Shown here piece after piece: positions 1-64,000 of a DNA stretch of 64,000 nt; the first letter of the stretch is position 1; each line of letters starts with the position of its first letter. The stretch lies in assembly GCA_012267415.1 (NCBI GenBank), contig JAAXGN010000122.1:62001-126000 (forward strand), in the 5' to 3' direction. Both the position numbers and the translations under genes were made by a program. Source of the stretch: Candidatus Poribacteria bacterium. GTDB taxonomy: Bacteria > Poribacteria > WGA-4E > WGA-3G. Under the pieces are notes generated by a model that was given only the letters and a program-made list of their open reading frames with translations, was not told where the DNA came from and searched no databases.

Positions 1-515
1 GAGTTGTAGAGGAACATGATCCACCGCAACCCAACTTTAGTATGAAAGGGAGAACCCCAGAATCGTTACTCAAGCAGGTTAATGATTGGCATATATCACT
101 GGGTAAAGTCCAACGTGGTGGGAAACTACAGTGGATGCCATCAGATATTGGTGAATTCCAGATAAGAATAAAAGACAATCAGAAGAAACAGTCAAAAATC
201 TTTCAGATACGAGAACTGCTGAGCACCGATGAACTCATTTATGAGGGTAGCAAGATGCGGCATTGCGTCAGGACCTATTCAGAATCCTGCTATAACGGCA
301 AAACATCAATTTGGACAATGGAATCAATGGATGAAATTGGTAAAGATCTGAAGAAAACATTGACAATTGAGGTCGCGTTAAAAGAGAGATTAATAAAACA
401 GGTTCGTGGCAAACAGAATAGACTACCTACACAGAGCGAGATGTCCATTATAAGAAGATGGACAACGAAAGAGAATCTCTCTATTGCCAATTATGTAAGC
501 GTAGCACAAAACTGA
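1..515 (+). CDS. PcfJ-like protein, 3' part (runs off left edge)
   Basis: The reading frame is open to the first base of the window, so the Met at 42 is probably internal and the gene is 5'-truncated by the window edge. The visible ~170 residues contain the pattern typical of the PcfJ-like family: a GSKMRHCVRTY segment followed by a C-x-x-G, a T-I-E-V strand and a basic QVRGKQNR segment near the C-terminus. PcfJ-like proteins were first noted on conjugative plasmids; their biochemical role is unknown, so no activity is assigned. The methyltransferase that follows starts 10 bp downstream and may be co-transcribed. Family assignment rests on motif resemblance only. Confidence 0.6.
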   Translation, partial: VVEEHDPPQPNFSMKGRTPESLLKQVNDWHISLGKVQRGGKLQWMPSDIGEFQIRIKDNQKKQSKIFQIRELLSTDELIYEGSKMRHCVRTYSESCYNGKTSIWTMESMDEIGKDLKKTLTIEVALKERLIKQVRGKQNRLPTQSEMSIIRRWTTKENLSIANYVSVAQN

Positions 516-525
516 AACTGCCAGC

Positions 526-1194
526 ATGAAACGACATGGGAGACCTTCTTTAGATTATCCACTCAAACATACCGAAATCTTTCTAAACAACAGAAGATTT
601 CAGTTAACTGTTGTTGATGATCCTGACCAATATTTAGAAACATTAAGCAAAGAAGATGTTGAAGGTACACTGTTCTTACCCTATTGGACGTATCTTTGGG
701 AATCATCCATCGGTTTGGCACAATATCTATCAGATAACAGAACTACACTATCCAACAAAAGTATTCTTGAGATAGGTTGTGGATACGGACTTGCAGGAAT
801 CGTTGCCGCTAAATTTGGTGCAAAGGTTACATATACCGATTTTGAACACGATGCACTCCTATTTGCAAGGCATAATTCACAACAGAACGACGTATCAGTT
901 GGCACTTATGTTCAGATGGATTGGTCTGCACCATGCTTTCAAAACAGATTTGATGTTGTTCTCGGTGCTGATGTGATCTATGAGGAACAGAATTGGGATT
1001 CGATCATTGAGCTACTGCACAACCTTCTTGAACTTAAAGGGGTCGCAATCTTTTCTGAACCGAACCGAAAAAATGCAGATGGATTTTTCAAACTTATCCG
1101 TGAAAACGGATTCACATTCAAAAAATCCATCTGCTCAATTTCATTGCAAGAGAAGACTGCAAAAATAAATCTTTTTCAAGTTAAGCACGAGTAA
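526..1194 (+). CDS. Class I SAM-dependent methyltransferase (lysine-methyltransferase-like)
   Basis: A 222-residue protein with a Rossmann-type SAM site: LEIGCGYGLAGIVAAKFGA at about residues 85-103 (motif I), an acidic residue at the end of the next strand (TYTDFE), and GADVIYEE at about 147, which resembles the post-motif-II D-V-x-Y signature of the METTL21/ETFBKMT-like protein lysine methyltransferases (Methyltransf_16). A conserved W-x-x-x-W-x-S segment (YWTYLWESS) precedes motif I, also typical of that group. The likely role is methylation of a protein side chain in the cytoplasm; the substrate cannot be read from the sequence. It starts 10 bp after the PcfJ-like gene and ends 8 bp before the convergent vWA gene. 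Confidence 0.75.
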   Translation: MKRHGRPSLDYPLKHTEIFLNNRRFQLTVVDDPDQYLETLSKEDVEGTLFLPYWTYLWESSIGLAQYLSDNRTTLSNKSILEIGCGYGLAGIVAAKFGAKVTYTDFEHDALLFARHNSQQNDVSVGTYVQMDWSAPCFQNRFDVVLGADVIYEEQNWDSIIELLHNLLELKGVAIFSEPNRKNADGFFKLIRENGFTFKKSICSISLQEKTAKINLFQVKHE

Positions 1195-1202
1195 CGATAG
1201 AA

Positions 1203-3404
1203 TTATGGACTTTCTTTTTGCTGCTTTGCTGGATGTATTTCATAGCATGTCCCCTTATAACAGATAATGACATGCTTACCAACTGAAAGATATTTTGCCA
1301 GATCGGGTTCTTTCTTAATCAACTCAAAATAGGCTGTACTTGCGAATTCTACCTTGGTCGTCTTGGTATTCTTCTTATGTGTGCTGTCGACCCAGACTTT
1401 ATCAAGTAGATAGAATGTCTTGTCCTTGACATGTTTGATTGTCGTCTGTGTTACTGCTAACTGTTCTGCTTCTTGCATTTCTTGAACAGTTATGCTCTCT
1501 ATTACTAACCTTGCAGCTTTACTTTCAGCAACCCTTACTTCTGAGAGCTCAACTCCACTATCGGTAGTTGATGGTGCTCTGGGTGCAGTCACAGGTACTG
1601 GTCGGTTGCTTCTACCTCTACTACCTCTCTGGAATCGTTGAAGTTGACTCAGCATTCTACCGGGGGAATCTTCTTCGGTTACAAGGAATGACGTATATGG
1701 TGTCATGATGCCATATTTTTCACTAAGTCGTGTAATCTCCTCACTCAACTCTTTGTTCTCTCCATTTAGTCGGATTTCGTCGACAAGATACGCAACCTTA
1801 CGTTGTGCCCACAATCTTGGCATAAACTGGTGATCCGACTGTTGCCTTGGGAACTCAGTCTTGTTAGAGAATTCATGGGTTTTCCCGTTTATGTCTCCAC
1901 GCAAGACAAGATCGGTCTCTCCTGTCCCTACATATCTACCCAGCACTGTGAGTTGAGAACCACGGAACAGATGTGGTAGTTTCTTAGGATAAAAATCCTT
2001 TAGCTTGATGTTCCGAATATCCAAATCTAAATTCACAAGAACAGGTTCACTTACTTTTGTATAGAACGATGAGATAGCAATCTCCAAATCTTCTTCCGGT
2101 TTCACATATTGACGGGTACCACTATTCTGTGCTGACATTTTGTCAAGTAGATCTACGTTGACATCATACCCTACACCGAATACAAAGACACGAGATTTGT
2201 CGTTGTTTGCTACTGACACGTTCTTAAGGATAATAGCGGTATCCGTTACACCGACAGTTGCCTCTCCATCAGTAAGGAACACAACAATGCGTGGACGTTT
2301 AGGGTCCGGTTTTTCTTCTAAAGCCGCTTGCAGCGCGCCATTGATATTTGTGCCACCATTTGCAACGATACCATCAACAAAAGCGAGTGCATCTTTCCGA
2401 ATCTTCTTCACCGAGTCCAAACGTTCTGAAAACGGATCAACATCTGTATTGAAAGTGATTAAGTTGAAGCGGTCACCATCATTCAGGTTGTTGATACAGA
2501 AACGGAGTGCTTTCTTCGCCTGTTCAATCTTCTTGCCTTTCATACTACCCGAACGGTCAAGTATAAAGATGAAATCTTTCTCAACGATCTCCTTCTTATT
2601 CACTTCAAACTTCGGTGAGATGAGGAGCATAAAGTAACCATCTTCGTCAACATCCTCACGATGTGTAATTAGGTCAATACCGAAATCTTTATCTGATAAG
2701 GAATAGTAGCAGGCGAAATCGCGCAGCACTTGAACATTTGACCCTTCGTAACTGATATTGGCACGATTATCGTCTTTACGATTGACTGCCACTTCATGTG
2801 TAGGCGAATAGATCGTCTTTAGGCCATGTTTACTTTTTATGTCAATTGAGACAGCAAGACTTGCTGTTGGTTGTTGCGTGAACTGATCGGTTCGAAGCGG
2901 ATACGTATACCTTGCTAGACCGGCATCTGCCTTAATCACTTGTGAGTATTCCAGTTGAATCCGTCTTTCACCTCTCGGCGGAATCGGAAACACGCGTGCC
3001 TTAAATGCCCTGGTGCCAACATACTCCAGAAGTGCGGGATCCTGCATAGAACGTACAATACCTTCGTAAATGCTGCGTGCTCTATCTTTTGCAAGCAGTT
3101 CTGCTTTAACCGGTTTACCGTTTATATAGAGGACAAAGTCTGAAACTGCCACTTCATCAGCAAGGGGAAAGATATAGGTTCCTTCCAGTTGTCGGTTATT
3201 TGGATTTGCGAAAACTTGGTCAATTTTCGTTGTAGCCAGTTGGTTATCAATGGTTACATTTACATGATGCTTCTCAATTCTGATGTTCTGTAGTTGTGTG
3301 TTGCGGGGTGCGTTAGTAAAGACGATACCCTGTGCATACACAGATTGAACAACTCCTGTTAGGAGTAGGATAAACAGTATAGCATGAAAATTCCGTATTC
3401 TCAT
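1203..3404 (-). CDS. Secreted VIT and von Willebrand A domain protein
   Basis: The protein resembles the inter-alpha-trypsin-inhibitor heavy chain architecture: a signal peptide (first ~25 residues, ending VQSVYAQG), a VIT domain (about 30-160) and a vWA domain whose metal-binding site DRSGSMKG lies near residue 281, followed by a long C-terminal region. The complete D-x-S-x-S motif suggests metal-dependent ligand binding on the cell surface or in the periplasm. I chose the ATG at 3404 (733 residues) over the upstream ATG at 3440 because it has a GGAGG five bases upstream and begins directly with the signal peptide. No sortase signal or C-terminal anchor is evident. It sits next to two lectin-domain genes in the same orientation. 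Confidence 0.85.
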   Translation of the reverse strand: MRIRNFHAILFILLLTGVVQSVYAQGIVFTNAPRNTQLQNIRIEKHHVNVTIDNQLATTKIDQVFANPNNRQLEGTYIFPLADEVAVSDFVLYINGKPVKAELLAKDRARSIYEGIVRSMQDPALLEYVGTRAFKARVFPIPPRGERRIQLEYSQVIKADAGLARYTYPLRTDQFTQQPTASLAVSIDIKSKHGLKTIYSPTHEVAVNRKDDNRANISYEGSNVQVLRDFACYYSLSDKDFGIDLITHREDVDEDGYFMLLISPKFEVNKKEIVEKDFIFILDRSGSMKGKKIEQAKKALRFCINNLNDGDRFNLITFNTDVDPFSERLDSVKKIRKDALAFVDGIVANGGTNINGALQAALEEKPDPKRPRIVVFLTDGEATVGVTDTAIILKNVSVANNDKSRVFVFGVGYDVNVDLLDKMSAQNSGTRQYVKPEEDLEIAISSFYTKVSEPVLVNLDLDIRNIKLKDFYPKKLPHLFRGSQLTVLGRYVGTGETDLVLRGDINGKTHEFSNKTEFPRQQSDHQFMPRLWAQRKVAYLVDEIRLNGENKELSEEITRLSEKYGIMTPYTSFLVTEEDSPGRMLSQLQRFQRGSRGRSNRPVPVTAPRAPSTTDSGVELSEVRVAESKAARLVIESITVQEMQEAEQLAVTQTTIKHVKDKTFYLLDKVWVDSTHKKNTKTTKVEFASTAYFELIKKEPDLAKYLSVGKHVIICYKGTCYEIHPAKQQKESP

Positions 3405-3450
3405 GGTAACCTCCATCAGTTTGTGATACGTTGGATTCATGTATGGTATT

Positions 3451-4776
3451 CTACTTTTTCTTCCCTGTGATTGTCAAGTTGTCTTTCTCAACTATGGCGA
3501 TATAACCTGGTCTATTAGTATTCACCCATTTTCCAATTTCTATATCCCAGTACCCCCATTGTCCAGTCATTATGACGTAGTCTTCTTCCTCCTCTTGTCG
3601 TTTCTGTCTTTCTCCTTTTACACCGAATGCTTTCAGTAAAGCGGGAACATCATCATCTTGCATTGGGTCATATTCTTTGGGTTTCCAATTAGTATAGGTC
3701 ACAGGTTCACCATTTTCCCATTCCCATTTCCCCTCCTCCTTTTTATCTGTCAATCCAATCCAATACGGGGCTCTTCCAAAAACTGATTCAATCCATATCT
3801 GTTCTGCTTCACTGGTAATCGTCACAAGATATGCACCTGCATCGGCTGCTTGTTTGCGTGCATCTTCCCGAGTCTTACAGTGAATCCATTTGTATACGTG
3901 TCCGTTTGAAGGATTCATGATCCACTTAGCAGGAAAATCAGGGATGTAGGCTGGTCGATACTGTTCCTCTTCTTTCCGTTTTTCTAAGATAGGTTTTACC
4001 ATATCGTTAGCATTTCCATCTAACCTCAAGACAATGTCATCTACCTCTGCTTCTTTATCTATCAAGAACGGTTCTGCATAAGCCGTTAGTCCATTATGCT
4101 TAAGTTTTATAGTACATATTCCAGGTCGAGATACCCAATGATAGAAGTTGCCATCTGCATTTGTAGATAGCGTAAGTGTACTTTTTGAAGCATAAGAATC
4201 ATTATTCACCATTCTAAACCAATTAAAGTCTATTTTAACCGATGCTTGTGCCAGTGGAGAACCGTCTTTGTATAGTATTTTTCCCTGTATAAAGAGGCGT
4301 TTACCCATAGTGATGACAACGTTCTTTATTTCTGCTCCTGGTTCTATTGAGAACGTTACTTTACCGAGATGCTCAAAACCAGAGAAATGTGGATAAAACT
4401 TCATTGTTCCGAACTGCACAACTTCAATCCGTGAAGGACTTGTAAGAAATACACCGTCGTGTTCCTCTTGCTTTCTCTGAACCCGTAATTGTACCAATCC
4501 TGGCGATATATTGATAAAGGAGAACCTTCCCTCTAAATCTGTCTGCGTGATCAGACTATCATGTAAATCAATTGTACCACCCTTTATAGGATCAATTTCG
4601 ACCTTAGAGAGATGAATCTCTATATCACGTATCGGTTTTCCATCAGCCGTAACGATCAGACCTGATAGTTTTGATAAGGGTTCTTCTGCCAGGACACTTA
4701 GAGTGAACGCAAACGTAAAGAGTGTCAGTAACACAGTGAAGGTAATTTGTTTTTTTGTGGCATTTAGTCTAATCAT
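3451..4776 (-). CDS. Secreted carboxypeptidase-regulatory-like / C-type-lectin-like protein
   Basis: A 441-residue secreted protein. The N-terminus is a signal peptide (hydrophobic to about residue 30, LSVLAEE). Two beta-sandwich repeats of the carboxypeptidase regulatory-like kind follow (SGLIVTADGKPIRDIEIHLS at ~40; IQGKILYKDGSPLAQASVKI at ~155). The C-terminal third (about 285-435) is a C-type-lectin-like domain: NPSNGHVYKWIHCKT, then AYLVTITSEAEQ, YWIGLTDKKEEGKWEWENG, and EPVTYTNW. It lacks the usual four disulfide cysteines, having only one visible Cys. A role in sugar or protein recognition outside the cell is likely but the ligand is unknown. It is a paralogue of the gene at 4957-6198. 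Confidence 0.8.
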   Translation of the reverse strand: MIRLNATKKQITFTVLLTLFTFAFTLSVLAEEPLSKLSGLIVTADGKPIRDIEIHLSKVEIDPIKGGTIDLHDSLITQTDLEGRFSFINISPGLVQLRVQRKQEEHDGVFLTSPSRIEVVQFGTMKFYPHFSGFEHLGKVTFSIEPGAEIKNVVITMGKRLFIQGKILYKDGSPLAQASVKIDFNWFRMVNNDSYASKSTLTLSTNADGNFYHWVSRPGICTIKLKHNGLTAYAEPFLIDKEAEVDDIVLRLDGNANDMVKPILEKRKEEEQYRPAYIPDFPAKWIMNPSNGHVYKWIHCKTREDARKQAADAGAYLVTITSEAEQIWIESVFGRAPYWIGLTDKKEEGKWEWENGEPVTYTNWKPKEYDPMQDDDVPALLKAFGVKGERQKRQEEEEDYVIMTGQWGYWDIEIGKWVNTNRPGYIAIVEKDNLTITGKKK

Positions 4777-4841
4777 AGTCTGTTCTCACAATTATTTCAT
4801 CAACACAGTCTATAAAATGATTGTCACTCTTTTAATCTTCT

Positions 4842-4969
4842 TATGAAAATGAAATAAATATTTAGTTAATCCAATCCATAAAAACACTCGTAGGGGCTGG
4901 GTTTCCCAGACCGCATATTACCGGTTACCCCTTCCGCATATTACCCAATTTAATTCTCAATCTTCATTA
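4842..4969. repeat. MITE-2 copy (degenerate) with family A palindrome core
   Basis: The left end (TATGAAAATGAAATAAATAT at 4842) and the right end (reverse-complement of ATTACCCAATTTAATTCTCA onward) are inverted copies resembling those of the element at 19482-19628. Between them is a degenerate family A palindrome (4889-4913) and a duplicated CCGCATATTACC segment. The right end overlaps the 3' end of the lectin gene at 4957, so the element appears to provide the stop codon and last residues (SNED) of that protein. Confidence 0.55.
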
Positions 4970-6198
4970 GAAGTTTTTAAAATCTCTTTTTCAATGATTG
5001 CATATTTGACAAACTTCCGTATCGGATTATTCATTTCTACTGCTATCCACTTTTTAGATGAGAATTCCAAAGCAAATGCAGCTTTTCCTTGATGGACAGA
5101 AATAAAACTTGGTTTTCCTGTTAACCAGTTTGAATAGTTAAGTGGTTGCTCATCAGTCCACTTCCATGTCTGTTCATTCACTGGTAAACTTAGACCGATC
5201 CAGTAAAACCTTTTCGTGAAAAAAGCGGCTTCCAGCCATTTCTGTTCGGCTTCATCATTTATAGCCACCAGATATGCTTTTTCCGATTTTGCTTTTAAAG
5301 TTGCATCCTCATAGTTTTCACACTTTATTGTTTTGTATGCATGTCCATTTGAAGGGTTTACAATCCATACTGCTTCACGCGACTTTTCTCTTTCGGTTCG
5401 CTTAGCTCGGGTTTTCCCAAGATTACTCAGCCTAAATTCAAGATTATCCTTCTGTTCACCCTCATTGAGATGAAACCATCCCTTCCTGGCTATGACCCCC
5501 TCTACTTTCACCACTACTAAATATTCAGCTACTTTCTCAGGTTTGTATGAAACAAAATAACCTTCTGAATCCGTCTTAGAACCACCGCCTGACATGCCAG
5601 AGCTACGACTCGTGCTCAACGCATAAATTGGATTGTTACCCTTTCTACGGTGAACATAGATCTCAAAATCTGTATTCACAAGCGGTTTTCCATCTGGTAA
5701 GAGAATCCTACCACTTATCCGCATACGCGGTTTTTTCACAGTGACAACAACGTTTGAGATATGTTTTCCCTCTTCAATACCGAAAGTGATTTTCCCAAAC
5801 CATGTGGGAAAATGACGTAGAAAAGCAGTGGAGTGGAATGTTAAATCACCAATCTGAATGGACACGATCTCGTATTCTGATCCATAGTCAGGAAACATTA
5901 CCAGTCGTGATGCTCTTGTGTCTATATTCGCAATAGAGAAGAAACCTTTCTCATCAGTTGTAGCTTTAGACCATGATAGGATCGGTTTACGTTGTCCTGT
6001 TTCGCGTCCCTGTTCGATTACTAATGGTTTAACAGCAAGCTGCAACAGTGGAACTGGATGTCCATTTGTGTCCACAACATGTCCAGATAGAGTTGATGTG
6101 TTCTCCTGGGAAACGCATGGTGTAGAGATTGCAGCTATAGATATAAGCAACCCGATAAAGACAGCGATATAGTGTTTAAGTGAGAATGGATATAACAT
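4957..6198 (-). CDS. Secreted carboxypeptidase-regulatory-like / C-type-lectin-like protein (paralogue)
   Basis: This is a paralogue of the preceding lectin gene with the same order of parts: signal peptide (about 1-30), a carboxypeptidase-regulatory-like repeat (SGHVVDTNGHPVP), a second such repeat (ISGRILLPDGKPLVNTDFEI) and a C-terminal C-type-lectin-like domain beginning WIVNPSNGHAYKTIKC and containing AYLVAINDEAEQKWLEAAF, FYWIGLSLPVNEQTWKW and PLNYSNW. I chose the ATG at 6198 (413 residues), which has AAGG eight bases upstream, over a GTG three codons earlier. The extreme C-terminus overlaps a repeat element (4842-4969), so the natural end may have been altered. Extracellular recognition is inferred from the fold; no ligand is known. 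Confidence 0.8.
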   Translation of the reverse strand: MLYPFSLKHYIAVFIGLLISIAAISTPCVSQENTSTLSGHVVDTNGHPVPLLQLAVKPLVIEQGRETGQRKPILSWSKATTDEKGFFSIANIDTRASRLVMFPDYGSEYEIVSIQIGDLTFHSTAFLRHFPTWFGKITFGIEEGKHISNVVVTVKKPRMRISGRILLPDGKPLVNTDFEIYVHRRKGNNPIYALSTSRSSGMSGGGSKTDSEGYFVSYKPEKVAEYLVVVKVEGVIARKGWFHLNEGEQKDNLEFRLSNLGKTRAKRTEREKSREAVWIVNPSNGHAYKTIKCENYEDATLKAKSEKAYLVAINDEAEQKWLEAAFFTKRFYWIGLSLPVNEQTWKWTDEQPLNYSNWLTGKPSFISVHQGKAAFALEFSSKKWIAVEMNNPIRKFVKYAIIEKEILKTSNED

Positions 6199-6501
6199 AA
6201 ATAACACCTTATCAAATTCACTGATTTAACTTTTCAATGCAGTGTCCATGTCTTTCAGACGACGTGCTTTTCTAACAAGGCTGAAAAACTCTCTCAGAAA
6301 TCTCCTTATTTTGTGTCTGTTTTTGTGAAATTTAGTGAGTTAGTTTACGTAAATTGCTATCAAGATTTGTCTGGTTATGAATTATGCAATTATGTGAATG
6401 ATACACAACGGTAAGAGAAAGACATAGTGACACTCCAGACATGCGCTAAGACGTTTCTGCGTTGAAAAAGTTTAATTCTGACAAAAGTAACAGCATTGGA
6501 A

Positions 6502-6538
6502 GGTTGATAGGTGCAGATGGTGACCGCACCTATCAACC
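6502..6538. terminator. Hairpin 3' of the vWA gene
   Basis: A perfect 13-bp inverted repeat (GGTTGATAGGTGC, loop of 11, then its complement) lies 26 bp beyond the stop of the vWA gene transcribed from the minus strand. There is no strong T-run directly after it, so termination is plausible but not certain. The rest of the 6199-6563 gap, between the lectin gene start and this hairpin, shows no ORF or repeat that I can identify and presumably holds the lectin gene's promoter. Confidence 0.5.
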
Positions 6539-6563
6539 TATAGTCAGCATTGAAATTAACGTA

Positions 6564-8234
6564 TTATCCTTCCTTCTGTTCCTTCAGCTTACGCACTTTT
6601 TTGACAAGCAATAATAACTCCTCTTTACGCAGCTTCTCTTCTGGGGTATCAGACTCTATGTGGGGTAACACTTTTTCAATCGTAGATTCAACATTCGCTA
6701 AACTGCCATCCTTTGCCCAATAACTCTCCTTTAGAATCTCGGCAAATTCCGCGACAGCTGCAACGAATTGATATTCAGCTGTTGCATCTTCAAACGTTTG
6801 TTTCAACTGGTCAGTAGAAAATGTCTCGTTAACCTCTGTAACCTTCAGAGTGTCAGGATCTTCATGTCGGATATAGACGGTAGCAAGTTTACCATCAGCG
6901 TCTTCGTGAAGTTTTATCTCATACAGTGCCGTGACGCTATGTCCTGCTCCAACTTCACCCGCATCAACATCGTCTTTACGAAAATCTTCGTGTGCAAGTG
7001 AACGGTTTTCATATCCGAGCAGTCGAAAACGGCTGACAGTTTCAGGATTAAACTCAACTTGAATCTTAGCATCTTTAGCGATGACTTGGAGAGTGCCAGT
7101 CAGATCTTCAACAAAGACACGTTTTGCTTCTTTTATGGTGTCAACATAAGCATAACTTCCATTACCTTTGTTTGCCAGTTGTTCCATCAAGGTATCGTTG
7201 TAGTTTCCCATCCCAAAACCGACAGTTGTAAGTGTAACACCTTCTTTTACATAGTTACTAATCTTTTTAAGGATTGCATCAGGACCCGTCTGACCAACAT
7301 TTGCAACACCATCCGAACAAAGAATTACTCGATTGATGCAGTTTGACTTTGAATTCTTTAGAGCAAGTTTATATCCGACTCGGAGTCCTTCCTCTGCATT
7401 CGTAGCGCCATTGGTATGAAGTCTGTTGATTGCTTCTATGATGTATTCACGATTATTAATCCCTGTATGTGGGAGCACTACCTGTGCATTGGATCCATAG
7501 ACAACAATTCCAACTTTGTCTGTTGGACGAAGCTGATCAACAAGAAGAGTCAACGCTCTCTTCACTAACCCTAATCGGTTTTCCATGTTCATTGAACCGG
7601 AGATGTCCACGACAAATGTTAGTATTGCATCCTTACGTTTTATTTCTGGAATGTCACGTCCCTGAATGCCGATGCGAAGCAATTGAAGTCTCTTTCCTTC
7701 GCCAAATTTTGCATGAGCACCTTCAAGATGAATAGCAAATGTTTGTTCTATTGTTGGAGGGGAATAGTTGTAGTCAAATGAATTGATATATTCCTCCACA
7801 CGCACAGAATCTGCAGGTGATATGTTCCCATCACGAAGATAACGTCGCATCACAGTATAGGAAGCAGTATCTACATCCATCGCAAAAGTAGAAAAGTTAT
7901 CATCTTCTGTATCAATAAATGGATTAGTGCCATGACTTCTATAGAAAACATCATCATAGATGGCACTGTTAGGTGGATTTAACTGTGTGACATTATGGGA
8001 CACTGCTGCACTATTATTTGAGAATGTCAACATAGCAGCAGATTGTCTCATATTTCTGACAATCGGTTGACTCAATTTTGCTTTCGGTGGATCTGGTGCA
8101 GTAAACATCACACCAACGATGTGTTTGTACGTAGATTGTCTATGATAACCGATACGAGTTTCAATGAATAAGACGACAATTGCGAGTAGTGCAATTGAAA
8201 CAAAAAACGCTCCTAAAATCCTTTTGAAACGCAT
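6564..8234 (-). CDS. YfbK-like von Willebrand A protein with membrane anchor
   Basis: This protein matches the YfbK-type architecture: an N-terminal transmembrane or signal segment (about 5-25), a conserved pre-vWA region beginning NPFIDTEDDNFSTFAMDVDT and containing VRVEEYINSFDY, a vWA domain (about 200-370) with an intact metal site DISGSMN near residue 208 and SDGVANVG later, and a C-terminal DUF3520-like region. I chose the ATG at 8234 (556 residues) because GGAGGT lies eight bases upstream; the longer ORF start has no such site. It probably acts in the periplasm as a protein-protein interaction module. The same neighbourhood contains a VIT-vWA protein at 1203-3404. Confidence 0.85.
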   Translation of the reverse strand: MRFKRILGAFFVSIALLAIVVLFIETRIGYHRQSTYKHIVGVMFTAPDPPKAKLSQPIVRNMRQSAAMLTFSNNSAAVSHNVTQLNPPNSAIYDDVFYRSHGTNPFIDTEDDNFSTFAMDVDTASYTVMRRYLRDGNISPADSVRVEEYINSFDYNYSPPTIEQTFAIHLEGAHAKFGEGKRLQLLRIGIQGRDIPEIKRKDAILTFVVDISGSMNMENRLGLVKRALTLLVDQLRPTDKVGIVVYGSNAQVVLPHTGINNREYIIEAINRLHTNGATNAEEGLRVGYKLALKNSKSNCINRVILCSDGVANVGQTGPDAILKKISNYVKEGVTLTTVGFGMGNYNDTLMEQLANKGNGSYAYVDTIKEAKRVFVEDLTGTLQVIAKDAKIQVEFNPETVSRFRLLGYENRSLAHEDFRKDDVDAGEVGAGHSVTALYEIKLHEDADGKLATVYIRHEDPDTLKVTEVNETFSTDQLKQTFEDATAEYQFVAAVAEFAEILKESYWAKDGSLANVESTIEKVLPHIESDTPEEKLRKEELLLLVKKVRKLKEQKEG

Positions 8235-8407
8235 TGCGCTGACCTCCAGAGAAATCAATAGTATTATGGAATGGTATGAGCAATAACTGTGCCAACTTCA
8301 GGATGTCTAAAATCTTATATGCTTATAGATTTATGATAGGGTTTATGCACAGAAAGGTGCAATTCTCAAACTATGCTGCACAAAATAGTTCACTGAATCT
8401 ACAGACT

Positions 8408-9958
8408 TTAGATCTGAGTTTGCGAAATATGCTCTAAAATTTGATTTCTGAGTTTTGTCTCTATATCCCTCACTTTGGGTAATCCCGCGAGATTATTTTC
8501 TTCAGTGGGGTCATCTTGCACATTAAATAGTAAGTAGGGATTATTTTCCCTATTTAATGCTATTTTCCATTCTCTGTTTAACAGCATCGTTTCTTTAGCT
8601 ATTTGGGAGATAGCATATTCTCGATGATGAACTTCTGTATTCTTTAGAGTAGGGGTAAGCGTTTTGCCAAATTGCTGATGTTTCAATTTACTACCTGCGA
8701 GTTCCACAAGTGTCGGTCCAATATCAATCCATTCAACAGGACTGCTACAGATACGATTGTGGATATCGTTCTTTAGTGTTTCAGGTGTTCGCACAAGTAG
8801 TGGGATACGGACTGCTCCGTTGAGAAAATTGCTTTTGTAAATCAAACCGTAATCACCATTCATTTCACCGTGATCCGAACAGAAGACGATTACTGTGTTG
8901 TCTAATTCGCCTCGGTCTTGTATAACATCAGTGATTTCGCCAATCTGGTCATCTATGAGTGTGACATTCCCCGCATAATCTGCACGCATTTTCTCTACAT
9001 CCCCTTTTTCAAACTTTGGACTTCTCTTCTTGGACTTAAGAAGATTGTCTAAATGTCCAAGCGGACGATCACCTTTTAAGGGACGAGAAACAGGAGATGG
9101 CATGTCTTTCGGTGAATACATACTGGCATAAGGTTCAGGTGTATCCCACGGTTCATGGGGACCACCGAAACTCACCCAACAAAACCACGGTTTATCATGA
9201 TCATAGTTTTGCAGATACCGCTTTGCTTGTTGTCCAACATAGACATCAGAATCATTTTCAAGTCCAACCGCTGTTGGACGAACAAGATGTGGTTTCGTCT
9301 TAAATCGGTCATTATAGTCTTTCTTGTAGGCTTCCCACAAACCTTTTTCTTCCCACATTTCTGTCATGTAGGATAAACACTTCATACTTGCTCGTGGACC
9401 GCCGATCTCATTAACATCATCCAATCCATAGGCATGCATCAAGTGTTCACGTTTCCGCAGATCACCATTATTTGTGTGCAGATGTGTTTTTCCAAAAAGA
9501 CTTGTACGATAGCCAGCATCGCGAATTGCCTGCATCCAAGTCGGTGTATCAGCACGCATTTTATGTTTGGAATTATTCCAAACGCCTGTATTATGAGCAT
9601 ACAAACCTGTTGCTAAACTGAGTCTCGCTGGAACGCAGACAGGTGAAGTGGTAACACAGTTGGTATAACGGACTCCCTCACTTGCAATACGATCCATGTT
9701 AGGTGTTTGCACCCAACCACCACTGCAACCCATCGCATCCCATCGTTGTTGGTCTGTCATAATAAAGAGAATGTTTGGTTTCCGTTGCTCCGTATCTTTA
9801 TTCAGTGCCAAAATGTTTGCCGAATTCAAGAGTGAATAGGTTCCTACCCCTGCAACACCTAACTCTTTAAGGAAAGTTCTCCGGTTGATGCCATCATCCA
9901 AAAAATGTGTTGTCGTCTCAGTTCTTTTAGATTCTTTGGATATTCTTTTATCTCTCAT
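8408..9958 (-). CDS. Tat-exported formylglycine-dependent sulfatase
   Basis: A 516-residue sulfatase of the alkaline-phosphatase superfamily. The N-terminus carries a twin-arginine-like signal (NRRTFLKELGVAGVG), so the folded enzyme is probably exported. The core has ILFIMTDQQRWDAMGC (metal-binding Asp and Gln), and SPVCVPARLSLATGLY near residue 107, where Cys in C-x-P/A-x-R is the site converted to formylglycine. Further metal and substrate residues appear in GKTHLH, WVSFGGPHEPWDTP and SDHGEMNGDYGL. It would hydrolyse sulfate esters, most likely on sulfated polysaccharides or small sulfated alcohols. I prefer ATG 9958 (GAGG upstream) to a TTG at 9970. It is close kin to the next sulfatase gene. 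Confidence 0.9.
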   Translation of the reverse strand: MRDKRISKESKRTETTTHFLDDGINRRTFLKELGVAGVGTYSLLNSANILALNKDTEQRKPNILFIMTDQQRWDAMGCSGGWVQTPNMDRIASEGVRYTNCVTTSPVCVPARLSLATGLYAHNTGVWNNSKHKMRADTPTWMQAIRDAGYRTSLFGKTHLHTNNGDLRKREHLMHAYGLDDVNEIGGPRASMKCLSYMTEMWEEKGLWEAYKKDYNDRFKTKPHLVRPTAVGLENDSDVYVGQQAKRYLQNYDHDKPWFCWVSFGGPHEPWDTPEPYASMYSPKDMPSPVSRPLKGDRPLGHLDNLLKSKKRSPKFEKGDVEKMRADYAGNVTLIDDQIGEITDVIQDRGELDNTVIVFCSDHGEMNGDYGLIYKSNFLNGAVRIPLLVRTPETLKNDIHNRICSSPVEWIDIGPTLVELAGSKLKHQQFGKTLTPTLKNTEVHHREYAISQIAKETMLLNREWKIALNRENNPYLLFNVQDDPTEENNLAGLPKVRDIETKLRNQILEHISQTQI

Positions 9959-9977
9959 AGGATACCTCAAAAGCCTA

Positions 9978-10098
9978 TTACAGTGGAATTTACAATTAAT
10001 GAAACACTCCTCAGCGGGCGAGGAGACATCGCCCCTACGGAACCTGTGGTACTTGCAAGTTCGTTAAAATGTCTTTTTAATTCTAAACTTTACTATAA
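9978..10098. repeat. MITE-1 copy 1 with family A palindrome
   Basis: A ~121-bp element between the two sulfatase genes. Left end TTACAGTGGAATTTACAATT and right end (complement of TTATAGTAAAGTTTAGAATT) form a terminal inverted repeat; a family A palindrome lies at about 10014-10038. The right half (AAAATGTCTTTTTAATTCTA) aligns with the copies at 24364, 39200 and 48422. A TA-dinucleotide boundary, as used by IS630/Tc1-type transposases, is suggested but not proven. Confidence 0.7.
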
Positions 10099-10109
10099 AT
10101 CCTAAGAAC

Positions 10110-11486
10110 CTACTTTTTCGTTTGTGTGTTGAACAGATGTTCTAAAACTTGTAATCTTAACGCTGTCTCTAATTCCTTCATCTCTGGTAAACCCGCGAGA
10201 TTGTTAATTTCATCTGGATCGTTCTTCACATCAAACAAGAGATAACACTCTCCTTCTTGATTCAATGCTATTTTCCACTCCTGATTTAGCAGCATTATTT
10301 CCCCTGATAGTTCTGATATAGCGTATTCTCGGTGTGTTGTATTCGGATCATCAAGGACAGGACGTAAGGATTTTCCAAACTGACGATGCTGCATTTCACC
10401 ACCAGCGAATTCAACAAGTGTGGGACCTATATCAATCCATTCAGCAGGACTGTCACATGTTATTTCTGTTGTATGGTTTCTTAGTGTTTCAGGCGTTCTG
10501 ACAATTAAAGGGACTCTAACAGCACCGTTTAGGAAGTTACTCTTGTAGATGAGACCGTAGTCACCATTCATCTCTCCGTGGTCGGAGCTATGAATAATCA
10601 CTGTATTATCAAGTTCACCGCGTTTATGAATTGCTTCAAGGATTTCACCTATCTGTGCATCAATGAGTGTGACATTTCCTGCGTAATCTGCTCGTAGTCG
10701 TCCAACTTCACCCTCATCAAATTGTGGATTCATTTGCCGCATCTTACTGTCCAAATTACCCAGAGGACGATCACCGGTTTCAGGTCGTTGTATTGGGGGA
10801 GGCATAGCATGTGGGTCATACATGCTGGCATAAGGTTCAGGCGTGTCCCACGGTTCATGCGGTCCACCGAAACTCACCCAGCAACACCACGGTTCAGCAC
10901 GATCATAGTCTTGGATATACTGTTTTGCCTGTTGACCAACGTAAACATCAGCATAGTTTTCAAGACCGAGTGGAGATGGACGCACGATGTACGGCTTATT
11001 GCTGAATCTTTCGCTATAGTCTGCACGGTATCCATCCCATAGACCTTTATCTTCCCACATGTCGGTCATATACGATTTTACACGCGCACTTGCACGAGGA
11101 CCACCTATCTCGTTTATATCATCTAAACCGTAAGCATGCATCAAATCTTCACGATCACGTAAGTCTCCCTGGTGTGGATGAAGGTGAGTCTTACCGAAAA
11201 GACTTGTGCGATAACCTGCTGAACGCACAGCTTGCATCCAGGTGGGTGTGTCAGCAGACATGGTATGTCCCATGTTGTTCCAAACACCTGTATTGTGTGG
11301 ATATAAACCGGTTGCTAAACTGAGTCGTGTGGGAATACAGACAGGAGATGTCGTGACACAATTATTGAAACGGACACCTTCACTTGCAATACGGTCTAAG
11401 TGTGGTGTCTGAACCCATCCGCCACTACATCCCATCGCATCCCATCGCTGCTGATCTGTCATGAGAAGAAGTATGTTTGGTTTCAT
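10110..11486 (-). CDS. Formylglycine-dependent sulfatase without export signal
   Basis: A 458-residue sulfatase starting at ATG 11486 with AAAGGA upstream. It begins directly with the catalytic core (MKPNILLLMTDQQRWDAMGC) and has no signal peptide or Tat motif, unlike its paralogue at 8408-9958. The formylglycine site is SPVCIPTRLSLATGLY near residue 48, a C-x-P-T-R variant of the usual C-x-P-S-R. Other shared blocks are FGKTHLHPHQGDLRD, CCWVSFGGPHEPWDTP and SSDHGEMNGDYGL. It lies 10 bp downstream of the isomerase-like gene, so the two are probably co-transcribed. The reaction is sulfate ester hydrolysis; the substrate is unknown and a cytoplasmic location is inferred from the missing signal. 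Confidence 0.88.
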   Translation of the reverse strand: MKPNILLLMTDQQRWDAMGCSGGWVQTPHLDRIASEGVRFNNCVTTSPVCIPTRLSLATGLYPHNTGVWNNMGHTMSADTPTWMQAVRSAGYRTSLFGKTHLHPHQGDLRDREDLMHAYGLDDINEIGGPRASARVKSYMTDMWEDKGLWDGYRADYSERFSNKPYIVRPSPLGLENYADVYVGQQAKQYIQDYDRAEPWCCWVSFGGPHEPWDTPEPYASMYDPHAMPPPIQRPETGDRPLGNLDSKMRQMNPQFDEGEVGRLRADYAGNVTLIDAQIGEILEAIHKRGELDNTVIIHSSDHGEMNGDYGLIYKSNFLNGAVRVPLIVRTPETLRNHTTEITCDSPAEWIDIGPTLVEFAGGEMQHRQFGKSLRPVLDDPNTTHREYAISELSGEIMLLNQEWKIALNQEGECYLLFDVKNDPDEINNLAGLPEMKELETALRLQVLEHLFNTQTKK

Positions 11487-11496
11487 GTTATTTCCT

Positions 11497-12342
11497 TTAT
11501 GGATTTCGCGCAATACCAGCATCATCAAATGCTTTAGATAGAGTCTCATAAGTCAAATCTGCTGCTGCGAGCGGATCGTAATTCTTACGTGCTTGAACCA
11601 TAAAACTCACTTCAGCAGTGATAAATCCATCATAACCGTGTTCCTGCATTGCCTTAAGATAGTGTATATAATCAAATTCACCTTCACCGGGAATGAGAAA
11701 CTCAAAATCTGGTGATATACCGCGTTGATCTTTTACATGTGTATGTACCGAAACAGGTGCTAATGCTGAGACCGTTTCTTCAGTAGACATACCTACTATG
11801 TCGAAATGGCTAATGTCAAAATTGACCTTTAGATAGGGCGAGTCTATGATTTCAAGCAGTTCAAGCACTTTTGCAGGTGTATCTATAATTGCACCGATGT
11901 GTGGTTCCATCGCAATAATTACACCCTTTGATGCAGCATAGTTAACCAACTCACCGACACGTTCACACAAGAAATCCTTCTTTGTATCCCATTCACCCGG
12001 TCTGCCACCTGTCGTCGTATTAACAGCAGCAATATTATCACCTTGTGCAAGGTCAATCGCCAAGTCAACGCCACCCTTCAAACGCCACATATTTCGCTTG
12101 TGAGATTCAACATCAACATCCATAAGATTAGAATGCGCAGCGATTGCAGGTAAGGCTAAGTTATGATGTTCAAGTAAGGCAGCAATCCTTTTGCGTTCAG
12201 TTGAATCTAATGTGCTCAGTTCGGTTGTAAACCGTTGAATGATCGTTAACTCAATTCCGTCAAAACCGAGGGATGCGAGATGTGGGATAGACACGTCTAT
12301 TGGAACAGTCGGCATACCCCATGTGCTATAACCAAGTTGCAT
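11497..12342 (-). CDS. Xylose-isomerase-like TIM barrel (sugar phosphate isomerase/epimerase)
   Basis: A 281-residue AP-endonuclease-2/xylose-isomerase-like barrel. It opens with MQLGYSTWGMP and GFDGIELT, and carries the metal-ligand pattern expected of the family: a Glu in IIAMEPH, an Asp and His in VNFDISHFD, a His in VHTHVKDQ, and a C-terminal Glu in FITAEVS. Enzymes of this family isomerise or epimerise sugars or sugar acids; the exact substrate cannot be deduced. A GGAG precedes the ATG. The sulfatase gene follows after 10 bp, which suggests that desulfation and sugar isomerisation belong to one catabolic route. Confidence 0.82.
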   Translation of the reverse strand: MQLGYSTWGMPTVPIDVSIPHLASLGFDGIELTIIQRFTTELSTLDSTERKRIAALLEHHNLALPAIAAHSNLMDVDVESHKRNMWRLKGGVDLAIDLAQGDNIAAVNTTTGGRPGEWDTKKDFLCERVGELVNYAASKGVIIAMEPHIGAIIDTPAKVLELLEIIDSPYLKVNFDISHFDIVGMSTEETVSALAPVSVHTHVKDQRGISPDFEFLIPGEGEFDYIHYLKAMQEHGYDGFITAEVSFMVQARKNYDPLAAADLTYETLSKAFDDAGIARNP

Positions 12343-12381
12343 CTTTTTTCTCCTAATATAGATTATATCTCCTTAAAACCG

Positions 12382-13557
12382 CTAACCGAAAAGTGCAATG
12401 ATTGAACCAATCCAATCGTTGATGAGGAAACCGACACGGTGAATCATGAGAGCCAGACGTCCCATAACGGTGTTACCGAATGCAGCACCGAACCCGATCA
12501 TTAAGAAAGCAATACCGATCTTTGATGTCCACCGTATGGCACCGCTATGTTCAACAGAAAAGAAGAAATAGGTAAGTGTACAGAATACACCAACGACTAT
12601 TAGAACAGCACTGAAGACTTCCCATGGGGTTAGGGTTCCTGTCCATATCGTAGAGCCATATATCACAAAAAAACCGATAATGAGGAATCCAATGCCGACA
12701 AAGGATAACCACTTGAATATATCTCTCTGTTCAACTGAAGAAATAAAGTAAAATACAGTGCACAGAGCACTACCAAGAACACCTATAAACAACAGAACAG
12801 AACCCACTATTTCAATCAGCGTAAAACCGTCATTGAGTATATTGTCCGCAATTATTAAAACAAGCCCAAATACTCCCAGACCTATGTCAGCAAATGACAG
12901 CAACTTGAAAGATTCTCTCTGTTCAGCAGAGAAAAGAAAATACGAGATCGTGCATAGTACACCGATGACCAGTAGAACAGCACCTGCAGTTCCTAAAAAG
13001 CTCGGGTCAAATGTATGAACGGTTTCTAAAGTGGTTGGGTCAACAATTTCATCGATTCTATCAAAGGGTGCAACTGTTCCTTGTGTCTGTTTAAAGATGT
13101 TCGCTTGCAACACATTTGGAATCGCAACACCCGCACCAAATCCTATGAGGATAGCAATCGGATACCGAATTAACCAGGTGTAAGTGGGTGAAAGACGGGC
13201 GAAGAATAGCAATCCGATGAATATCGGTATTATTCTAAATAGTCCCCAAAGTGCTTGTCGTGATTCAGGTGTTACATCACCCGTTATTTCTATCCAAAGA
13301 CTATCAAAAGCTTCGGATAAGGGTTCCCAAGCTAACGGGATGACACCTTGGTGTATGGCGATAACAATGCCGTATCCCACAGATATTCCAACAAAAAGAT
13401 GTTCCGCAAAACGATAGAACGGATTGTCTCTGTAGAGAAAACTATAGATACATAATGTCAAGATTGCTGCAACCCAGAGTCCAAAAACATCCATCCAAGG
13501 TCCAAAAAAATCCATCAGAAATCCAAGAACATCATTCAGAAATTCAAAAACACCCAT
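12382..13557 (-). CDS. Polytopic membrane protein of unknown function with internal repeats
   Basis: A 391-residue integral membrane protein with roughly ten hydrophobic segments. The N-terminal part has a distinctive loop (SFLYRDNPFYRFAEHLFVG). The C-terminal two thirds contain three copies of a two-helix unit, each introduced by a short S-x-E-[QH] loop (FSAEQRESFKLLSF, SVEQRDIFKWLSF, SVEHSGAIRW) followed by a Gly/Ile-rich helix. ATG 13557 is chosen because GAGGAGG lies upstream; a longer version starting at 13596 would overlap the upstream gene. It is the last gene of a four-gene operon (16293 to 12382) with very short gaps. I do not recognise a function. Confidence 0.7.
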   Translation of the reverse strand: MGVFEFLNDVLGFLMDFFGPWMDVFGLWVAAILTLCIYSFLYRDNPFYRFAEHLFVGISVGYGIVIAIHQGVIPLAWEPLSEAFDSLWIEITGDVTPESRQALWGLFRIIPIFIGLLFFARLSPTYTWLIRYPIAILIGFGAGVAIPNVLQANIFKQTQGTVAPFDRIDEIVDPTTLETVHTFDPSFLGTAGAVLLVIGVLCTISYFLFSAEQRESFKLLSFADIGLGVFGLVLIIADNILNDGFTLIEIVGSVLLFIGVLGSALCTVFYFISSVEQRDIFKWLSFVGIGFLIIGFFVIYGSTIWTGTLTPWEVFSAVLIVVGVFCTLTYFFFSVEHSGAIRWTSKIGIAFLMIGFGAAFGNTVMGRLALMIHRVGFLINDWIGSIIALFG

Positions 13558-13561
13558 AAGG

Positions 13562-14377
13562 TTACGCCTCCTCTCGCCGTTGCATAAAGTATGCAATATT
13601 GCCTAAGATCACCAAAATGATGATCAGAAGATGTGCAAAGGACGCTGTGTTAAGACCCACTGTACCGTCTCCAGGTGCGTTAAGCAGTTTCTCGTATTCA
13701 GCAGCCCCCAAATAACCTGGCATCATACCTACCAACTGACCTGTCTGTAGGTATGGATACATCTGCGCTATAATAACAGCTGTAACACCTGCAGCAATCT
13801 GCAAATCATATTTTGTGTTAGCATAAATTATCCATGCTTCTGTTGTACTACTGGAAGCAAGATCAAGTAGCAATGAAATCTGGTCATAGTTCTTAACATC
13901 TGCCATCATTGGGATATCGCTAATTGGTGTATCCTGATAGTCTTTATCAAAGACGTTCGCTATGTTCGTACCCATACCGAGGATAACCGGTAACGTACCT
14001 GGCCGATAACCTAAGAACACGTAATCCTGTCCATAGACTGCGTTGTTTTCATCAGCGATCTTTTTCATAAGTCTATCTGCTAATGTTACTGTACTTGGAA
14101 AAAGCGTCATACCTATTACGTTTATCCCTCTACTAAAACAGTGCTGCATGACTGCTTTAGCCATCGGCTCTGGTTCTGCCAGAGAGGATGGACCGTAATC
14201 GAAAGCTATCATGATATTTGATCCTGATGGAAGTTCTTCAATGTAATCATATAACTTTTGCGTCGGTTCTGATACTGTGATGGGTAATCTGACAGGTATC
14301 AAGGTGGGAATAATAACGACCAAGGCAACTAAAAGGAAGATGATTCTCCTGTCCATATTCATGAATCTTTCAAGCAT
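13562..14377 (-). CDS. Conserved protein with N- and C-terminal membrane helices
   Basis: A 271-residue protein with a hydrophobic helix at about 10-28 (RRIIFLLVALVVIIPTLIPV), a soluble domain of ~200 residues and a second helix near the C-terminus (HLLIIILVILGNIAYFM). The soluble part has alternating strands and helices (NIMIAFDYGP, INVIGMTLFP, TTEAWIIYANTKYD) suggesting an alpha/beta fold, but I cannot assign a family. GGAGGAG precedes the ATG. It lies 4 bp after the upstream membrane protein gene and 4 bp before the downstream one, so its product probably works in the same membrane complex. Confidence 0.65.
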   Translation of the reverse strand: MLERFMNMDRRIIFLLVALVVIIPTLIPVRLPITVSEPTQKLYDYIEELPSGSNIMIAFDYGPSSLAEPEPMAKAVMQHCFSRGINVIGMTLFPSTVTLADRLMKKIADENNAVYGQDYVFLGYRPGTLPVILGMGTNIANVFDKDYQDTPISDIPMMADVKNYDQISLLLDLASSSTTEAWIIYANTKYDLQIAAGVTAVIIAQMYPYLQTGQLVGMMPGYLGAAEYEKLLNAPGDGTVGLNTASFAHLLIIILVILGNIAYFMQRREEA

Positions 14378-14380
14378 TGA

Positions 14381-15052
14381 TTAATCTCCTCCTCCAAGAT
14401 ACGAACGTTCGATGCCTAATATTATTCGGATAGATTGGGAAATGACACCTAAACTGACACCGAGAATAATTCCCCGCCGTGCTGCAGTGTTTGGAACATC
14501 CAATATCCATTGCCGTAACCAGGATGCACCGTCAGTCGGAGCAGTCCAAGACTCTGGTAGAGGAATCCAAGTCATCACCTTATTCCAAATAAGGTCACCA
14601 ACGGGAATATTCCCCAACATAACAAACATTGCAGTGATTAGGAGCAACGTCGCTTCAAATGCACGTGCACGGAAAGCACGAAATGCCGCGGATGCTATAA
14701 AGAAGGCGAGTAAAGAAAACATCGTCGCATCCATAGGTACTTGTACATTGTCATATAACCAAACCAAGACTGTGTTCTGTTCTCCGAATGGAACACCTGC
14801 TAAGACCATGACTACCATGCCGATGAAGACAACAAAACTGTATTGCCAATGTTCTGCACGGAAACGTATTCTTGATGCATGAGTCTGGATCAGCGTCACA
14901 ACCGCCAACACCAACGCGAACGGTGATATGATGAGTCCCCATTTAATTACTTCCTTATAGATCGCATCAGAATATTGATGCGGACTAAATTGTGTGTAGA
15001 TCATGGCTACACCGAAAAGGAAGCAGAGAGCCAATGGTACTTGTCGCTTCAT
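14381..15052 (-). CDS. Polytopic membrane protein of unknown function
   Basis: A 223-residue protein with about five or six transmembrane helices (VPLALCFLFGVAMIYTQF; LIISPFALVLAVVTLI; FVVFIGMVVMVLAGVPFG; MFSLLAFFIASAAFRAFRA; ATLLLITAMFVMLGNIPVG; a C-terminal GIILGVSLGVISQSIRI). GGAGG is placed well before the ATG. It is the second gene of the four-gene membrane operon, with 8 and 3 bp to its neighbours. The Arg-rich segment AFRAFRARAFEA between helices is likely cytoplasmic by the positive-inside rule. No known transporter signature is visible. Confidence 0.65.
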   Translation of the reverse strand: MKRQVPLALCFLFGVAMIYTQFSPHQYSDAIYKEVIKWGLIISPFALVLAVVTLIQTHASRIRFRAEHWQYSFVVFIGMVVMVLAGVPFGEQNTVLVWLYDNVQVPMDATMFSLLAFFIASAAFRAFRARAFEATLLLITAMFVMLGNIPVGDLIWNKVMTWIPLPESWTAPTDGASWLRQWILDVPNTAARRGIILGVSLGVISQSIRIILGIERSYLGGGD

Positions 15053-15060
15053 TTAACCTC

Positions 15061-16293
15061 CTAACTCACAGTTTGTAAGAGTGTTGTGATCCAGTTAATA
15101 CCGAAAAATTCAAGAGAGACACCAAGAATGATCGCAGCAAAAATGAGTAATTTACCCCAGTCTTGTCCCTTTAGACTTCCAAGGAGCATCGGTTCTCTGG
15201 AAAGGTATGCGCTAGCTGCATAGAGTTCCTCTCCGATCAAGGTATAGTCACACGCTGCAATAAAGAAGGGTAGTTGATGTTCAGAATCAGTTCCTGCTAT
15301 CTGAATAGCCCCGATAGAATTACCGGTTTCAGCCATGAGAAGTGATTCAGCGTAGAATTGTCCTTGTAAAAATACTGCTGCCGGTTTTTCCCGTATCATC
15401 ATGCCATCAACCCCAGCAGCATACGCAAATTGATCGTTAGTAAGGAAGAATATATCATCCTCATTGTATGCATCGGGTCTCCCGACATCAAGATAGGATG
15501 TCTTTACCATTTCACGAACAACGTTCAACACAATTGGATCATTGCATGGTACACGCAGGGATGTTTCATAGTCTGCTGTTCGACGTGCAACCTGTCCCAA
15601 AATCGTCATACTGGCGATTGTTGCGACATTGTCTACACCACCTAACCCTAAAACGTAGAGAATTGATCGTCCCATTTCTGTCGCTCTACCGATGGCTTCT
15701 TCAACAGCTTCTAAACCAGGTATCCTTCGAATAAACACCTCTTTTCCACTCCGTGCATGATAGAGATTCCATACGATCGCAGAAGAAAAAAGGAGCATGG
15801 CAAGGAACAACGGCGTTTTACCTGTATGAAACCACTGTCCAGTTGCTTTTACTGCAGCAGTCTGTTCAGAATGTATATATATTTCGCTTTTATAGCCAAA
15901 TATTCTCAACAGTCTACGAAGGAATCCTATTAGCGTTAGAGTTTGTGCAGAATCCTCAGGTGTTTCGTCAATATAAACAGCACGCACAATGTATGCATGT
16001 GACATTCCCTCTTCTATCTCAGAATCCTTATACATTGATATGTTTGGGGCTATATCGTCTGCTATTTCCTCAAACTCACCCTCATTAGTATTCCGCATAA
16101 TCGTATAACGTACAATTCCACTGTCTTCGGGAATAGCATCCCATTTGACGGTGATGCTTGATGCGTCATCATTTGGCGTGTCCATTGCCACAACATTTGA
16201 CGGTGCAACAGGTTCTTGACTAAAAGCGTAGGTGCCGCATAGAAATAGAACTAAACAAACAACTATCCAAAAGTTTGTTTTACTATATATCAT
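15061..16293 (-). CDS. FN3 domain protein with cytoplasmic DUF6754-like domain
   Basis: First gene of the four-gene membrane operon, 410 residues, with GAGG before the ATG. It has a signal peptide (1-25), a fibronectin type III domain (about 30-125; APSNVVAMDTPNDDASSITV then YTIMRNTNEGEFEEI), a transmembrane helix near 160-180 (PLFLAMLLFSSAIVWNLYHA), a conserved domain of about 190 residues and a final helix (LLIFAAIILGVSLEFFGI). The conserved domain contains RIPGLEAVEEAIGRATEMGR, DNVATIASMTILGQVA, NDQFAYAAGVDG and SLKGQDWGKL; I recall this pattern as DUF6754, but that name is from memory. Function is unknown; the layout suggests an outside sensor coupled to an inside domain. Confidence 0.7.
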   Translation of the reverse strand: MIYSKTNFWIVVCLVLFLCGTYAFSQEPVAPSNVVAMDTPNDDASSITVKWDAIPEDSGIVRYTIMRNTNEGEFEEIADDIAPNISMYKDSEIEEGMSHAYIVRAVYIDETPEDSAQTLTLIGFLRRLLRIFGYKSEIYIHSEQTAAVKATGQWFHTGKTPLFLAMLLFSSAIVWNLYHARSGKEVFIRRIPGLEAVEEAIGRATEMGRSILYVLGLGGVDNVATIASMTILGQVARRTADYETSLRVPCNDPIVLNVVREMVKTSYLDVGRPDAYNEDDIFFLTNDQFAYAAGVDGMMIREKPAAVFLQGQFYAESLLMAETGNSIGAIQIAGTDSEHQLPFFIAACDYTLIGEELYAASAYLSREPMLLGSLKGQDWGKLLIFAAIILGVSLEFFGINWITTLLQTVS

Positions 16294-16320
16294 TATGTAT
16301 CCTCTTAAAAGAGTTAAAAA

Positions 16321-17409
16321 CTAATAACATTCTGAAATGGCATGAATAATTTCTTTGTCTGTAACATCATCTCGAATAACAACTTCTCCAATACGTGTTG
16401 GGAGTATAACGTGCAGTTTTCCTCCGAATGTTTTCTTATCAAGATACATGGATTCGCATATTGTTTCTGGAGAAAGATCGGCAGGAAAATTCAGGGGTAA
16501 ATCTGCTCTCTCTAAGAGTAACCTTTGTCTATGATAGTCCTTCTCGGATAGCATGTCTAAGTTGACTGCCAACTTTGCTGCACAGTTCATGCCAATAGAG
16601 ACTGCTTCACCGTGTCTATATCTATTATATTCAGTGAGTGCTTCAAGTGCATGACCAAAGGTATGTCCATAGTTCAGCACCATCCGTAAGTGACTCTCCT
16701 TTTCATCTTTTACTACTATATCCGCTTTGTTAGCACATGCGCTTGAAATTATCTCTATTAGAATCTCAGCGTCCAAATTCAGGATAGCATCAAGGTTTTC
16801 CTCTACCATCTCAAACAGATACGTATCGCGTATCACACCCATTTTTACGACTTCAATTAATCCTGCTTTGATATCTCGTTCTGGTAAGGTCTCTAACGTA
16901 TCAATATCAATGATGACTAATTTGGGTTGATGAAATGTACCGATAAGATTCTTGCCTTTCGGATGATTGATCGCAGTTTTACCGCCAACGCTTGCATCAA
17001 CTTGCGCTTGTAAAGTTGTTGGAATTTGCACATAAGCGATACCCCGCATGAAGATAGAAGCTGCGAATCCACTTAGATCCCCGATGACGCCGCCTCCAAT
17101 GGCAATAAGCAACGAACGTCTGTCAAGATGTGCATCAATGAGTGCATCTAAAACCCGACTTATTTGTGCAATTGATTTGCTTTCCTCACCACCAGGGATC
17201 GCAAGTACAGTAACATCATATCCGTTACTCACTAAGTTCTGTTTGACGATGGGTGTAATATGTTGATTGACAACAGAATCACATACAATAAAAACCTTTT
17301 CAGACTTTGTATACTTGTTCAGAAAAAAACCGATACGGTCAATAAGTCCTGTACCGACGATAAGTGGATAACTGTTATCTTTTAGTGCAACATGAAGCGT
17401 CTTTAGCAT
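16321..17409 (-). CDS. aroB: 3-dehydroquinate synthase
   Basis: A 362-residue protein with all AroB landmarks: GGEESKS near 75, the NAD-binding loop GGGVIGDLSGFAAS, the signature YVQIPTTLQAQVDASVGGKT, NLIGTFHQP, and metal ligands in HGEAVSIGM and NYGHTFGHALE. It converts DAHP to 3-dehydroquinate in the shikimate pathway in the cytoplasm. It follows the shikimate kinase gene by 4 bp, so aroK-aroB form one transcription unit, a common bacterial pairing. The length and start agree with the family. Confidence 0.97.
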   Translation of the reverse strand: MLKTLHVALKDNSYPLIVGTGLIDRIGFFLNKYTKSEKVFIVCDSVVNQHITPIVKQNLVSNGYDVTVLAIPGGEESKSIAQISRVLDALIDAHLDRRSLLIAIGGGVIGDLSGFAASIFMRGIAYVQIPTTLQAQVDASVGGKTAINHPKGKNLIGTFHQPKLVIIDIDTLETLPERDIKAGLIEVVKMGVIRDTYLFEMVEENLDAILNLDAEILIEIISSACANKADIVVKDEKESHLRMVLNYGHTFGHALEALTEYNRYRHGEAVSIGMNCAAKLAVNLDMLSEKDYHRQRLLLERADLPLNFPADLSPETICESMYLDKKTFGGKLHVILPTRIGEVVIRDDVTDKEIIHAISECY

Positions 17410-17413
17410 ATTT

Positions 17414-17980
17414 CTATCTCGACGACTTTCTGTCAGGTGATTTCCTACGTAATGCGTTTCTATAGAAAATCCCTTTGATATGAGAAATTATTTCATCATA
17501 AGTTCTACCTGTCGTATGTATCATGTAATCTGCTTTATCGTAATACGGTTTTCGTTCTGCTAACAAAGTCCGTATTGTGTTCATTGGATCGGGTGTTTGG
17601 AGTAAGGGACGGTGTGTATGGTGGCCAACACGTTTTAATATTTCTTCTGGTGTAGCTGTTAAGCAGAAAACAACACCATTCTCTTTTAGTCTGGATACGT
17701 TAGTTTCCCTTAGGACGACTCCTCCACCAGTAGATATAACATGATTGGCGTAATTTGATACTTTTTTAACCGCTTCACTCTCAAGTTGACGAAAAACTTC
17801 TTCACCGTCTTCATCAAAAATATCGGTGATAGGTCGTTGGCTTTGCCGTTCAATAACTGTGTCAATATCAACATAGCGCATCCGCAGCTGGGCAGAAAGT
17901 CGCTTACCTACAGAGGATTTACCTGTACCCATAAAACCGATGAGAACTATATTCGGTTGCTTTTGAAACGAACGTTTCAC
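17414..17980 (-). CDS. aroK: Shikimate kinase
   Basis: A 188-residue kinase with a P-loop GFMGTGKSSVGKRL at about 15-28, the shikimate-binding D-I-D-T and F-R motifs (YVDIDTVIE, EEVFRQLESEAV), STGGGVVL near 90 and the lid R in THRPLL. It phosphorylates shikimate at the 3-hydroxyl using ATP. The start appears to be a GTG at 17980, with a GGAAAG just upstream; no ATG fits the family N-terminus better. It is the promoter-proximal partner of aroB. The C-terminal tail is basic (RRKSPDRKSSR). Confidence 0.95.
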   Translation of the reverse strand: MKRSFQKQPNIVLIGFMGTGKSSVGKRLSAQLRMRYVDIDTVIERQSQRPITDIFDEDGEEVFRQLESEAVKKVSNYANHVISTGGGVVLRETNVSRLKENGVVFCLTATPEEILKRVGHHTHRPLLQTPDPMNTIRTLLAERKPYYDKADYMIHTTGRTYDEIISHIKGIFYRNALRRKSPDRKSSR

Positions 17981-18122
17981 CTTTCCATTAACCTTTCACT
18001 GTTATCTATTTCATAAAAATTAGATCACATGATTTTGTAGATGTTTTGTATTATACCATTTTCCAAGATTAAAGTAAAGCCAAGATTAGAATAAAAGTTA
18101 TGCAAGAATTTTTTGCTTATGC

Positions 18123-18128
18123 TATAAT
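18123..18128 (+). promoter_or_regulatory. Candidate -10 box for the GNAT gene
   Basis: TATAAT stands 48 bp before the GNAT start codon, preceded by TTATGC as a weak -35 candidate at correct spacing. The region is AT-rich, so chance occurrence is quite possible. Confidence 0.35.
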
Positions 18129-18175
18129 GCAACATCAAGTGGTATAAAAGAGACATAAACAGAGGAAAAGAATAG

Positions 18176-18772
18176 ATGCCACGACAACTTAGAATGGTAA
18201 GACCTGATCTGAAAGACCTGCCAGACATAGATCTTCCTAAGGGTTACAATTTGCGGTCATACTGCAAAGGTGACGCGTTACATTGGGCAAACATTATTAC
18301 CGATTCATTTGGCGGTAAAGCACGCACAGCACAAGACACACGACGGGAGATTATTGACAGAGATGTGTTTGATCCAAATGGACTGTTCTTTGTGACATAT
18401 AACGACATACCCGTAGGTACCGCTTGTTCATGGCGGCAATCCGTTCATGAAACGCAAGTAGGATATGTTCATATGGTCGGTGTATTAGGTGAACACACAG
18501 GAAAAAAACTGGGTAGATGGGTTTCGCTTGCTGTGCTCCATTTCTTTCAAGATAACGGTTTTATCTGTGCCATGCTGGATACTGACGATTTTCGTTTCCC
18601 TGCTATTAAGACCTATCTGAATTTAGGTTTCTTACCAGTTTATGTTGACAATACACAATCTGAGAGATGGGAGAACATCTGCATTAAAATGAACATTCCC
18701 TCAATGTCAAAGCGGATAGAACATCTCAAAGAATCCTTTCCACCAGAATTATGGGAGAAAGTCTCTCAGTAA
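18176..18772 (+). CDS. GNAT-family N-acetyltransferase
   Basis: A 198-residue protein with the GNAT pattern: a strand (TQVGYVHMVGVLGEHTGKKLG) containing a degenerate acetyl-CoA loop in which the usual Q/R-x-x-G-x-G/A is EHTGKKLGRW, then helix alpha-3 (VSLAVLHFFQDNGF), then strand-helix NYL-like CAMLDTDDFRFPAIKTYLNLGFLPVY, which is the characteristic C-terminal acceptor-side segment. The N-terminal YNLRSYCKGDALHWANIITDSFGG is also family-like. It probably acetylates a small amine in the cytoplasm. The gene stands alone, divergent from aroK, with 150-200 bp of non-coding sequence on each side. Confidence 0.78.
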   Translation: MPRQLRMVRPDLKDLPDIDLPKGYNLRSYCKGDALHWANIITDSFGGKARTAQDTRREIIDRDVFDPNGLFFVTYNDIPVGTACSWRQSVHETQVGYVHMVGVLGEHTGKKLGRWVSLAVLHFFQDNGFICAMLDTDDFRFPAIKTYLNLGFLPVYVDNTQSERWENICIKMNIPSMSKRIEHLKESFPPELWEKVSQ

Positions 18773-19005
18773 AAGTTTTGTAGATGTTTTTTAAGAAATA
18801 TCAGTTGATTTTATTTGGACAGTATGTTATTCTACTATAAAGTTAGTGACAAATTGTCTGATGTAGAGAAAACCACACGTTTTACATTGGTAACAGTTTA
18901 GGTAGATCCCTCGCAAATCACACGACGATACGAATCGTTCTAAAGTGTCAAAAGTTTTTGAGTCGTATCAACCTACAAGTATTGGTCTCTTAAAGGTGAA
19001 AGTTG

Positions 19006-19380
19006 ATGAGTGACAGAAAAAAGTTAGCAGGTATATTCTTTATTGTAATACTTGTCAACGTTTTCGGAATTCTTATAGTTAATAAAACATCTGATGATGT
19101 TGTGGTATTTTCAGGTCCTCGCAATTTTGTAGAGGAAATAGAGGCTTGGGCTGAGGAAGAACGCCAAAAATCTGCCGAAACCTTGAGACTGCATAAAAAA
19201 GAGATGAGCGCGCTGGAAGTTTATGAAGATTTTATGAACAGAGGTCCACAAGAGTTAACCGAAAAAGGATTAGCAGATTTTTTAAAAAAATCCGATGAGT
19301 TATATCAATCCGTTGAAGCTATCCGAGAAGAAAAAGAAAAGTATATGGAAGTAACCCCAATACCAAGTCCAGACAACTAA
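19006..19380 (+). CDS. Small membrane-anchored coiled-coil protein
   Basis: A 124-residue protein starting at ATG 19006, with AGGTG seven bases upstream (a TTG immediately before it is less likely). Residues 6-24 form one transmembrane helix (LAGIFFIVILVNVFGILIV). The remainder is highly charged and predicted helical (EEIEAWAEEERQKSAETLRL; EKGLADFLKKSDELYQSVEA), compatible with a coiled coil. It has no recognisable family. The preceding 230 bp contain no gene; the following 348 bp contain a MITE-2 element. The protein lies upstream of the YqiJ-like/flotillin pair but is too far away to be clearly in the same operon. Confidence 0.6.
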   Translation: MSDRKKLAGIFFIVILVNVFGILIVNKTSDDVVVFSGPRNFVEEIEAWAEEERQKSAETLRLHKKEMSALEVYEDFMNRGPQELTEKGLADFLKKSDELYQSVEAIREEKEKYMEVTPIPSPDN

Positions 19381-19481
19381 AAGAGGGTATACACAATACC
19401 CATATTCTGTTATAGTGAAATATAGATATATATGCACAATTTTGGAGCGTGGGACCTAAACCGACAGACTGGACTGTTCTG

Positions 19482-19628
19482 TAGCACAAACTTTATGAAG
19501 ATTAAAAAAATATTTGGGTAATTCATCTGATAAGACTCATCGTAGGAGCAAGGTTTCGTAGGGGCGGGGTTTCCCCGCCCGCGTATTACCCAATTAATAA
19601 TTTAATCTTCATTTAGTTTGTGCAGTAG
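19482..19628. repeat. MITE-2 copy with family A palindrome core
   Basis: A 147-bp element with long imperfect terminal inverted repeats of about 43 bp: the left end reads TAGCACAAACTTTATGAAGA and the right end, on the complement, TACTGCACAAACTAAATGAA, and both continue into GGGTAAT. The centre holds a perfect family A palindrome (about 19556-19580) preceded by a partial one. It lies in the 19381-19728 gap, which has no gene. A related copy lies at 4842-4969 and an isolated end at about 40496. Confidence 0.7.
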
Positions 19629-19655
19629 TGTACGCAAACTAAAAGTTTGTGCTAA
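19613..19655. repeat. Family C palindrome (CAAACTAAAAGTTTG)
   Basis: A symmetrical pair of AGTTTGTGC-like arms around ACGCAAACTAAAAGTTTGTG. The same sequence type recurs at 49934-49988 and in altered form inside the element at 45062-45220. It overlaps the right end of MITE-2. Confidence 0.6.
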
Positions 19656-19728
19656 AATTTGACAACATGAACTTCTGTGAGGCGCAGCGTGCCTTTCAGT
19701 TTATCGACGCATAGGTTTAGAGGGAATT

Positions 19729-20490
19729 ATGGGTTTTTGGAATTATCTAACTGGAACATATAATGTATAGTTTACTGCACCACTTGCTGTCGTGTTTCTG
19801 TTTGCAATTTTTCGGCTTATCCTCGGTGGCCTGGACTTTGGGGATGCTGATGTAGATGCAGATGTGGATGCGGATGTGGATTTTGACGTTGATGCGGATG
19901 TGGACTTTGATGTAGATGCTGACGTTGATGTTGATGTAGACGCTGACGTTGATGTGGACACTGACATTAATGCGGGTACGGCTATAGGTTCTGATGCTGG
20001 ATCAGGGGTAAGTGGTAATTTTTTTACTGACGTTTTGGGATTTCTGAACATAGGAAGGGTGCCCTTTATGGTAGTGGTGATGACACTCTTTACTACATGG
20101 AGTTTCACCGGTTTAATTGTCAATGAAATCCTTAATGTCAACTCTGCATCAAGCCTATTCTTTGGAATTTCTTGTTCGGCTGCATTTGTTTGTAGCATTT
20201 TAGGTACCCGATACTTATCGCTTACACTCTCAAAGATATTTCCGGAAAGCGATCCTCCCACAAAGGATCTTCACCTACTCGGATTACAGGGAAGAGTGGT
20301 TAGTGGTCAAATCACTACGACTTTCGGCACCGCAAGGGTCCAAGTTCCGGATGGTCATACGTTAACGGTAAAATGTCGCGTCAAACCCGGTGATCCCAAT
20401 CCAGTAAAGGGTGATATTGTAATTCTAATTGGTTATGATCCTGAGAAACGAATATTTGATGTGAAATCTATAGAAGCGGTGCTGTCGTAA
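19729..20490 (+). CDS. yqiJ: YqiJ/NfeD-like membrane protein with in-frame amber codon
   Basis: The protein resembles the OB-fold partner encoded beside flotillin YqiK. It has an N-terminal helix, a long acidic V-D-A-D repeat (about 35-75 of the full frame), two further helices (PFMVVVMTLFTTWSFTGLIV; LFFGISCSAAFVCSIL) and a C-terminal OB-like domain (LLGLQGRVVSGQITTTFGTA, GDIVILIGYD). The best start is ATG 19729, which has AGAGGG upstream and gives the family-like opening MGFWNYLTGTYNV, but codon 14 is TAG (19768-19770). The frame then continues uninterrupted. Without readthrough, translation would have to begin at GTG 19792, which lacks a ribosome site and removes part of the first helix. 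The flotillin gene follows 53 bp later. Confidence 0.8.
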
Positions 20491-20543
20491 ATCCGCAAAT
20501 GCTGATATGAACCGAATACTTTTAAATAAAGGAGATATGAGAA

Positions 20544-22706
20544 ATGGAAGGACAACTTTTTGTACTCATTGTTGGTGGTCTTATTGCGTTGTTTGTTATT
20601 TTTGTACTAATCTACAAATCTTTTTACAAAAAAGCACCTGCGGACGCAGCGTTAGTGATCTCAGGGGGAAACAAAAAACGGGTTGTATTTGGTGGAACAC
20701 TTGTTAATCCAATCACGAATGTGACGCAGCTTATCTCTTTAAATACGTTACAACTCCCTGTTGAACGGGAGGGACAAGCAGCTCTGATTACCAAGGATAG
20801 TTTGCGTGTTGACATTCAAGCGGAGTTCTATGTCAAAATTGAACCCAATGAACAGGATGTGCTTAAGGCAGTCGCAAGTCTCGGTGAAAAGACCTTAACA
20901 CCAGAGGCAGTGAATTCGTTACTGGAAGGTAAACTCGTGGGTGTTCTACGAAGTGTGGCTGCAACGATGGATTTGCAGGAACTTCACGAAAAACGCCAAG
21001 AATTTTCTGACCAGGTACAGGAAGCATGTCTTGAGGATTTGGAGCAGAACGGCTTTAAGCTTGAAACTGTTGCAGTGACGAATCTTGACCAAACGCCTCT
21101 TGAGGCACTTGATGAAAACAACCGATTTGATGTCGTTGCAATCCAGACGATTAAGAAGGAAGTGGAAGAAAAGCAGACAGATACGGCGAAAATTGAGCAT
21201 GAAAACAAGGTCAGACGAGAAGAAGATCGACTACTCGCGGAACTCGAAATTAAGCAAAAGGAAGAGGAAACAGAGACAAAAGCGTTAGAAGTTGAACAGC
21301 GACTTGAATTTGCACAGGAAGAACAGCGTAAGGAAATTGCAACTAACAAGGCTGAACAGGAACGCGCGGTTGATGCACACAAGTTTGAGCAGTTGCAAGC
21401 AGTTGAAGAGGCACGGATTAAACAGGAACAGGCTGTGAAATCTGCTGAAATTGCACAAACTCAGAAAATAGAAATGGAACGGATTGAACAGGAAAAATTA
21501 GTTCAAGAAAGCGAAATCGCCCAGCAGCAAGCTATTGAGATTGCAAAAGTTCAGCAACAGCAGATGGTTGAAGAAGCCGAAATTCAGCGAAACCTTAGTA
21601 TTGAAAAAGCTAAAATTGACCAAGAGGCTACTGTCAAAGAGACCGATATTGAACGTAGAATTGTGCTGTTAGACAAAGAACGTGAAGAAAAAGAGGCAGA
21701 AGCACAAAACGCTATTCTGGTTTCAATTAAGGAAAAAGAACGTGAAGCCGCTTTGATTGAACTCTTGGAAATTTCAGCTGAAAAAGCACGTGCTGAAGCC
21801 GCCGTTGAAACAGCTGAAGCAATCGAAAAAGCAGAACGTGAAAGCAAAATAGAACTGATTCGTGCTGAGCAAGAAGCGGACGAGGAAAGAATTGCGAAAG
21901 AAAAGACCGCTGACGCAGAGGTATATACTATTGTTGAAACAGCGAAGGCAGAACTTGAAGCAGCACAAGTCAAGGCTGAGGCTACAATAATCCTTTCTGA
22001 GGCACTGCTCGTTGAAGCCAAAGCAGAGGCAGACGGTGAGGAAGCATTGATTACTGCTAAAAATCAGACTGAGCCGCAAGTACTTGTCAGCGATGCAGTC
22101 CTTGCACTTGTAGAAGCATTGCCTGAAGTTACGAAGGAGTTAATGAAACCCGCTGAACGCATCGAAAGTATCCGCGTACTTGACTTAGGTAGTAATGGCG
22201 GAGGTAATGGTGGTCCAGGTGGAATGAACCGAATTCTTGGTTCTATCATCAATGCTGGTGCAGCAATGCCACTTCTCAAGGAACTTGCTAACTTTAGCGA
22301 TATTGATACAACAAAGATTGGACAAACAATTCAGGATTTTGCGAAAGGATTGCAGCGTAACCCGAATTCCGCATCTGAATCCATTCCTGTTTCTGATGCA
22401 GAGACTGCTTCCGAAGATGAGCCTGGTTCTGAGTCCATTCCTGTTTCTGATGCAGAGACTGCTTCCGAAGATGAGCCTGGTTCTGAGTCCATTCCTGTTG
22501 ATGATGCAGAGACTGCTTCCGAGGTGGAGCCTACTCCTGAGTCCATTCCTGTTTCTGATGCAGAGACTGTTGTTGATGTAGAACCTGTTGTTGATGCTGA
22601 GCTTGTTTCTGAAGCTGAACCTGTTGTTGATGTTGAGCTTGTTTCTGAAGCAGAACCTATTGCTGAGCACGATCCCGTTTCTGAAGCTGAACCTGTTTCT
22701 GAATAA
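20544..22706 (+). CDS. yqiK: Flotillin-like SPFH protein (YqiK family)
   Basis: A 720-residue protein with one N-terminal transmembrane helix (LFVLIVGGLIALFVIFVLIY), an SPFH/band-7 domain (about 30-190: LQLPVEREGQAALITKDSLR, IQAEFYVKI, NGFKLETVAVTNLDQTP), a long Ala/Glu/Lys-rich coiled coil (about 200-500) and a flotillin-type region (VSDAVLALVEALPEVTKELM). The family scaffolds membrane microdomains in association with its NfeD/YqiJ partner, encoded just upstream. The C-terminal ~110 residues are unusual: an acidic tail built from 18-residue repeats (22378 onward) with S-I-P-V-S-D-A-E-T-A-S-E-D-E-P. AAGGAG precedes the ATG. The helix-rich domains and context make the assignment firm. Confidence 0.92.
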   Translation: MEGQLFVLIVGGLIALFVIFVLIYKSFYKKAPADAALVISGGNKKRVVFGGTLVNPITNVTQLISLNTLQLPVEREGQAALITKDSLRVDIQAEFYVKIEPNEQDVLKAVASLGEKTLTPEAVNSLLEGKLVGVLRSVAATMDLQELHEKRQEFSDQVQEACLEDLEQNGFKLETVAVTNLDQTPLEALDENNRFDVVAIQTIKKEVEEKQTDTAKIEHENKVRREEDRLLAELEIKQKEEETETKALEVEQRLEFAQEEQRKEIATNKAEQERAVDAHKFEQLQAVEEARIKQEQAVKSAEIAQTQKIEMERIEQEKLVQESEIAQQQAIEIAKVQQQQMVEEAEIQRNLSIEKAKIDQEATVKETDIERRIVLLDKEREEKEAEAQNAILVSIKEKEREAALIELLEISAEKARAEAAVETAEAIEKAERESKIELIRAEQEADEERIAKEKTADAEVYTIVETAKAELEAAQVKAEATIILSEALLVEAKAEADGEEALITAKNQTEPQVLVSDAVLALVEALPEVTKELMKPAERIESIRVLDLGSNGGGNGGPGGMNRILGSIINAGAAMPLLKELANFSDIDTTKIGQTIQDFAKGLQRNPNSASESIPVSDAETASEDEPGSESIPVSDAETASEDEPGSESIPVDDAETASEVEPTPESIPVSDAETVVDVEPVVDAELVSEAEPVVDVELVSEAEPIAEHDPVSEAEPVSE
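22378..22572. repeat. 54-bp tandem repeat encoding the acidic flotillin tail
   Basis: About three and a half copies of a 54-bp unit (starts near 22378, 22432, 22486 and 22540) encode an 18-residue acidic repeat. The first two copies are almost identical. Shorter related units rich in V-x-x-E-P continue to 22700. The length is a multiple of three, so copy number could vary without a frame loss. Confidence 0.85.
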
Positions 22707-22750
22707 TCGTTTATGTTTGATACTTCGGGGGGTATGACTGGTTCCCACAA

Positions 22751-24385
22751 ATGAATCTACTGTCTACCCTCCTTAGTAATACCTCTAAACGCAATACACT
22801 CGTTATTGTAAGTATACTCATACTAAGTTTCATCCTACGTATCATCGGCATAGGTGTTGGATTGCCTGATACGCCGGACCCACGTGAAACAATTATCTCC
22901 CACGACATAATTAATCTCATCAATTTCAGCGCATTACCGGGAACCTTTAATTGGCCCGGTACTGCGTGGTTTCATCTGATCGCTCTGATAGGTAAACTAT
23001 TAGATTTCATCGGTATAGAACTGACTGAATCACGCATCATTCTACTCGGACGGTGCATAAACGTTTGCCTTTCCACACTGACCGTCTGGTTAACCTATTG
23101 TTTGGGGACAAAGTGTTACAATAGACGCGTTGGACTGATCGCTGCTGGGTTCTTAGCCGTAGCAATGTTACATGCGACTAGCGAATCAAGGTTTGCGCTT
23201 GTGGATATTCCAGCGACATTGTGCGCTACCCTTTTTCTCTGGTTAATGGCACGGGACACGGAGCTAAGATATAGAACTTGTATCTACTTAGGTATTGTCA
23301 TGGGAATTGGTCTTGCGGTTAAGTATCCTACGCTCTTCGTCTGTTTATCTCTCCTCATTTTCATAAGCACTGCGGACATATACCGTAAATTCGCAACGAT
23401 AATACTCTTTACAGTAATATCCTTCACCATCGTTTGTCCATATTGGCTGATCGATATTTTCTCAAGCGATTGGAATAAGTTCTTCAGTGATTTTAGTTAT
23501 GAAACCACGCACTACCATAGAGGACACTTTGGACTGTTCGCTACGGGTGACACAGGATGGTTGAATCGCTATCTTCATTTGTTGCATATACTGAAATGGG
23601 GGGTCGGTTTTCCTCTCGCTATGTTAGTTGGTCTCGGATTACTATTCTCAATTGGAGGTCTATCATTATCTGTGAAAAGAGCTGGATTAAGAAGTCTATT
23701 TAACGATCAAAGGTCAAGGATGGTAATGTTATTGATTTCTTATGCCATTCCATTCCTGCTATTTGTCGGTTCTTTCAAAGTTACCTTTGCACGTCACTTG
23801 CTAATACTATATCCACCCCTAACGATATTAGCAGCAGCTTTTCTATTTACCATCGGTAAACGGTATGGCACAGTAATCGGCAGTCTTGTATGGATGTATT
23901 CATTTATATATACAGTCGCATTTGCATCCGTTATGTTAACGCAGCCGACAACCGAGCAGGTTTCTGAATGGGTTTCAGATAATATAGAAGCAGATCGTTC
24001 AATAGCACACGCACCAGAGATACTATTTGACTGGCTACTACCGGAATTAGATAGAGATATGACAGATTTTGATGAAAACACAGAGTGGTTAATCATCATT
24101 GAAGCGAATAGAGAGGTATTTCAGAAGTATAAACTTCAACCTGAAAAGTACCAAATCCAGGATTGGTATCCCCTTGAGAATGTTGAGATAGAGGATAATT
24201 TGGCTTTTTATGATGCGATTGATAGGAATGATAGCAGTTATCACTTATATAAGACTTTCAACCAGAGTCCGAATTTTCTCGGTTTCAGAATCTCTGATGA
24301 TGGTGCACCGTTTCCGATGCGTGCGCTACTTCATCCAACAATACATCTATTTCGGCGTACTGATTATAGTGAGCTTCAGAATTAA
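22751..24385 (+). CDS. Family 39-like membrane glycosyltransferase (PMT/ArnT type)
   Basis: A 544-residue polytopic protein. After the first helix it has GLPDTPDPRETIISHD, matching the acidic D-E/P-x-E loop that binds the lipid-linked sugar and metal in GT39/GT83 enzymes, followed by some nine or ten further helices (VSILILSFILRIIGIGVG; LIAAGFLAVAMLHATSESRF; LLILYPPLTILAAAFLF). The HATSE-x-R-F-A-L-V-D-I-P segment is common to this superfamily. It probably transfers a sugar from a polyprenyl phosphate carrier to a protein or glycolipid at the outer face of the inner membrane. The last residues (DYSELQN and the TAA stop) are encoded by the terminal repeat of MITE-1 copy 2, so the original C-terminus may have been replaced. 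Confidence 0.82.
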   Translation: MNLLSTLLSNTSKRNTLVIVSILILSFILRIIGIGVGLPDTPDPRETIISHDIINLINFSALPGTFNWPGTAWFHLIALIGKLLDFIGIELTESRIILLGRCINVCLSTLTVWLTYCLGTKCYNRRVGLIAAGFLAVAMLHATSESRFALVDIPATLCATLFLWLMARDTELRYRTCIYLGIVMGIGLAVKYPTLFVCLSLLIFISTADIYRKFATIILFTVISFTIVCPYWLIDIFSSDWNKFFSDFSYETTHYHRGHFGLFATGDTGWLNRYLHLLHILKWGVGFPLAMLVGLGLLFSIGGLSLSVKRAGLRSLFNDQRSRMVMLLISYAIPFLLFVGSFKVTFARHLLILYPPLTILAAAFLFTIGKRYGTVIGSLVWMYSFIYTVAFASVMLTQPTTEQVSEWVSDNIEADRSIAHAPEILFDWLLPELDRDMTDFDENTEWLIIIEANREVFQKYKLQPEKYQIQDWYPLENVEIEDNLAFYDAIDRNDSSYHLYKTFNQSPNFLGFRISDDGAPFPMRALLHPTIHLFRRTDYSELQN

Positions 24386-24489
24386 TGAATCACTCCAAAA
24401 CGGGCGAGGTCCCCTCGCTCCTACGATGGCTGATCTTCGTCATCGGTGTATGGGGTGAAATGTCTCATTAATTATTAACTTTACTGTAA
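24364..24489. repeat. MITE-1 copy 2 with family A palindrome
   Basis: Left end TTATAGTGAGCTTCAGAATT, family A palindrome at about 24400-24424, right end complementary to TTACAGTAAAGTTAATAATT. It overlaps the last 22 bases of the glycosyltransferase gene and supplies its stop codon. The central part (TTCGTCATCG then ATGTCTCATTAATTATTAAC) is shared with the copy at 39200. Confidence 0.75.
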
Positions 24490-24513
24490 AGAAATGTCAG
24501 TGTGAAGGTTTCC

Positions 24514-25182
24514 TTAAAAATGTGGTGGAGAAAAACACTTCTTCTGTATAGGGACAATGGCAGACAAAATCTGAAGTAAGACATCCGCGGGAATGTTGTC
24601 TGCATCTATAATCCTTATCAACTCTTGAGGATAATGATCAATCAACGGTTCAGTCTTGTTCTTATACTCGTCCCAACGGTAGCGAGCAACGTATTCGTTT
24701 GCATCATCACGACGTTTTTCCTTGACTGCACGCCCGCGGATCCGTTTGAACATAACCTCCCTGTCATCACAAACCATAAAGAGAACCTTTAGCACATGAA
24801 CATAAGGGGATAAGAGTTCGGCTTGAGAAATACTCCTCGGAATCCCATCAAGAATAAGCAGATCAGAGTCAGGTTTGTAATAGTTCATCTCAATCTTGTT
24901 TCTGATGTAGTGTTGCCAAGTTTTAATTGTTATATCGTCTGGAACAAAATCACCTTGGGTAGCGTACTGATGAAAAAGTTGACCTAATTCCGATTCCTCA
25001 TCTAACTCGCGGAACATATCTCCACTCGAAATGTGAAATATGCCAGGAATATAGGATAATAATTTACCTTGTGTCCCTTTACCAGCACCTGGTGGGCCCA
25101 CGAGTACAATTGATCTAAAACGGTGTTCTTCATTAGGTAATACGGGTTTTTCTTGGCAAAGCGACTTATTATCCAATGTCAT
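24514..25182 (-). CDS. adk: Adenylate kinase-like nucleoside monophosphate kinase
   Basis: A 222-residue kinase with P-loop GPPGAGKGTQGKLL at about 32-45, the NMP-binding HISSGDMFRE, and DGIPRSISQAE, the counterpart of the D-G-F/Y-P-R signature, with the LID arginines in FKRIRGRAVKEKRRDD. The LID is short and lacks the zinc Cys cluster. It interconverts adenine nucleotides (ATP + AMP to 2 ADP) in the cytoplasm. Compared with housekeeping Adk it has a longer N-terminal extension of about 25 residues and DGIPR in place of DGFPR, so it could be a second, non-essential copy or a related NMP kinase. AAGGA precedes the start. Confidence 0.8.
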   Translation of the reverse strand: MTLDNKSLCQEKPVLPNEEHRFRSIVLVGPPGAGKGTQGKLLSYIPGIFHISSGDMFRELDEESELGQLFHQYATQGDFVPDDITIKTWQHYIRNKIEMNYYKPDSDLLILDGIPRSISQAELLSPYVHVLKVLFMVCDDREVMFKRIRGRAVKEKRRDDANEYVARYRWDEYKNKTEPLIDHYPQELIRIIDADNIPADVLLQILSAIVPIQKKCFSPPHF

Positions 25183-25283
25183 ACGTGCTCAATCCTTAGT
25201 AGTGTTATTCTTGCAGGTCTCTTAATTCAGAAGTGTTGAATCCAATTTGGTAGGATATGGTATCGTAGAAATGTTTCGGTAAG

Positions 25284-26327
25284 TTATACCCCAATCAGAT
25301 GTTGAAGTATATAAAAATCCAATCCCTCGTAATCTCTCGCTTCAATGAATTCCTGCTCCGTTTTTTTGTCCAAGGTTCTTACTTTTTCAAGCAAATTCAG
25401 AAATGTTTTTCGGCTGCTTAACAGGTGTTTCGTAGATATTTCACGCGGTTGTGTACGCATAACTTTAACATCTAACCCTACGAATTCTCCATTCATACCG
25501 TATCCGTTTTCCTCTAATACGCGTACCTGATTAAAGGCACGGCGGATGTTTACCGACCCAAACGCTTTGTCTTGATCGAATTTTAGTCCGTTCTGATCAT
25601 TCAGATGTACACTCCAGAGCTTTTTGTGGTACAATGCATACCCCATCTCGTCCGACGGTTCCAATCCTGCCAAAATCGCATGTGCACTTTCTATTAAACC
25701 CCCTACGCGTTTCGGATCATCACTTGTGTATGCTAATCCGATTGCATGTCCAATCGTTGGGATATAAGCAATATCCATCGGTTCGTTGGGTTTAGGTTCA
25801 ATAAGAATACGAATCTCAGGATCATGTTCAAGCAATACGTTGATTGCATCTAAGATATGACCGACAGCATCTGATGAACTTTTTGACTCCCGAATATAAG
25901 TTCCTTCACGCGCAAGCCATAATACAAGATTCTTGCAGTCAATTACGTTAGCAATGTCAACACAACGTTTTGAACGATCAAGTGCATACTGTCGCTCTTT
26001 CTCAGAATTTGATGTAAAAGCACCGTCAATTGTCTGATAGGATTCCCATAACCGTGGTGCTATGACTTCAGCAACTAAGCCGTGGTTGTCAATCTGTTCC
26101 TTAACGACTTTCGCTCGTTCCATGATCTGTGAATGCGTTAATTCGTCAATATTAGGAACAACGTCATCATCATGAAACTGTATGCCTTCAAAACCGAGGT
26201 CTCTGTAAAGTTCTACTTTTTCATCAAAATGATATGACGCTCGAACAGGTGGTCCAAATGGGTCTGCTCCTTCATGTATATTCCAAGGACCAAAGGAAAA
26301 ACGATATTCTGCTAAAGAATCAGACAT
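25284..26327 (-). CDS. Xylose isomerase-like TIM barrel enzyme
   Basis: A 347-residue protein resembling xylose isomerase: YRFSFGPWNIHEGADPFGPP, a barrel strand with F-E-G-I-Q-F-H-D-D-D, LVLWLAREG, the metal Glu in ILIEPKPNEPMD, G-H-A-I-G-L, and H-L-N-D-Q-N-G-L (metal His/Asp). It likely isomerises an aldose to a ketose with divalent metal. ATG 26327, with AGGAG upstream, is preferred to a longer ORF that begins at 26408. It is shorter than class I XylA (about 390) and closer to poorly characterised sugar isomerases. Neighbours do not suggest an operon. Confidence 0.82.
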   Translation of the reverse strand: MSDSLAEYRFSFGPWNIHEGADPFGPPVRASYHFDEKVELYRDLGFEGIQFHDDDVVPNIDELTHSQIMERAKVVKEQIDNHGLVAEVIAPRLWESYQTIDGAFTSNSEKERQYALDRSKRCVDIANVIDCKNLVLWLAREGTYIRESKSSSDAVGHILDAINVLLEHDPEIRILIEPKPNEPMDIAYIPTIGHAIGLAYTSDDPKRVGGLIESAHAILAGLEPSDEMGYALYHKKLWSVHLNDQNGLKFDQDKAFGSVNIRRAFNQVRVLEENGYGMNGEFVGLDVKVMRTQPREISTKHLLSSRKTFLNLLEKVRTLDKKTEQEFIEARDYEGLDFYILQHLIGV

Positions 26328-26523
26328 CAAACTACTCCTGTACAAGTTGATTATTGACAGATACCTAAACAAACGAACACTATACCATAAATTTAACGCT
26401 GAAAACAAGTTTAGGTTACCTGCTCTTCATGAATCTGCTTGACTTTAATGATAAGTATAAAGTATTATTTTAATAGTGTCAAGTCAAATTCCAATTCAAC
26501 CATAAGATTGTTAAGGTAATGTG

Positions 26524-29500
26524 ATGTTGTCTGCAATTAGAAACTATTTTTCACGTCCGCTCCTGCCCTTTTACGCAGACATAATCCATATTGCATCTAT
26601 AAAACGTTTACATCTGAAAAAGCTTCAGACCAAGTACTTAATCAGTATTCTACTGTTTAATATTCTACTGTTTTTACAATATTCAGTTGCAGTTGAGGAC
26701 GAAGCATCAATATTACACAATAATGACACATCCGAAATCCAAACTCACACAAACACACCTTCTTTTACATCAAGTACTTTCAGTTATGCCGACGTATATA
26801 CATTGGTGCTAAACTTGAATATAGCAGGCAACATCAAGATTGTTGCGATTGATAGTCAGGAAGAAAAGAAAGATACAATTAGTGTTTCACTTGAGAAGCT
26901 TGTCATAGATGAAGATCCGTCTGTGACTGATTCCTATCTTCAGAATATTACCATATCGGGTATCAAAGAAGATGGGGTACTTAAAATAAACGCACAACTT
27001 CCAGCAGATTCTGCAACGTCATCACTCAAAAACGCCTCTGAATCTAAAATAGAGACGCCCCTCCAATTAAACTATGCCATAAAAACACCTCCCGATATTT
27101 CTATTCAATTAAACGTAAATAAAGGCAACGTGTTCGTTCATCATGTTCGGGGGAAAATAGAAATACATGCTGAGACAGGAGACATACATTTAGATGAAAC
27201 ATCTGGCAACTACCAGATAGAAACACAGAAGGGTCGTATTCACGGTAAAATCCTATTTACGCCTGGAGAAAACAGAATAAAGACGAATGACGGTTCAATA
27301 AATCTAACTGTACTGGATGAACTGGCAGCACAGGCTGACCTAACAGCAAAAGATGGAGTGATACAACTTCATTTACCAGAAAACTATTCTGCGGATTTAG
27401 AATTAGACAGCGAAAAACAACACTATACCGTAAATGTTCCATCCGAAATTGCAGACAACAAAGGAACTATCAACGAAGGTGGACCGTTGTTAAGATTAAC
27501 GGCTACAGATACAATATCAATACTGCGGAATCCATGGTCTAAGAATGGGAATGCAGATACTGAAAAGACGTTGCCGCAGGAAGCAACAAAGAACCGTTCT
27601 GAAATTACCATACCATCCACAGAAATCCCACCATCAATAGATGGCAATCTTACAGAAAAGGCGTGGTTCAATGCTGAAAAACTCTCAACTTTCAGAAACC
27701 CACAAGGGAGTGATGTTGCTGAAAACTTAACCGACGTCCATCTGATGTGGGATGCCGATCATCTATATATCGGCGGAAGGATTTACCTCAATACCTATAA
27801 GATTCCAAGGGTGTCGCAGACACAACAGGATTCACCTATCTGGGTAGATGATTGTATTGAAATCCTAATTGATATGAATCCAGAAACAGAAGCCTACGCA
27901 CACTTGGTTCTGAACCCGATCGGTGGCTTATTCGACCAGAGAGTTAGAGAAGAAGGATATCCGAACTTCAGATTCGCTCCAAACGATGTTAAACACCTGC
28001 AGATAGATGACTCTACAGACAAATTTAAAAGTGACAGTACCTGGGATTCTAATGCCAGAATCGCTACGAAAATTTACGCGACATATTGGAGTTTTGAAAT
28101 TGCATATCCGTTGAATGATGGTGAGAGTAACACAAAGAACCAATGTCTCTTAAATGTGCATCGCAAGGCGATCGGTTCCTCCGGTAGGTCAAAGGATTTC
28201 AATAAGACATTAATCCGAGAATTCAGTTACTGGATTCCTATGTATGATGATGAATTTCCCTGGTGGCCACACTGGAAAGAAGGGATGGGATTATTGAAGT
28301 TAGTCAAGGGACAGACAACGGTTTCTGGGAGCTTGGATGTTACGGCCCACTATGAAGTTAAAGATATTGAAATAATTGATAATTTAAAAATCCCGAGCAG
28401 TGAAATGAAGAAGTTTTCACCCTTTTCGCCAGGGGATAGTATTACAAACGAACAACTCGCTTGGATGCTTACCGAATTGGAATACTATGACGAATTTAAG
28501 GATGCTCAGATTGAGATATTAGTATCTGATTCTGAGAGTCCTGAATCATCAAATAAACACGTGTCAGACGTCACACACGAAAAGGTAGACCAAGCAATTA
28601 CTGATGAAAAACATGACACCATCCCCTTGAAGGCAACTTTACAAATAAAGGTTACTGAGAATCCACTAGACTATGCTGCACGAATACTTATCAGAGAGAA
28701 CAAAAGTTTTCCATCACTATTTATACGAGAATGGTTTGACTTGACAGTTGGATACATCGCTGAAGCAGAAATTAAACTGAAACAGCAAATGATTGCCGAC
28801 TTTTATGTCAATCGGGGATACCTGTTCGCAGAAGTTAACTATGAATTTGCAGATGATATATTACAGATAAATGTCAACGAAGGGTACTTAGACGAGATAC
28901 GTTTTACTGGTAATCGTCGCATTCCTGAGAGTGAACTTAACCTGGCAATTGGAATAAACAAAGAGAGTGTGTTCTATGAAACACTTGCAGAAACAAGCAT
29001 AAATAAGATGGCAGATAAACTCAGTAAAGATAATGAGCATTTCAAGTCAATACTCGACTGGAACGTACAACGTGAAGGTGGAAGAAACATCTTGCTGATT
29101 GAAATTGAAGAGCAACCGAGTTTCAAACCAGGTTGGTATCCGATTGTTGGTTTCAATAGAATTCATGGATTTGTCCTTGGTGCTGGAGGTAATCTATCAA
29201 CCGACTTTACTGGAGATGAACAGGTATTCGGGACGTTGAGTGGTGGCTTTGCAAGTAGAATACTCAACTATTCTTTTGGTATTGAGAAGAATTTCTTCAA
29301 TAGGAACCCGTTAGCCATAGGGCTCGGTTTCTTTAAGTTGTCTGATATTAGTAATAACGCTTTTCGTGATTTTCCTGTAGAACCAAATCTTACTGCTGCA
29401 GCTTACGGTATCGATTCAGCAGATTATTATCAGCGCGATGGTCAACAGTATTGGATGGCGCAGTCGATAGGAAATTTCTCCATGCTTAGATTGGAAATAA

Positions 29501-30264
29501 CAATGGAGAATCATAGCAATCTGTCCAAATCGACCGATTGGAGTTATTATGAACGCAAACGGATAAAACGTGGGAATGCCAGAATTGATAAAGGAAGAAT
29601 GAACACCATAGCAATCGGTTATACAATTGATACGCGGGATGAAAAATCAAAAGTGAGACGTCCACAGTTTTTGGGAAGTAATCTGATCCCTTGGCCGAAT
29701 GACAGGACAAAACGTGGATGGCGAGGGAATATCGGTATAGATATTGCTGGAAAATTCATTGGGGGTGACTTTAAGTACAACTTATATAGATTTGACTTGG
29801 TGAGATACACACCTATTTACAGACAACATCATTTCAATATCCGACTTTCAGGACATGTTGCAGATGCACCTTTACCGAGTCAACGTCTATTATATCTTGG
29901 GGGTGCAGCAACGTTACGGGGTTATGATTTTAATTCTTTTGCTGGTGATAAACGCTTACTTGTCAATGTTGAATACCGGTTCCAGGTCGAAACAAAAGTC
30001 AACACTAATCCAGAAGTAATACTTGGTACTGCGCTATATACATTTATGGATACTGGACAAGTATGGTGGCATGATGAAAATCCTATATCTGAATTTGCAT
30101 TTAACGAATTGAAGACTTCAGCAGGTGTAGGTATCTCATTTTTTCTCAGTCCACCTGATGGTCTTCAACCATTAACGACTGCATTTGAATTTGCTGTACC
30201 AATAAACATTGATGAATCCCTTAGAACAGCGAAATTGATTTGGCGTTTAGAACGCATGTTCTGA
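26524..30264 (+). CDS. Omp85-family outer membrane protein fused to adhesin-like and CBM9-like domains
   Basis: A 1246-residue protein with several parts. A signal-like helix near residue 40-55 (LISILLFNILLFL) follows a long N-region. Residues ~90-330 look like a DUF4097-type beta-helix (GNVFVHHVRGKIEIHAETGD). Residues ~365-595 form a CBM9-like sandwich (IPPSIDGNLTEKAW, WDADHLYIGGRI, WVDDCIEILID). Residues ~610-860 contain POTRA repeats (IDNLKIPSSEMKKF, IRFTGNRRIPESEL). From ~863 to the end is a BamA/TamA-like 16-strand barrel region (LYLGGAATLRGYDFNSFAGD is the conserved loop) that ends in Phe. ATG 26524 has AAGG upstream. The barrel places it in the outer membrane; whether it folds, transports or binds sugar is unknown. 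Confidence 0.8.
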   Translation: MLSAIRNYFSRPLLPFYADIIHIASIKRLHLKKLQTKYLISILLFNILLFLQYSVAVEDEASILHNNDTSEIQTHTNTPSFTSSTFSYADVYTLVLNLNIAGNIKIVAIDSQEEKKDTISVSLEKLVIDEDPSVTDSYLQNITISGIKEDGVLKINAQLPADSATSSLKNASESKIETPLQLNYAIKTPPDISIQLNVNKGNVFVHHVRGKIEIHAETGDIHLDETSGNYQIETQKGRIHGKILFTPGENRIKTNDGSINLTVLDELAAQADLTAKDGVIQLHLPENYSADLELDSEKQHYTVNVPSEIADNKGTINEGGPLLRLTATDTISILRNPWSKNGNADTEKTLPQEATKNRSEITIPSTEIPPSIDGNLTEKAWFNAEKLSTFRNPQGSDVAENLTDVHLMWDADHLYIGGRIYLNTYKIPRVSQTQQDSPIWVDDCIEILIDMNPETEAYAHLVLNPIGGLFDQRVREEGYPNFRFAPNDVKHLQIDDSTDKFKSDSTWDSNARIATKIYATYWSFEIAYPLNDGESNTKNQCLLNVHRKAIGSSGRSKDFNKTLIREFSYWIPMYDDEFPWWPHWKEGMGLLKLVKGQTTVSGSLDVTAHYEVKDIEIIDNLKIPSSEMKKFSPFSPGDSITNEQLAWMLTELEYYDEFKDAQIEILVSDSESPESSNKHVSDVTHEKVDQAITDEKHDTIPLKATLQIKVTENPLDYAARILIRENKSFPSLFIREWFDLTVGYIAEAEIKLKQQMIADFYVNRGYLFAEVNYEFADDILQINVNEGYLDEIRFTGNRRIPESELNLAIGINKESVFYETLAETSINKMADKLSKDNEHFKSILDWNVQREGGRNILLIEIEEQPSFKPGWYPIVGFNRIHGFVLGAGGNLSTDFTGDEQVFGTLSGGFASRILNYSFGIEKNFFNRNPLAIGLGFFKLSDISNNAFRDFPVEPNLTAAAYGIDSADYYQRDGQQYWMAQSIGNFSMLRLEITMENHSNLSKSTDWSYYERKRIKRGNARIDKGRMNTIAIGYTIDTRDEKSKVRRPQFLGSNLIPWPNDRTKRGWRGNIGIDIAGKFIGGDFKYNLYRFDLVRYTPIYRQHHFNIRLSGHVADAPLPSQRLLYLGGAATLRGYDFNSFAGDKRLLVNVEYRFQVETKVNTNPEVILGTALYTFMDTGQVWWHDENPISEFAFNELKTSAGVGISFFLSPPDGLQPLTTAFEFAVPINIDESLRTAKLIWRLERMF

Positions 30265-30349
30265 TTTTGGTTCTCATAACCGTATCCCAAGATTCCCAAT
30301 TGGTAATTTTTCAGATTGTTCATTATAGGCTGTGAACGGATGGTGTTAT

Positions 30350-30556
30350 ATCTTTCGGGCGAGGAAAATTTGTCCCTACAGGATTCAATTCAATTATTCC
30401 GTTCATAAGAATTCTCCTGCTGATGTTTATCTTCTCGTAGGGGCGGGGTTTCCTCGCCCGTTTTTCATGTACTGTGGATTGGGAGATCAAAACCATGTAT
30501 GGCGGTTTGAGAGACCCAATCATTCTATCTCGGGTTGGGAAACCCAACCCCTACGA
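30350..30556. mobile_element. Internally deleted derivative of RAYT-1 flank with family A palindromes
   Basis: This ~207-bp stretch is a compact copy of the region around RAYT-1. Its first part (from CGGGCGAGG at about 30358 to ATTATTCCGT) matches 34870-34915 inside RAYT-1, then it jumps directly to CATAAGAATTCTCCTG, which matches 35161 at the RAYT-1 start codon and continues through the same palindrome pair (30438-30462 and about 30525-30556 versus 35194-35218 and 35262-35287). So ~245 bp of RAYT coding sequence is missing. The terminal palindrome supplies the TAG stop of cas5. Confidence 0.75.
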
Positions 30557-31183
30557 TGTCTTTTGTGCATGCAAATAGACACCCCAATTTTTATCGGTAT
30601 CGTGCAGTACATCACCCTTATATTTTATTTTCTCTGTGATGAGACAGAAAACCCGTGCGCCGCATCGTTTACGCGGGATTTCTGCAGTGAAATGGGTTGG
30701 TAAGACTTGCACCTGTCCATGAATTTGCGCGTCAGGAAACGGGAATATCGTGTTCTGATAGGTGGTTTCAGATTTACGTTCTAACACCACTTCGTCAATA
30801 GATTTCACAGTTGCTAAATCTGAGGAACGTCCCAACAGCAAAGGGTAACGCGGACGTTCTAATGCGTCCTTTAACCACATCTCAGGAGTATAAAGATAGA
30901 GTTCTGGTTGTACAAGGAATTCACGTCTATTGATGTTTGACTTTGCATCTAATTTTCCCCCAAACTCATACACCGTTTCTAAATCAATTGCCCTCCCTTT
31001 ACTCTTAAAAACATACCCGATTGCTGCATCATGCGGTGTAACCCAATCCCCTTTGGCAGCACTCAAAAGTCCGTAAATTGCTGACAGTGGTGGTAAGGGG
31101 AGGGTCGGTTGGAATCCACTAATAAATAACGGATTCCGAAACGATGACACCCATCCCGTAATGTGAACGCGTAGTACCCTCAT
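30551..31183 (-). CDS. cas5: CRISPR-associated protein Cas5 (type I-B, Cas5t-like)
   Basis: A 210-residue Cas5: MRVLRVHITGWVSSFRNPLF is the first RAMP strand, and LPLPPLSAIYGLLSAAKGDW is the hallmark P-P-L-S-T-x-x-G-L-L motif of the type I-B group. In Cascade, Cas5 caps the 5' handle of the crRNA. Its ATG overlaps the cas7 stop (ATGA). The stop codon TAG at 30551 lies within a family A palindrome, so the natural C-terminus may have been shortened, although WGVYLHAQ resembles a Cas5 end. No cas3, cas1, cas2 or cas4 follows; the next gene is the unrelated barrel protein on the other strand. Confidence 0.9.
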   Translation of the reverse strand: MRVLRVHITGWVSSFRNPLFISGFQPTLPLPPLSAIYGLLSAAKGDWVTPHDAAIGYVFKSKGRAIDLETVYEFGGKLDAKSNINRREFLVQPELYLYTPEMWLKDALERPRYPLLLGRSSDLATVKSIDEVVLERKSETTYQNTIFPFPDAQIHGQVQVLPTHFTAEIPRKRCGARVFCLITEKIKYKGDVLHDTDKNWGVYLHAQKTS

Positions 31184-32211
31184 GGTGTGTCTCCGATATG
31201 TGTTTCTAACTTTTCTGAAAGCTTGGAGATGACCACATTTGGAGAATCGTAAACAATTTCACACGGTAGGTCTGTGTTATCCGCAAAATTCGACAGATCT
31301 TCATCTAATTCATCCATGAATCCGCTTCGTCTCCCAATGTAAATTGCATCACACAATCGGTCTGCGTAGTCTTGAATAACTTGGTGCAGTGCGTCTAAAG
31401 ATAACTCTCCTACTTCATTGCGTTCTACCATCAGATTCATGAATGGATGGTTTCCACCATCAAGCACTGTGAGGATTATCAATTTTGGGGTGACATCCGT
31501 TAAGTGTGATGTTAACTTGGCTCCTCCACTGAGGATAGGTAGTGCCTCAAGTGTCTGTTGACAACGTCGGAGACGGATCTCTTTTGGGAGTACCCAGAGG
31601 GATTTTTCCTCTGCTTGTTTTCCGCCAGCATCCTGGATAGTCTGTACATAACTTTCAGCGATGTTCAGATAACCAGTTCTATTAACAGCAGATAATGAAC
31701 CAACTGCACCGAGATCTAAAGAAAAGATACCTTGTAGTACACACGAATAAAATTGGTGTTCATAAGGCACAGGGTCACCTTCTTGTCGTGCCATCACACC
31801 GAAGTCGTTTGTAGGAATTTGGGGTTCAATAGAAATCAGCGGTGAACACTTCAGTGGGGACAACCGAGTTACAGTCAAATTCACTCTTTTTTTGCCTTGT
31901 AATTCACTTTGAGCACGCATGTAACCAAAGACATCGTCATCATCGTAATTAACTGGGTCTGCAGCAGTGAAAGCGATTTTTTTCTCTCGTTCTATAGGTG
32001 AGTTTTTCCATTCGTCAAATTCCTGTTCCAGGGTTGTGCGCCACCAGTTTCGCCATGCTTGTCCAGAAACGTAAGGGTATGTGTTCCGTCCCTTTCTTAA
32101 TGTTTTGACCTTTACAATATTTTCAGTTCTTTCAGATGTGTCCTCGCCTGCGTTGTTAAGGGCGGAATATGGTGCATCTATTAAGGTTAGTCCGATAAGG
32201 TGTTTAGGCAT
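31180..32211 (-). CDS. cas7: CRISPR-associated protein Cas7 (Cst2/DevR type)
   Basis: A 343-residue Cas7 backbone subunit. It begins MPKHLIGLTLIDAPYSALNN and has the family block KVKTLRKGRNTYPYVSGQAW followed by RNWWRTTLEQEF, typical of Cst2/DevR. Several copies would line the crRNA spacer in the Cascade filament. It lies 17 bp after cas8 and overlaps cas5 by 4 bp, forming one operon. SLDLGAVGSLSAVNRTGYLNI and the basic GRRSGFMDELDED region are also typical. The short gaps support translational coupling. Nothing in the sequence suggests inactivation. Confidence 0.92.
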   Translation of the reverse strand: MPKHLIGLTLIDAPYSALNNAGEDTSERTENIVKVKTLRKGRNTYPYVSGQAWRNWWRTTLEQEFDEWKNSPIEREKKIAFTAADPVNYDDDDVFGYMRAQSELQGKKRVNLTVTRLSPLKCSPLISIEPQIPTNDFGVMARQEGDPVPYEHQFYSCVLQGIFSLDLGAVGSLSAVNRTGYLNIAESYVQTIQDAGGKQAEEKSLWVLPKEIRLRRCQQTLEALPILSGGAKLTSHLTDVTPKLIILTVLDGGNHPFMNLMVERNEVGELSLDALHQVIQDYADRLCDAIYIGRRSGFMDELDEDLSNFADNTDLPCEIVYDSPNVVISKLSEKLETHIGDTP

Positions 32212-32228
32212 GATGAGTCCTCCTCAAA

Positions 32229-33608
32229 TTATTCATTAACAGATTCATTATCTGTATCTGACGTATCATCGTCATCAGAATCAACATAACCTTGGTCCTG
32301 TAACCAGTTGTGTAGTCGTTCATAAACACGAAAAAGCAGTAAATCACGGGTCTCTTTAAATGGTGTTGCTGTAAAATCTTGGCTTTCTGGAAAGAGATAT
32401 TCCACATAATCATCTAATGAAAAAAGAGGGTTTTGTTTCCCTTGTCTTATTCTATCACGGATAATGTATAGCAATACAGTTCGGCATGCCTCATAACTAT
32501 TTGCACCTTCTAAACGAGTTAGCCGTCTAACGCTTCCAGATTCCTGTATGCATTCCGCTATAAGATCACCGACCTGTTTAATTTTTTCAAGTCGTGTTTG
32601 TTCCATAGTTCTAACCTCCTTTAGGTAGAGAGCTAACAATTCCCAATTTGCTCGCGTCTTTCTGTGTCGTCTATCTATAAAGTATACAAGAATTGAGATG
32701 TCCTGCAATAAGTTTTCATATACACGGTTTATACGATTTTTGTAGTCATCCTCAGTTTCAACTTTATCCCAGTTGATTCTTCCATAACCCGTTTGCACAA
32801 TGTCCTGCCATGCCTTATCAAACGGACTTTGATAGGCATGACGTAAAAACTTAAATACTGCTGCGGGCATGTAGAACATTTCAAGTTCCGGACCTTGGTT
32901 GTAATTTGTCCAGCAGTAGATCTGCATGGAAATATCTTCATCTGTTCGCATTTCCTGATACTGCAACATTTGACGAGTCATATAGAATATGCCGTTACGT
33001 GGATTCTTATAGCCAGGATTGAAACAACCGGTTATGTCTTGTTGCAGTTGTTGATTACGAATGTCTGTAATACATATCCGTGCCCAACTCCGCAGTGCTT
33101 TCGCAGAATTAGAGTGCAGTGTAAGGAACTTTCCAGCAGTAGCCAAGAATACCAATGGAGAGAGTTGAATAGCTAACGTGCATGCAGTGCAATATTCCGC
33201 TCCATCAGCGAAGGCAGGAAAGAAGTTTCGCAAAGTACCGGAACCAGTTAAAGGCACATGTGTTTTTGACAGATAGGTGTTAGCATCTCGTCTGCCACAT
33301 CCCATACAATTTCCTGCATCGTTTAATTCACTTATCGTATCCATATATTCTTTTAACTCTACCTTAAGCAGTTCCACACGATCCCGTTTGCTAAATGCAG
33401 GATTGGTCAATACACTATTTGGAAAAATACTGTGTAAATTTGCCCAACCGGCTTTTGTTTGTATCATCGGTGCAATATCGTTGATAACCAGTTCAAGGTC
33501 ATCAGTCGTTATCTGTTCAGGTTGTACATTTTGTCCTAACCATTCACAGATACCAGTAACGCCCGCATCAACAAACGGATTACCCATCAATTTCTCATAA
33601 ATTGGCAT
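32229..33608 (-). CDS. cas8: CRISPR-associated Cas8 (Cst1/Cas8b1-like large subunit)
   Basis: A 459-residue large subunit of the type I-B (Tneap/Cst) effector. It has the zinc-finger pattern expected of Cst1: CMGCGRRD near 105 and YCTACTLA about 35 residues later, and the opening NPFVDAGVTGICEWLG. The subunit recognises the PAM and positions the target for Cas3. AGGAG lies nine bases before the ATG, and a perfect 16-bp palindrome 57 bp upstream may be an operator. The acidic C-terminus (DSDDDDTSDTDNESVNE) is unusual. Order is cas8-cas7-cas5, as in the Myxococcus dev and Thermotoga neapolitana type loci; cas6 is not here but at 48718. Confidence 0.88.
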   Translation of the reverse strand: MPIYEKLMGNPFVDAGVTGICEWLGQNVQPEQITTDDLELVINDIAPMIQTKAGWANLHSIFPNSVLTNPAFSKRDRVELLKVELKEYMDTISELNDAGNCMGCGRRDANTYLSKTHVPLTGSGTLRNFFPAFADGAEYCTACTLAIQLSPLVFLATAGKFLTLHSNSAKALRSWARICITDIRNQQLQQDITGCFNPGYKNPRNGIFYMTRQMLQYQEMRTDEDISMQIYCWTNYNQGPELEMFYMPAAVFKFLRHAYQSPFDKAWQDIVQTGYGRINWDKVETEDDYKNRINRVYENLLQDISILVYFIDRRHRKTRANWELLALYLKEVRTMEQTRLEKIKQVGDLIAECIQESGSVRRLTRLEGANSYEACRTVLLYIIRDRIRQGKQNPLFSLDDYVEYLFPESQDFTATPFKETRDLLLFRVYERLHNWLQDQGYVDSDDDDTSDTDNESVNE

Positions 33609-33664
33609 TGCAAACTCTCCTCTCTATTGTATTATTTCTGACTTTTAAGCATAACATGGGAATT

Positions 33665-33680
33665 TAGTATAATTATACTA
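33665..33680. promoter_or_regulatory. Perfect 16-bp palindrome upstream of the cas operon
   Basis: TAGTATAATTATACTA is fully self-complementary and lies 57 bp before the cas8 start. It also contains TATAAT. It could be a repressor operator overlapping a promoter; the low complexity of the sequence makes chance possible. Confidence 0.4.
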
Positions 33681-33786
33681 CTAAATGGGAAATATTACAT
33701 ACTTATTTTGTATATAAATTCAGACTTCAGTAGATGGGTAGTAGGGTGAAAGGGTAGAAGAGGGAAAGATGGATGCTCCGTAAGTT

Positions 33787-34368
33787 CTAAGAAATTTGAG
33801 GGTCATCCATATCCTTAAGCATTATCATCTGTAAGTCGTGAATGATCGTTGTTAACTTATTAATGTCATTGGTCTGGTTTTTGATCGCCAAGGTATTAAA
33901 TTCTATTTTTTGAGCATTTGCTTCTACTGTTGTACGTAGTTTGTCTATCTCAATAAAAAACCGATCAAAACCGTTGTCAAATTTCTCGTTTAGAATGCTA
34001 AACTGAGAGTTACGAGTTTCAGACTCAATGTCGAGTTTGGAATTCAGGTTTTGTATTTCATTCATGAGACGCGTATAGTCGTTTTTTGTTGCTTCTGAGA
34101 CGTTGTCAATTTTTGAATCCAAAATGGCGAATTTCGTATCCATATTAGCGAATTTCGTATCCATATTAGCGAATTTCGTATCCATATTGGCGATTGTTGA
34201 ATTCATAATGACGAATTTTGAATTCAAATTGGCCATCTCGTTTATGAGACGCGTATATTCATTCGCTTGCGCATCTGATTGTCTTTTGCTGTTATACCAA
34301 TAAGAAATGAGAAAAATTATGGCAGCCGCTACAATTGAACCACCTGAACCTATCAACAAATTCCACAT
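33787..34368 (-). CDS. Membrane-anchored coiled-coil protein with heptad DNA repeats
   Basis: A 193-residue protein with an N-terminal helix (GSGGSIVAAAIIFLISYWY) and an extended coiled coil. Three identical 7-residue units (ANMDTKF) are encoded by a 21-bp tandem repeat, and a longer repeat of ~60 residues is visible (YTRLINEMANLNSKF and YTRLMNEIQNLNSKL). Such proteins resemble the DUF1640/Bdr-like coiled-coil group but no function is evident. It lies directly upstream of the cas operon in the same orientation, 178 bp away, next to the RAYT-1 palindrome array. No RBS stronger than an AG-rich run was found. Inner-membrane anchoring with a cytoplasmic or periplasmic rod is inferred. Confidence 0.65.
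   Translation of the reverse strand: MWNLLIGSGGSIVAAAIIFLISYWYNSKRQSDAQANEYTRLINEMANLNSKFVIMNSTIANMDTKFANMDTKFANMDTKFAILDSKIDNVSEATKNDYTRLMNEIQNLNSKLDIESETRNSQFSILNEKFDNGFDRFFIEIDKLRTTVEANAQKIEFNTLAIKNQTNDINKLTTIIHDLQMIMLKDMDDPQIS
34127..34189. repeat. 3 x 21-bp tandem repeat in coiled-coil gene
   Basis: Three consecutive 21-bp units (starts 34127, 34148, 34169) with at most one base of difference encode the heptad FKTDMNA in reverse (ANMDTKF on the minus strand). Copy change would extend the coiled coil by one heptad per unit. Confidence 0.85.
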
Positions 34369-34404
34369 CGTATTGACTCCATATAGCCTTCGCTATAGAC
34401 TTCA

Positions 34405-34595
34405 TCTCCGTAGGGGCGGGGTTTCCCCGCCCGTTGTCCCGTAGTTGAACGTTATATATTCTCGTAGGGGATGGATTTCCCATCCCGTTATTCCTTATGT
34501 GAACGTTGTATATCTCCGTAGGGGATGGGTTTCCCATCCCGTTATCCCGTATTTAATTGTGTGTCTTTCGGTCGGGGAAACCCCGCCCCTACGAT
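34405..34595. repeat. Family A palindrome array 3' of RAYT-1
   Basis: Four palindromes at 34409-34433, 34463-34487, 34517-34541 (same orientation, exact 54-bp period) and about 34570-34595 (opposite orientation). Each has the form CGTAGGGG-arm-TTTCCC-arm-CCG; the arms alternate GCGGG and ATGGG with compensating changes on both sides, so the hairpin is conserved. The array abuts the RAYT-1 stop codon. Some units can hybridise with each other to give longer stems. Confidence 0.85.
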
Positions 34596-34605
34596 TGGGT
34601 GTAAA

Positions 34606-35163
34606 TCACCGGATATTGTCAGGATGGAATTTGTCTAACTCCCATTTCATCGGATTATTCTGTATATATTGACGAAGACGTTGTAAATCATTATCGTCAC
34701 GTATGATATGATCGTGATAGTTTCTTTGCCAGATACGGGTCCCCGGTGTATTGTGCTTTTGGTTTATATGTTTGGTAGATTGGTATTTGAAATATGCGAC
34801 GATTTTTCCCAGCGAAGGTGGATCTTTCGGGCGAGGAGACCTCGCCCCTACGGATGGTGATGTGTTATTCGGGCGAGGAGACCTCGCCCCTACAGGTTTC
34901 AATGTAATTATTCCGTGCAGGTGGTTTGGCATGATGACATAATCATCTGTTTTAACAGAAGAATAATGTTGTTGAATTTTGTTCCACCATTCAATGGCAA
35001 TTCTACCTAATTCATTCAATTGCATTTTTCCATCTATTATCGGTCCATATATGCATTGATGATGTTGAACGCAGATGGTCACGAAATATGAACCAAGTTG
35101 ACTGTAATTATATCCTCGTAAGCGTGTGTTACGACGTTGAGGAAGATCAGGTTTCTGTTTCAT
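34606..35163 (-). CDS. REP-associated tyrosine transposase (RAYT-1, IS200-like)
   Basis: A 185-residue Y1-HUH transposase. FVTICVQHHQCIYG is the first strand, and VIMPNHLHGIITL contains the H-x-H metal motif; the later RIWQRNYHDHIIRDDNDLQ carries the catalytic Tyr (QRNYHDHI) and Y-I-x-x-N-P-x-x-W follows. RAYTs mobilise or propagate REP palindromes. Uniquely, about 30 residues between the H-x-H strand and the next helix (VGARSPRPN... twice) are encoded by two family A palindromes inserted in frame. The gene is bracketed by further family A arrays on both sides. The ATG at 35163 has AGGAGAATTCTT upstream. Confidence 0.9.
   Translation of the reverse strand: MKQKPDLPQRRNTRLRGYNYSQLGSYFVTICVQHHQCIYGPIIDGKMQLNELGRIAIEWWNKIQQHYSSVKTDDYVIMPNHLHGIITLKPVGARSPRPNNTSPSVGARSPRPKDPPSLGKIVAYFKYQSTKHINQKHNTPGTRIWQRNYHDHIIRDDNDLQRLRQYIQNNPMKWELDKFHPDNIR
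34828..34894. repeat. Two family A palindromes inside the RAYT-1 coding sequence
   Basis: Palindromes at 34828-34852 and 34870-34894, 42 bp apart (14 codons), lie in frame in RAYT-1 and encode two copies of VGARSPRP. They are in the same orientation and are the only such insertion in a recognisable functional gene in the window. Confidence 0.85.
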
Positions 35164-35193
35164 AAGAATTCTCCTGTTGATGTTTTATCTTTT

Positions 35194-35287
35194 CGTAGGG
35201 GCGGGGTTTCCCCGCCCGTTATTCCTGTACTGACGGATTGGGAGACCCAACGATTGTATATCGGGTTGGGAGACCCAACCCCTACGA
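35194..35287. repeat. Family A palindrome pair 5' of RAYT-1
   Basis: A palindrome at 35194-35218, a partial one (GGATTGGGAGACCCAACG) near 35236 and another at 35262-35287 in the opposite orientation. The whole block is duplicated at 30430-30556. It lies in the 170-bp gap between RAYT-1 and the metalloprotease gene. Confidence 0.85.
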
Positions 35288-35333
35288 GGCGTTTTTTGAA
35301 GCGTTGGGAAACCTGCCATCGACTCAGTTTCGC

Positions 35334-37145
35334 TCAATGTCTAACTGTGGTTTGGGTTGTAATCTGGTCTTTTTTCTCACTATCACTTCCCGATGTGGCT
35401 ATGACTTTAACCTTATAATCACCGGCAGCTACAAGGGCAGTTGCGGGGATCGTCAATGTCACTTTTGAAGAAGCACCAGGAACAAGCGATACAGATTCCT
35501 GACTGAGTGTCGCGTTTACATCACCTGATGTTGCCAATTTTATTGTGTCTTTTGCAGTGCCGGTGTTTATCACTGTAAGAGTATACGCAATATCTGCACT
35601 TGGATTGCTCATTTCAGGTGTCAAATTGTATACACATCCTAAAGCAACACCATAGACAGGTGTAGTCGTTGGAACTCTATAGACAGGGAATACCTCAGCA
35701 TCCACGCCAACATGCATTGCCCAGGGACCATTCCGCTCACTCACCTTCACAAGCAGGAGATTATCACCTTTTTTCAGGTTAACTGGAAAAACATCACTGT
35801 TTTTCTTATAAACACGATTTGTTGCGTTACTAAAAACAACCTCACCGTTAAGCCAAACTTTGATAGAATCGTCACTCCCAACTCTCATCATGACATTGGA
35901 TTGATCTGTTTTGGATACAAGTGTCGTGAGCGCATAAGACGTAAAATCGTTGAGATCGGGGTTTTCTGTCATCCCTTTTTTTACGAGCATCGTGTTGATA
36001 TTTCCATTTGAAGGAATTCTACCGAGTGCCCACTTATACTTTCCAACGGTATCTCCTTTATTTGCCCCGTATTTAGATAAAGTTTCTTCGTTAATTGTAT
36101 GTGCGCTGGCAACTGCCAAAGAATCGATATGCGTTGAATCCTTGCCACCTTGATTCTCTTTCGTTGGTGTAATCATCCAGAGCCATGGTCCCCGAATGTC
36201 GTTATAGTGTTTATCTGGCACATCAGTGACATTACCAGAAATGTCTATTATCAGATTCGGTTTCATATTGCTAAATGAATACAAACCTAACTTCCTGGCA
36301 TTTCCATTGAGATCAATGACTGCGACATTGGTTCCTTTACCCTTTACTGTTGATGTATCTAATTGAACGATCGCCTGCTTGCCGGATATAGACTGACAAC
36401 TATGCATAAGTCGGTTGGCGTGTCGAAATCTAACAAGATAGAGTCCATCAGGATCCGTAATCTTGAAGAAGATATGCATCTTATTGGGTGGATAGGCTAT
36501 AGCAGATGGTAGCATCTCAACCTTTACCCTTCGTTCTTGTTTACGAATTCTACCGCCGTTGAAATAGGGATTGAGATTCAACCATGCTGCTGCACATTTC
36601 CCATAAGACATTCTGGTTCTACCATCAACGAGAGCGTGGGGTAATCCGAAAGCGTGTCCGAGCTCATGCGCAGCGAGGTACCAATTTCCCGATGTTGGGA
36701 CCAGTATACGTTCTCCTGCATAAGTTACACCTTTATAACCCTGTATTCTCTGATGACCATGGTCAAGTACAATAAATAAGATCGTACTTGGCGTTTGAAT
36801 CCTACTTGCACATTCATTAAACACACTGTACGGTTTTTGATGATATTGTATACCATCTTTTTTTCCTGTTATGTGGTGCACCACTATATCTCCGTTTGTA
36901 TCGGTTTCCATTCTAAAAGTTTTTCTCTCATACCCATACTTTTCCATCTCATCGCCGTAAAACTTCTGTGCCTCCTTCAGTACTTTTCTGATCTTAGTAT
37001 CTATGTCCTTCTGAGGTTTCCGGTCTCTTGAAACAAAATAGACAAGTTTTACTATATATTTTTCCGGTGTAACTTCCTGTGCAAAACAGGGTAGCAAAAA
37101 AGTCAAGAATGCAATTATCGTAACAAACAAATTTATGAATTTCAT
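35334..37145 (-). CDS. Secreted metzincin-type zinc metalloprotease
   Basis: A 603-residue secreted protease. A signal peptide (1-22, LLPCFAQE) precedes a catalytic domain with the complete zinc motif AAHELGHAFGLPH near residue 165 and a Met-turn candidate TRMSYG shortly after, as in the metzincins. Downstream lie an NPCBM-like or glycoside-binding segment (SIKVWLNGEVVFSNATNRVY) and a C-terminal NEW3/CARDB-like beta-sandwich (LTVINTGTAKDTIKLATSGD; LVPGASSKVTLTIP). I chose ATG 37145 with GAGG seven bases upstream over the ATG at 37157. It likely degrades extracellular protein or host matrix. The NEW3-like module also recurs in the protein at 45220-47504. It lacks the shared C-terminal W-x-x-L-K motif. 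Confidence 0.83.
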   Translation of the reverse strand: MKFINLFVTIIAFLTFLLPCFAQEVTPEKYIVKLVYFVSRDRKPQKDIDTKIRKVLKEAQKFYGDEMEKYGYERKTFRMETDTNGDIVVHHITGKKDGIQYHQKPYSVFNECASRIQTPSTILFIVLDHGHQRIQGYKGVTYAGERILVPTSGNWYLAAHELGHAFGLPHALVDGRTRMSYGKCAAAWLNLNPYFNGGRIRKQERRVKVEMLPSAIAYPPNKMHIFFKITDPDGLYLVRFRHANRLMHSCQSISGKQAIVQLDTSTVKGKGTNVAVIDLNGNARKLGLYSFSNMKPNLIIDISGNVTDVPDKHYNDIRGPWLWMITPTKENQGGKDSTHIDSLAVASAHTINEETLSKYGANKGDTVGKYKWALGRIPSNGNINTMLVKKGMTENPDLNDFTSYALTTLVSKTDQSNVMMRVGSDDSIKVWLNGEVVFSNATNRVYKKNSDVFPVNLKKGDNLLLVKVSERNGPWAMHVGVDAEVFPVYRVPTTTPVYGVALGCVYNLTPEMSNPSADIAYTLTVINTGTAKDTIKLATSGDVNATLSQESVSLVPGASSKVTLTIPATALVAAGDYKVKVIATSGSDSEKKDQITTQTTVRH

Positions 37146-37184
37146 AATGGTCCTCATGTTTTATTAGTAGAGGGTCTACTCTTA

Positions 37185-37280
37185 CATTGTAGGTGCGATT
37201 TCCTAATCGCACCGGATTAGTCCTAACCCCCATATAAGGTTTTCGCTCAGGATTCGGTGCGATAAGGATATCGCACCTAC
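37185..37280. repeat. Family B palindrome pair (BIME-like)
   Basis: Two family B palindromes in opposite orientation (about 37187-37212, GTAGGTGCGATTTCCTAATC type, and 37254-37280) separated by CCATATAAGGTTTTCGCTCA. The same composite (palindrome, spacer, inverted palindrome) recurs at about 40648-40769 and 41474-41570. It lies between the metalloprotease start and the WD40 gene end. Confidence 0.8.
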
Positions 37281-37315
37281 CGGCCTGGGTACATCACTAA
37301 ATTGATACCTGCGAT

Positions 37316-39181
37316 TCAGTCCCATAGAATCACTGTCCCATCTAAACTTCCACTGCCAATGGTGCTGCCATCAGGACTAAAGGATACACTCTTGACCCAA
37401 GACGTATGTCCCGATAAAGTGCGGATAAGTTCACCTGTCTTCACATTCCAAAGTCGAAGGGTATTGTCATTACCCCCACTTACGAGGGTGCTACCATCAG
37501 GACTAAAAGATACACAAAAAACGTCATCCCTATGTCCCCAAAGTGTCCGTAGATGCTCTCCTGTTTTCACATGCCAGAGTCGGATAGTGTTGTCCGCACT
37601 CCCACTCGCGAGGATGCTACCATCAGGACTTATAGATACACTGAACACCTGATCCTTATGTTCTTTAAGTGTGCGGATATGTCTCCCAGTTTTCACATTC
37701 CAGAGTCGGATAGTGCTGTCCCAACCCCCACTTACGAGGGTGCTACCATCAGAACTAATAGATACACTATAGACATCAGCCGCATATCCCTCAAGTGTCC
37801 GTAGATGCTTTCCCGTGTTCACCTGCCAGAGTCGGATGGTGTCGTCCGCACTCCCACTCACGAGGATGCTACCATCAGGACTAAAAGATATACACCAGAC
37901 CGCATTTGTATGTCCTTTAAGAGTGCGGATATGTTTGCCAGTATTTGCATTCCATAGACGTATCGTGCTGTCCCAACCTCCACTTGCCAGTGTCTTACCA
38001 TCAGGACTAAAAGATATACATCGGATATGATCCGTGTGTCCTTCAAGGGTGCGGATATGTGTGCCAGTGTCCACATGCCAAAGATGGATGTTGTTGTCAT
38101 TACCTACACTTGCGAGAGTGCTACCATCAACACTAAAGGACATACTCGTGACCCGATTTGTATGTCCGTCAAGTGTGCGGATATGTGTGCCAGTGTTTGC
38201 ATTCCATAGACGTATCGTGCTGTCCCAGCTCCCACTCACGAGTGTCTTACCATCAGGACTAAAAGATATACATCGGACCCGATCCGTATGTCCCTCAAAG
38301 GTGCGGATAAGATCACCCGTGATTACTTGCCATAACCGAATGATGGAGGCAGAACTTCCACTGGCAAGGGTTCTTAAATCAGGACTAAAAGATACACCGG
38401 AGATCTCCTCTCTATCTCCCCGAAGGGTTTTATGTACCCAAATGGTGCGGATAAGATCACCCGTGTTCACTTGCCATAATCGGATAGTACTATCCGCACT
38501 CCCACTTGAGAGGATGCTGCCATCAGGACTAAAGGATACGCTCGGTACTGTATTCGTATGGCCCCGAAGGGTACGGATAAGATCACCCGTGTTCACTTGC
38601 CATAATCGGATAGTATTGTCCCAACTCCCACTTGCAAGTGTGCTGCTATCAGGACTAAAGGATACACTCAATACTGCCTTGGTATGTCCCTGAAGAGTGT
38701 GAATAAGATCACCCGTGATCACACTCCATAGCCGGATGGTGTCGTCATTACCTCCACTTGCGAGCATGCTACCATCAGGACTAAAAGATACACTCAGTAC
38801 AGCATGTCTATGTCCCCTAAGGGTATAGAGAAGCATTCCCGTGTCCACTTTCCATAGTCGGACAGTATTGTCACTACCCCCACTTGCGCGCATGCTACCA
38901 TCAGGACTAAAAGATATGGTGGAGACTAAACCCGTATGTCCAGTGAATAGATTCAATTCTTCAGCTGTCTGTGCATCATAAATCCATACGCCGATACTAC
39001 TCGCCACTGCCAATTTGGTTCCGTCTGGTGAATACTTAATCTCACGGATATCACCTTTTCCGAACCGTGCTTTCGCGCCTTCTGGTAAACTCCATTTTGA
39101 TAAGTCTTGGGCAAGGATGCTCGTTGTAAAGGTGAGTGTCAGACAGAATGTTATCATTATTGAAAATAATTTGCTTTTCAT
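37316..39181 (-). CDS. Secreted WD40-repeat protein (two beta-propellers)
   Basis: A 621-residue protein with a signal peptide (1-24, TTSILAQD) and about fourteen WD40 repeats that fill the rest of the chain. Each repeat follows the pattern GHT-x-x-V-x-S-V-S-F-S-P-D-G-S-x-L-A-S-G-x-x-D-x-T-I-R-L-W. Fourteen repeats would form two seven-bladed propellers, a protein interaction platform. Repeats 6, 8 and 10 share a GGWDST/GSWDST variant and are similar at DNA level, consistent with recent duplication. AGGAG lies before the ATG. Being secreted, its partner is periplasmic or external; no catalytic domain is present. MITE-1 copy 3 lies just upstream of its start. Confidence 0.92.
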   Translation of the reverse strand: MKSKLFSIMITFCLTLTFTTSILAQDLSKWSLPEGAKARFGKGDIREIKYSPDGTKLAVASSIGVWIYDAQTAEELNLFTGHTGLVSTISFSPDGSMRASGGSDNTVRLWKVDTGMLLYTLRGHRHAVLSVSFSPDGSMLASGGNDDTIRLWSVITGDLIHTLQGHTKAVLSVSFSPDSSTLASGSWDNTIRLWQVNTGDLIRTLRGHTNTVPSVSFSPDGSILSSGSADSTIRLWQVNTGDLIRTIWVHKTLRGDREEISGVSFSPDLRTLASGSSASIIRLWQVITGDLIRTFEGHTDRVRCISFSPDGKTLVSGSWDSTIRLWNANTGTHIRTLDGHTNRVTSMSFSVDGSTLASVGNDNNIHLWHVDTGTHIRTLEGHTDHIRCISFSPDGKTLASGGWDSTIRLWNANTGKHIRTLKGHTNAVWCISFSPDGSILVSGSADDTIRLWQVNTGKHLRTLEGYAADVYSVSISSDGSTLVSGGWDSTIRLWNVKTGRHIRTLKEHKDQVFSVSISPDGSILASGSADNTIRLWHVKTGEHLRTLWGHRDDVFCVSFSPDGSTLVSGGNDNTLRLWNVKTGELIRTLSGHTSWVKSVSFSPDGSTIGSGSLDGTVILWD

Positions 39182-39199
39182 GAAAATGAACTCCTTTTA

Positions 39200-39338
39200 T
39201 TGTAGTGAACTTCAGAATTAATGCTAGTTAAAATAATGACAGGCTCCACAACGGGCGAGGTGACCTCGCCCCTACGTTGGGTGGTTTTCGTCATCGTTGT
39301 ATAGGGTAAAATGTCTCATTGATTATTAACTTTACTAT
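39200..39338. repeat. MITE-1 copy 3 with family A palindrome
   Basis: Left end TTGTAGTGAACTTCAGAATT, palindrome at about 39252-39275, right end complementary to TAGTAAAGTTAATAATCAAT. The centre (TTCGTCATCG, GGGTAAAATGTCTCATTGAT) matches copy 2 closely. It lies between the WD40 gene start and the end of the metallopeptidase lipoprotein gene, 9 bp from the latter's stop codon. Confidence 0.75.
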
Positions 39339-39346
39339 CATAATCA

Positions 39347-40480
39347 TTAATCATCTGTTTCATTAATCAGGCTTTTCAACTTCAAACCTTCGTAAGGTAC
39401 CCCACCTGTGCTGTACAAGTTTATCACTTTGTCAATAAATTCATATTTAGCAAGTGAACATGAACGAAGTTTATCTGGTCGTAACAGATAATATGCAACA
39501 CTTTCCGACCAATCCTCATTGGGATTCTTTGAACCAGCATAAGTTGTAACGAATTCTTTTCTACTTCTGTTATTTGACCATCCGAACCTATTATTGGAGT
39601 CTTTACGCCAGCCGCCAATTTTTGCCCATTCTGCTCTGAGATCCCAGTTAAGTGTATACTCCCATAAAAAATGCGCTTTTTCATGAAGGATGATACGGTG
39701 AAACTCCTGCCGATTCTTCAAGTGGAAAATAAACCCAGCATACTCAACACAAAATTCACCAATCCATGCTGAACCTGCATACTTTGTTTGTTGGTTAATA
39801 AGGAGATATTTTAACCGCCTTCCTAAATTATGTAATCCTTTGGGGAACTTTTCATATACTGACATTAGCATCATTAGTTGTTCGTTTGAGGATTCCGAGA
39901 CACGTGCTTCCCTGCCATATCTACGTAGTACCTGTCCTATCCTTTCGGCTTCAGGTGTCCCTGTCCGAATTATACTCAGACCGTACATCTCTTTTAGCAC
40001 GAGTTCTATCATAAATCTGTCTGTTCCATCCTTCAGTATGCGTCTTACTTCGGGAATATCCGTCCAATTCTCAGTTACAAATTGTGCAATAATTCGAAAA
40101 AGACGTTTGTTCAACAACGGTTCCTCTTGCGATTTTTCTACTTCAGACACTTCAGAAAAGAAAACATCACGACTCAGTGTAACGTGCTTCACATCATTTA
40201 CAGATTCAATCTGAACATCATCTTGTAATTCTTTATTCGTTATCTGCCACACAGAAGGGGCCAAATTGTGGTCTGGGTCTTCAGATTGTTGATATATGGA
40301 GTCAAAGGTCTCTAAAAGCGAGTCTGCTTCTTTTGCCATCCAGCCAGCGCGTAGACTGATACCATATTTTTCTTTCAACTGTGAGGTAGTGACTTTATCC
40401 GGTTCCGGTAAAAAAAATAGATAGCAACCTGATTGTAATATTAGAATAGTTAGCAATAGTGTGTTTTTAATTACTTGCAT
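39347..40480 (-). CDS. Lipoprotein with HExxH putative zinc peptidase domain
   Basis: A 377-residue protein with a lipoprotein signal: LTILILQSGCY places the acylated Cys at about residue 19. In the C-terminal half, RIILHEKAHFLWEY is an H-E-x-x-H zinc motif, and 50-60 residues later EDWSESVAYYL offers the third ligand (Glu), a spacing seen in gluzincin-like and anthrax lethal factor-like peptidases. The N-terminal half has no recognised domain. Anchoring is likely to the inner leaflet of the outer membrane. GGAGG precedes the start by ten bases. It is close to, but not operonic with, the WD40 gene, from which MITE-1 copy 3 separates it. Confidence 0.7.
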   Translation of the reverse strand: MQVIKNTLLLTILILQSGCYLFFLPEPDKVTTSQLKEKYGISLRAGWMAKEADSLLETFDSIYQQSEDPDHNLAPSVWQITNKELQDDVQIESVNDVKHVTLSRDVFFSEVSEVEKSQEEPLLNKRLFRIIAQFVTENWTDIPEVRRILKDGTDRFMIELVLKEMYGLSIIRTGTPEAERIGQVLRRYGREARVSESSNEQLMMLMSVYEKFPKGLHNLGRRLKYLLINQQTKYAGSAWIGEFCVEYAGFIFHLKNRQEFHRIILHEKAHFLWEYTLNWDLRAEWAKIGGWRKDSNNRFGWSNNRSRKEFVTTYAGSKNPNEDWSESVAYYLLRPDKLRSCSLAKYEFIDKVINLYSTGGVPYEGLKLKSLINETDD

Positions 40481-40495
40481 GATTTTGAACCTCCA

Positions 40496-40888
40496 ATGAA
40501 GATTAATTTAATAGTCATGTAATTCTGATTTCCCTAGGCCGGTAGGTGCGATATCCTAATCGCACTGGACCCAACCCGTAACCGCCCCCCATTTTTGTAG
40601 GTGCGATTTCCCAATCGCACGGATTTTTCCAATCTCGCCCCCCATTCTGGTAGGTGCGATTTCCTTATCAATGCAGAATACCAAACGCGTATTCTGCCGA
40701 ATTGACCCAACCCAGTTCCATATAAGGTTTTCGCTCAGGGTTCGGTGCGATAAGGATATCGCACCTACCGCCCTGGGAACCCCATCTGGTGCGATAAGGA
40801 TATCGCACCTACCAACCTGGGAACATCTGGTGCGATAAGAATATCGCACCTACCGACCTGATGCGATAAGGATTTCACACCCACCGGA
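40496..40888. repeat. Family B palindrome cluster 3' of RAYT-2
   Basis: The 429-bp gap 40481-40909 holds no gene. It contains about seven family B palindromes (near 40541, 40596, 40648, 40743, 40788, 40829, 40860), of form GGTGCGAT-A/T-stem-ATCGCACC. The first three are in one orientation and the last four inverted, so the group has a large-scale inverted layout. A MITE-2-like end (ATGAAGATTAATTTAATAGT) occurs at about 40496. Confidence 0.85.
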
Positions 40889-40909
40889 TGGGAGGATTCC
40901 CATTTCTAA

Positions 40910-41380
40910 TTATACCATTTCATATATGCATTGCCAAAACGGATAATCTCCTGGATTTTTTACTAAACCTTCTCTAACAGGATTCATATAACAATACCGG
41001 ATAATTCTGTTTAATGTCGGCACATTACGAATGCCCCAATCGCTGTACCCTTTTTGCCATAGAGAACCTTCTCTGGATAGGTGTTGATTGATTTTACGCG
41101 CACTAAACAGTTTCATAGATTGCACAACCTTGGAAAGCACGTGATTTTTTTCAAGTTTTATGACCGAATGGACATGGTCTGGCATCACCATAATACATAT
41201 CCATTCAAGTCGTTTGTCTGTTTGTAACCAGTCGAATGTATTGAAAATAATAGATGAAACTTCTTTGTTAGCAAGAATCTTTTGTCTTTTGTGTGTGCAA
41301 AAGATTATGTGATAATATGTGTTTTGTAGTGAAACTCTTCCTTTACGAAGGTTAGAACTACGGTATTCATGAGTGTTCAA
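40910..41380 (-). CDS. REP-associated tyrosine transposase (RAYT-2, IS200-like)
   Basis: A 156-residue Y1-HUH transposase different from RAYT-1. TYYHIIFCTHKRQKIL is the first strand, VMPDHVHSVIKL has the H-x-H motif (HVH), and LWQKGYSDWGI carries the catalytic Tyr (WQKGYSDW); YCYMNPVREGLVKNPGDYPF is the typical RAYT/TnpA_REP C-terminus. It is surrounded on both sides by family B palindromes (40541-40880 and 41424-41620), the presumed substrate, and not by family A. No palindrome lies inside the coding sequence. The start has no strong ribosome site. Single-strand transposition of palindromes is inferred from the family. Confidence 0.9.
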   Translation of the reverse strand: MNTHEYRSSNLRKGRVSLQNTYYHIIFCTHKRQKILANKEVSSIIFNTFDWLQTDKRLEWICIMVMPDHVHSVIKLEKNHVLSKVVQSMKLFSARKINQHLSREGSLWQKGYSDWGIRNVPTLNRIIRYCYMNPVREGLVKNPGDYPFWQCIYEMV

Positions 41381-41414
41381 TGTACTCTAATCTCCTATAT
41401 TTACCGAACCGTTG

Positions 41415-41640
41415 AGTCCGACAGTTGCGATTTCCTAATCGCACGGATTTTCCCAGTCTCGACCCCCATTTTGGTAGGTGCGATTTCCTAATCGCACCGA
41501 ATTAACCCCAGCCGGTTCCATATAAGGTTTTCGCTCAGGATCCGGTGCGATAAGGATATCGCACCTACCGGCCCTGGTAACATCTGGTGCGATAAGGATA
41601 TCGCACCTACCGCCCTGGGAACCCCATCCGGTGGGACATT
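41415..41640. repeat. Family B palindrome cluster 5' of RAYT-2
   Basis: The 354-bp gap 41381-41734 holds no gene. Palindromes lie at about 41424, 41474 (forward) and 41542, 41583 (inverted), with a partial one near 41625. The 41474-41570 unit has the same composite layout as 37187-37280, including the CCATATAAGGTTTTCGCTCA spacer. A hairpin GAATAGTGAGAATACTGGCA... follows at 41665-41700 and could be the terminator of the next gene (minus strand). Confidence 0.85.
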
Positions 41641-41664
41641 TACGCTTCTTTGTGTATATAATAG

Positions 41665-41702
41665 AATAGTGAGAATACTGGCAAGGTATTCTCACTATTC
41701 TA
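41665..41702. terminator. Hairpin 3' of the lamin-tail gene
   Basis: The inverted pair AGAATAGTGAGAATAC and GTATTCTCACTATTCT, separated by six bases, lies 30 bp beyond the stop codon at 41735 on the minus strand. On that strand the sequence after the hairpin is AT-rich, which fits an intrinsic terminator. Confidence 0.6.
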
Positions 41703-41734
41703 CGGAATAGGTTATTTTTTCCCTGAAATTAACC

Positions 41735-44700
41735 TCATCGTGAACTTTTCAATTCGCTCCACGTCGTTGTCAGTTTATTCTTGGCAGAAATGTAACCTTT
41801 AAGACGTGATGTGGTAAGCACATTATGCTCACCCGCGAAAGATACATCTTCAATTTGATAGTAATACACAACACCCGCTTTCGCAGTCGAGTCAACCCAT
41901 TTATAGGTGTTACGCTCACCTGTTGTGCCTGCGCCTTGGATCAACACAGTATTGATCTGTTTATACTCTCCATCCTTACGCTGACTCCGTAGGATATTAA
42001 AACCTGCGTTATCAAGTTCGGATTCGGTTGTCCAACGGATAACGACTTCACCGTTTTCAAGTGTTGCACGGAAAAGGGATAAGGATACGGGGAGTTGTAT
42101 ACCTCGCACAAATCCGGGTGTGCTGATGTCCTTGCTCTCTCCATACCAGATTTTTGGAACTCTCTTGAATGCGGTATCCACAGCATGTACCCACGCATAT
42201 TTAGGTGGACGCTCTCTTTTCATTCCTAACGGCAGCACAGCACCTGTCATATCGCCTTCAACATTGCGATTAGGCACGGCAACACGCGGACGTCCGTTTG
42301 CGTCTCTGAGACGTATCAAGGACGTGCGATCCCCTTCTTCCGTTACCGCTGTCGACCAGCCCCAACTATAGGGATCGTCAATACTGATACCTTGACGAAG
42401 ATTCGGTGGGTTACCATCAAGATTGCCAACCTCATCAGATATAGTGCCATCACCATCAACTATCCGGATGTAGAAACCCCCTTCCGCATTCAGAATAGGG
42501 TCTCTCCTACTTGCCATGCTGAATTCATTGCGGAGCTCTGGATATATACTCGCGACTCGTGTATCTGGTAAATGATCTCTATCTGAGGGACGACCCTCAG
42601 ATGCCGCAATAAGCACAACCTGATTCGGTGGAATATAGGCAAATAGGTCCTTTAGGTTAACCGTGATATTCAGGTTACGCTTGTTCTCTATCCATGAACC
42701 TGAATCATGGTTCTCTATAATGAGCTGCCAACCTGTTTGATCTTCACTCTCTTCGCTACTATCCGCGGCAAGGTTAATACCACGCGTTTTAGAAGTATTA
42801 TAGAGTTCAATCCATTGTGTTAACCTATTGTTTGATGTGGTAAGCATCAATTCACTGACAATCAGTTTACCACCATCCAGTTGTGATATTTTCCCTTTTG
42901 CCACGTCATTGGGATAACCGGGAGTGCCGCCGTGCCGATCATTTGCCTCAACACGCCGGTCATAACCGATACCGGTGAAACCGATTTTTGTCCACGCATC
43001 TTTAAGGTAACCTTGCTTACTTCCGTCACGGACCCATACTTTGCCTGCCTCATTCAAGCGATCACCTTGGAGAAAATTAGCATTAGCTTGCGTATTTCCG
43101 TTCAGCGGGAAAACCTTTGTTTCCCAAATTTCACCATCAGATTTACCATCCGATTTCTTTTCATAAGCAGGCGACCCAGATCTTAGATCCCGTCTGATGA
43201 AATTAGCGTGGAGCGCGCCGGGCCCCGCAGCATCCTCAACATGATGTCCAGATAGATAGATATTTCTTTCTGCTGCCCCATCTTCTATCTCTTTTTCTGT
43301 TCTGACATCCCACGGTTTATTTCTACGAAGTATCAGCAACCACGCATCATCATTCGGAATTGCAAGATTGTTATTATCAACGACGAGATATCGTTGTGGA
43401 CCGGCACCGAAAGCTTGATTATTATCATCCTGAGTGATATCAAATCCAACAGATAGCAGCGTTTGCATCGGGTCCCTATTGACTAACAGTAGCACACCGT
43501 GTGCCGCAAGCGTATAATCTGGGAAACGAACGATTTCGGTTTCATTACCGAATCCTGTTGTTTTGGTAAGTACCCAATTTTGAAGGGATTGATCAGTATT
43601 TGAAACATTGCGCAGTTCAATCCAATCTGACCTGTCGTTCGCCAAGTTTCCAATTTCATTGATAATAATCTTGTTCTTTGCCGGGGTATCTCGGTTCGGT
43701 CTGGTCCGTGCGGTTGGCACTCTGGTAGCCTGGTTTGGCTTGCCGGGTGTACCTCGGTAGTTCCGCAGAAATAGGACTGATGCGATACCCCAATGTGCAG
43801 GCTCCCATCCGTTGTCGTAGTTAACACGTTGCATAGATTTGAACTCGCGCCTCGGTGTTGCGCTACTCCCGTGCTGTCCTTTACTATTAATGTTCCAAGT
43901 AAGATCATAAAACGGCACATTGCTCAGCATATCAGTTTCAGGTTCGGGACCGGGGAAAGCATTAGAAGTGGTGAATTTGATGTCAGAAGAATAAGTCGGT
44001 TCTGTACCCGGTGGCGGTGCTGCCTCTACTGGAGCATTAAACGCAATCGGTGAGGTCGTTCTATTGTAAACCTCAATCCACTGTTGCTCGGTGATTCTCG
44101 TAGCATCCCCGACGAAAGTTTCATCTTCAGCCCACATCACTTCGTTGATAACGAGTTGACGTTGGTTACGTTCGTGATCGTCATCATAGGTGTCATCTGC
44201 TGTTTTGCTGCCCAATCTGTTTGTCGAACCACCAGGTTCATTAACGCGTAGGTTGAGTGTTCCAGGTCCTTCGAATAGTGTCCACAGATTCGGCATGCTC
44301 TCATCTGAAACTTCACTCCAGTCAACTTTGGTAATTTCATAAGGTGGACTGTTCGATGGCAATGTTGGAACAGCCGCCGTTTTATCTGCAACGACAATCG
44401 CATAACCTAAACCTGGCACGTAACCTGGATTAGGGGACAAGCTTATCTGTTGGCATAGGAGTGGGTACAGCAAGAATTGGGATTCCAATATAGACTAACG
44501 TGACGGGATCAAGAGCTGTAACCATTACCAATTCATAACCTCGCAAGATAAAATAGGGATATTCTCCATCTGCAATGTTAGTGGTAAGGTCCCCAACCCA
44601 AGTTATGAAGTATGTTTTCGGATCGTTATCTTCACCTTCAGCCAAGGGAACAGAAGGGGTAGGACCAGGTATGCCAGCGGCGAAATTTAGATCATCTGCT

Positions 44701-44900
44701 GTCGGTTTGGGATTGGGTTCAACATTATATGTAAGTTTGACAACAAGCCGTTCGTCAGTTTCAGTAGTAGTTGTATCGTCCGCTGTATACGCACCGGATA
44801 TTGATATTTCAACAGGCTCAGCCAGTGCTGGCATTGCAACGAAGATGAACATCATAATAAGCAGAAAACAAGAGACGGGATTAAAGACTAAACTTTTCAT
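41735..44900 (-). CDS. Secreted lamin-tail domain protein, disrupted by a +1 frameshift
   Basis: One gene in two frames: 44900 to 44430 and then 44488 to 41735. The first part has a signal peptide (MKSLVFNPVSCFLLIMMFIF... then MPALAEP) and a beta-rich domain; the second has at least three lamin-tail-like domains (QLVINEVMWAED, IIINEIGNLANDRSDWIEL, LIVSELMLTTSNNRLTQWIE) and a C-terminal FN3-like module (WTTESELDNAGFNILRS). Where the frames meet, CTT GTC CCC TAA stands for an expected CTT GTC CCT AAT (L-V-P-N), so a single extra base in a C4 run (44433-44436) produces the shift. The frame resumes cleanly. It ends with the KLTTTWSELKSSR motif shared with two other secreted proteins. About 1050 residues in the restored form. 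Confidence 0.8.
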
Positions 44901-45061
44901 TTTATACTCCTTTAGTATAGTTGAATTTGGGTGTCGGGTTGCGCTTTACTCTCCCTAACCCACGAATTATATTTGCATGTCTGTAGGAGGGAACTCCGAT
45001 TCCCGACTACACACAGGGTCGAGATGCGGAAACCGCTTCAACAGAATATGGACATACTATT

Positions 45062-45220
45062 ATCACCCAAGTTGCTACCTATGTAGCACAATCTGCCAGA
45101 TTGTGCCATTAGGGGACGCAAACTGGCAGTTTACGCTACTAATATCGGCTAATTATCAGCATGTTTTCATTAAAGACGGTGTTGCCATGTCTAAAACTTA
45201 TAGGTAGCAACTTAGGTTAT
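45062..45220. repeat. MITE-3, short TIR element between two lamin-tail genes
   Basis: The 319-bp gap 44901-45219 has no gene. A ~159-bp element is bounded by inverted ends: AAGTTGCTACCTAT on the left (45069) and ATAGGTAGCAACTT on the right (45199-45212). Inside are two palindromes (GCACAATCTGCCAGATTGTG and ACGCAAACTGGCAGTTTACG) related to family C. The right end abuts the stop codon of the lamin-tail gene at 45220. Confidence 0.65.
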
Positions 45221-47504
45221 TATCTAAGATTTTTAAGTGTTCCCCAGGTTATTAAATGTTTGCCGGTCGGTGCAATAACACCCCGTAACCGGACCGTTGT
45301 CTGAATACCACGTGTACCCGTAAGGTCTACGTCCTCAAGTCTATAGTAATAAGCAACATCGGGTTTAGCGGTTCTGTCAATGAATTGATATGTGCTGCGT
45401 TCGCCAGTAGTGCCAGCACCCTGGATCAACTTCGGGTTGATACGTTGGAAGCTTTTGGCGCGTGAGGTGCTACGAAATATATTGAACCCTGCATTATTCA
45501 GTTCCGATTCCGTTGTCCAGCTGATAAGCACCTCATCCTTAACAAACTTTGCTGAGAAATGTGAAAGTTCCACAGGCAAAGGTTTGCCACGTCGATACCC
45601 CGGTGTGCCGAGATCCTGCGGACTGCCGTAGTAAATGCCTGCGACGAGATTCTTTGTGTCAACAGCACGAATCCAACCGCGCCTTGCTATCCCCGCACGC
45701 GGCACTTTTTCGTCAAAACGACGTATCAGGGAACTCCGAACACCTTCAACCAAGGTATCTGGAAGATCCCATGTCTTCTCGTCACCTGTAAACGTCGCTA
45801 TCTGGTCAACGAGGGTATCTTGAGAATTTGTCAGTTTCAGAGAAAATCCACCACCGGTAATGCTCTGGAATTGACTGACTATTATCTCTTGTTCAAGTCC
45901 TGCTATATGCAGAAGTGGCAATTGATAGACGTCATCATCTGAGAGGTTGCCACCCCCTGAATGCCTACCGAAAGCCGTAACAATCAATCTCGCTTGTTCT
46001 GGTGGGATGCGGAAGTCCTCTTCAAACGTAAATGTCAATTCTAAAGGGGCAGGTTGTGGACTTTTCCAATGGAGTTTCCATCCACTCAGGTTAACTTCTG
46101 TGCTGCCATTGTTATAGACTTCAAGCCATTGCGGTAATCCAGCTTCATCCCCGCCTGCCTCAAACATAAATTCGCTAAAGATGACTCTATAGGTAGCCTG
46201 TTCAGTTGGTGTTTGGTCCGTTTCATCTGTTCCACCTGCTCCACTTGCTCCTCCTGCTTCACCATTTTCATCTTCTTCACTATCTTCATCAGTTTCGTCA
46301 GTTTCCGATGATGCCTCGCCTGTGATGATGGTTTCAGTGATAACGAAAGCGTTTATACGACTATCATTCTGTGATTCTGCTATGACTGAGATCGTATACG
46401 TACCAGCTGTTGATAGTGCTGTGCGTGGAATCGTCAATGTAATATCCTCATAACTATCTGGAAAAAGCGTGAGTTCGGTTTGATCTAATATCGCAGTATC
46501 AGTAGAATCACTGACTGGTTCAAAATCTATCCTATCCAAATTGGAACCGGTATTTGTTATACGCAAGGTATAAGTTATATCGTCAGTATCACTCGTTGTA
46601 GAGGTCCGAGTTAGACCATCCAATCCCTCTAACGTAAGACCAACTCTGTTAGAGATTATATTCACTCTGACTGTAAGGGTGGAGGTGAGATTTTTGTCTA
46701 ATCCGGAAATCGCTTTGACTGTGACAGGATAAAAAGAGTATTTGGCAAAGAGAATCCCCGGAATTGTTAATGTCACTGCCTCTGAAGCTTGCGATGCAAG
46801 TGTTACTGAAGTTGATGAAAGTGCTAATTGTGCAAGTTCTGCTGTCATTGTCTCAAGATCTACTGCCTCTTGTCCAGAAAGCTCCGAGTAAGGACCACTA
46901 TCTGCAGATATTTCCAAGCTAATCGTATCAGGATCAGTACCGATGTTGGTAACCTGTAGGGTAAAAGTCGCATCAGAAATTGCAGTTGCTTCGGGTATGT
47001 TCTGAATGATATTTCCTTCAACAGTCAATTCGAAGTCAATAAGGGGGTCGTTCGGTTTTCTGACATTCAAAGTGAGAGGTATTTGAAAGAAGAAATCGGG
47101 ATCAGAAATATCCCCTCCTGTAAGCAATATATCAATTTCGTTCCGTTTTCCTGGTCGGTGTTTTGCGATTTCTGATCGCTCAATCGTAAGTGTCACATCA
47201 TGTGTTGCTGTCCCACGTAGAAAAAAGTTTTCGCCCGGACTAATTCCAACTGCAACCACCGCAATTGGATTTCTTCTTGTGATCGCACCATACTCCATAG
47301 TTATTGCGCGGTTCTCTCCCGCTTCACCTGTAAAACGGACGGTAAAAGTTATATCATCCGTATCATTAGTGTTAGTTCGTTGAGTTGCTCTGCCTACAAC
47401 TTCTATTGTTGTAGCATCAGCGGTTTGGGGTAAAGAAATCGGGGTAAAGAAATCAATGTACACAGTAGCAGTAGCGTAATCGTAAGTAGAACTCGTTTAT
47501 CCAT
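45220..47504 (-). CDS. Secreted lamin-tail/NEW3-like domain protein, signal peptide broken by 14-bp duplication
   Basis: The protein has two or three NEW3-like beta-sandwiches (LQVTNIGTDPDTISLEISAD, LRITNTGSNLDRIDFEPVSD), a lamin-tail domain (YRVIFSEFMFEAGGDE, QWLEVYNNGSTEVNLSGWKL) and a C-terminal FN3-like module ending KHLITWGTLKNLR. The start ATG 47504, with GGAGG upstream, opens a good signal peptide (MDKRVLLTITLLLLCTLISL), but a perfect 14-bp tandem duplication (47427-47454) pushes it out of frame. Removing one copy gives ...LISLPQTADATT, continuous with the rest. As it stands, translation would need to begin at an internal GTG (47463) without a signal peptide. The protein is otherwise intact (about 760 residues restored). 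Confidence 0.8.
47427..47454. repeat. Perfect 14-bp tandem duplication in signal-peptide codons
   Basis: GGGGTAAAGAAATC occurs twice back to back (47427-47440, 47441-47454). Because 14 is not a multiple of three, loss of one copy would restore the reading frame of the secreted lamin-tail protein. Confidence 0.95.
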
Positions 47505-47527
47505 TATTTGATCCTCCATATAAAATG

Positions 47528-48226
47528 TTAATACAACAGTGCATCAAACTGATCAGTATCCTTTTCCTCAATTGGATCGTCTTCAATAATTCGATCATCT
47601 TTGGTAATTGGGTCATCTTTGGTGTCTTTATCTGTTTTGTAACCAAAAATCTCTATTTCACGAATTTTCGCAGCAGCACGCGCGCGTCTGAAACCACCTA
47701 TCCCGGTTTTGCTATCTCATAAACTGCGTGTTACATTGGTTAACCTATTTGCACCTTGCTTGCGTGCTAATACTGCATCATCTGTTGTTCCTATAACAAC
47801 AAGCTTGACTTTGTCCGTTGGAAGTAGGTGAAAAACGGGAACAACGGCTATCCCTTTCTTGACACTTTGCACCTCTTTAATCAACTGCCAATCTGTATCT
47901 GATAAAGCACTTCCACCTTTGTCTACATAGAGATTAAATTTTTTGATATTATCTGAATGGATAATAATCTTACGAATAACCTTTTTCTCAGGTAAAGTGA
48001 TGGTAACTTCGGGGGCACTTCTCCCAACTCCCTTTGTTCCCCTTCTCGCCTGGGCATGACCGATGGTTTCCATATCGCCATCAATCGCTTCCATGCTGGT
48101 AGACTTAGTACCATCAAGTAGCGAGTAGTTATCGCTCCATTCTTGTACCGAAAACAGCACACTACACCCAATCATAAAGGTACAAATACATAAAAGTGAA
48201 AGCAGAATAAAAAATTTATTAACCAT
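47528..48226 (-). CDS. Lipoprotein with discoidin-like domain, in-frame TGA
   Basis: The first 169 codons encode a lipoprotein (signal FMIGCS, acylated Cys near 21) with a discoidin (F5/8 type C)-like beta-sandwich: EVTITLPEKKVIRKIIIHSD, LYVDKGGSALSDTDWQLIKE. The ORF stops at TGA 47719-47717, but the same frame stays open for another 62 codons to TAA at 47528, encoding RAAAKIREIEIFGYKTDKDT, which is a plausible natural C-terminus for this fold (I-R-E-I-E-I-F-G is a hallmark final strand). So TGA probably replaces a sense codon such as TGG. The tail ends in acidic repeats (KDDPITKDDRIIEDDPIEEK). A GGAG precedes the start. The lamin-tail gene follows 24 bp later. Confidence 0.7.
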
Positions 48227-48421
48227 TATGGTCTCCTTTGTCGGGATTTACGAATTACCCATTCGTTTTTCATAAATTGACATTTTAAACCCGACCTTTT
48301 TAGTAAACATAACATAGGATTTCATAAGATTATACAGATACTGCAAAAGTTATGCAAGTAAATTTTACATTTTAATTCAAATTTTAGTGAATTTATATCA
48401 ATTATTCCAAATTTGTGCGAT

Positions 48422-48538
48422 TTATAGTAAAATTAAAAATTAAAGAGACATATCAACGTTTACGATGACCAACCCGCGTAGGGGCGAGGTCTCCTCGCCC
48501 GCTGTGGAGTGTATCATTAATTCCGAAGTTCACTATAA
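48422..48538. repeat. MITE-1 copy 4 (inverted) with family A palindrome
   Basis: Opposite orientation to the other three copies: the left end is TTATAGTAAAATTAAAAATT and the right end complementary to TTATAGTGAACTTCGGAATT. The palindrome is at about 48477-48502. It lies in the 491-bp gap 48227-48717, in which the only other structure I see is a direct repeat of GGCATTCATACC (about 48589 and 48615) and a segment (AACTCCGATTCCTGACTA, 48646) that also occurs near 44990. Confidence 0.75.
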
Positions 48539-48717
48539 TAAGGAGTCGAGATGGAAGATTGGAAGGGGGGATGGGTGGATACTGCAATGGCATTCATACC
48601 CGGGGAATGCCAAAAGGCATTCATACCGTTGATTTCTTGATTTGAACTCCGATTCCTGACTATCACTGAGTTAAGTCGCGATTCAGACAAAAAAGGTAAC
48701 AATAACTTTATACCCCA

Positions 48718-49470
48718 CTACACCTCCACCATGCCGAATCCTGCGCTGTTTTTATCACCGAATCCGCATTCATATCCGGTCCGTATCAGCGCGACACTGC
48801 CGGTAACACGAAACGGACATAATACCCCGCGGATTTTGATTCCTCTGAAATCTACTAAGCGGGTGACTCTGCCTTCTTTTCTACGGATATAGGCGTTATC
48901 ATATTGGAAGGTGAGGGTGTCGTCTTGTGGGATGCGTCCATGTATGGCTTGATGTTTGTGTAGTAGGTTTTGACGGATAAGGTCGGAAAGATAGGGGTCG
49001 TCTGGTAGGCAGTAGTGGGTGCGGCGATTGCCATCAACTTCACGCACAGCGGACATGACAACAGGTGATAAACAACGGAAGAACATCTCTGACCGAAAAC
49101 AGGGGGCACGCGGGATCGTCACGTCTCTTACCCTTAGGTGACGATCCCCAATGGATAGTCTGCCTTCAGTGAGGAGGGTGTCCGCAAAGTGGGTTAGGAA
49201 TTCTACTACGGGTGAGGATACGGACCACGTTAAAGTAGACCGAAAATGGATCTGTTCACCCCTGATGTGCCGACGTTCCGCCATCAGTTGAGAGAAGGTG
49301 AATAGTTTGAACCGTTTCTCAGCGGCGTGAAAACCTTCTTCATGTAGAAAATCAGCAAATGCAGGATTAGATGCTGATAGGAACCGGTAAATCACACCGA
49401 CGAGTAGGTGGTTATAGTTGATCGGTAAAGTGATACCGTTGTTTACATCAGCAACGATTTTTACACGCAT
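48718..49470 (-). CDS. cas6: CRISPR-associated endoribonuclease Cas6
   Basis: A 250-residue Cas6 of the RAMP type. MRVKIVADVNNGITLPINYN and HLLVGVIYRFLSASNPAFADFLHEEGF are the usual first ferredoxin-like segment, FKLFTFSQLMAERRHI the second-strand region, and the C-terminal GYECGFGDKNSAGFGMVEV is the glycine-rich loop (G-x-G-x-x-x-x-G-x-G) that defines the family. His residues in the helix after strand 1 (YNHLLVG) may be catalytic. Cas6 cuts the pre-crRNA at the repeat hairpin. It stands 15 kb from cas8-cas7-cas5 and no repeat array is next to it. CGGAG precedes the ATG. Cas6 could serve the type I-B effector in trans. Confidence 0.9.
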   Translation of the reverse strand: MRVKIVADVNNGITLPINYNHLLVGVIYRFLSASNPAFADFLHEEGFHAAEKRFKLFTFSQLMAERRHIRGEQIHFRSTLTWSVSSPVVEFLTHFADTLLTEGRLSIGDRHLRVRDVTIPRAPCFRSEMFFRCLSPVVMSAVREVDGNRRTHYCLPDDPYLSDLIRQNLLHKHQAIHGRIPQDDTLTFQYDNAYIRRKEGRVTRLVDFRGIKIRGVLCPFRVTGSVALIRTGYECGFGDKNSAGFGMVEV

Positions 49471-49650
49471 CTGTTATCTCCGTTCCTTGTTATAGTGGAA
49501 TTTACAATTATGGTGAAATATGGAAATTATTATACACTTTCATCCCCTGATAGGTGCCATAAGGATATCGCACATTATGCATCAATCTAAGAAATTTATG
49601 CGTTAGTAAGAATACTCCTCAATATTTATTGTGACTGGGGATTGTCCATA

Positions 49651-49820
49651 TTCAGTCCCATAGGGACGATATGTTTATAGATCACGGTTAAACAAGGCCT
49701 CTTTAGTCCCGTAGGGACGATATGTTATCTAATTTCTTGTTTTACACATATCGTCCCTACGGGACTAAAGAGGGGGGTGTCAACGTTTTTCTATAAACAT
49801 ATCGTCCCTACGGGACTGAG
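49651..49820. repeat. Family D nested palindromes (four AGTCCCGTAGGGACGATATG units)
   Basis: Four copies of AGTCCCGTAGGGACGATATG at about 49654 (one mismatch), 49704, 49746 and 49795. The first two point right, the last two left. Copy 1 pairs with copy 4 including their flanks (TTTATAG), and copy 2 pairs with copy 3 including CTCTTT, so the whole region can fold into one long two-tier hairpin; each unit also contains a short GTCCC-GGGAC stem. It lies about 180 bp upstream of cas6. Confidence 0.85.
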
Positions 49821-49933
49821 GTAACTATTAGATTGGTTTATCTTCTTAAAATTCCGTTTATGGTGCGATTTCCTAAACACACCGTTGTAGACTGTATAAA
49901 TGATTCCATAATCCACCATAATTGGACACTTCT

Positions 49934-49988
49934 GTAGCGCAAACTTTTAGTTTGCGTCTCATCGGCACAAACTAAAAGTTTGTGCTAC
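49934..49988. repeat. Family C palindrome, double
   Basis: Two arms, GTAGCGCAAACTTTTAGTTT and its partner AAACTAAAAGTTTGTGCTAC, separated by eight bases; each arm is itself self-complementary around TTTTAG. It lies 14 bp beyond the dctM stop codon and may act as its terminator. The rest of the 49471-50001 gap, apart from family D (49651-49820), shows a single MITE-1-like end (49494) and degenerate family B traces (49546, 49860). Confidence 0.75.
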
Positions 49989-50001
49989 AATTCAGGGAGT
50001 C

Positions 50002-51288
50002 TCAGAATAAAGGTTCGGAGACTTTGCCAAGGACTTTCGGTAACCAAAGACTTAAATCAGGAATATAGGTTACAAGGATTAAGGCTATCAGGAGCAAACC
50101 GATGAACAGTAGAACGGATCTATAGAGTAAAACGACCGGTTTCTTGAACTTCATGCTTGATATGAAGAGGTTCATGCCGATGGGGGGTGTGAGATACCCG
50201 ATTTCAAGATTTGTTAAGACGATGACGCCGAGGTGTACCTTATCAATCCCTAACGCATCCGCCATAGGAAGAAGCAGTGGAACAATGATGACGATGGCTG
50301 AAAAGATGTCCATCAGGCAACCGACAATTAACAGGAAAACATTGAGACCGATGAGCGTTATGATCTTATTATCTGTGATGGATGTTATCCAATCAAGCAC
50401 CATATCAGGTACGCCGAGGTTAATTAGATAGTTTGTTAACGCTAATGCCATAGCGAGGATGATAAGGATCGCACCGACAAGCACCATACTCTCTTTAACG
50501 ATACGGGGTAGTGCTTTGACTGAAATGGATCTGTGAATACACATCTCAACAATACAGACATAGATAACAGTCAATGCTGCAACTTCGTCAAGTGATACGA
50601 AACCACTCAGAATTCCGCCCAAAACAAGTAATGGCAGGAACAGTTCCCATTTTGCGTCCCAAAGTGTTCGGAAGAATTCATCCCAGTTAAACGGGGTTGT
50701 TTCAGTCTTTTTAAAGAGACTCCAACCACTGCAATATGAGCTGAGGATGAAGAGGATAATTAGTCCCGGGATAATGCCGGCAAAGAACATTGCATCAATA
50801 TCTACTTTCGCGATGATAGCGTATAGAATGAGTGGTATACTAGGAGGGAACAGTAGACCGATGCTTCCTGATGCAGTGATCAATCCGAGCGAAAAGTTCT
50901 CATTATAGGTCTGACGTAAGATAGGATAGACTAAACCACCAAGGGCAATGATCGTTACGCCGGACGCGCCTGTGAAAGTGGTGAAAAACGCACATGTCAC
51001 GAGGACAACGATAGCAATACCACCCGGTAACCACCCGACGCTTGCTCTGGCGAATGCAACTAACCTTTGCGGTGCTTTCCCTTCTGCAATGATATATCCG
51101 GCAAGTGTAAAGAGCGGAATAATATTAATTGTAGTGTATGCTGTGAGCCTATTGATTTCAATGAGGATTACACTGATTGGAAAATCGGCAGCTGCAAATC
51201 CGATAATCGTTGCGCCACCGAGTAGGACAAAGAGTGCACCTCCCAAGAGGGCAAACCCCACTAATCCGATACCGATAAGTATTCCCAT
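50002..51288 (-). CDS. dctM: TRAP transporter large membrane subunit
   Basis: A 428-residue protein with about twelve transmembrane segments in the DctM/SiaQM-M family: GVTIIALGGLVYPIL, LLFPPSIPLILYAIIAKVDI, the conserved FLLIVGCLMDIFSAIVIIVP and LTPPIGMNLFIS. It forms the translocating part of a sodium-driven TRAP system with the small subunit encoded directly upstream (TAATG overlap, one base shared). The periplasmic binding protein (DctP) is not in the window, so the substrate is unknown; family substrates include dicarboxylates, sialic acid and sugar acids. The next gene on the minus strand is not part of this unit. Confidence 0.92.
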   Translation of the reverse strand: MGILIGIGLVGFALLGGALFVLLGGATIIGFAAADFPISVILIEINRLTAYTTINIIPLFTLAGYIIAEGKAPQRLVAFARASVGWLPGGIAIVVLVTCAFFTTFTGASGVTIIALGGLVYPILRQTYNENFSLGLITASGSIGLLFPPSIPLILYAIIAKVDIDAMFFAGIIPGLIILFILSSYCSGWSLFKKTETTPFNWDEFFRTLWDAKWELFLPLLVLGGILSGFVSLDEVAALTVIYVCIVEMCIHRSISVKALPRIVKESMVLVGAILIILAMALALTNYLINLGVPDMVLDWITSITDNKIITLIGLNVFLLIVGCLMDIFSAIVIIVPLLLPMADALGIDKVHLGVIVLTNLEIGYLTPPIGMNLFISSMKFKKPVVLLYRSVLLFIGLLLIALILVTYIPDLSLWLPKVLGKVSEPLF

Positions 51289-51824
51289 TAGTCAATGTCT
51301 CCTTCGGTATCAGCAGTAACCGTATCATTACCTGTCAAACGGATTCCGAGCTGTAGCAGTAGGTGAATATCTATGATAGAAAATCCGATGGGTATGATTG
51401 TCTTTGCCCACCATAAAGGTATTGTTCCGATGAGAGTTTTCGGACTCTCCTGTTCATCAATCAGGAATACGAACCCGTAGTAGACTAAGATACTTACGAC
51501 AATTATGCTTAAAATATCAATGAGATAATGGCAGTAGTGTTTGATTTTTTCGGGTAAGATGTGATTGAGCACATCTATGCTGATGTGTCGTTTCTCGGCA
51601 GTGGCAAGTGCAGCACCCAGAAAACATAACCAGAGTGTGAGGTTTTGAAGCATCACCGTTTTCCAGAGCAGACTTATACCGAAACCGTAACGTAAAACGA
51701 TTTCAAGAATTGCGAGTCCGATCATTAAAGCAATGATTAAGCACAACAGAACTGTTTCGATTTTGCTCAAGAAGGTGTTTATACGTTGCAGTACCATAAG
51801 CGTCAATTTAGTGATTGTTCCCAT
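51288..51824 (-). CDS. dctQ: TRAP transporter small membrane subunit
   Basis: A 178-residue protein with four helices in the DctQ pattern: LLCLIIALMIGLAILEIVLRY, NLTLWLCFLGAALATAEKRHISIDVL (the W-L-x-x-x-G-A-A-x-A-x-x-x-x-x-H-I signature), IDILSIIVVSILVYYGFVFL and IPLWWAKTIIPIGFSII. It stabilises and assists DctM. The start ATG 51824 lies inside a tandem repeat: the same start region occurs again upstream in two further copies (51851 and 51907), the last of which also has an ATG and would give only a 12-codon peptide. Confidence 0.9.
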   Translation of the reverse strand: MGTITKLTLMVLQRINTFLSKIETVLLCLIIALMIGLAILEIVLRYGFGISLLWKTVMLQNLTLWLCFLGAALATAEKRHISIDVLNHILPEKIKHYCHYLIDILSIIVVSILVYYGFVFLIDEQESPKTLIGTIPLWWAKTIIPIGFSIIDIHLLLQLGIRLTGNDTVTADTEGDID

Positions 51825-51972
51825 TCTGGTAGGTGCGATATCCTTATCGCACCATAAGCGTCAATTTAGCAACACCCCGTTCTGGTAGGTGCGATATCCC
51901 TATCGCACCATAAGCGTCAATTTAGTGATTGTTCCCATTCTGGTAGGTGCGATTAGGAAATCGCACCTACCG
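51793..51972. repeat. Tandem triplication of dctQ start region with family B palindrome
   Basis: Three copies of a 56-58-bp unit (51793-51850, 51851-51906, 51907-51972). Each holds the dctQ start segment (CATAAGCGTCAATTTAG) and a family B palindrome. Copy 3 retains ATG followed by G-T-I-T-K-L-T-L-M-V-R then a stop. The spacer of copy 2 differs (AACACCCC). Confidence 0.85.
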
Positions 51973-52042
51973 GCCTGCGGTATAGCTGCTCTCTGCGGTT
52001 TTATCTCTTGTCCATCCATCCTTCCACCCATTTACGCTTCCA

Positions 52043-53296
52043 CTATTGTAATACTTGAATACCCGCTGCAGGAAGGATGGCAACTTTCGCGTTAGGTGGC
52101 AGTTTCTCTGTCATCAGTTGTATCAACTGCTCTAAATCTCGGAAGAGGAGAGATGATGGATACTCTTTGTAGAAATCATCTCTATCAAAATGCTCAGACC
52201 AGACATGAAGTTGTGATTGTCTTCCCAGTTTTGGTTCTGGGGTCGGTTTCGTGGGTAACCTTTCTATTTTCTGACGTACATACTTCGGATAATCGAGTCG
52301 GTCGAACAGACCGTGAAAACATGATCCATCGGTTGCTGGATAGAGTGCAATGGTGTATGCGTTCTCAAAATAGGAGAAGGCAGCCAGTGCTTTATCAAGT
52401 TGAATGGCGTCTGCGTCAAGCGGATAGCAGTTTATGATGACCAGGTCGCTTTGTGTGCGAGTTGTTTCGGATATTTTGGTCCTGTAGGTATCCAAGGCAA
52501 AATGTGAACCTTTACGGTGTGCCTTAACGAAATCTCCCACGAAGAGACCACATATTTCTCGGCGACTATTGAGGACGACATTGGCGATAGCATCCAATCC
52601 GAGCGCAGCTGCTGCCATCTCAATCGTATCCCTTCTGTCGGGTTCGTCGCTCTCACCTTCAATTACGGCGGGTCCGCGTCCGGGAGGAAATTTATGGAAA
52701 TAATACATGGTTGAGAAACCTGCGGTGCCGGGAACGATGAGTTTTGCCCCACCACTAAAACCGACTGAACTGTGTGGATGGAGCCCACCGAGACAGATTT
52801 TGAAATCTGCATCCGCGACTGTGCGATTGATATAGAGCGGCGTGCCGTTTTCAAGATTTCCCAATGCGCGTAAATCTTTGCTTAGGAAGTCATGGTTTGT
52901 CACCTCATATTCTGCTACGATATCTGCTCCGAGTTTTTTTACCATCTCTTCATCGGAAATAGGACGGTGTCCACCAACGCCGACAACAAATCGGATTTCC
53001 GATTTAGGCACACCTGCTGTGTTAAATTCACGGAGTAGAAACGGAATAACCTGATATGCGGGTGTGGGACGACTCATATCATCTACGATGATGGTCGCAC
53101 TCTTCTTGTCTTTGGCTAATTCAGAGATACGTTTTGTGCCGATTGTTTCAGCAAAGGCTTTTTCGATCTGTGCGTTGGTGAGGGCAGGTGCGTCCTTAGG
53201 GTTCAGCATCTCTATATGCCAATCGGTTGGAAAACTGAGTGTGAGTTCGTTATCCCCGTACCATGCACCGGATCGGACAGTAGCAGTGTTCTTCAT
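52043..53296 (-). CDS. LarA-like nickel-dependent racemase family protein
   Basis: A 417-residue protein of the LarA/DUF2088 family. Family landmarks include VDDMSRPTPAYQVIPFLL (nucleotide-cofactor loop), VGVGGHRPISDEEM, an NHD turn, LGGLHPHSSVGFSGGAKLIV (the SGGAKL loop) and PGTAGFSTMYYFHK. LarA racemises lactate using a nickel-pincer nucleotide; related enzymes racemise other 2-hydroxy acids such as malate or phenyllactate, so the substrate here is open. The His and Lys residues of the motifs are present. It is the last gene of an operon with pyrG and kdsB (11-bp gap). GAGG lies before the ATG. Confidence 0.8.
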   Translation of the reverse strand: MKNTATVRSGAWYGDNELTLSFPTDWHIEMLNPKDAPALTNAQIEKAFAETIGTKRISELAKDKKSATIIVDDMSRPTPAYQVIPFLLREFNTAGVPKSEIRFVVGVGGHRPISDEEMVKKLGADIVAEYEVTNHDFLSKDLRALGNLENGTPLYINRTVADADFKICLGGLHPHSSVGFSGGAKLIVPGTAGFSTMYYFHKFPPGRGPAVIEGESDEPDRRDTIEMAAAALGLDAIANVVLNSRREICGLFVGDFVKAHRKGSHFALDTYRTKISETTRTQSDLVIINCYPLDADAIQLDKALAAFSYFENAYTIALYPATDGSCFHGLFDRLDYPKYVRQKIERLPTKPTPEPKLGRQSQLHVWSEHFDRDDFYKEYPSSLLFRDLEQLIQLMTEKLPPNAKVAILPAAGIQVLQ

Positions 53297-53306
53297 AACT
53301 CATCCT

Positions 53307-54920
53307 CTATTCAAGTTCTTGGTGTTGATGTGTCAATACCGCTGCGATAAAATCCCTGAACAACGGATGGGGTGTGAGCGGTTTAGATTGAAATTCCGGA
53401 TGGAATTGTGAACCTATCATCCATGGATGGTCTGCCACCTCAGCGATTTCGACCAGACGCCCATCAGGGGAAACGCCACTAAGTGTTAGTCCAGCGTCAG
53501 CTAATTGTGATCGGTAATCGTTGTTCACTTCATAACGGTGTCGGTGTCGTTCTAAGATAATCGGTTGCTGATAGGCGTTGTAGCTGATCGTATTTTCTTT
53601 TAGCACACAAGGATAATGTCCGAGTCGCATTGTCGCGCCCTTGTCAGCGATTCCGCGTTGTTCTAACATCAGGTCTATGACGGGATAGGGGGTCTGTTCG
53701 TCTACTTCAGTGCTGTTTGCATTCTTTAGGTTCGCGACATTTCGTGCCAATTCTATGACAAGACACTGCATACCGAGACACAAACCGAAGTAAGGGATAC
53801 TGTTTTCACGAGCATATTTAACCGCCATAATCATCCCTTCAATGCCACGGTCACCGAACCCACCGGGGACCAAGATGCCATCAATGTTTTGGAACAGTGC
53901 ATCTAAATCTGTCTGTTCAGTTACATCCTCAGCTTCAATCCATTCTATATGGACTTCTGTGTTATTAGCGATTCCACCGTGTTTTATTGCTTCTTGCACA
54001 CTGATATACGCATCACACCCCGTCGTGTATTTCCCTACGATAGCGATATGCGCCTTATGTTGTGGATTTTTCAGTTTATCCACCATTGCGATCCATTCAG
54101 CGTCCAAGGTAGCACGTCTTTCAAGCCTTAACTTTTTTGAGACGAGGTGTCCCATACCCTGTTCTTCAAAGTTGAGTGGAATTTCATCAACACATTTTGT
54201 GTCTAATCCTTCTAAAATGAAGTCTTCACTTATACCACACAGAAGGGCGATTTTCCTGCGAACACTCTCATCAATGTGTTGACTTGTTCTGCATAACAGT
54301 AAGTCCGGATGTACACCTAATTCCTGAAGTTTGCGGATACTGTGCTGAGTCGGTTTACTCTTGCTTTCACCGTTTGGGAGTGTGTAGATAAGTGAAACGT
54401 GGAGAAATAACGTGTTTTCTCTACCGACTTCAACAGCCATTTGTCTGATAGCTTCAACAAACGGTAGCATTTCAAAGTCACCAATTGTGCCGCCAATCTC
54501 CGTGATGACGATGTCAACAGCGTTGTCTTTACCGATCTGATAGATGCGGCGTTTGATTTCATCGGTAATATGTGGTATTAATTGAACCGTTTGTCCGAGA
54601 TAATCACCGCGGCGTTCTTTTTCTATCACTTCAAGATAGACAGAACCGGTTGTAAAGTTTGATTGCTGGTTTAGGTCAACACCGAAGAAACGTTCATAGT
54701 TCCCTACGTCCAGATCAGTTTCAGCACCGTCGTGTGTTACAAATACTTCCCCGTGTTGGAATGGGTTCATTACACCTGCGTCAACATTCAAGTACGGGTC
54801 AATTTTGACGACATTTACTTTGAATCCACGGTTTATGAGGAGTCTCCCTAACGATGCAGTTGTTATACCTTTTCCTATTCCCGATATAACGCCACCTGTA
54901 ACGAATATGTATTTTGTCAT
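53307..54920 (-). CDS. pyrG: CTP synthase
   Basis: A 537-residue enzyme with the full amidoligase (MTKYIFVTGGVISGIGKGIT, KIDPYLNVDAG, EIGGTIGDFEMLPF) and glutamine amidotransferase parts (GLCLGMQC, with the nucleophilic Cys; FHPEFQSKP for His-Glu). It converts UTP, ATP and glutamine to CTP. Its direct partner in the operon, kdsB (10 bp upstream), consumes CTP to make CMP-Kdo. AAGGGA lies before the ATG. The length (about 535-550 in the family) and motifs are complete, and the stop is TAG (ELE-stop). Confidence 0.98.
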   Translation of the reverse strand: MTKYIFVTGGVISGIGKGITTASLGRLLINRGFKVNVVKIDPYLNVDAGVMNPFQHGEVFVTHDGAETDLDVGNYERFFGVDLNQQSNFTTGSVYLEVIEKERRGDYLGQTVQLIPHITDEIKRRIYQIGKDNAVDIVITEIGGTIGDFEMLPFVEAIRQMAVEVGRENTLFLHVSLIYTLPNGESKSKPTQHSIRKLQELGVHPDLLLCRTSQHIDESVRRKIALLCGISEDFILEGLDTKCVDEIPLNFEEQGMGHLVSKKLRLERRATLDAEWIAMVDKLKNPQHKAHIAIVGKYTTGCDAYISVQEAIKHGGIANNTEVHIEWIEAEDVTEQTDLDALFQNIDGILVPGGFGDRGIEGMIMAVKYARENSIPYFGLCLGMQCLVIELARNVANLKNANSTEVDEQTPYPVIDLMLEQRGIADKGATMRLGHYPCVLKENTISYNAYQQPIILERHRHRYEVNNDYRSQLADAGLTLSGVSPDGRLVEIAEVADHPWMIGSQFHPEFQSKPLTPHPLFRDFIAAVLTHQHQELE

Positions 54921-54930
54921 TTTATTCCCT

Positions 54931-55683
54931 TCAAAGATGAGGGCCTCCCTTTTCTAAAATCGCTTTTACTTTTTCTAAATCTGCGGGTACATCAACACCG
55001 ATAAGAGGTGTATCGGTTTCGACCACATGAATTTGCACACCGTTTTCCAACAGACGCAACTGTTCTAAATTCTCGGAAATTTCATAAGGTGTACGTTCCC
55101 AGATTGTGAAAGCGAGTAATTGTTCTTTTCGGAACGCGTATAATCCGATGTGTTTGAATACTGAAGTGTTTCCGTTAATGCTCGGTTCTGTGTTTGCGGG
55201 TGAACTCGGTATTGACCCTCTTGAAAAGTATAACGCATCGCCCTGAAGATTAGTGACAACTTTTACGATGTTCCTATTGCGGTAATCTTCAATCGTATCT
55301 ATCCGCTCTTTCAAAGTTGTGACCTGTATATCCGGTCTATCAATAAAAGGTTGGAGCATGAGATCAATCTGTTGTGGTTCAAGGAGAGGTTCATCACCTT
55401 GTATATTGACAACGATATCACATTCTATTTTCTTGGCGACTATTGTCACACGGTCGGTTCCTGTGGGACAATCCGGGGTCATTTCTACGTTTCCACCGAA
55501 ACTTTTCACAGCATTATAAATCCGTTGGTCATCTGTAGCGACAATAACTTGGTTGAGAAGTTTTGACTGAGACGCGCGTTCATATACATGCTGCACCATC
55601 GGTTTTCCCAAAATATCTGCTAAAGGTTTCCCCTCAAACCGAGTTGAGGCATATCGTGCTGGTATAATGGCTATACTTTTCAA
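54931..55683 (-). CDS. kdsB: 3-deoxy-manno-octulosonate cytidylyltransferase
   Basis: A 250-residue enzyme that activates Kdo with CTP to CMP-Kdo for LPS core assembly. It has the typical IIPARYASTRFEGKPL, VIVATDDQRIYNAV, CPTGTDR and VVNIQGDEPLLEP motifs and the two-domain length. It starts with TTG at 55683, overlapping the symporter stop (TTGA, four bases), the only start that matches the family N-terminus. This placement suggests translational coupling to the sodium symporter gene, and pyrG follows 10 bp later to supply CTP. Its presence is the best evidence for a Gram-negative envelope in this organism. Confidence 0.97.
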   Translation of the reverse strand: MKSIAIIPARYASTRFEGKPLADILGKPMVQHVYERASQSKLLNQVIVATDDQRIYNAVKSFGGNVEMTPDCPTGTDRVTIVAKKIECDIVVNIQGDEPLLEPQQIDLMLQPFIDRPDIQVTTLKERIDTIEDYRNRNIVKVVTNLQGDALYFSRGSIPSSPANTEPSINGNTSVFKHIGLYAFRKEQLLAFTIWERTPYEISENLEQLRLLENGVQIHVVETDTPLIGVDVPADLEKVKAILEKGGPHL

Positions 55684-57464
55684 TCGTCTGTTCTCTTTTC
55701 GCGTGGTAGATTCTTATACATGATATATCCTGATATAATTGCTATTGATAGAAAGCTTAATCCTATAGCGGTAAAACCTAATAGTAGTTTACCAATACTG
55801 AATAGGAATGTGTAGATGAAGATGACACCGACTATCCAATTGACCAATGCTGGTGTTCTGGTTTCTGCATAAGTCTGTTGTCTGTTAGTATCATCTGATT
55901 CCTCTTTAATTTCTGCTGCGATTAACATCCATCCTATTTTGCTGGGTTTAACCTTACTATAGAATTTGGTGAGAGTTTCTGTAGAAACAGGTTCAGTGAT
56001 AAATGTAACGACCACCCATACCACTGTTGAGATTGGCACAATAATCAACATCTGTATTGCGAATTCATTGGTTTGCGGTAACGTGAACACAACAATAGAT
56101 ACGACTAAAGCTGCTAACATGGCTGATATTTCTGACCATGCGTTTATTCGCCACCAATACCATCGTAGGATCTGGACGAGTCCGATACCCGCATTCAGTG
56201 CAATAAGAAATTTCCATGCCCCCGCAATGGAATCCATGAAGAGACTTGTTACACCGGCAACTATCATAATGAGGATGACAGCTAATCTGGAAATTGCGAC
56301 GTAGTGTTGCGGCTCTGCTTCAGGTTTTAAGAAGCGTTTATAAAAGTCGTTAACGAGATATGAGGCTCCCCAATTCAGGTGTGTGTCAATTGTTGACATG
56401 AAGGCTGCTAAGAAGGCTGTTAACATCAATCCGAGGAGACCGACAGGTAAATATTCCAGCATAAGCAGGGGATAACCGGCTTCTGGGTCTTGTAACATCG
56501 GATTTGCGTGATTAGGATCTCCTAAGTTTGGGTAGACGACCATGGCAACCAATGCAACGAGTATCCAGGGCCACGGACGGAGTGTGTAGTGGGCGATGTT
56601 GAACCATAACGTTGCAAGAAGTGTATGTCTCTCATTCTTTGCTGCGAACATACGTTGCGCAATGTATCCGCTTCCATCCACGCCGTTTGATGCCCACCAT
56701 TGCATGCCGAGATACACGCCGAACGTTATGATAGCCATTTTACCAGCACTAAAATCGGGTGTGAAGTTTAGTATCTGGTTTTCTGCTCCATATATGTCAG
56801 TCAGTTTTTCTTTTATCACACCGACACCACCAATTTTGTTGACAGCAATAATTGCAAGTGCGATTGAACCTACCATCGCCATACCGAATTGGACGATGTC
56901 TGTCATCACAACACCCCAAAAACCTGATAACGCACAGTAGATTCCTGCGATTAAAAGACATGCCAAGACTACGATGACTTTTGTGGATGCAGTATCAGGT
57001 AAGTTCAGTGTAAGCACGACGATTTTCTGCATTGCAAGGATGACCCATCCCATCGTAATGCAGTTTATCGGTAAACCGATATAGAGTGCGCGGAACCCAC
57101 GGAGAAAACTGGCGGATGGGCCTGAGTATCGGAGTTCGGTAAATTCGACATCGGTGATGATTTCTGACCGTCTCCAGAGTCGGGCGAACAGGAAGGTTGC
57201 CAACATGCCGCTGAGGACTGCGTTCCACCATAGCCAGTTCCCCGCAATTCCATCTTCAACGACAAGACCCGTTACTGCAAGCGGTGTATCTGCGGCGAAG
57301 GTGGTTGCTACCATAGAGGTGCCAGCTAACCACCATGGAAGATTTCGTCCTGATATAAAAAACTCGTTCATATCCTTACCGGCACGTTTGGAAAAATAGA
57401 TACCGAGTCCGAGTGCAAATAGGATATATCCGATTATTATTGCCCAGTCAATGGCTGAAATCAT
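55680..57464 (-). CDS. Sodium:solute symporter family transporter
   Basis: A 594-residue SSS-family transporter with about thirteen transmembrane helices. It begins AIDWAIIIGYILFALGLGIY and has the SSS signature GRNLPWWLAGTSMVATTFAADTP, LLGLMLTAFLAAFMSTIDTHLNW (helix 8-9 region with T/S-rich sodium site) and a long C-terminal hydrophilic loop of about 60 residues. It imports an unknown solute, perhaps a sugar or amino acid. It is the first gene of the kdsB-pyrG-larA-like operon, with CGGAG before the ATG. The closeness of its stop to kdsB suggests coupling rather than a functional link. Confidence 0.88.
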   Translation of the reverse strand: MISAIDWAIIIGYILFALGLGIYFSKRAGKDMNEFFISGRNLPWWLAGTSMVATTFAADTPLAVTGLVVEDGIAGNWLWWNAVLSGMLATFLFARLWRRSEIITDVEFTELRYSGPSASFLRGFRALYIGLPINCITMGWVILAMQKIVVLTLNLPDTASTKVIVVLACLLIAGIYCALSGFWGVVMTDIVQFGMAMVGSIALAIIAVNKIGGVGVIKEKLTDIYGAENQILNFTPDFSAGKMAIITFGVYLGMQWWASNGVDGSGYIAQRMFAAKNERHTLLATLWFNIAHYTLRPWPWILVALVAMVVYPNLGDPNHANPMLQDPEAGYPLLMLEYLPVGLLGLMLTAFLAAFMSTIDTHLNWGASYLVNDFYKRFLKPEAEPQHYVAISRLAVILIMIVAGVTSLFMDSIAGAWKFLIALNAGIGLVQILRWYWWRINAWSEISAMLAALVVSIVVFTLPQTNEFAIQMLIIVPISTVVWVVVTFITEPVSTETLTKFYSKVKPSKIGWMLIAAEIKEESDDTNRQQTYAETRTPALVNWIVGVIFIYTFLFSIGKLLLGFTAIGLSFLSIAIISGYIMYKNLPREKRTDD

Positions 57465-57589
57465 GCGATTTTTCTCCGAAGGAATTAAGATAATTTAGCG
57501 TAATTTTGGCAATAAATCAAGTAAAAACTGTTTTTCATTGGCATAAGCAAAGTAAAAGTGTTAAACTTTTTATGTTAAAAAACAGAATT

Positions 57590-57689
57590 AAGCAATATTA
57601 AATAATTGAATTATCAATACCGTAGGGGCGGGGTCTCCCCGCCCGTCATCAACGTGCCACCTGCAAATTTAATATTCAAACTTGCTTAG
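57590..57689. repeat. Candidate TIR element with family A palindrome
   Basis: A family A palindrome at 57621-57645 is flanked by AAGCAATATTAAAT on the left (57590) and the inverted pair AATATTAAATTTGC with AAGCAAGTTTG on the right. The arms are imperfect, so the element call is tentative, the palindrome firm. Confidence 0.5.
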
Positions 57690-57720
57690 GTGATATTCGA
57701 AACATAAAGGAGTAAAAAAG

Positions 57721-58518
57721 GTGAAACGTACTGTTTTTGTTTTCTTATGTGTGTTTTTGTTAGCACAAATAAATGGACTGTATGCAGATGTGTTGGATCC
57801 GGATCTGGTGCTTTATTTTGATTTTGAAGAGTTTAGCGGTAATACCGTTATTGAGAAATCTGGACGGGGTTACGATGGTAAAATTAATGGAAACGTTAAG
57901 CAGTCTAACGATGGAAAATTTGGTAAAGCAGCTGAGTTTACATCAGGGGGTTTTCTTGATTTAGACGGTCCAAACATTAATCCTGACGATATACCGACTG
58001 AAGGGATGAGTGTCGTTGCTTGGATTAATGTTGATGCGATAGCGGACATGGCGATTTTCAATGCTCGTGCACAGGATGGGACATGGTTGGTTCATCCTGA
58101 AGCACGTGGTGACGGTAATTTTCGTTGGCTCAATCGTGGTCCTAATCCAAATCGGACGATTTTTGATATCCGTGGAGGCACAAACAAAGCAAAGGAATGG
58201 GTGCATTACGCAGGGACATACAGCCGGGAAGAAGGAGAAGCATTTCTCTATATTAACGGTGAACAGGTTGGTCATGAGAAAGCAAGATTGGACACACCTA
58301 TCGCTGGAGACTGGGGACAGGGTGCGCGTGTTGGTTACAATATTGATGATAACCGTCCTTTTGCTGGGTTGATGGATGAACTGAATGTGTGGAAACGTGG
58401 TTTAACGCAGGAGGAGGTAAAATCTATCATGGAATTCGGTATGATTGAACATCTTGCTGTAGAAGCGCGTGGAAAGTTGGCAACAACATGGGGCCGGTTG
58501 AAAGGGACAAAGCGTTAA
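57721..58518 (+). CDS. Secreted LamG-type concanavalin-like lectin protein
   Basis: A 265-residue protein starting at GTG 57721 with AAAGGAG upstream. It has a signal peptide (1-22, LLAQINGLYADV), one LamG/Laminin_G_3-type beta sandwich (LVLYFDFEEFSGNTVIEKSG; GYDGKINGN; FGKAAEFTSGGFLDLDG; MSVVAWINVD; WVHYAGTYSREEGEAFLYIN; GLMDELNVWKRGLTQEEV) that fills most of the chain and the C-terminal motif KLATTWGRLKGTKR. It probably binds a glycan outside the cell. The same C-terminal motif is found in the two lamin-tail proteins, although their domains differ. No neighbour suggests an operon. Confidence 0.88.
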   Translation: MKRTVFVFLCVFLLAQINGLYADVLDPDLVLYFDFEEFSGNTVIEKSGRGYDGKINGNVKQSNDGKFGKAAEFTSGGFLDLDGPNINPDDIPTEGMSVVAWINVDAIADMAIFNARAQDGTWLVHPEARGDGNFRWLNRGPNPNRTIFDIRGGTNKAKEWVHYAGTYSREEGEAFLYINGEQVGHEKARLDTPIAGDWGQGARVGYNIDDNRPFAGLMDELNVWKRGLTQEEVKSIMEFGMIEHLAVEARGKLATTWGRLKGTKR

Positions 58519-58640
58519 ACCGACAACAACATGCATCCTTGATTGTACTTCACTGTATGAAAATAATCTTGATTATGGCTGTAGCACATTCATCCTTGAT
58601 TGTGCTTCTTTTAATATCTTTAACACCTGAATACTGAATA

Positions 58641-59510
58641 CTAATAACTTATGTTACTGAGTCGTGCATGTGCTGTTACATGGAGGGGTAAGAAGAAGGG
58701 ACGTTTTGATGTAAGAACTTCTTGACGGATTCTAACTGCTAATGTTTCGACGCCAACCTCTTCTGCTGTAGCGATTCCGTATTCTTCTATGAGGGGTAGG
58801 AGACTTTGAAAAATCGTCTCCATGTATCTGTATCCTGACCAATTTTCTGCTGCACCGATAGGGGAGTGGAGGTGTATTTGCGGTGCCGGTAGACCCGCTT
58901 GGATAAAGGTACGGTACAAACCTATCCCCATGTCAAGATATGCACCAGAATGTTCAAAGACTTCTAAAATCCATTGAATGAGCTGATTAATGAGTGGCGT
59001 ATCCGGATGGCATAAAGCAGGATAAAGTGTGTACTCCGGTTCTTGAAACGCAACAATACCGTTGGGTTTTAAGTGTGAGATGAGTTTACCGAAAGCCTTT
59101 TGCGGCTTTGCCATATACATTAAGACGAACCGTCCGACAAGCGCGTCAAATTTGTGGTGAAAAGTCAGCTTCCGTGCATCAGCTGCGATGAATTCGATGT
59201 TTCTTATTTTCGCGTCTGCTGCTCTTTGACGCGCCGTTTCGAGGATGTTTGAATTGATATCAACCCCGACGACCTGTCCTGATGTGCCGACAAGGTCCGC
59301 GAGCATGAATGCGACATCACCTGCACCGCTGCCGATCTCCAAGACGCGCATCCCTTCTGAAATACCAGCACGTTCACAAAGAAGTCGCGTTGATTCTCCA
59401 TAAATTCTCGATTGTTCTATGAGACGTGTCGTTTCATGGGAGGTACGTCCTAAGGTATAGGTGGCATCTCTATGAGGTTCGGATGTCTGCCCTGCATCGG
59501 TTTTAGTCAT
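58641..59510 (-). CDS. SAM-dependent methyltransferase (UbiE-like), paralogue 1
   Basis: A 289-residue methyltransferase with the class I core: VLEIGSGAGDVAFMLADLVG near 57 (motif I), GQVVGVDINSNIL (acidic end of strand 2), FIAADARKLTF (motif II region) and FDALVGRFVLMYMAKPQ. The C-terminal half (AFQEPEYTLYPALCHPDTPL and the YRYMETIFQSLLPLIEEY segment) is shared with its tandem paralogue at 59523-60359 and lacks any known cofactor motif. The substrate is unknown. It lies 12 bp after its paralogue on the same strand, in a likely operon. Confidence 0.82.
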   Translation of the reverse strand: MTKTDAGQTSEPHRDATYTLGRTSHETTRLIEQSRIYGESTRLLCERAGISEGMRVLEIGSGAGDVAFMLADLVGTSGQVVGVDINSNILETARQRAADAKIRNIEFIAADARKLTFHHKFDALVGRFVLMYMAKPQKAFGKLISHLKPNGIVAFQEPEYTLYPALCHPDTPLINQLIQWILEVFEHSGAYLDMGIGLYRTFIQAGLPAPQIHLHSPIGAAENWSGYRYMETIFQSLLPLIEEYGIATAEEVGVETLAVRIRQEVLTSKRPFFLPLHVTAHARLSNISY

Positions 59511-59522
59511 GATCGAATTCGT

Positions 59523-60359
59523 TTATGTCGGGAGGGTAACGTGTGCTGTGATATGTGGGGGTAACAAAACAGGTCGTTTCGATGCAGCAACTTCTTTCCG
59601 GAGACGACTTGCAAGCGTATCAACATCTAATTCATCAGCTGTTGTAATTTTGTAAGCCTCAAGGAGTGGTAAGATACTGCGAAAACTGTTTTCAAGGTAT
59701 GCATATCCGTGCCAGTCTTCGGGGCCTCCCATCGGTGCTTCAAAATGTAATGTAGGTTCTGGCAATCCCGCATCAATGAAGGTTTTATAGAGGTCCATAC
59801 CCATCTCTACATGTGCGCCTGATTGTTCAAAAACGGTACGTCCCCACTCAATTAGATTGTTCATCAATGGTGTATCTGGATGGACTGCGGCATTATAAGG
59901 AGAAAATTCTACCTCTTGGAAAGCCACGATGCCACCGGGTTGTAAGTGTTTTACCAGATGTTTGAGAGCGTCTGCAGGTTCACCCATATACATGAGGACG
60001 AGTCTGCCGACGATTGCATCAAAGTCGTTTGGGAGTTCAAGCGTTCTTGTGTCCCCTGCAATGAATTCAATGTTGTTAAATTGTGCTTCTGCTGCGCGTA
60101 CCTTTGCTGTTTCGAGGATATCAGGGTTCACATCTACGCCGATAACTGTGCCTTCATCGCCGACAAATTCTGCAAGTGTAAGTGCAACATCACCTGCACC
60201 ACTGCCGACGTCAAGTACTTTCATGCCTTTTGCGATTCCACTTCTCAGGAAGAACCGGCGCGTTACATCGTCATAGAGTTGTGATTGTTTGATCAATCGT
60301 TCTGTTTCAGATTCACTACGTCCCATTGTATATTCTGCGTCTCTGTTTTGTTTGCTCAT
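59523..60359 (-). CDS. SAM-dependent methyltransferase (UbiE-like), paralogue 2
   Basis: A 278-residue close paralogue of the downstream gene (58641-59510). It has VLDVGSGAGDVALTLAEFVG, GTVIGVDVNPDILETAKVRA, FIAGDTRTLELPNDFDAIVG and the shared C-terminal blocks FQEVEFSPYNAAVHPDTPLM and YAYLENSFRSILPLLEAYKI. The pair probably arose by tandem duplication and may act on similar substrates. GAGGAAATAAACTGAC precedes the ATG. The absence of a ubiquinone or menaquinone gene nearby argues against a ubiE function, so only methyl transfer to an unknown acceptor is proposed. Confidence 0.83.
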   Translation of the reverse strand: MSKQNRDAEYTMGRSESETERLIKQSQLYDDVTRRFFLRSGIAKGMKVLDVGSGAGDVALTLAEFVGDEGTVIGVDVNPDILETAKVRAAEAQFNNIEFIAGDTRTLELPNDFDAIVGRLVLMYMGEPADALKHLVKHLQPGGIVAFQEVEFSPYNAAVHPDTPLMNNLIEWGRTVFEQSGAHVEMGMDLYKTFIDAGLPEPTLHFEAPMGGPEDWHGYAYLENSFRSILPLLEAYKITTADELDVDTLASRLRKEVAASKRPVLLPPHITAHVTLPT

Positions 60360-60414
60360 GTCAGTTTATTTCCTCTCGGGCCTAATCCCCACATTTGAAT
60401 ATGATAGTAAGGTG

Positions 60415-61605
60415 TTACAGTGTAATGGATTGATAAAATTGGATTTTGCCATTCTTAATAGTATTTATCACCGAACTTTTGATTGCATGTCTATTTTCAG
60501 TAAAATGTGACAACGTTGTAGCACCTTTATAGTGCTGTGTCCTCTCAATTTCGTCTCGAATTGCTGTAGGTGTTAAATCGGTTGTTCTACGGATTGCGTC
60601 AAGGACAATAGTCGCAGCGTCATATCCGAGAGCTGCTGGACCATCAGGTGGAATGCCAAACCGTTCCATATAAGCAGCAACAAATTGGTTTCCTTTTTCA
60701 CTTAGTTGCGCACCGTGTGAAAAGTGATTAGCAAAAAAACTCCCTTCAACCGCCATTCCCCCGATTTGCACCAAATCCGGACGATCCCATCCATCACCAC
60801 CGAGAAAAGTTGCGGATATGTTGAATTCAGTAGATTTTGCCTGTTTCACCGCCAGCGGAAAATCAGGACCTAATCCTGCCAAAAAGACAACATCTACTGC
60901 GGGGTCAATTGCAGCGATGGCCACTAACTGATCCGTAAAATCTGTCTCCGCCGTGTCGTAATATTGATGTGCTTCAATAGTACCACCTTGGTCCGTAAAG
61001 TCTCGAATAAAAGCGTTGGATAGTCCCTCTGAATAGGTGCTTCCTGCTTCCGTTAGCACTGCGGCAGACATCGCTTCTAACGTCTTAATCGCAAAATTTG
61101 CCATCACCCGTCCTTGGTAGGGATCTGTGTATGCTCCCATAAAAGTGTAGTAACTATCTTCGGTCACTTTCGGATTCGTTGGATAAGTAGTTACCATAGG
61201 AATGCGGTGCTGTTCAACAATAGGACCAATAGCCATTGCAATCGTAGAGTAGTCAGGACCGACAATCGCAAGGACACCTTCAGCAACAAGATCATTTGCA
61301 TGTCGCACACTGAGTGAACCGTCCCTTTTGTCATCTCTGATGAGAAGTTCTATCGGTACCCCATTGATCCCGCCTGCTTCATTGGCGAGGGCAACCGCTA
61401 TCTCAGCACCGTTCCGTGTTGTTCCTGGATCGGGTGGACTATAGATTAGACCGATCTTGATTTTTGTTGCTGATTCTTGTGGTGGAATGATTGGTTGAAT
61501 TCGCTCACATCCTAAAAGAATTATGCCGAACAAGATGAAAACTGAGGAGAGAATGACATGAATTACTTTGTCTATAACTATTGTCGTCTTCTTATTATAA
61601 AACAT
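60415..61605 (-). CDS. Branched-chain amino acid-type periplasmic binding lipoprotein
   Basis: A 396-residue type I periplasmic binding protein of the LivK/Peripla_BP_6 class. ILFGIILLGCERI is a lipoprotein signal (Cys near 34), followed by IKIGLIYSPPDPGTTRNGAEIAVALANEAGGING, IRDDKRDGSLSVRHANDLVAEGVLAIVGPDYS and IPMVTTYPTNPKVTEDSYYTF, which is the family's ligand region. It binds a small ligand for an ABC transporter, here anchored in the membrane. No permease or ATPase gene follows in the window, so its transporter is elsewhere. ATG 61605 (AAAGG upstream) is preferred over a start at 61668. A hairpin separates it from the TonB receptor gene. Confidence 0.85.
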   Translation of the reverse strand: MFYNKKTTIVIDKVIHVILSSVFILFGIILLGCERIQPIIPPQESATKIKIGLIYSPPDPGTTRNGAEIAVALANEAGGINGVPIELLIRDDKRDGSLSVRHANDLVAEGVLAIVGPDYSTIAMAIGPIVEQHRIPMVTTYPTNPKVTEDSYYTFMGAYTDPYQGRVMANFAIKTLEAMSAAVLTEAGSTYSEGLSNAFIRDFTDQGGTIEAHQYYDTAETDFTDQLVAIAAIDPAVDVVFLAGLGPDFPLAVKQAKSTEFNISATFLGGDGWDRPDLVQIGGMAVEGSFFANHFSHGAQLSEKGNQFVAAYMERFGIPPDGPAALGYDAATIVLDAIRRTTDLTPTAIRDEIERTQHYKGATTLSHFTENRHAIKSSVINTIKNGKIQFYQSITL

Positions 61606-61632
61606 CAAAAAACCTTTCGCGCAAAAAGTGTA

Positions 61633-61670
61633 ACTTGTTAGGAAACGTTGCGATGTGTTTCCTAACAAGT
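61633..61670. terminator. Strong hairpin between the TonB receptor and binding-protein genes
   Basis: A perfect 14-bp stem (ACTTGTTAGGAAAC and its complement) with a ten-base loop lies 13 bp after the receptor stop. On the minus strand TTACACTTTTT follows, as expected for an intrinsic terminator. Confidence 0.8.
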
Positions 61671-61682
61671 GTAAAGCGACTC

Positions 61683-64000
61683 TTAGAAACTATAGCCAAC
61701 TTTAGCATACCAGAACGCACCGTCAAACCCGAAAGGACTAAATTGACCATATTTATTGCCAATGTTGCCGGATTTCGGATTTTCATCGGGATATTGATTT
61801 AGTACATTGTTACCACCCACTGTAATGGCTATGCCGCTATCAGAGGTATAGGTTACTTCAAGATCGACGGTAAACTTGGCTGTGTAAGTTTCATCATCCT
61901 CGGAATCATACCAATCGCTGAAGTAATTAAGCCGTCCAAGTGCACCGATTTTCTCATTGAGAGGTTGCAGAACTGTCAAACTTGCTCTGTGTTGTGGCAG
62001 GTTCTCTTCAAGTTCTTTGATACGATGGTCTACATTATCAACCAAACCTTTTAGGGTGAGAATTTCGGTCTCTTCGTCAGTTCTATCAGCAGCAGCTTTA
62101 TCGGCAATAGCTTGAATTCTGGCGTTGTCTGCTAAACCTTCTTCAGCTATACCGAGTCCTTCCAAATCCTCAATCCATTGCACCCGTTGGTCATTATTTG
62201 TAACAGTGGTTCTTGTATAGTTATACACACCACTTACAGTACCTGTCAGGGATGGGATGGGTGCCGTGATGACGATGTCAATCCCTTGTGTTGTGGTATC
62301 AAAATCGTTGGTAAAGAAGCGAAATTCCTGCAAGTTTGCTGCACTGGTTACGCCTTCTCTAATGAGATCATCTTTTTGCTGTTCAGTTAATCCAAAGTCT
62401 TGAGAGAGCGCGAGACGGTCTTTCATACGAATATCAAAGAAGTCCACAGTGAAGTCTACATCTACCAATTTAGCCGTGAAACCACCTGTGAAGTTATTTG
62501 ACTTTTCGGGATCAAGCGCGTTATCCTCCTTCCCTGTTACGACTGCAACAGCAGGATTAGTAGAAGGGATAGTACCGTTGTTGACCAGATCGTTCTTAGC
62601 GAAATTGAATTCAGTCGTAACGTTAAAAGCGTTCTGCTGACCCGGTGTCGGTGCCCGGAATCCACTGCTGTAACTACCCCGGAATTTCATATTTTCAGTG
62701 ATTCCGTAATTAGTTGCCACTTTGAAATTGACTGTACTGCCGAAATCTTCAAAGTCCTCACCGCGTACAGCAAGAGCAAGGAGCCAGTTATCAATCGGTC
62801 TGATTTCACTTTCAAGGTAAGCAGCAACATTAAAACGTGTCCAGACAGGCAATAGGACTAAATCCTGAGAACCCGTTTGATGCAGCACTGAACCCTTGAC
62901 TTGCCAGAGGTCCGATCTGATAAGATTCTCTCTGTCCCTCTGCAATTTCAAAACCTTCGTTTCGGTATTCAAGACCGGATGCAAGGAATACCAATTCGTG
63001 TAACGGGTATGTTACATCAAGGTTAAGGTTGTAGTTGGTCTGAATATAGTCGCCTGGATCAAATTCGGTGGGTGTATCGGGACCGAGGGAAGCATTCACG
63101 GTGTTGAAGATGAAGAAATCAGCGTGGTTTCTACCGAAATACGCGCTGAGGTCCCAGGAGACCGGTTCTCCTAAAGATTCTTCTAACATCTCACCTTTTA
63201 CGCCGATTAAAACTGAACTATCTATCATAAATGCGCCGAAGCGGGGGGTAAATCCGCCTGGGAACATTTCTTGGAACGTAAATAAGTTCGGGTCGTTTCT
63301 AACCGCGGTTAACATTTCTTGGTCAGGGACGTTGTCAACTATTGGAATGTCGTCAGCCGTAGCATCAGCACCTTCTTCTAACCCGGACAAGTTTCCGACG
63401 AGTAGCGTTTCGCCACTATCAGAACTAAATACCGCACCACGTGTATTGGGATTCCTAAAATAGAAACCACCTTCAACGCGTTTGCTTGCATAGTTAGCGT
63501 GTCCGTAGAAATCAAGTGCATCTGAGAGTGTACTGCCGTAGTTTGCGAAGAACTTCAGATCACTTTCCACGATAGGTTGTCCCCATATCTGTGCTGGGTT
63601 TCTGACATTCGTATTTCCAGCCATCTCTAATGCTTTTGCATCATCTCGTTGAACAGAACGGACTGTTGGGTCTGATCCGCCACGTTCAAGACTCAGGTTG
63701 ATCCAGGTGTCTGGCGTTCCTAAACCGATGTTTCCAGCGATTGAGAACTGTCGTCCATCTCCGTATTGATAGATACCGGGTTTAAATTCAAGACTTCCAC
63801 CTTCGTAATCATCTCTGAGTTGGAAGTTCATCACGCCAGCGATTGCATCTGACCCGTATTGTGCGGATGCACCGTCGCGCAGCACTTCAACCTGTCTTAG
63901 AGCGATAGCTGGTATAGGCGAAAGATCGGGACCTTGTGCACCATCAGCCAGACCGTTTCCGAGCCAGTGTATAACAGCAGCACGGTGCCGCCGTTTGTTG
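61683..64000 (-). CDS. TonB-dependent outer membrane receptor, partial, disrupted by +1 frameshift
   Basis: The gene runs off the right edge, with the visible N-terminal part being the plug domain (GLADGAQGPDLSPIPAIALR, QVEVLRDGASAQYGSDAIAG). The barrel follows, ending FDGAFWYAKVGYSF with the terminal Phe of outer membrane proteins. The frame changes at a run of four T on the minus strand (62832-62835 on the plus strand): GAC ACG TTT TAA is read where GAC ACG TTT AAT (D-T-F-N, then VAAYLESEI) would join both parts. So one extra T gives a stop at once. Two ORFs (63885 and earlier, to 62830; and 62984 to 61683) are the halves. Its ligand is unknown; the binding-protein gene lies downstream but is separated by a terminator. 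Confidence 0.8.

Follow-up and report, generated by a model that had tools for sequence, protein, structure and literature searches.

Three genes in a 64,000-nt stretch of a Poribacteria genome (the window, meaning the whole stretch of DNA that was analysed) encode proteins that finish on the same short motif: the lamin-tail proteins at 41735 and 45220 and the LamG protein at 57721 end in ISAKNKLTTTWSELKSSR, IAPTGKHLITWGTLKNLR and VEARGKLATTWGRLKGTKR, respectively. Poribacteria are a largely sponge-associated phylum, and the question raised by this locus is what such a shared ending does. The original prediction had quoted these ends, which ORF translation confirmed for all three proteins, and had read them as a lineage-specific surface-sorting signal. 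Judged from its sequence properties, the tail is very probably a C-terminal targeting signal, which we regard as putative.

The features of the three genes are collected in Table 1. By BLASTP, the last ~380 residues of the two lamin-tail proteins mark them as paralogues (35% identity, 2e-51), so the three proteins are not all unrelated; the LamG protein did not match the 45220 protein significantly. It had also been supposed that all three carry signal peptides, one of them broken. The signal peptide is in frame in the LamG protein alone, which makes two frame-broken genes among the three, not one. In the second lamin-tail gene, the signal peptide starts at an ATG at 47504-47502, and the duplication separates this start from the body frame. 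For the first lamin-tail gene, the separate upstream ORF is taken to be the broken start, its link to the downstream frame being judged from position.

Table 1. Tail-bearing genes and associated features in the window
Feature	Position	Strand	Evidence or remark
C-terminal tail ISAKNKLTTTWSELK-SSR, first lamin-tail/FN3-like protein	41738..41803	-	HMM match G000:C61:103738-103803, E 5.3e-8
First lamin-tail protein ORF, tail-bearing	41735..44488	-	LTD 2.9e-19; signal peptide out of frame
Separate ORF opening with signal peptide MKSLVFNPVSCFLLIMMFIFVAMPALAE...	44430..44900	-	Overlaps the 41735-44488 gene; no Pfam match
C-terminal tail IAPTGKHLITWGTLK-NLR, second lamin-tail protein	45223..45288	-	HMM match G000:C61:107223-107288, E 2.3e-7
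Second lamin-tail protein ORF, tail-bearing	45220..47463	-	LTD 1.8e-12; paralogue of 41735-44488
Perfect 14-bp tandem duplication, between signal peptide and body (different frames)	47427..47454	-	
C-terminal tail VEARGKLATTWGRLK-GTKR, LamG protein	58447..58509	+	HMM match G000:C61:120447-120509, E 1.3e-9
LamG protein: signal peptide, LamG domain, tail	57721..58518	+	Laminin_G_3 3.8e-22
LamG protein signal peptide	57721-57786	+	Assigned by eye

The genome-wide HMM search proposed with the original prediction was run and returned 127 tail-profile matches in the genome of the window, 122 of them C-terminal, with the frame stopping at most 10 residues beyond. The consensus, drawn from 121 tails after one of the 122 (rank 118) had been dropped, reads V-[ED]-[PA]-x-G-K-L-[TA]-T-T-W-[GA]-x-[LI]-K, followed by 0-10 residues; the conserved stretch covers ~16 positions and contains no GxY. 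Among the 80 named loci listed, all 82 pattern matches lay within 12 residues of the stop. We further counted ORFs at loci chosen for holding the motif. The pattern was terminal in 106 and internal in one of 218 non-overlapping ORFs from the same genome, and terminal in 94 and internal in none of 392 ORFs from named loci of the phylum, while the reversed pattern was terminal in none of either set. The short DNA pattern by itself is unremarkable, at 100 sites against 80 for its reverse. Position and context of the tail, rather than the frequency of the DNA pattern, exceed chance.

Both lysines are nearly invariant in this genome (K120:R2 at +4 and K114:R3 at −5), whereas the residues after the motif are mixed (K50:R65). 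On these counts, both positions appear lysine-specific. The figures come from the window's genome; the phylum counts were set aside as biased, since the search pattern itself fixed both lysines. Codon usage at most conserved tail positions is mixed and resembles that of the bodies, so the constraint acts at the protein level. Two positions show their own codon preferences: Glu at −9 is GAA in 49/49 cases (73% in bodies), and Gly at +1 is GGA in 48/84 (30% in bodies).

The tail is strongly linked to predicted export. At the loci of the window's genome, signal peptides were predicted in 99 of 106 tailed versus 53 of 112 untailed ORFs (Fisher p = 1.6e-14), and at the named phylum loci in 93 of 94 versus 118 of 298 (2.9e-29), by a lenient home-made rule under which 40-47% of untailed ORFs score positive. 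The proposed enrichment was thus found, and the case named against the original prediction, a motif mostly on proteins without signal peptides, failed. Genome-wide, 105 of the 122 tailed frames had a predicted signal peptide, the call for the 41735 frame being spurious; several of the other 17 are short or broken.

To analyze the sequences in front of the tail, we used the tailed proteins for which a signal peptide was predicted, 105 in all. They fall into 20 unrelated body clusters, with body types including LamG (about half of the genome's tailed proteins), propellers, LRR, LTD, CBMs and a peptidase family. In the 3992 pairs whose bodies show no detectable similarity, tail identity is 51%, versus 8% for the preceding 20 residues, which bears out the claim that the tail is independent of the domain before it. 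In the model of the LamG protein, the tail forms a low-confidence short helix outside the LamG sandwich, and not a domain. Most bodies are small, with a median of 241 residues and 96 of 105 below 350. Some tailed genes are tandem paralogues, such as four in G000:C86:237400-240113.

The tail appears to be a Poribacterial trait, as had been proposed. Tail-profile matches, counted wherever in the frame with a profile built from 79 tails, occurred in 84/84 genomes of the phylum, from 26 to at least 105 per genome. In a second phylum, a match was found in 1/99 genomes, the sole one at E<=0.01 being a 28-residue frame on a 3.8-kb contig. Of the 80 named loci among the matches listed (the pattern occurring in at least 116 stretches), 79 were Poribacteria. 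By sequence, roughly a hundred putatively exported proteins per genome share the tail in many Poribacteria genomes. We found no description of it in the literature searched, mostly superficially.

We then asked how the tail relates to type 9 secretion (T9SS), for which the same genome also encodes 69 proteins with a classical type A domain (TIGR04183; one of 70 rows was not counted, being the same frame as another, and four of the 69 were omitted, for length, from one comparison set). A simpler signal-peptide rule scored 54 of the 69 as positive, and their median length is 754 residues. None of them ends in the tail, and one has a looser motif internally; three non-terminal tail-profile matches inside TIGR04183 frames were excluded from the tail count. 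Within one genome, tail and type A domain serve as alternatives at the protein end. For the 105 tailed proteins, TIGR04183/Por_Secre_tail was absent among 25 listed of 93 and 25 listed of 28 families, lists that end at one-member families and so leave room for a single unlisted match.

Parts of a T9SS-like machine are encoded as well. TIGR04189 (SprA) was matched by 15/15 proteins (best 9.1e-54), that of the window's genome scoring 167 bits, below the curated cut-off of 200. In a fold search with a 1161-residue segment, whose model is weak (mean pLDDT 54.1, TM 0.27-0.31), four SprA chains were the four best PDB matches (E 3.6e-26 to 5.4e-20), with the next match at 2.9e-4; sequence-profile searches of the PDB did not find SprA for this candidate. 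PF14349 was present in 78 of 84 phylum genomes at E<=0.001, above cut-off in 30 and below it in the window's genome. A divergent SprA-like protein, the SprA/Sov translocon of a T9SS, is therefore present. So is a PorV/PorQ shuttle or attachment protein: two proteins of this family matched NF033709 at 202.9 and 192.5 bits (cut-off 90), with PorV- and PorQ-specific models matched below their cut-offs, PDB 6h3i_F PorV was matched at E 1.2e-11, and PF19572 (PorV family) occurred in 84/84 phylum genomes, above cut-off in 79. A PorU-like sortase matched NF033707 (E 1.2e-111, 374 bits, below the cut-off of 420), and C25 peptidases were found in 39/39 genomes. The GldM motor model TIGR03517 was above cut-off in 0/39 genomes, with one weak match (E 0.0042); a divergent PorL/GldL-PorM/GldM motor may be present though unrecognised. 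The earlier statement that no known T9SS tag fits thus stands in that no T9SS sorting model matches the tail, but the genome does encode T9SS parts and type A proteins, which makes a T9SS-like route the leading candidate. Nearly every genome of the phylum has both tail and machine, so their co-occurrence cannot tie the tail to T9SS or to any one processing protein; a tail gene was present in 2/21 SprA loci, most flanks being short.

We give nearly an even chance to the view that Poribacteria have, in this tail, an ultrashort C-terminal sorting signal of their own, a second one beside the type A domain, putatively read at the outer membrane by a T9SS-like machine. Guided by an N-terminal signal peptide, the tailed protein would be exported by Sec. 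Once in the periplasm, it would consist of a folded body, a short linker and an exposed tail, V-x-P-x-G-K-L-x-T-T-W-G-x-[LI]-K, an arrangement suggested by the sequences and by one model in which the tail has low confidence. Close to the outer membrane, SprA together with a PorV/PorQ-family shuttle would be the most likely reader of this tail, which would stand in, in compact form, for the ~90-residue type A domain borne by other proteins of the genome. The cargo might then reach the cell surface or be retained there, and the tail perhaps be removed, or attached in a lysine-dependent way. More tentatively, at rather below an even chance, this would amount to a divergent T9SS with two alternative signals: the ~90-residue domain on large proteins, and the ~16-residue two-lysine tail on about a hundred proteins, most of them small and many of them glycan- or matrix-binding. 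The tail would then be read directly by SprA/PorV-family shuttles and possibly be joined through lysine; if so, we know of no shorter T9SS-type signal.

A quite different role is somewhat less likely. After Sec and another outer-membrane route, the tail could dock onto a Poribacteria-specific surface or periplasmic receptor, such as an anchor, S-layer or matrix protein, independently of T9SS. The spread of the tail, its link to signal peptides and its independence of the body fit this too, the tail is unlike any T9SS domain, the same cells already have type A domains as candidate T9SS signals, and the near-absolute lysines would be in keeping with a specific pocket or a covalent linkage. However, the search, which covered T9SS families, yielded no receptor candidate, and a machine of the kind that reads C-terminal signals is already represented in the genome by its outer-membrane proteins. 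Handling within the periplasm (unfolded or soluble state, retention, quality control or proteolysis) in place of a surface signal is unlikely: a short, near-terminal tail that one model places outside the fold, perhaps as a helix and at low confidence, and that is found almost exclusively on ORFs with predicted signal peptides, would suit it, but the bodies are of glycan- or matrix-binding types (LamG, CBM, LRR), and the 0-10 variable residues after the motif argue against a reader of the free C-terminus.

That the tail simply completes the fold of widespread domains, LamG or FN3-like ones for example, as their final strand or helix is very improbable; this had been named as the other case against the original prediction. 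Although 57 of the genome's 68 LamG matches run directly into the tail and the preceding FN3-like region is common to both lamin-tail proteins, a tail match is missing from nine others, whose frames are 314 to 3395 residues long, and the tail follows 20 body clusters and sits, at low confidence, outside the LamG sandwich. The chance of a DNA-level artefact, with one short translated repeat spreading or a few genes recently duplicated, is practically negligible. Tandem paralogues such as the four on C86 and the two positions off body codon usage (Glu −9, Gly +1) are what it could explain; the body-like codons of the other conserved positions, the location at the 3' end of the frame and the 20 body clusters speak against it.

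The tail offers a sequence handle on the proteins that a sponge-associated candidate phylum sends out, and a 16-residue signal would serve as a handy display tag. The Poribacterial SprA, PorV/PorQ and PorU-like proteins make cargo recognition directly testable, and, being divergent, they bear on the open question of T9SS outside Bacteroidota.

Among known systems, encapsulation or cargo-loading peptides are likewise short linear peptides after a flexible linker, but on cytosolic cargo, and the predicted export signals of 99/106 and 93/94 tailed ORFs led us to reject this identity. PEP-CTERM, GlyGly-CTERM and LPxTG tags share with the tail a lineage-wide C-terminal region on exported proteins; in those tags, a hydrophobic segment and a basic end serve a sortase-like enzyme. 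Column counts over the 121 tails gave no hydrophobic run and no LPxTG, in agreement with the original prediction, and no CTERM family appeared for the 105 tailed proteins among 25 listed of 28 NCBIfam families. In Poribacteria, a 2014 single-cell study reported type A sorting domains and no structural Por genes (PMC3909097), and a 2025 paper describes T9SS as exclusive to Bacteroidota (PMC12618676). According to the same paper, the T9SS type B CTD (TIGR04131) has 150-235 residues and commonly lies beside a PorP/SprF shuttle gene (PMC12618676); like the tail, it is a second signal class in one genome, read in its case by a different shuttle, whereas the short tail is carried by dispersed genes. 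Work on Prevotella intermedia describes 'short' T9SS CTDs that coexist with a long one, both modelled as binding PorV alike, and that retain motif B, motif D (GxY) and motif E, at positions numbered up to about 60 (PMC11969387). These CTDs resemble the tail as a shortened signal beside a long one with a conserved basic residue near the end, but neither motif B nor motif D can be recognised in the Poribacterial tail. Identity with the type A domain itself (TIGR04183/PF18962) was rejected on the missing model match, the ~16 positions and the lack of GxY and beta-sandwich. Unlike the type A CTD, with its ~70-100 residues, beta-sandwich and GxY, the tail has ~16 residues, neither of these features, and smaller proteins in front of it; like that CTD, it is a putative C-terminal signal on many unrelated exported proteins per genome, with overlapping bodies such as propellers and LamG.

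The original prediction took the K-L-x-T-T-W-x-x-L-K end of three secreted proteins in the window for a lineage-specific surface-sorting signal, and their C-terminal ends are exactly as it gave them. They are not all unrelated: the LamG protein is independent, but the lamin-tail pair is paralogous across the final ~380 residues, and therefore the window holds two independent tail carriers, not three. Likewise, the LamG protein is in frame with its signal peptide, but in both lamin-tail genes, rather than one, a frame break separates the signal peptide from the body. One of them has a perfect 14-bp tandem duplication at its start, with signal peptide and body in different frames; in the other, the ORF holding the signal peptide overlaps the frame of the body, reflecting either a real mutation or an assembly error. 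Elsewhere in the window, a 1247-residue protein joins DUF4097, CBM9-like, POTRA and Omp85 domains in an unusual outer-membrane fusion, and the near-repeats by a Cas6 gene form two families, apparently reverse complements of one another.

Features of the window and of loci (L) in Poribacteria genomes; G000 is the assembly of the window, C its contigs
Feature	Position	Strand or contig
Outer-membrane fusion protein	window 26521-30264	
WD40 protein	window 37316-39181	
Lamin-tail protein	window 41735-44488	-
Overlap of signal-peptide ORF and body frame	window 44430-44488	
Lamin-tail protein	window 45220-47463	-
14-bp tandem duplication	window 47427-47454	
Cas6 gene, short near-repeats close by	window 48718-49470 and 49651-49817	
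LamG protein	window 57721-58518	+
Divergent SprA	L274:6640-13098	G000:C28
PorV/PorQ-family protein	L392:6227-7180	G000:C146
PorV/PorQ-family protein	L393:6345-7460	G000:C170
PorU-like C25 sortase	L333:385-5649	G000:C69
Tailed gene near sprA	L275:12798-13568	
Tailed gene near sprA	about L408:1-360	
Two tailed genes by PorU-like gene	L396	G000:C69:125175-126085

In the window's own genome (5.46 Mb, 170 contigs), scanning for T-W-x-x-[LIM]-K with a DNA pattern found 100 sites versus 80 for the reversed pattern, which is therefore weak evidence on its own; a recurring C-terminal sequence was plain in the first 30 loci examined. The whole-genome profile search proposed with the original prediction (17 rows, E ≤ 10, best 150 of 191 candidates scored) returned at least 127 matches, 122 of them ending within 10 residues of the stop, as checked in 75 stretches. 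The consensus of 121 tails is [LF][AP]V[ED][PA]xGKL[TA]TTW[GA]x[LI]K. Counting from the W, which is invariant (121/121), +4 is K in 119 and R in 2, −5 is K in 113, and −10 is V or I in 114; the stretch after the W is 4 to 11 residues long in 120 tails and 14 in one. Among loci selected for holding the motif, it stood at the C-terminus of 106 ORFs and at one internal site in the own genome, and at the C-terminus of 94 ORFs and no internal site in 80 named loci; no ORF of either set ended in the reversed motif. L084 (G000:C68) and L093 (G000:C86) each contain four tailed genes in tandem, which suggests family expansion.

In these same motif-selected loci, one lenient home-made rule, applied alike to tailed and untailed ORFs, predicted a signal peptide in 99/106 tailed versus 53/112 untailed ORFs of the own genome (Fisher p = 1.6e-14) and in 93/94 versus 118/298 of the named loci (p = 2.9e-29), bearing out the expected enrichment on signal-peptide proteins. 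We analyzed the bodies of the 105 of 122 tailed proteins with a predicted signal peptide. Among 25 listed of 93 families, they include LamG (56), propeller families (5-7), LRR (4), LTD (3), CBM9 (3), a peptidase family (3) and others; single linkage grouped them into 20 body clusters with up to 55 members. Between bodies lacking detectable similarity (3992 pairs), the tails are 51% identical and the 20 preceding residues 8%. The tail might instead be the last strand of the fold. In an AlphaFold2 model of the window LamG protein (50 sequences, mean pLDDT 86.9), it is one of the least confident regions (59 and 67 in the last two blocks), with residues 253-262 forming a short helix that lies outside the sandwich; as far as one model tells, it is therefore not the last strand, and we rejected that reading.

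Across 122 tails, Thr, Pro, Val and Lys codons at conserved positions, plus Gly at −6, were mixed, about as in protein bodies. The own-genome exceptions were Glu at −9 (GAA in 49/49 tails versus 73% in bodies, p = 3e-7) and Gly at +1 (GGA in 48/84 versus 30%, p = 5e-7). The K:R ratio was 120:2 at +4 and 114:3 at −5, versus 50:65 in the residues after the motif (own genome). Judging from sequence, this preference at both sites appears stronger than a requirement for positive charge alone would produce, and could reflect binding in a specific pocket or a reaction of the lysines.

The tail also proved restricted to the lineage. Profile matches at E ≤ 0.01, counted wherever in frame, occurred in 84/84 genomes and 21/21 genera of the phylum, from 26 to at least 105 per genome (best 105 candidates scored), versus 1/99 genomes of another phylum; this genome, also found by the DNA pattern, matched strongly once, on a small contig, and weakly once. 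In a pattern scan of a species-level collection, 79 of the 80 loci listed were from records titled as Poribacteria, and all 82 matches in them lay within 12 residues of the stop. The other locus is that small contig (L168, JAFDHL010000343.1), from a 'Deltaproteobacteria' MAG with a Poribacteria-type tail and probably mis-binned. The same tail occurs in loci of KatS3mg115 and SpSt-970, which we take to be hot-spring records.

The accessible parts of Kamke et al. 2014 (PMC3909097) report type A sorting domains of the type IX secretion system (T9SS) in Poribacteria and no structural Por genes. Contrary to this absence, the own genome encodes a divergent SprA, two PorV/PorQ-family proteins and a PorU-like C25 sortase. 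PF14349 (SprA_N) matched 78/84 genomes at E ≤ 0.001, mostly once each, in frames of ~2150-2300 residues where the contig allows, and exceeded the cut-off in 30, the own genome not among them. TIGR04189 (SprA) matched 15/15 of such proteins (best 9.1e-54), the own one at 167 bits (cut-off 200). Profile searches of the PDB with the SprA-like protein did not find SprA; Foldseek with a weak 1161-residue segment model (mean pLDDT 54.1) ranked four SprA chains best (3.6e-26 to 5.4e-20, TM 0.27-0.31), the next match being at 2.9e-4. PorV-family matches were found in 84/84 genomes, over cut-off in 79; the two own proteins scored 202.9 and 192.5 bits (cut-off 90), one matching PDB PorV at 1.2e-11. C25 peptidases were present in 39/39 genomes, among which no GldM was recognised. 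The PorU-like protein reached 374 bits against the PorU sortase model (E 1.2e-111), below the cut-off of 420, and has a type A domain at its own C-terminus. Tailed genes lie near sprA in 2/21 SprA loci and within a few kb of the PorU-like gene, which may be chance.

Type A domains (TIGR04183) occurred in 21/21 genomes searched, 32 to 82 each, and on 69 own-genome proteins, none of which ends in the tail; one holds a looser form internally. Propellers were found with either ending. Of 68 own-genome LamG matches, 57 run directly into the tail, two more carry it and nine do not, one of these being a 1116-residue frame (G000:C127) with a type A domain. Size differs as well, with a median of 754 residues for type A proteins versus 241 for tailed bodies. 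Because the endings are mutually exclusive on overlapping body types, we infer that they may be alternative signals of like function. The window also encodes a 621-residue WD40 protein with a signal-peptide-like start and neither ending.

The analysis thus shows the motif, its position, its carriers and its phylum, as well as the T9SS-type outer-membrane proteins. The tail very probably serves, in one way or another, as a signal for C-terminal targeting. We tentatively propose the T9SS as its reader, on account of the outer-membrane proteins and the type A domains in the same genomes; that another receptor reads it instead is only somewhat less likely. Tailed proteins would be exported by Sec and the tail then recognized; its removal, or lysine-dependent attachment, is speculative.

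None of the NCBIfam and Pfam families listed for these proteins corresponds to the tail. In the literature searched, mostly outside subscription journals and including the accessible parts of PMC5087111 and PMC13052501, we recognised nothing relevant on the tail or on T9SS parts in Poribacteria beyond Kamke 2014, and PMC8546597 contained none of the terms searched; this does not prove absence from print. According to the accessible parts of the respective papers, known T9SS signals span ~100 residues (type A) or 150-235 residues (type B) (PMC12618676), and the 'short' CTDs of Prevotella intermedia still retain motifs B, D and E (PMC11969387); the tail described here spans ~16 residues.
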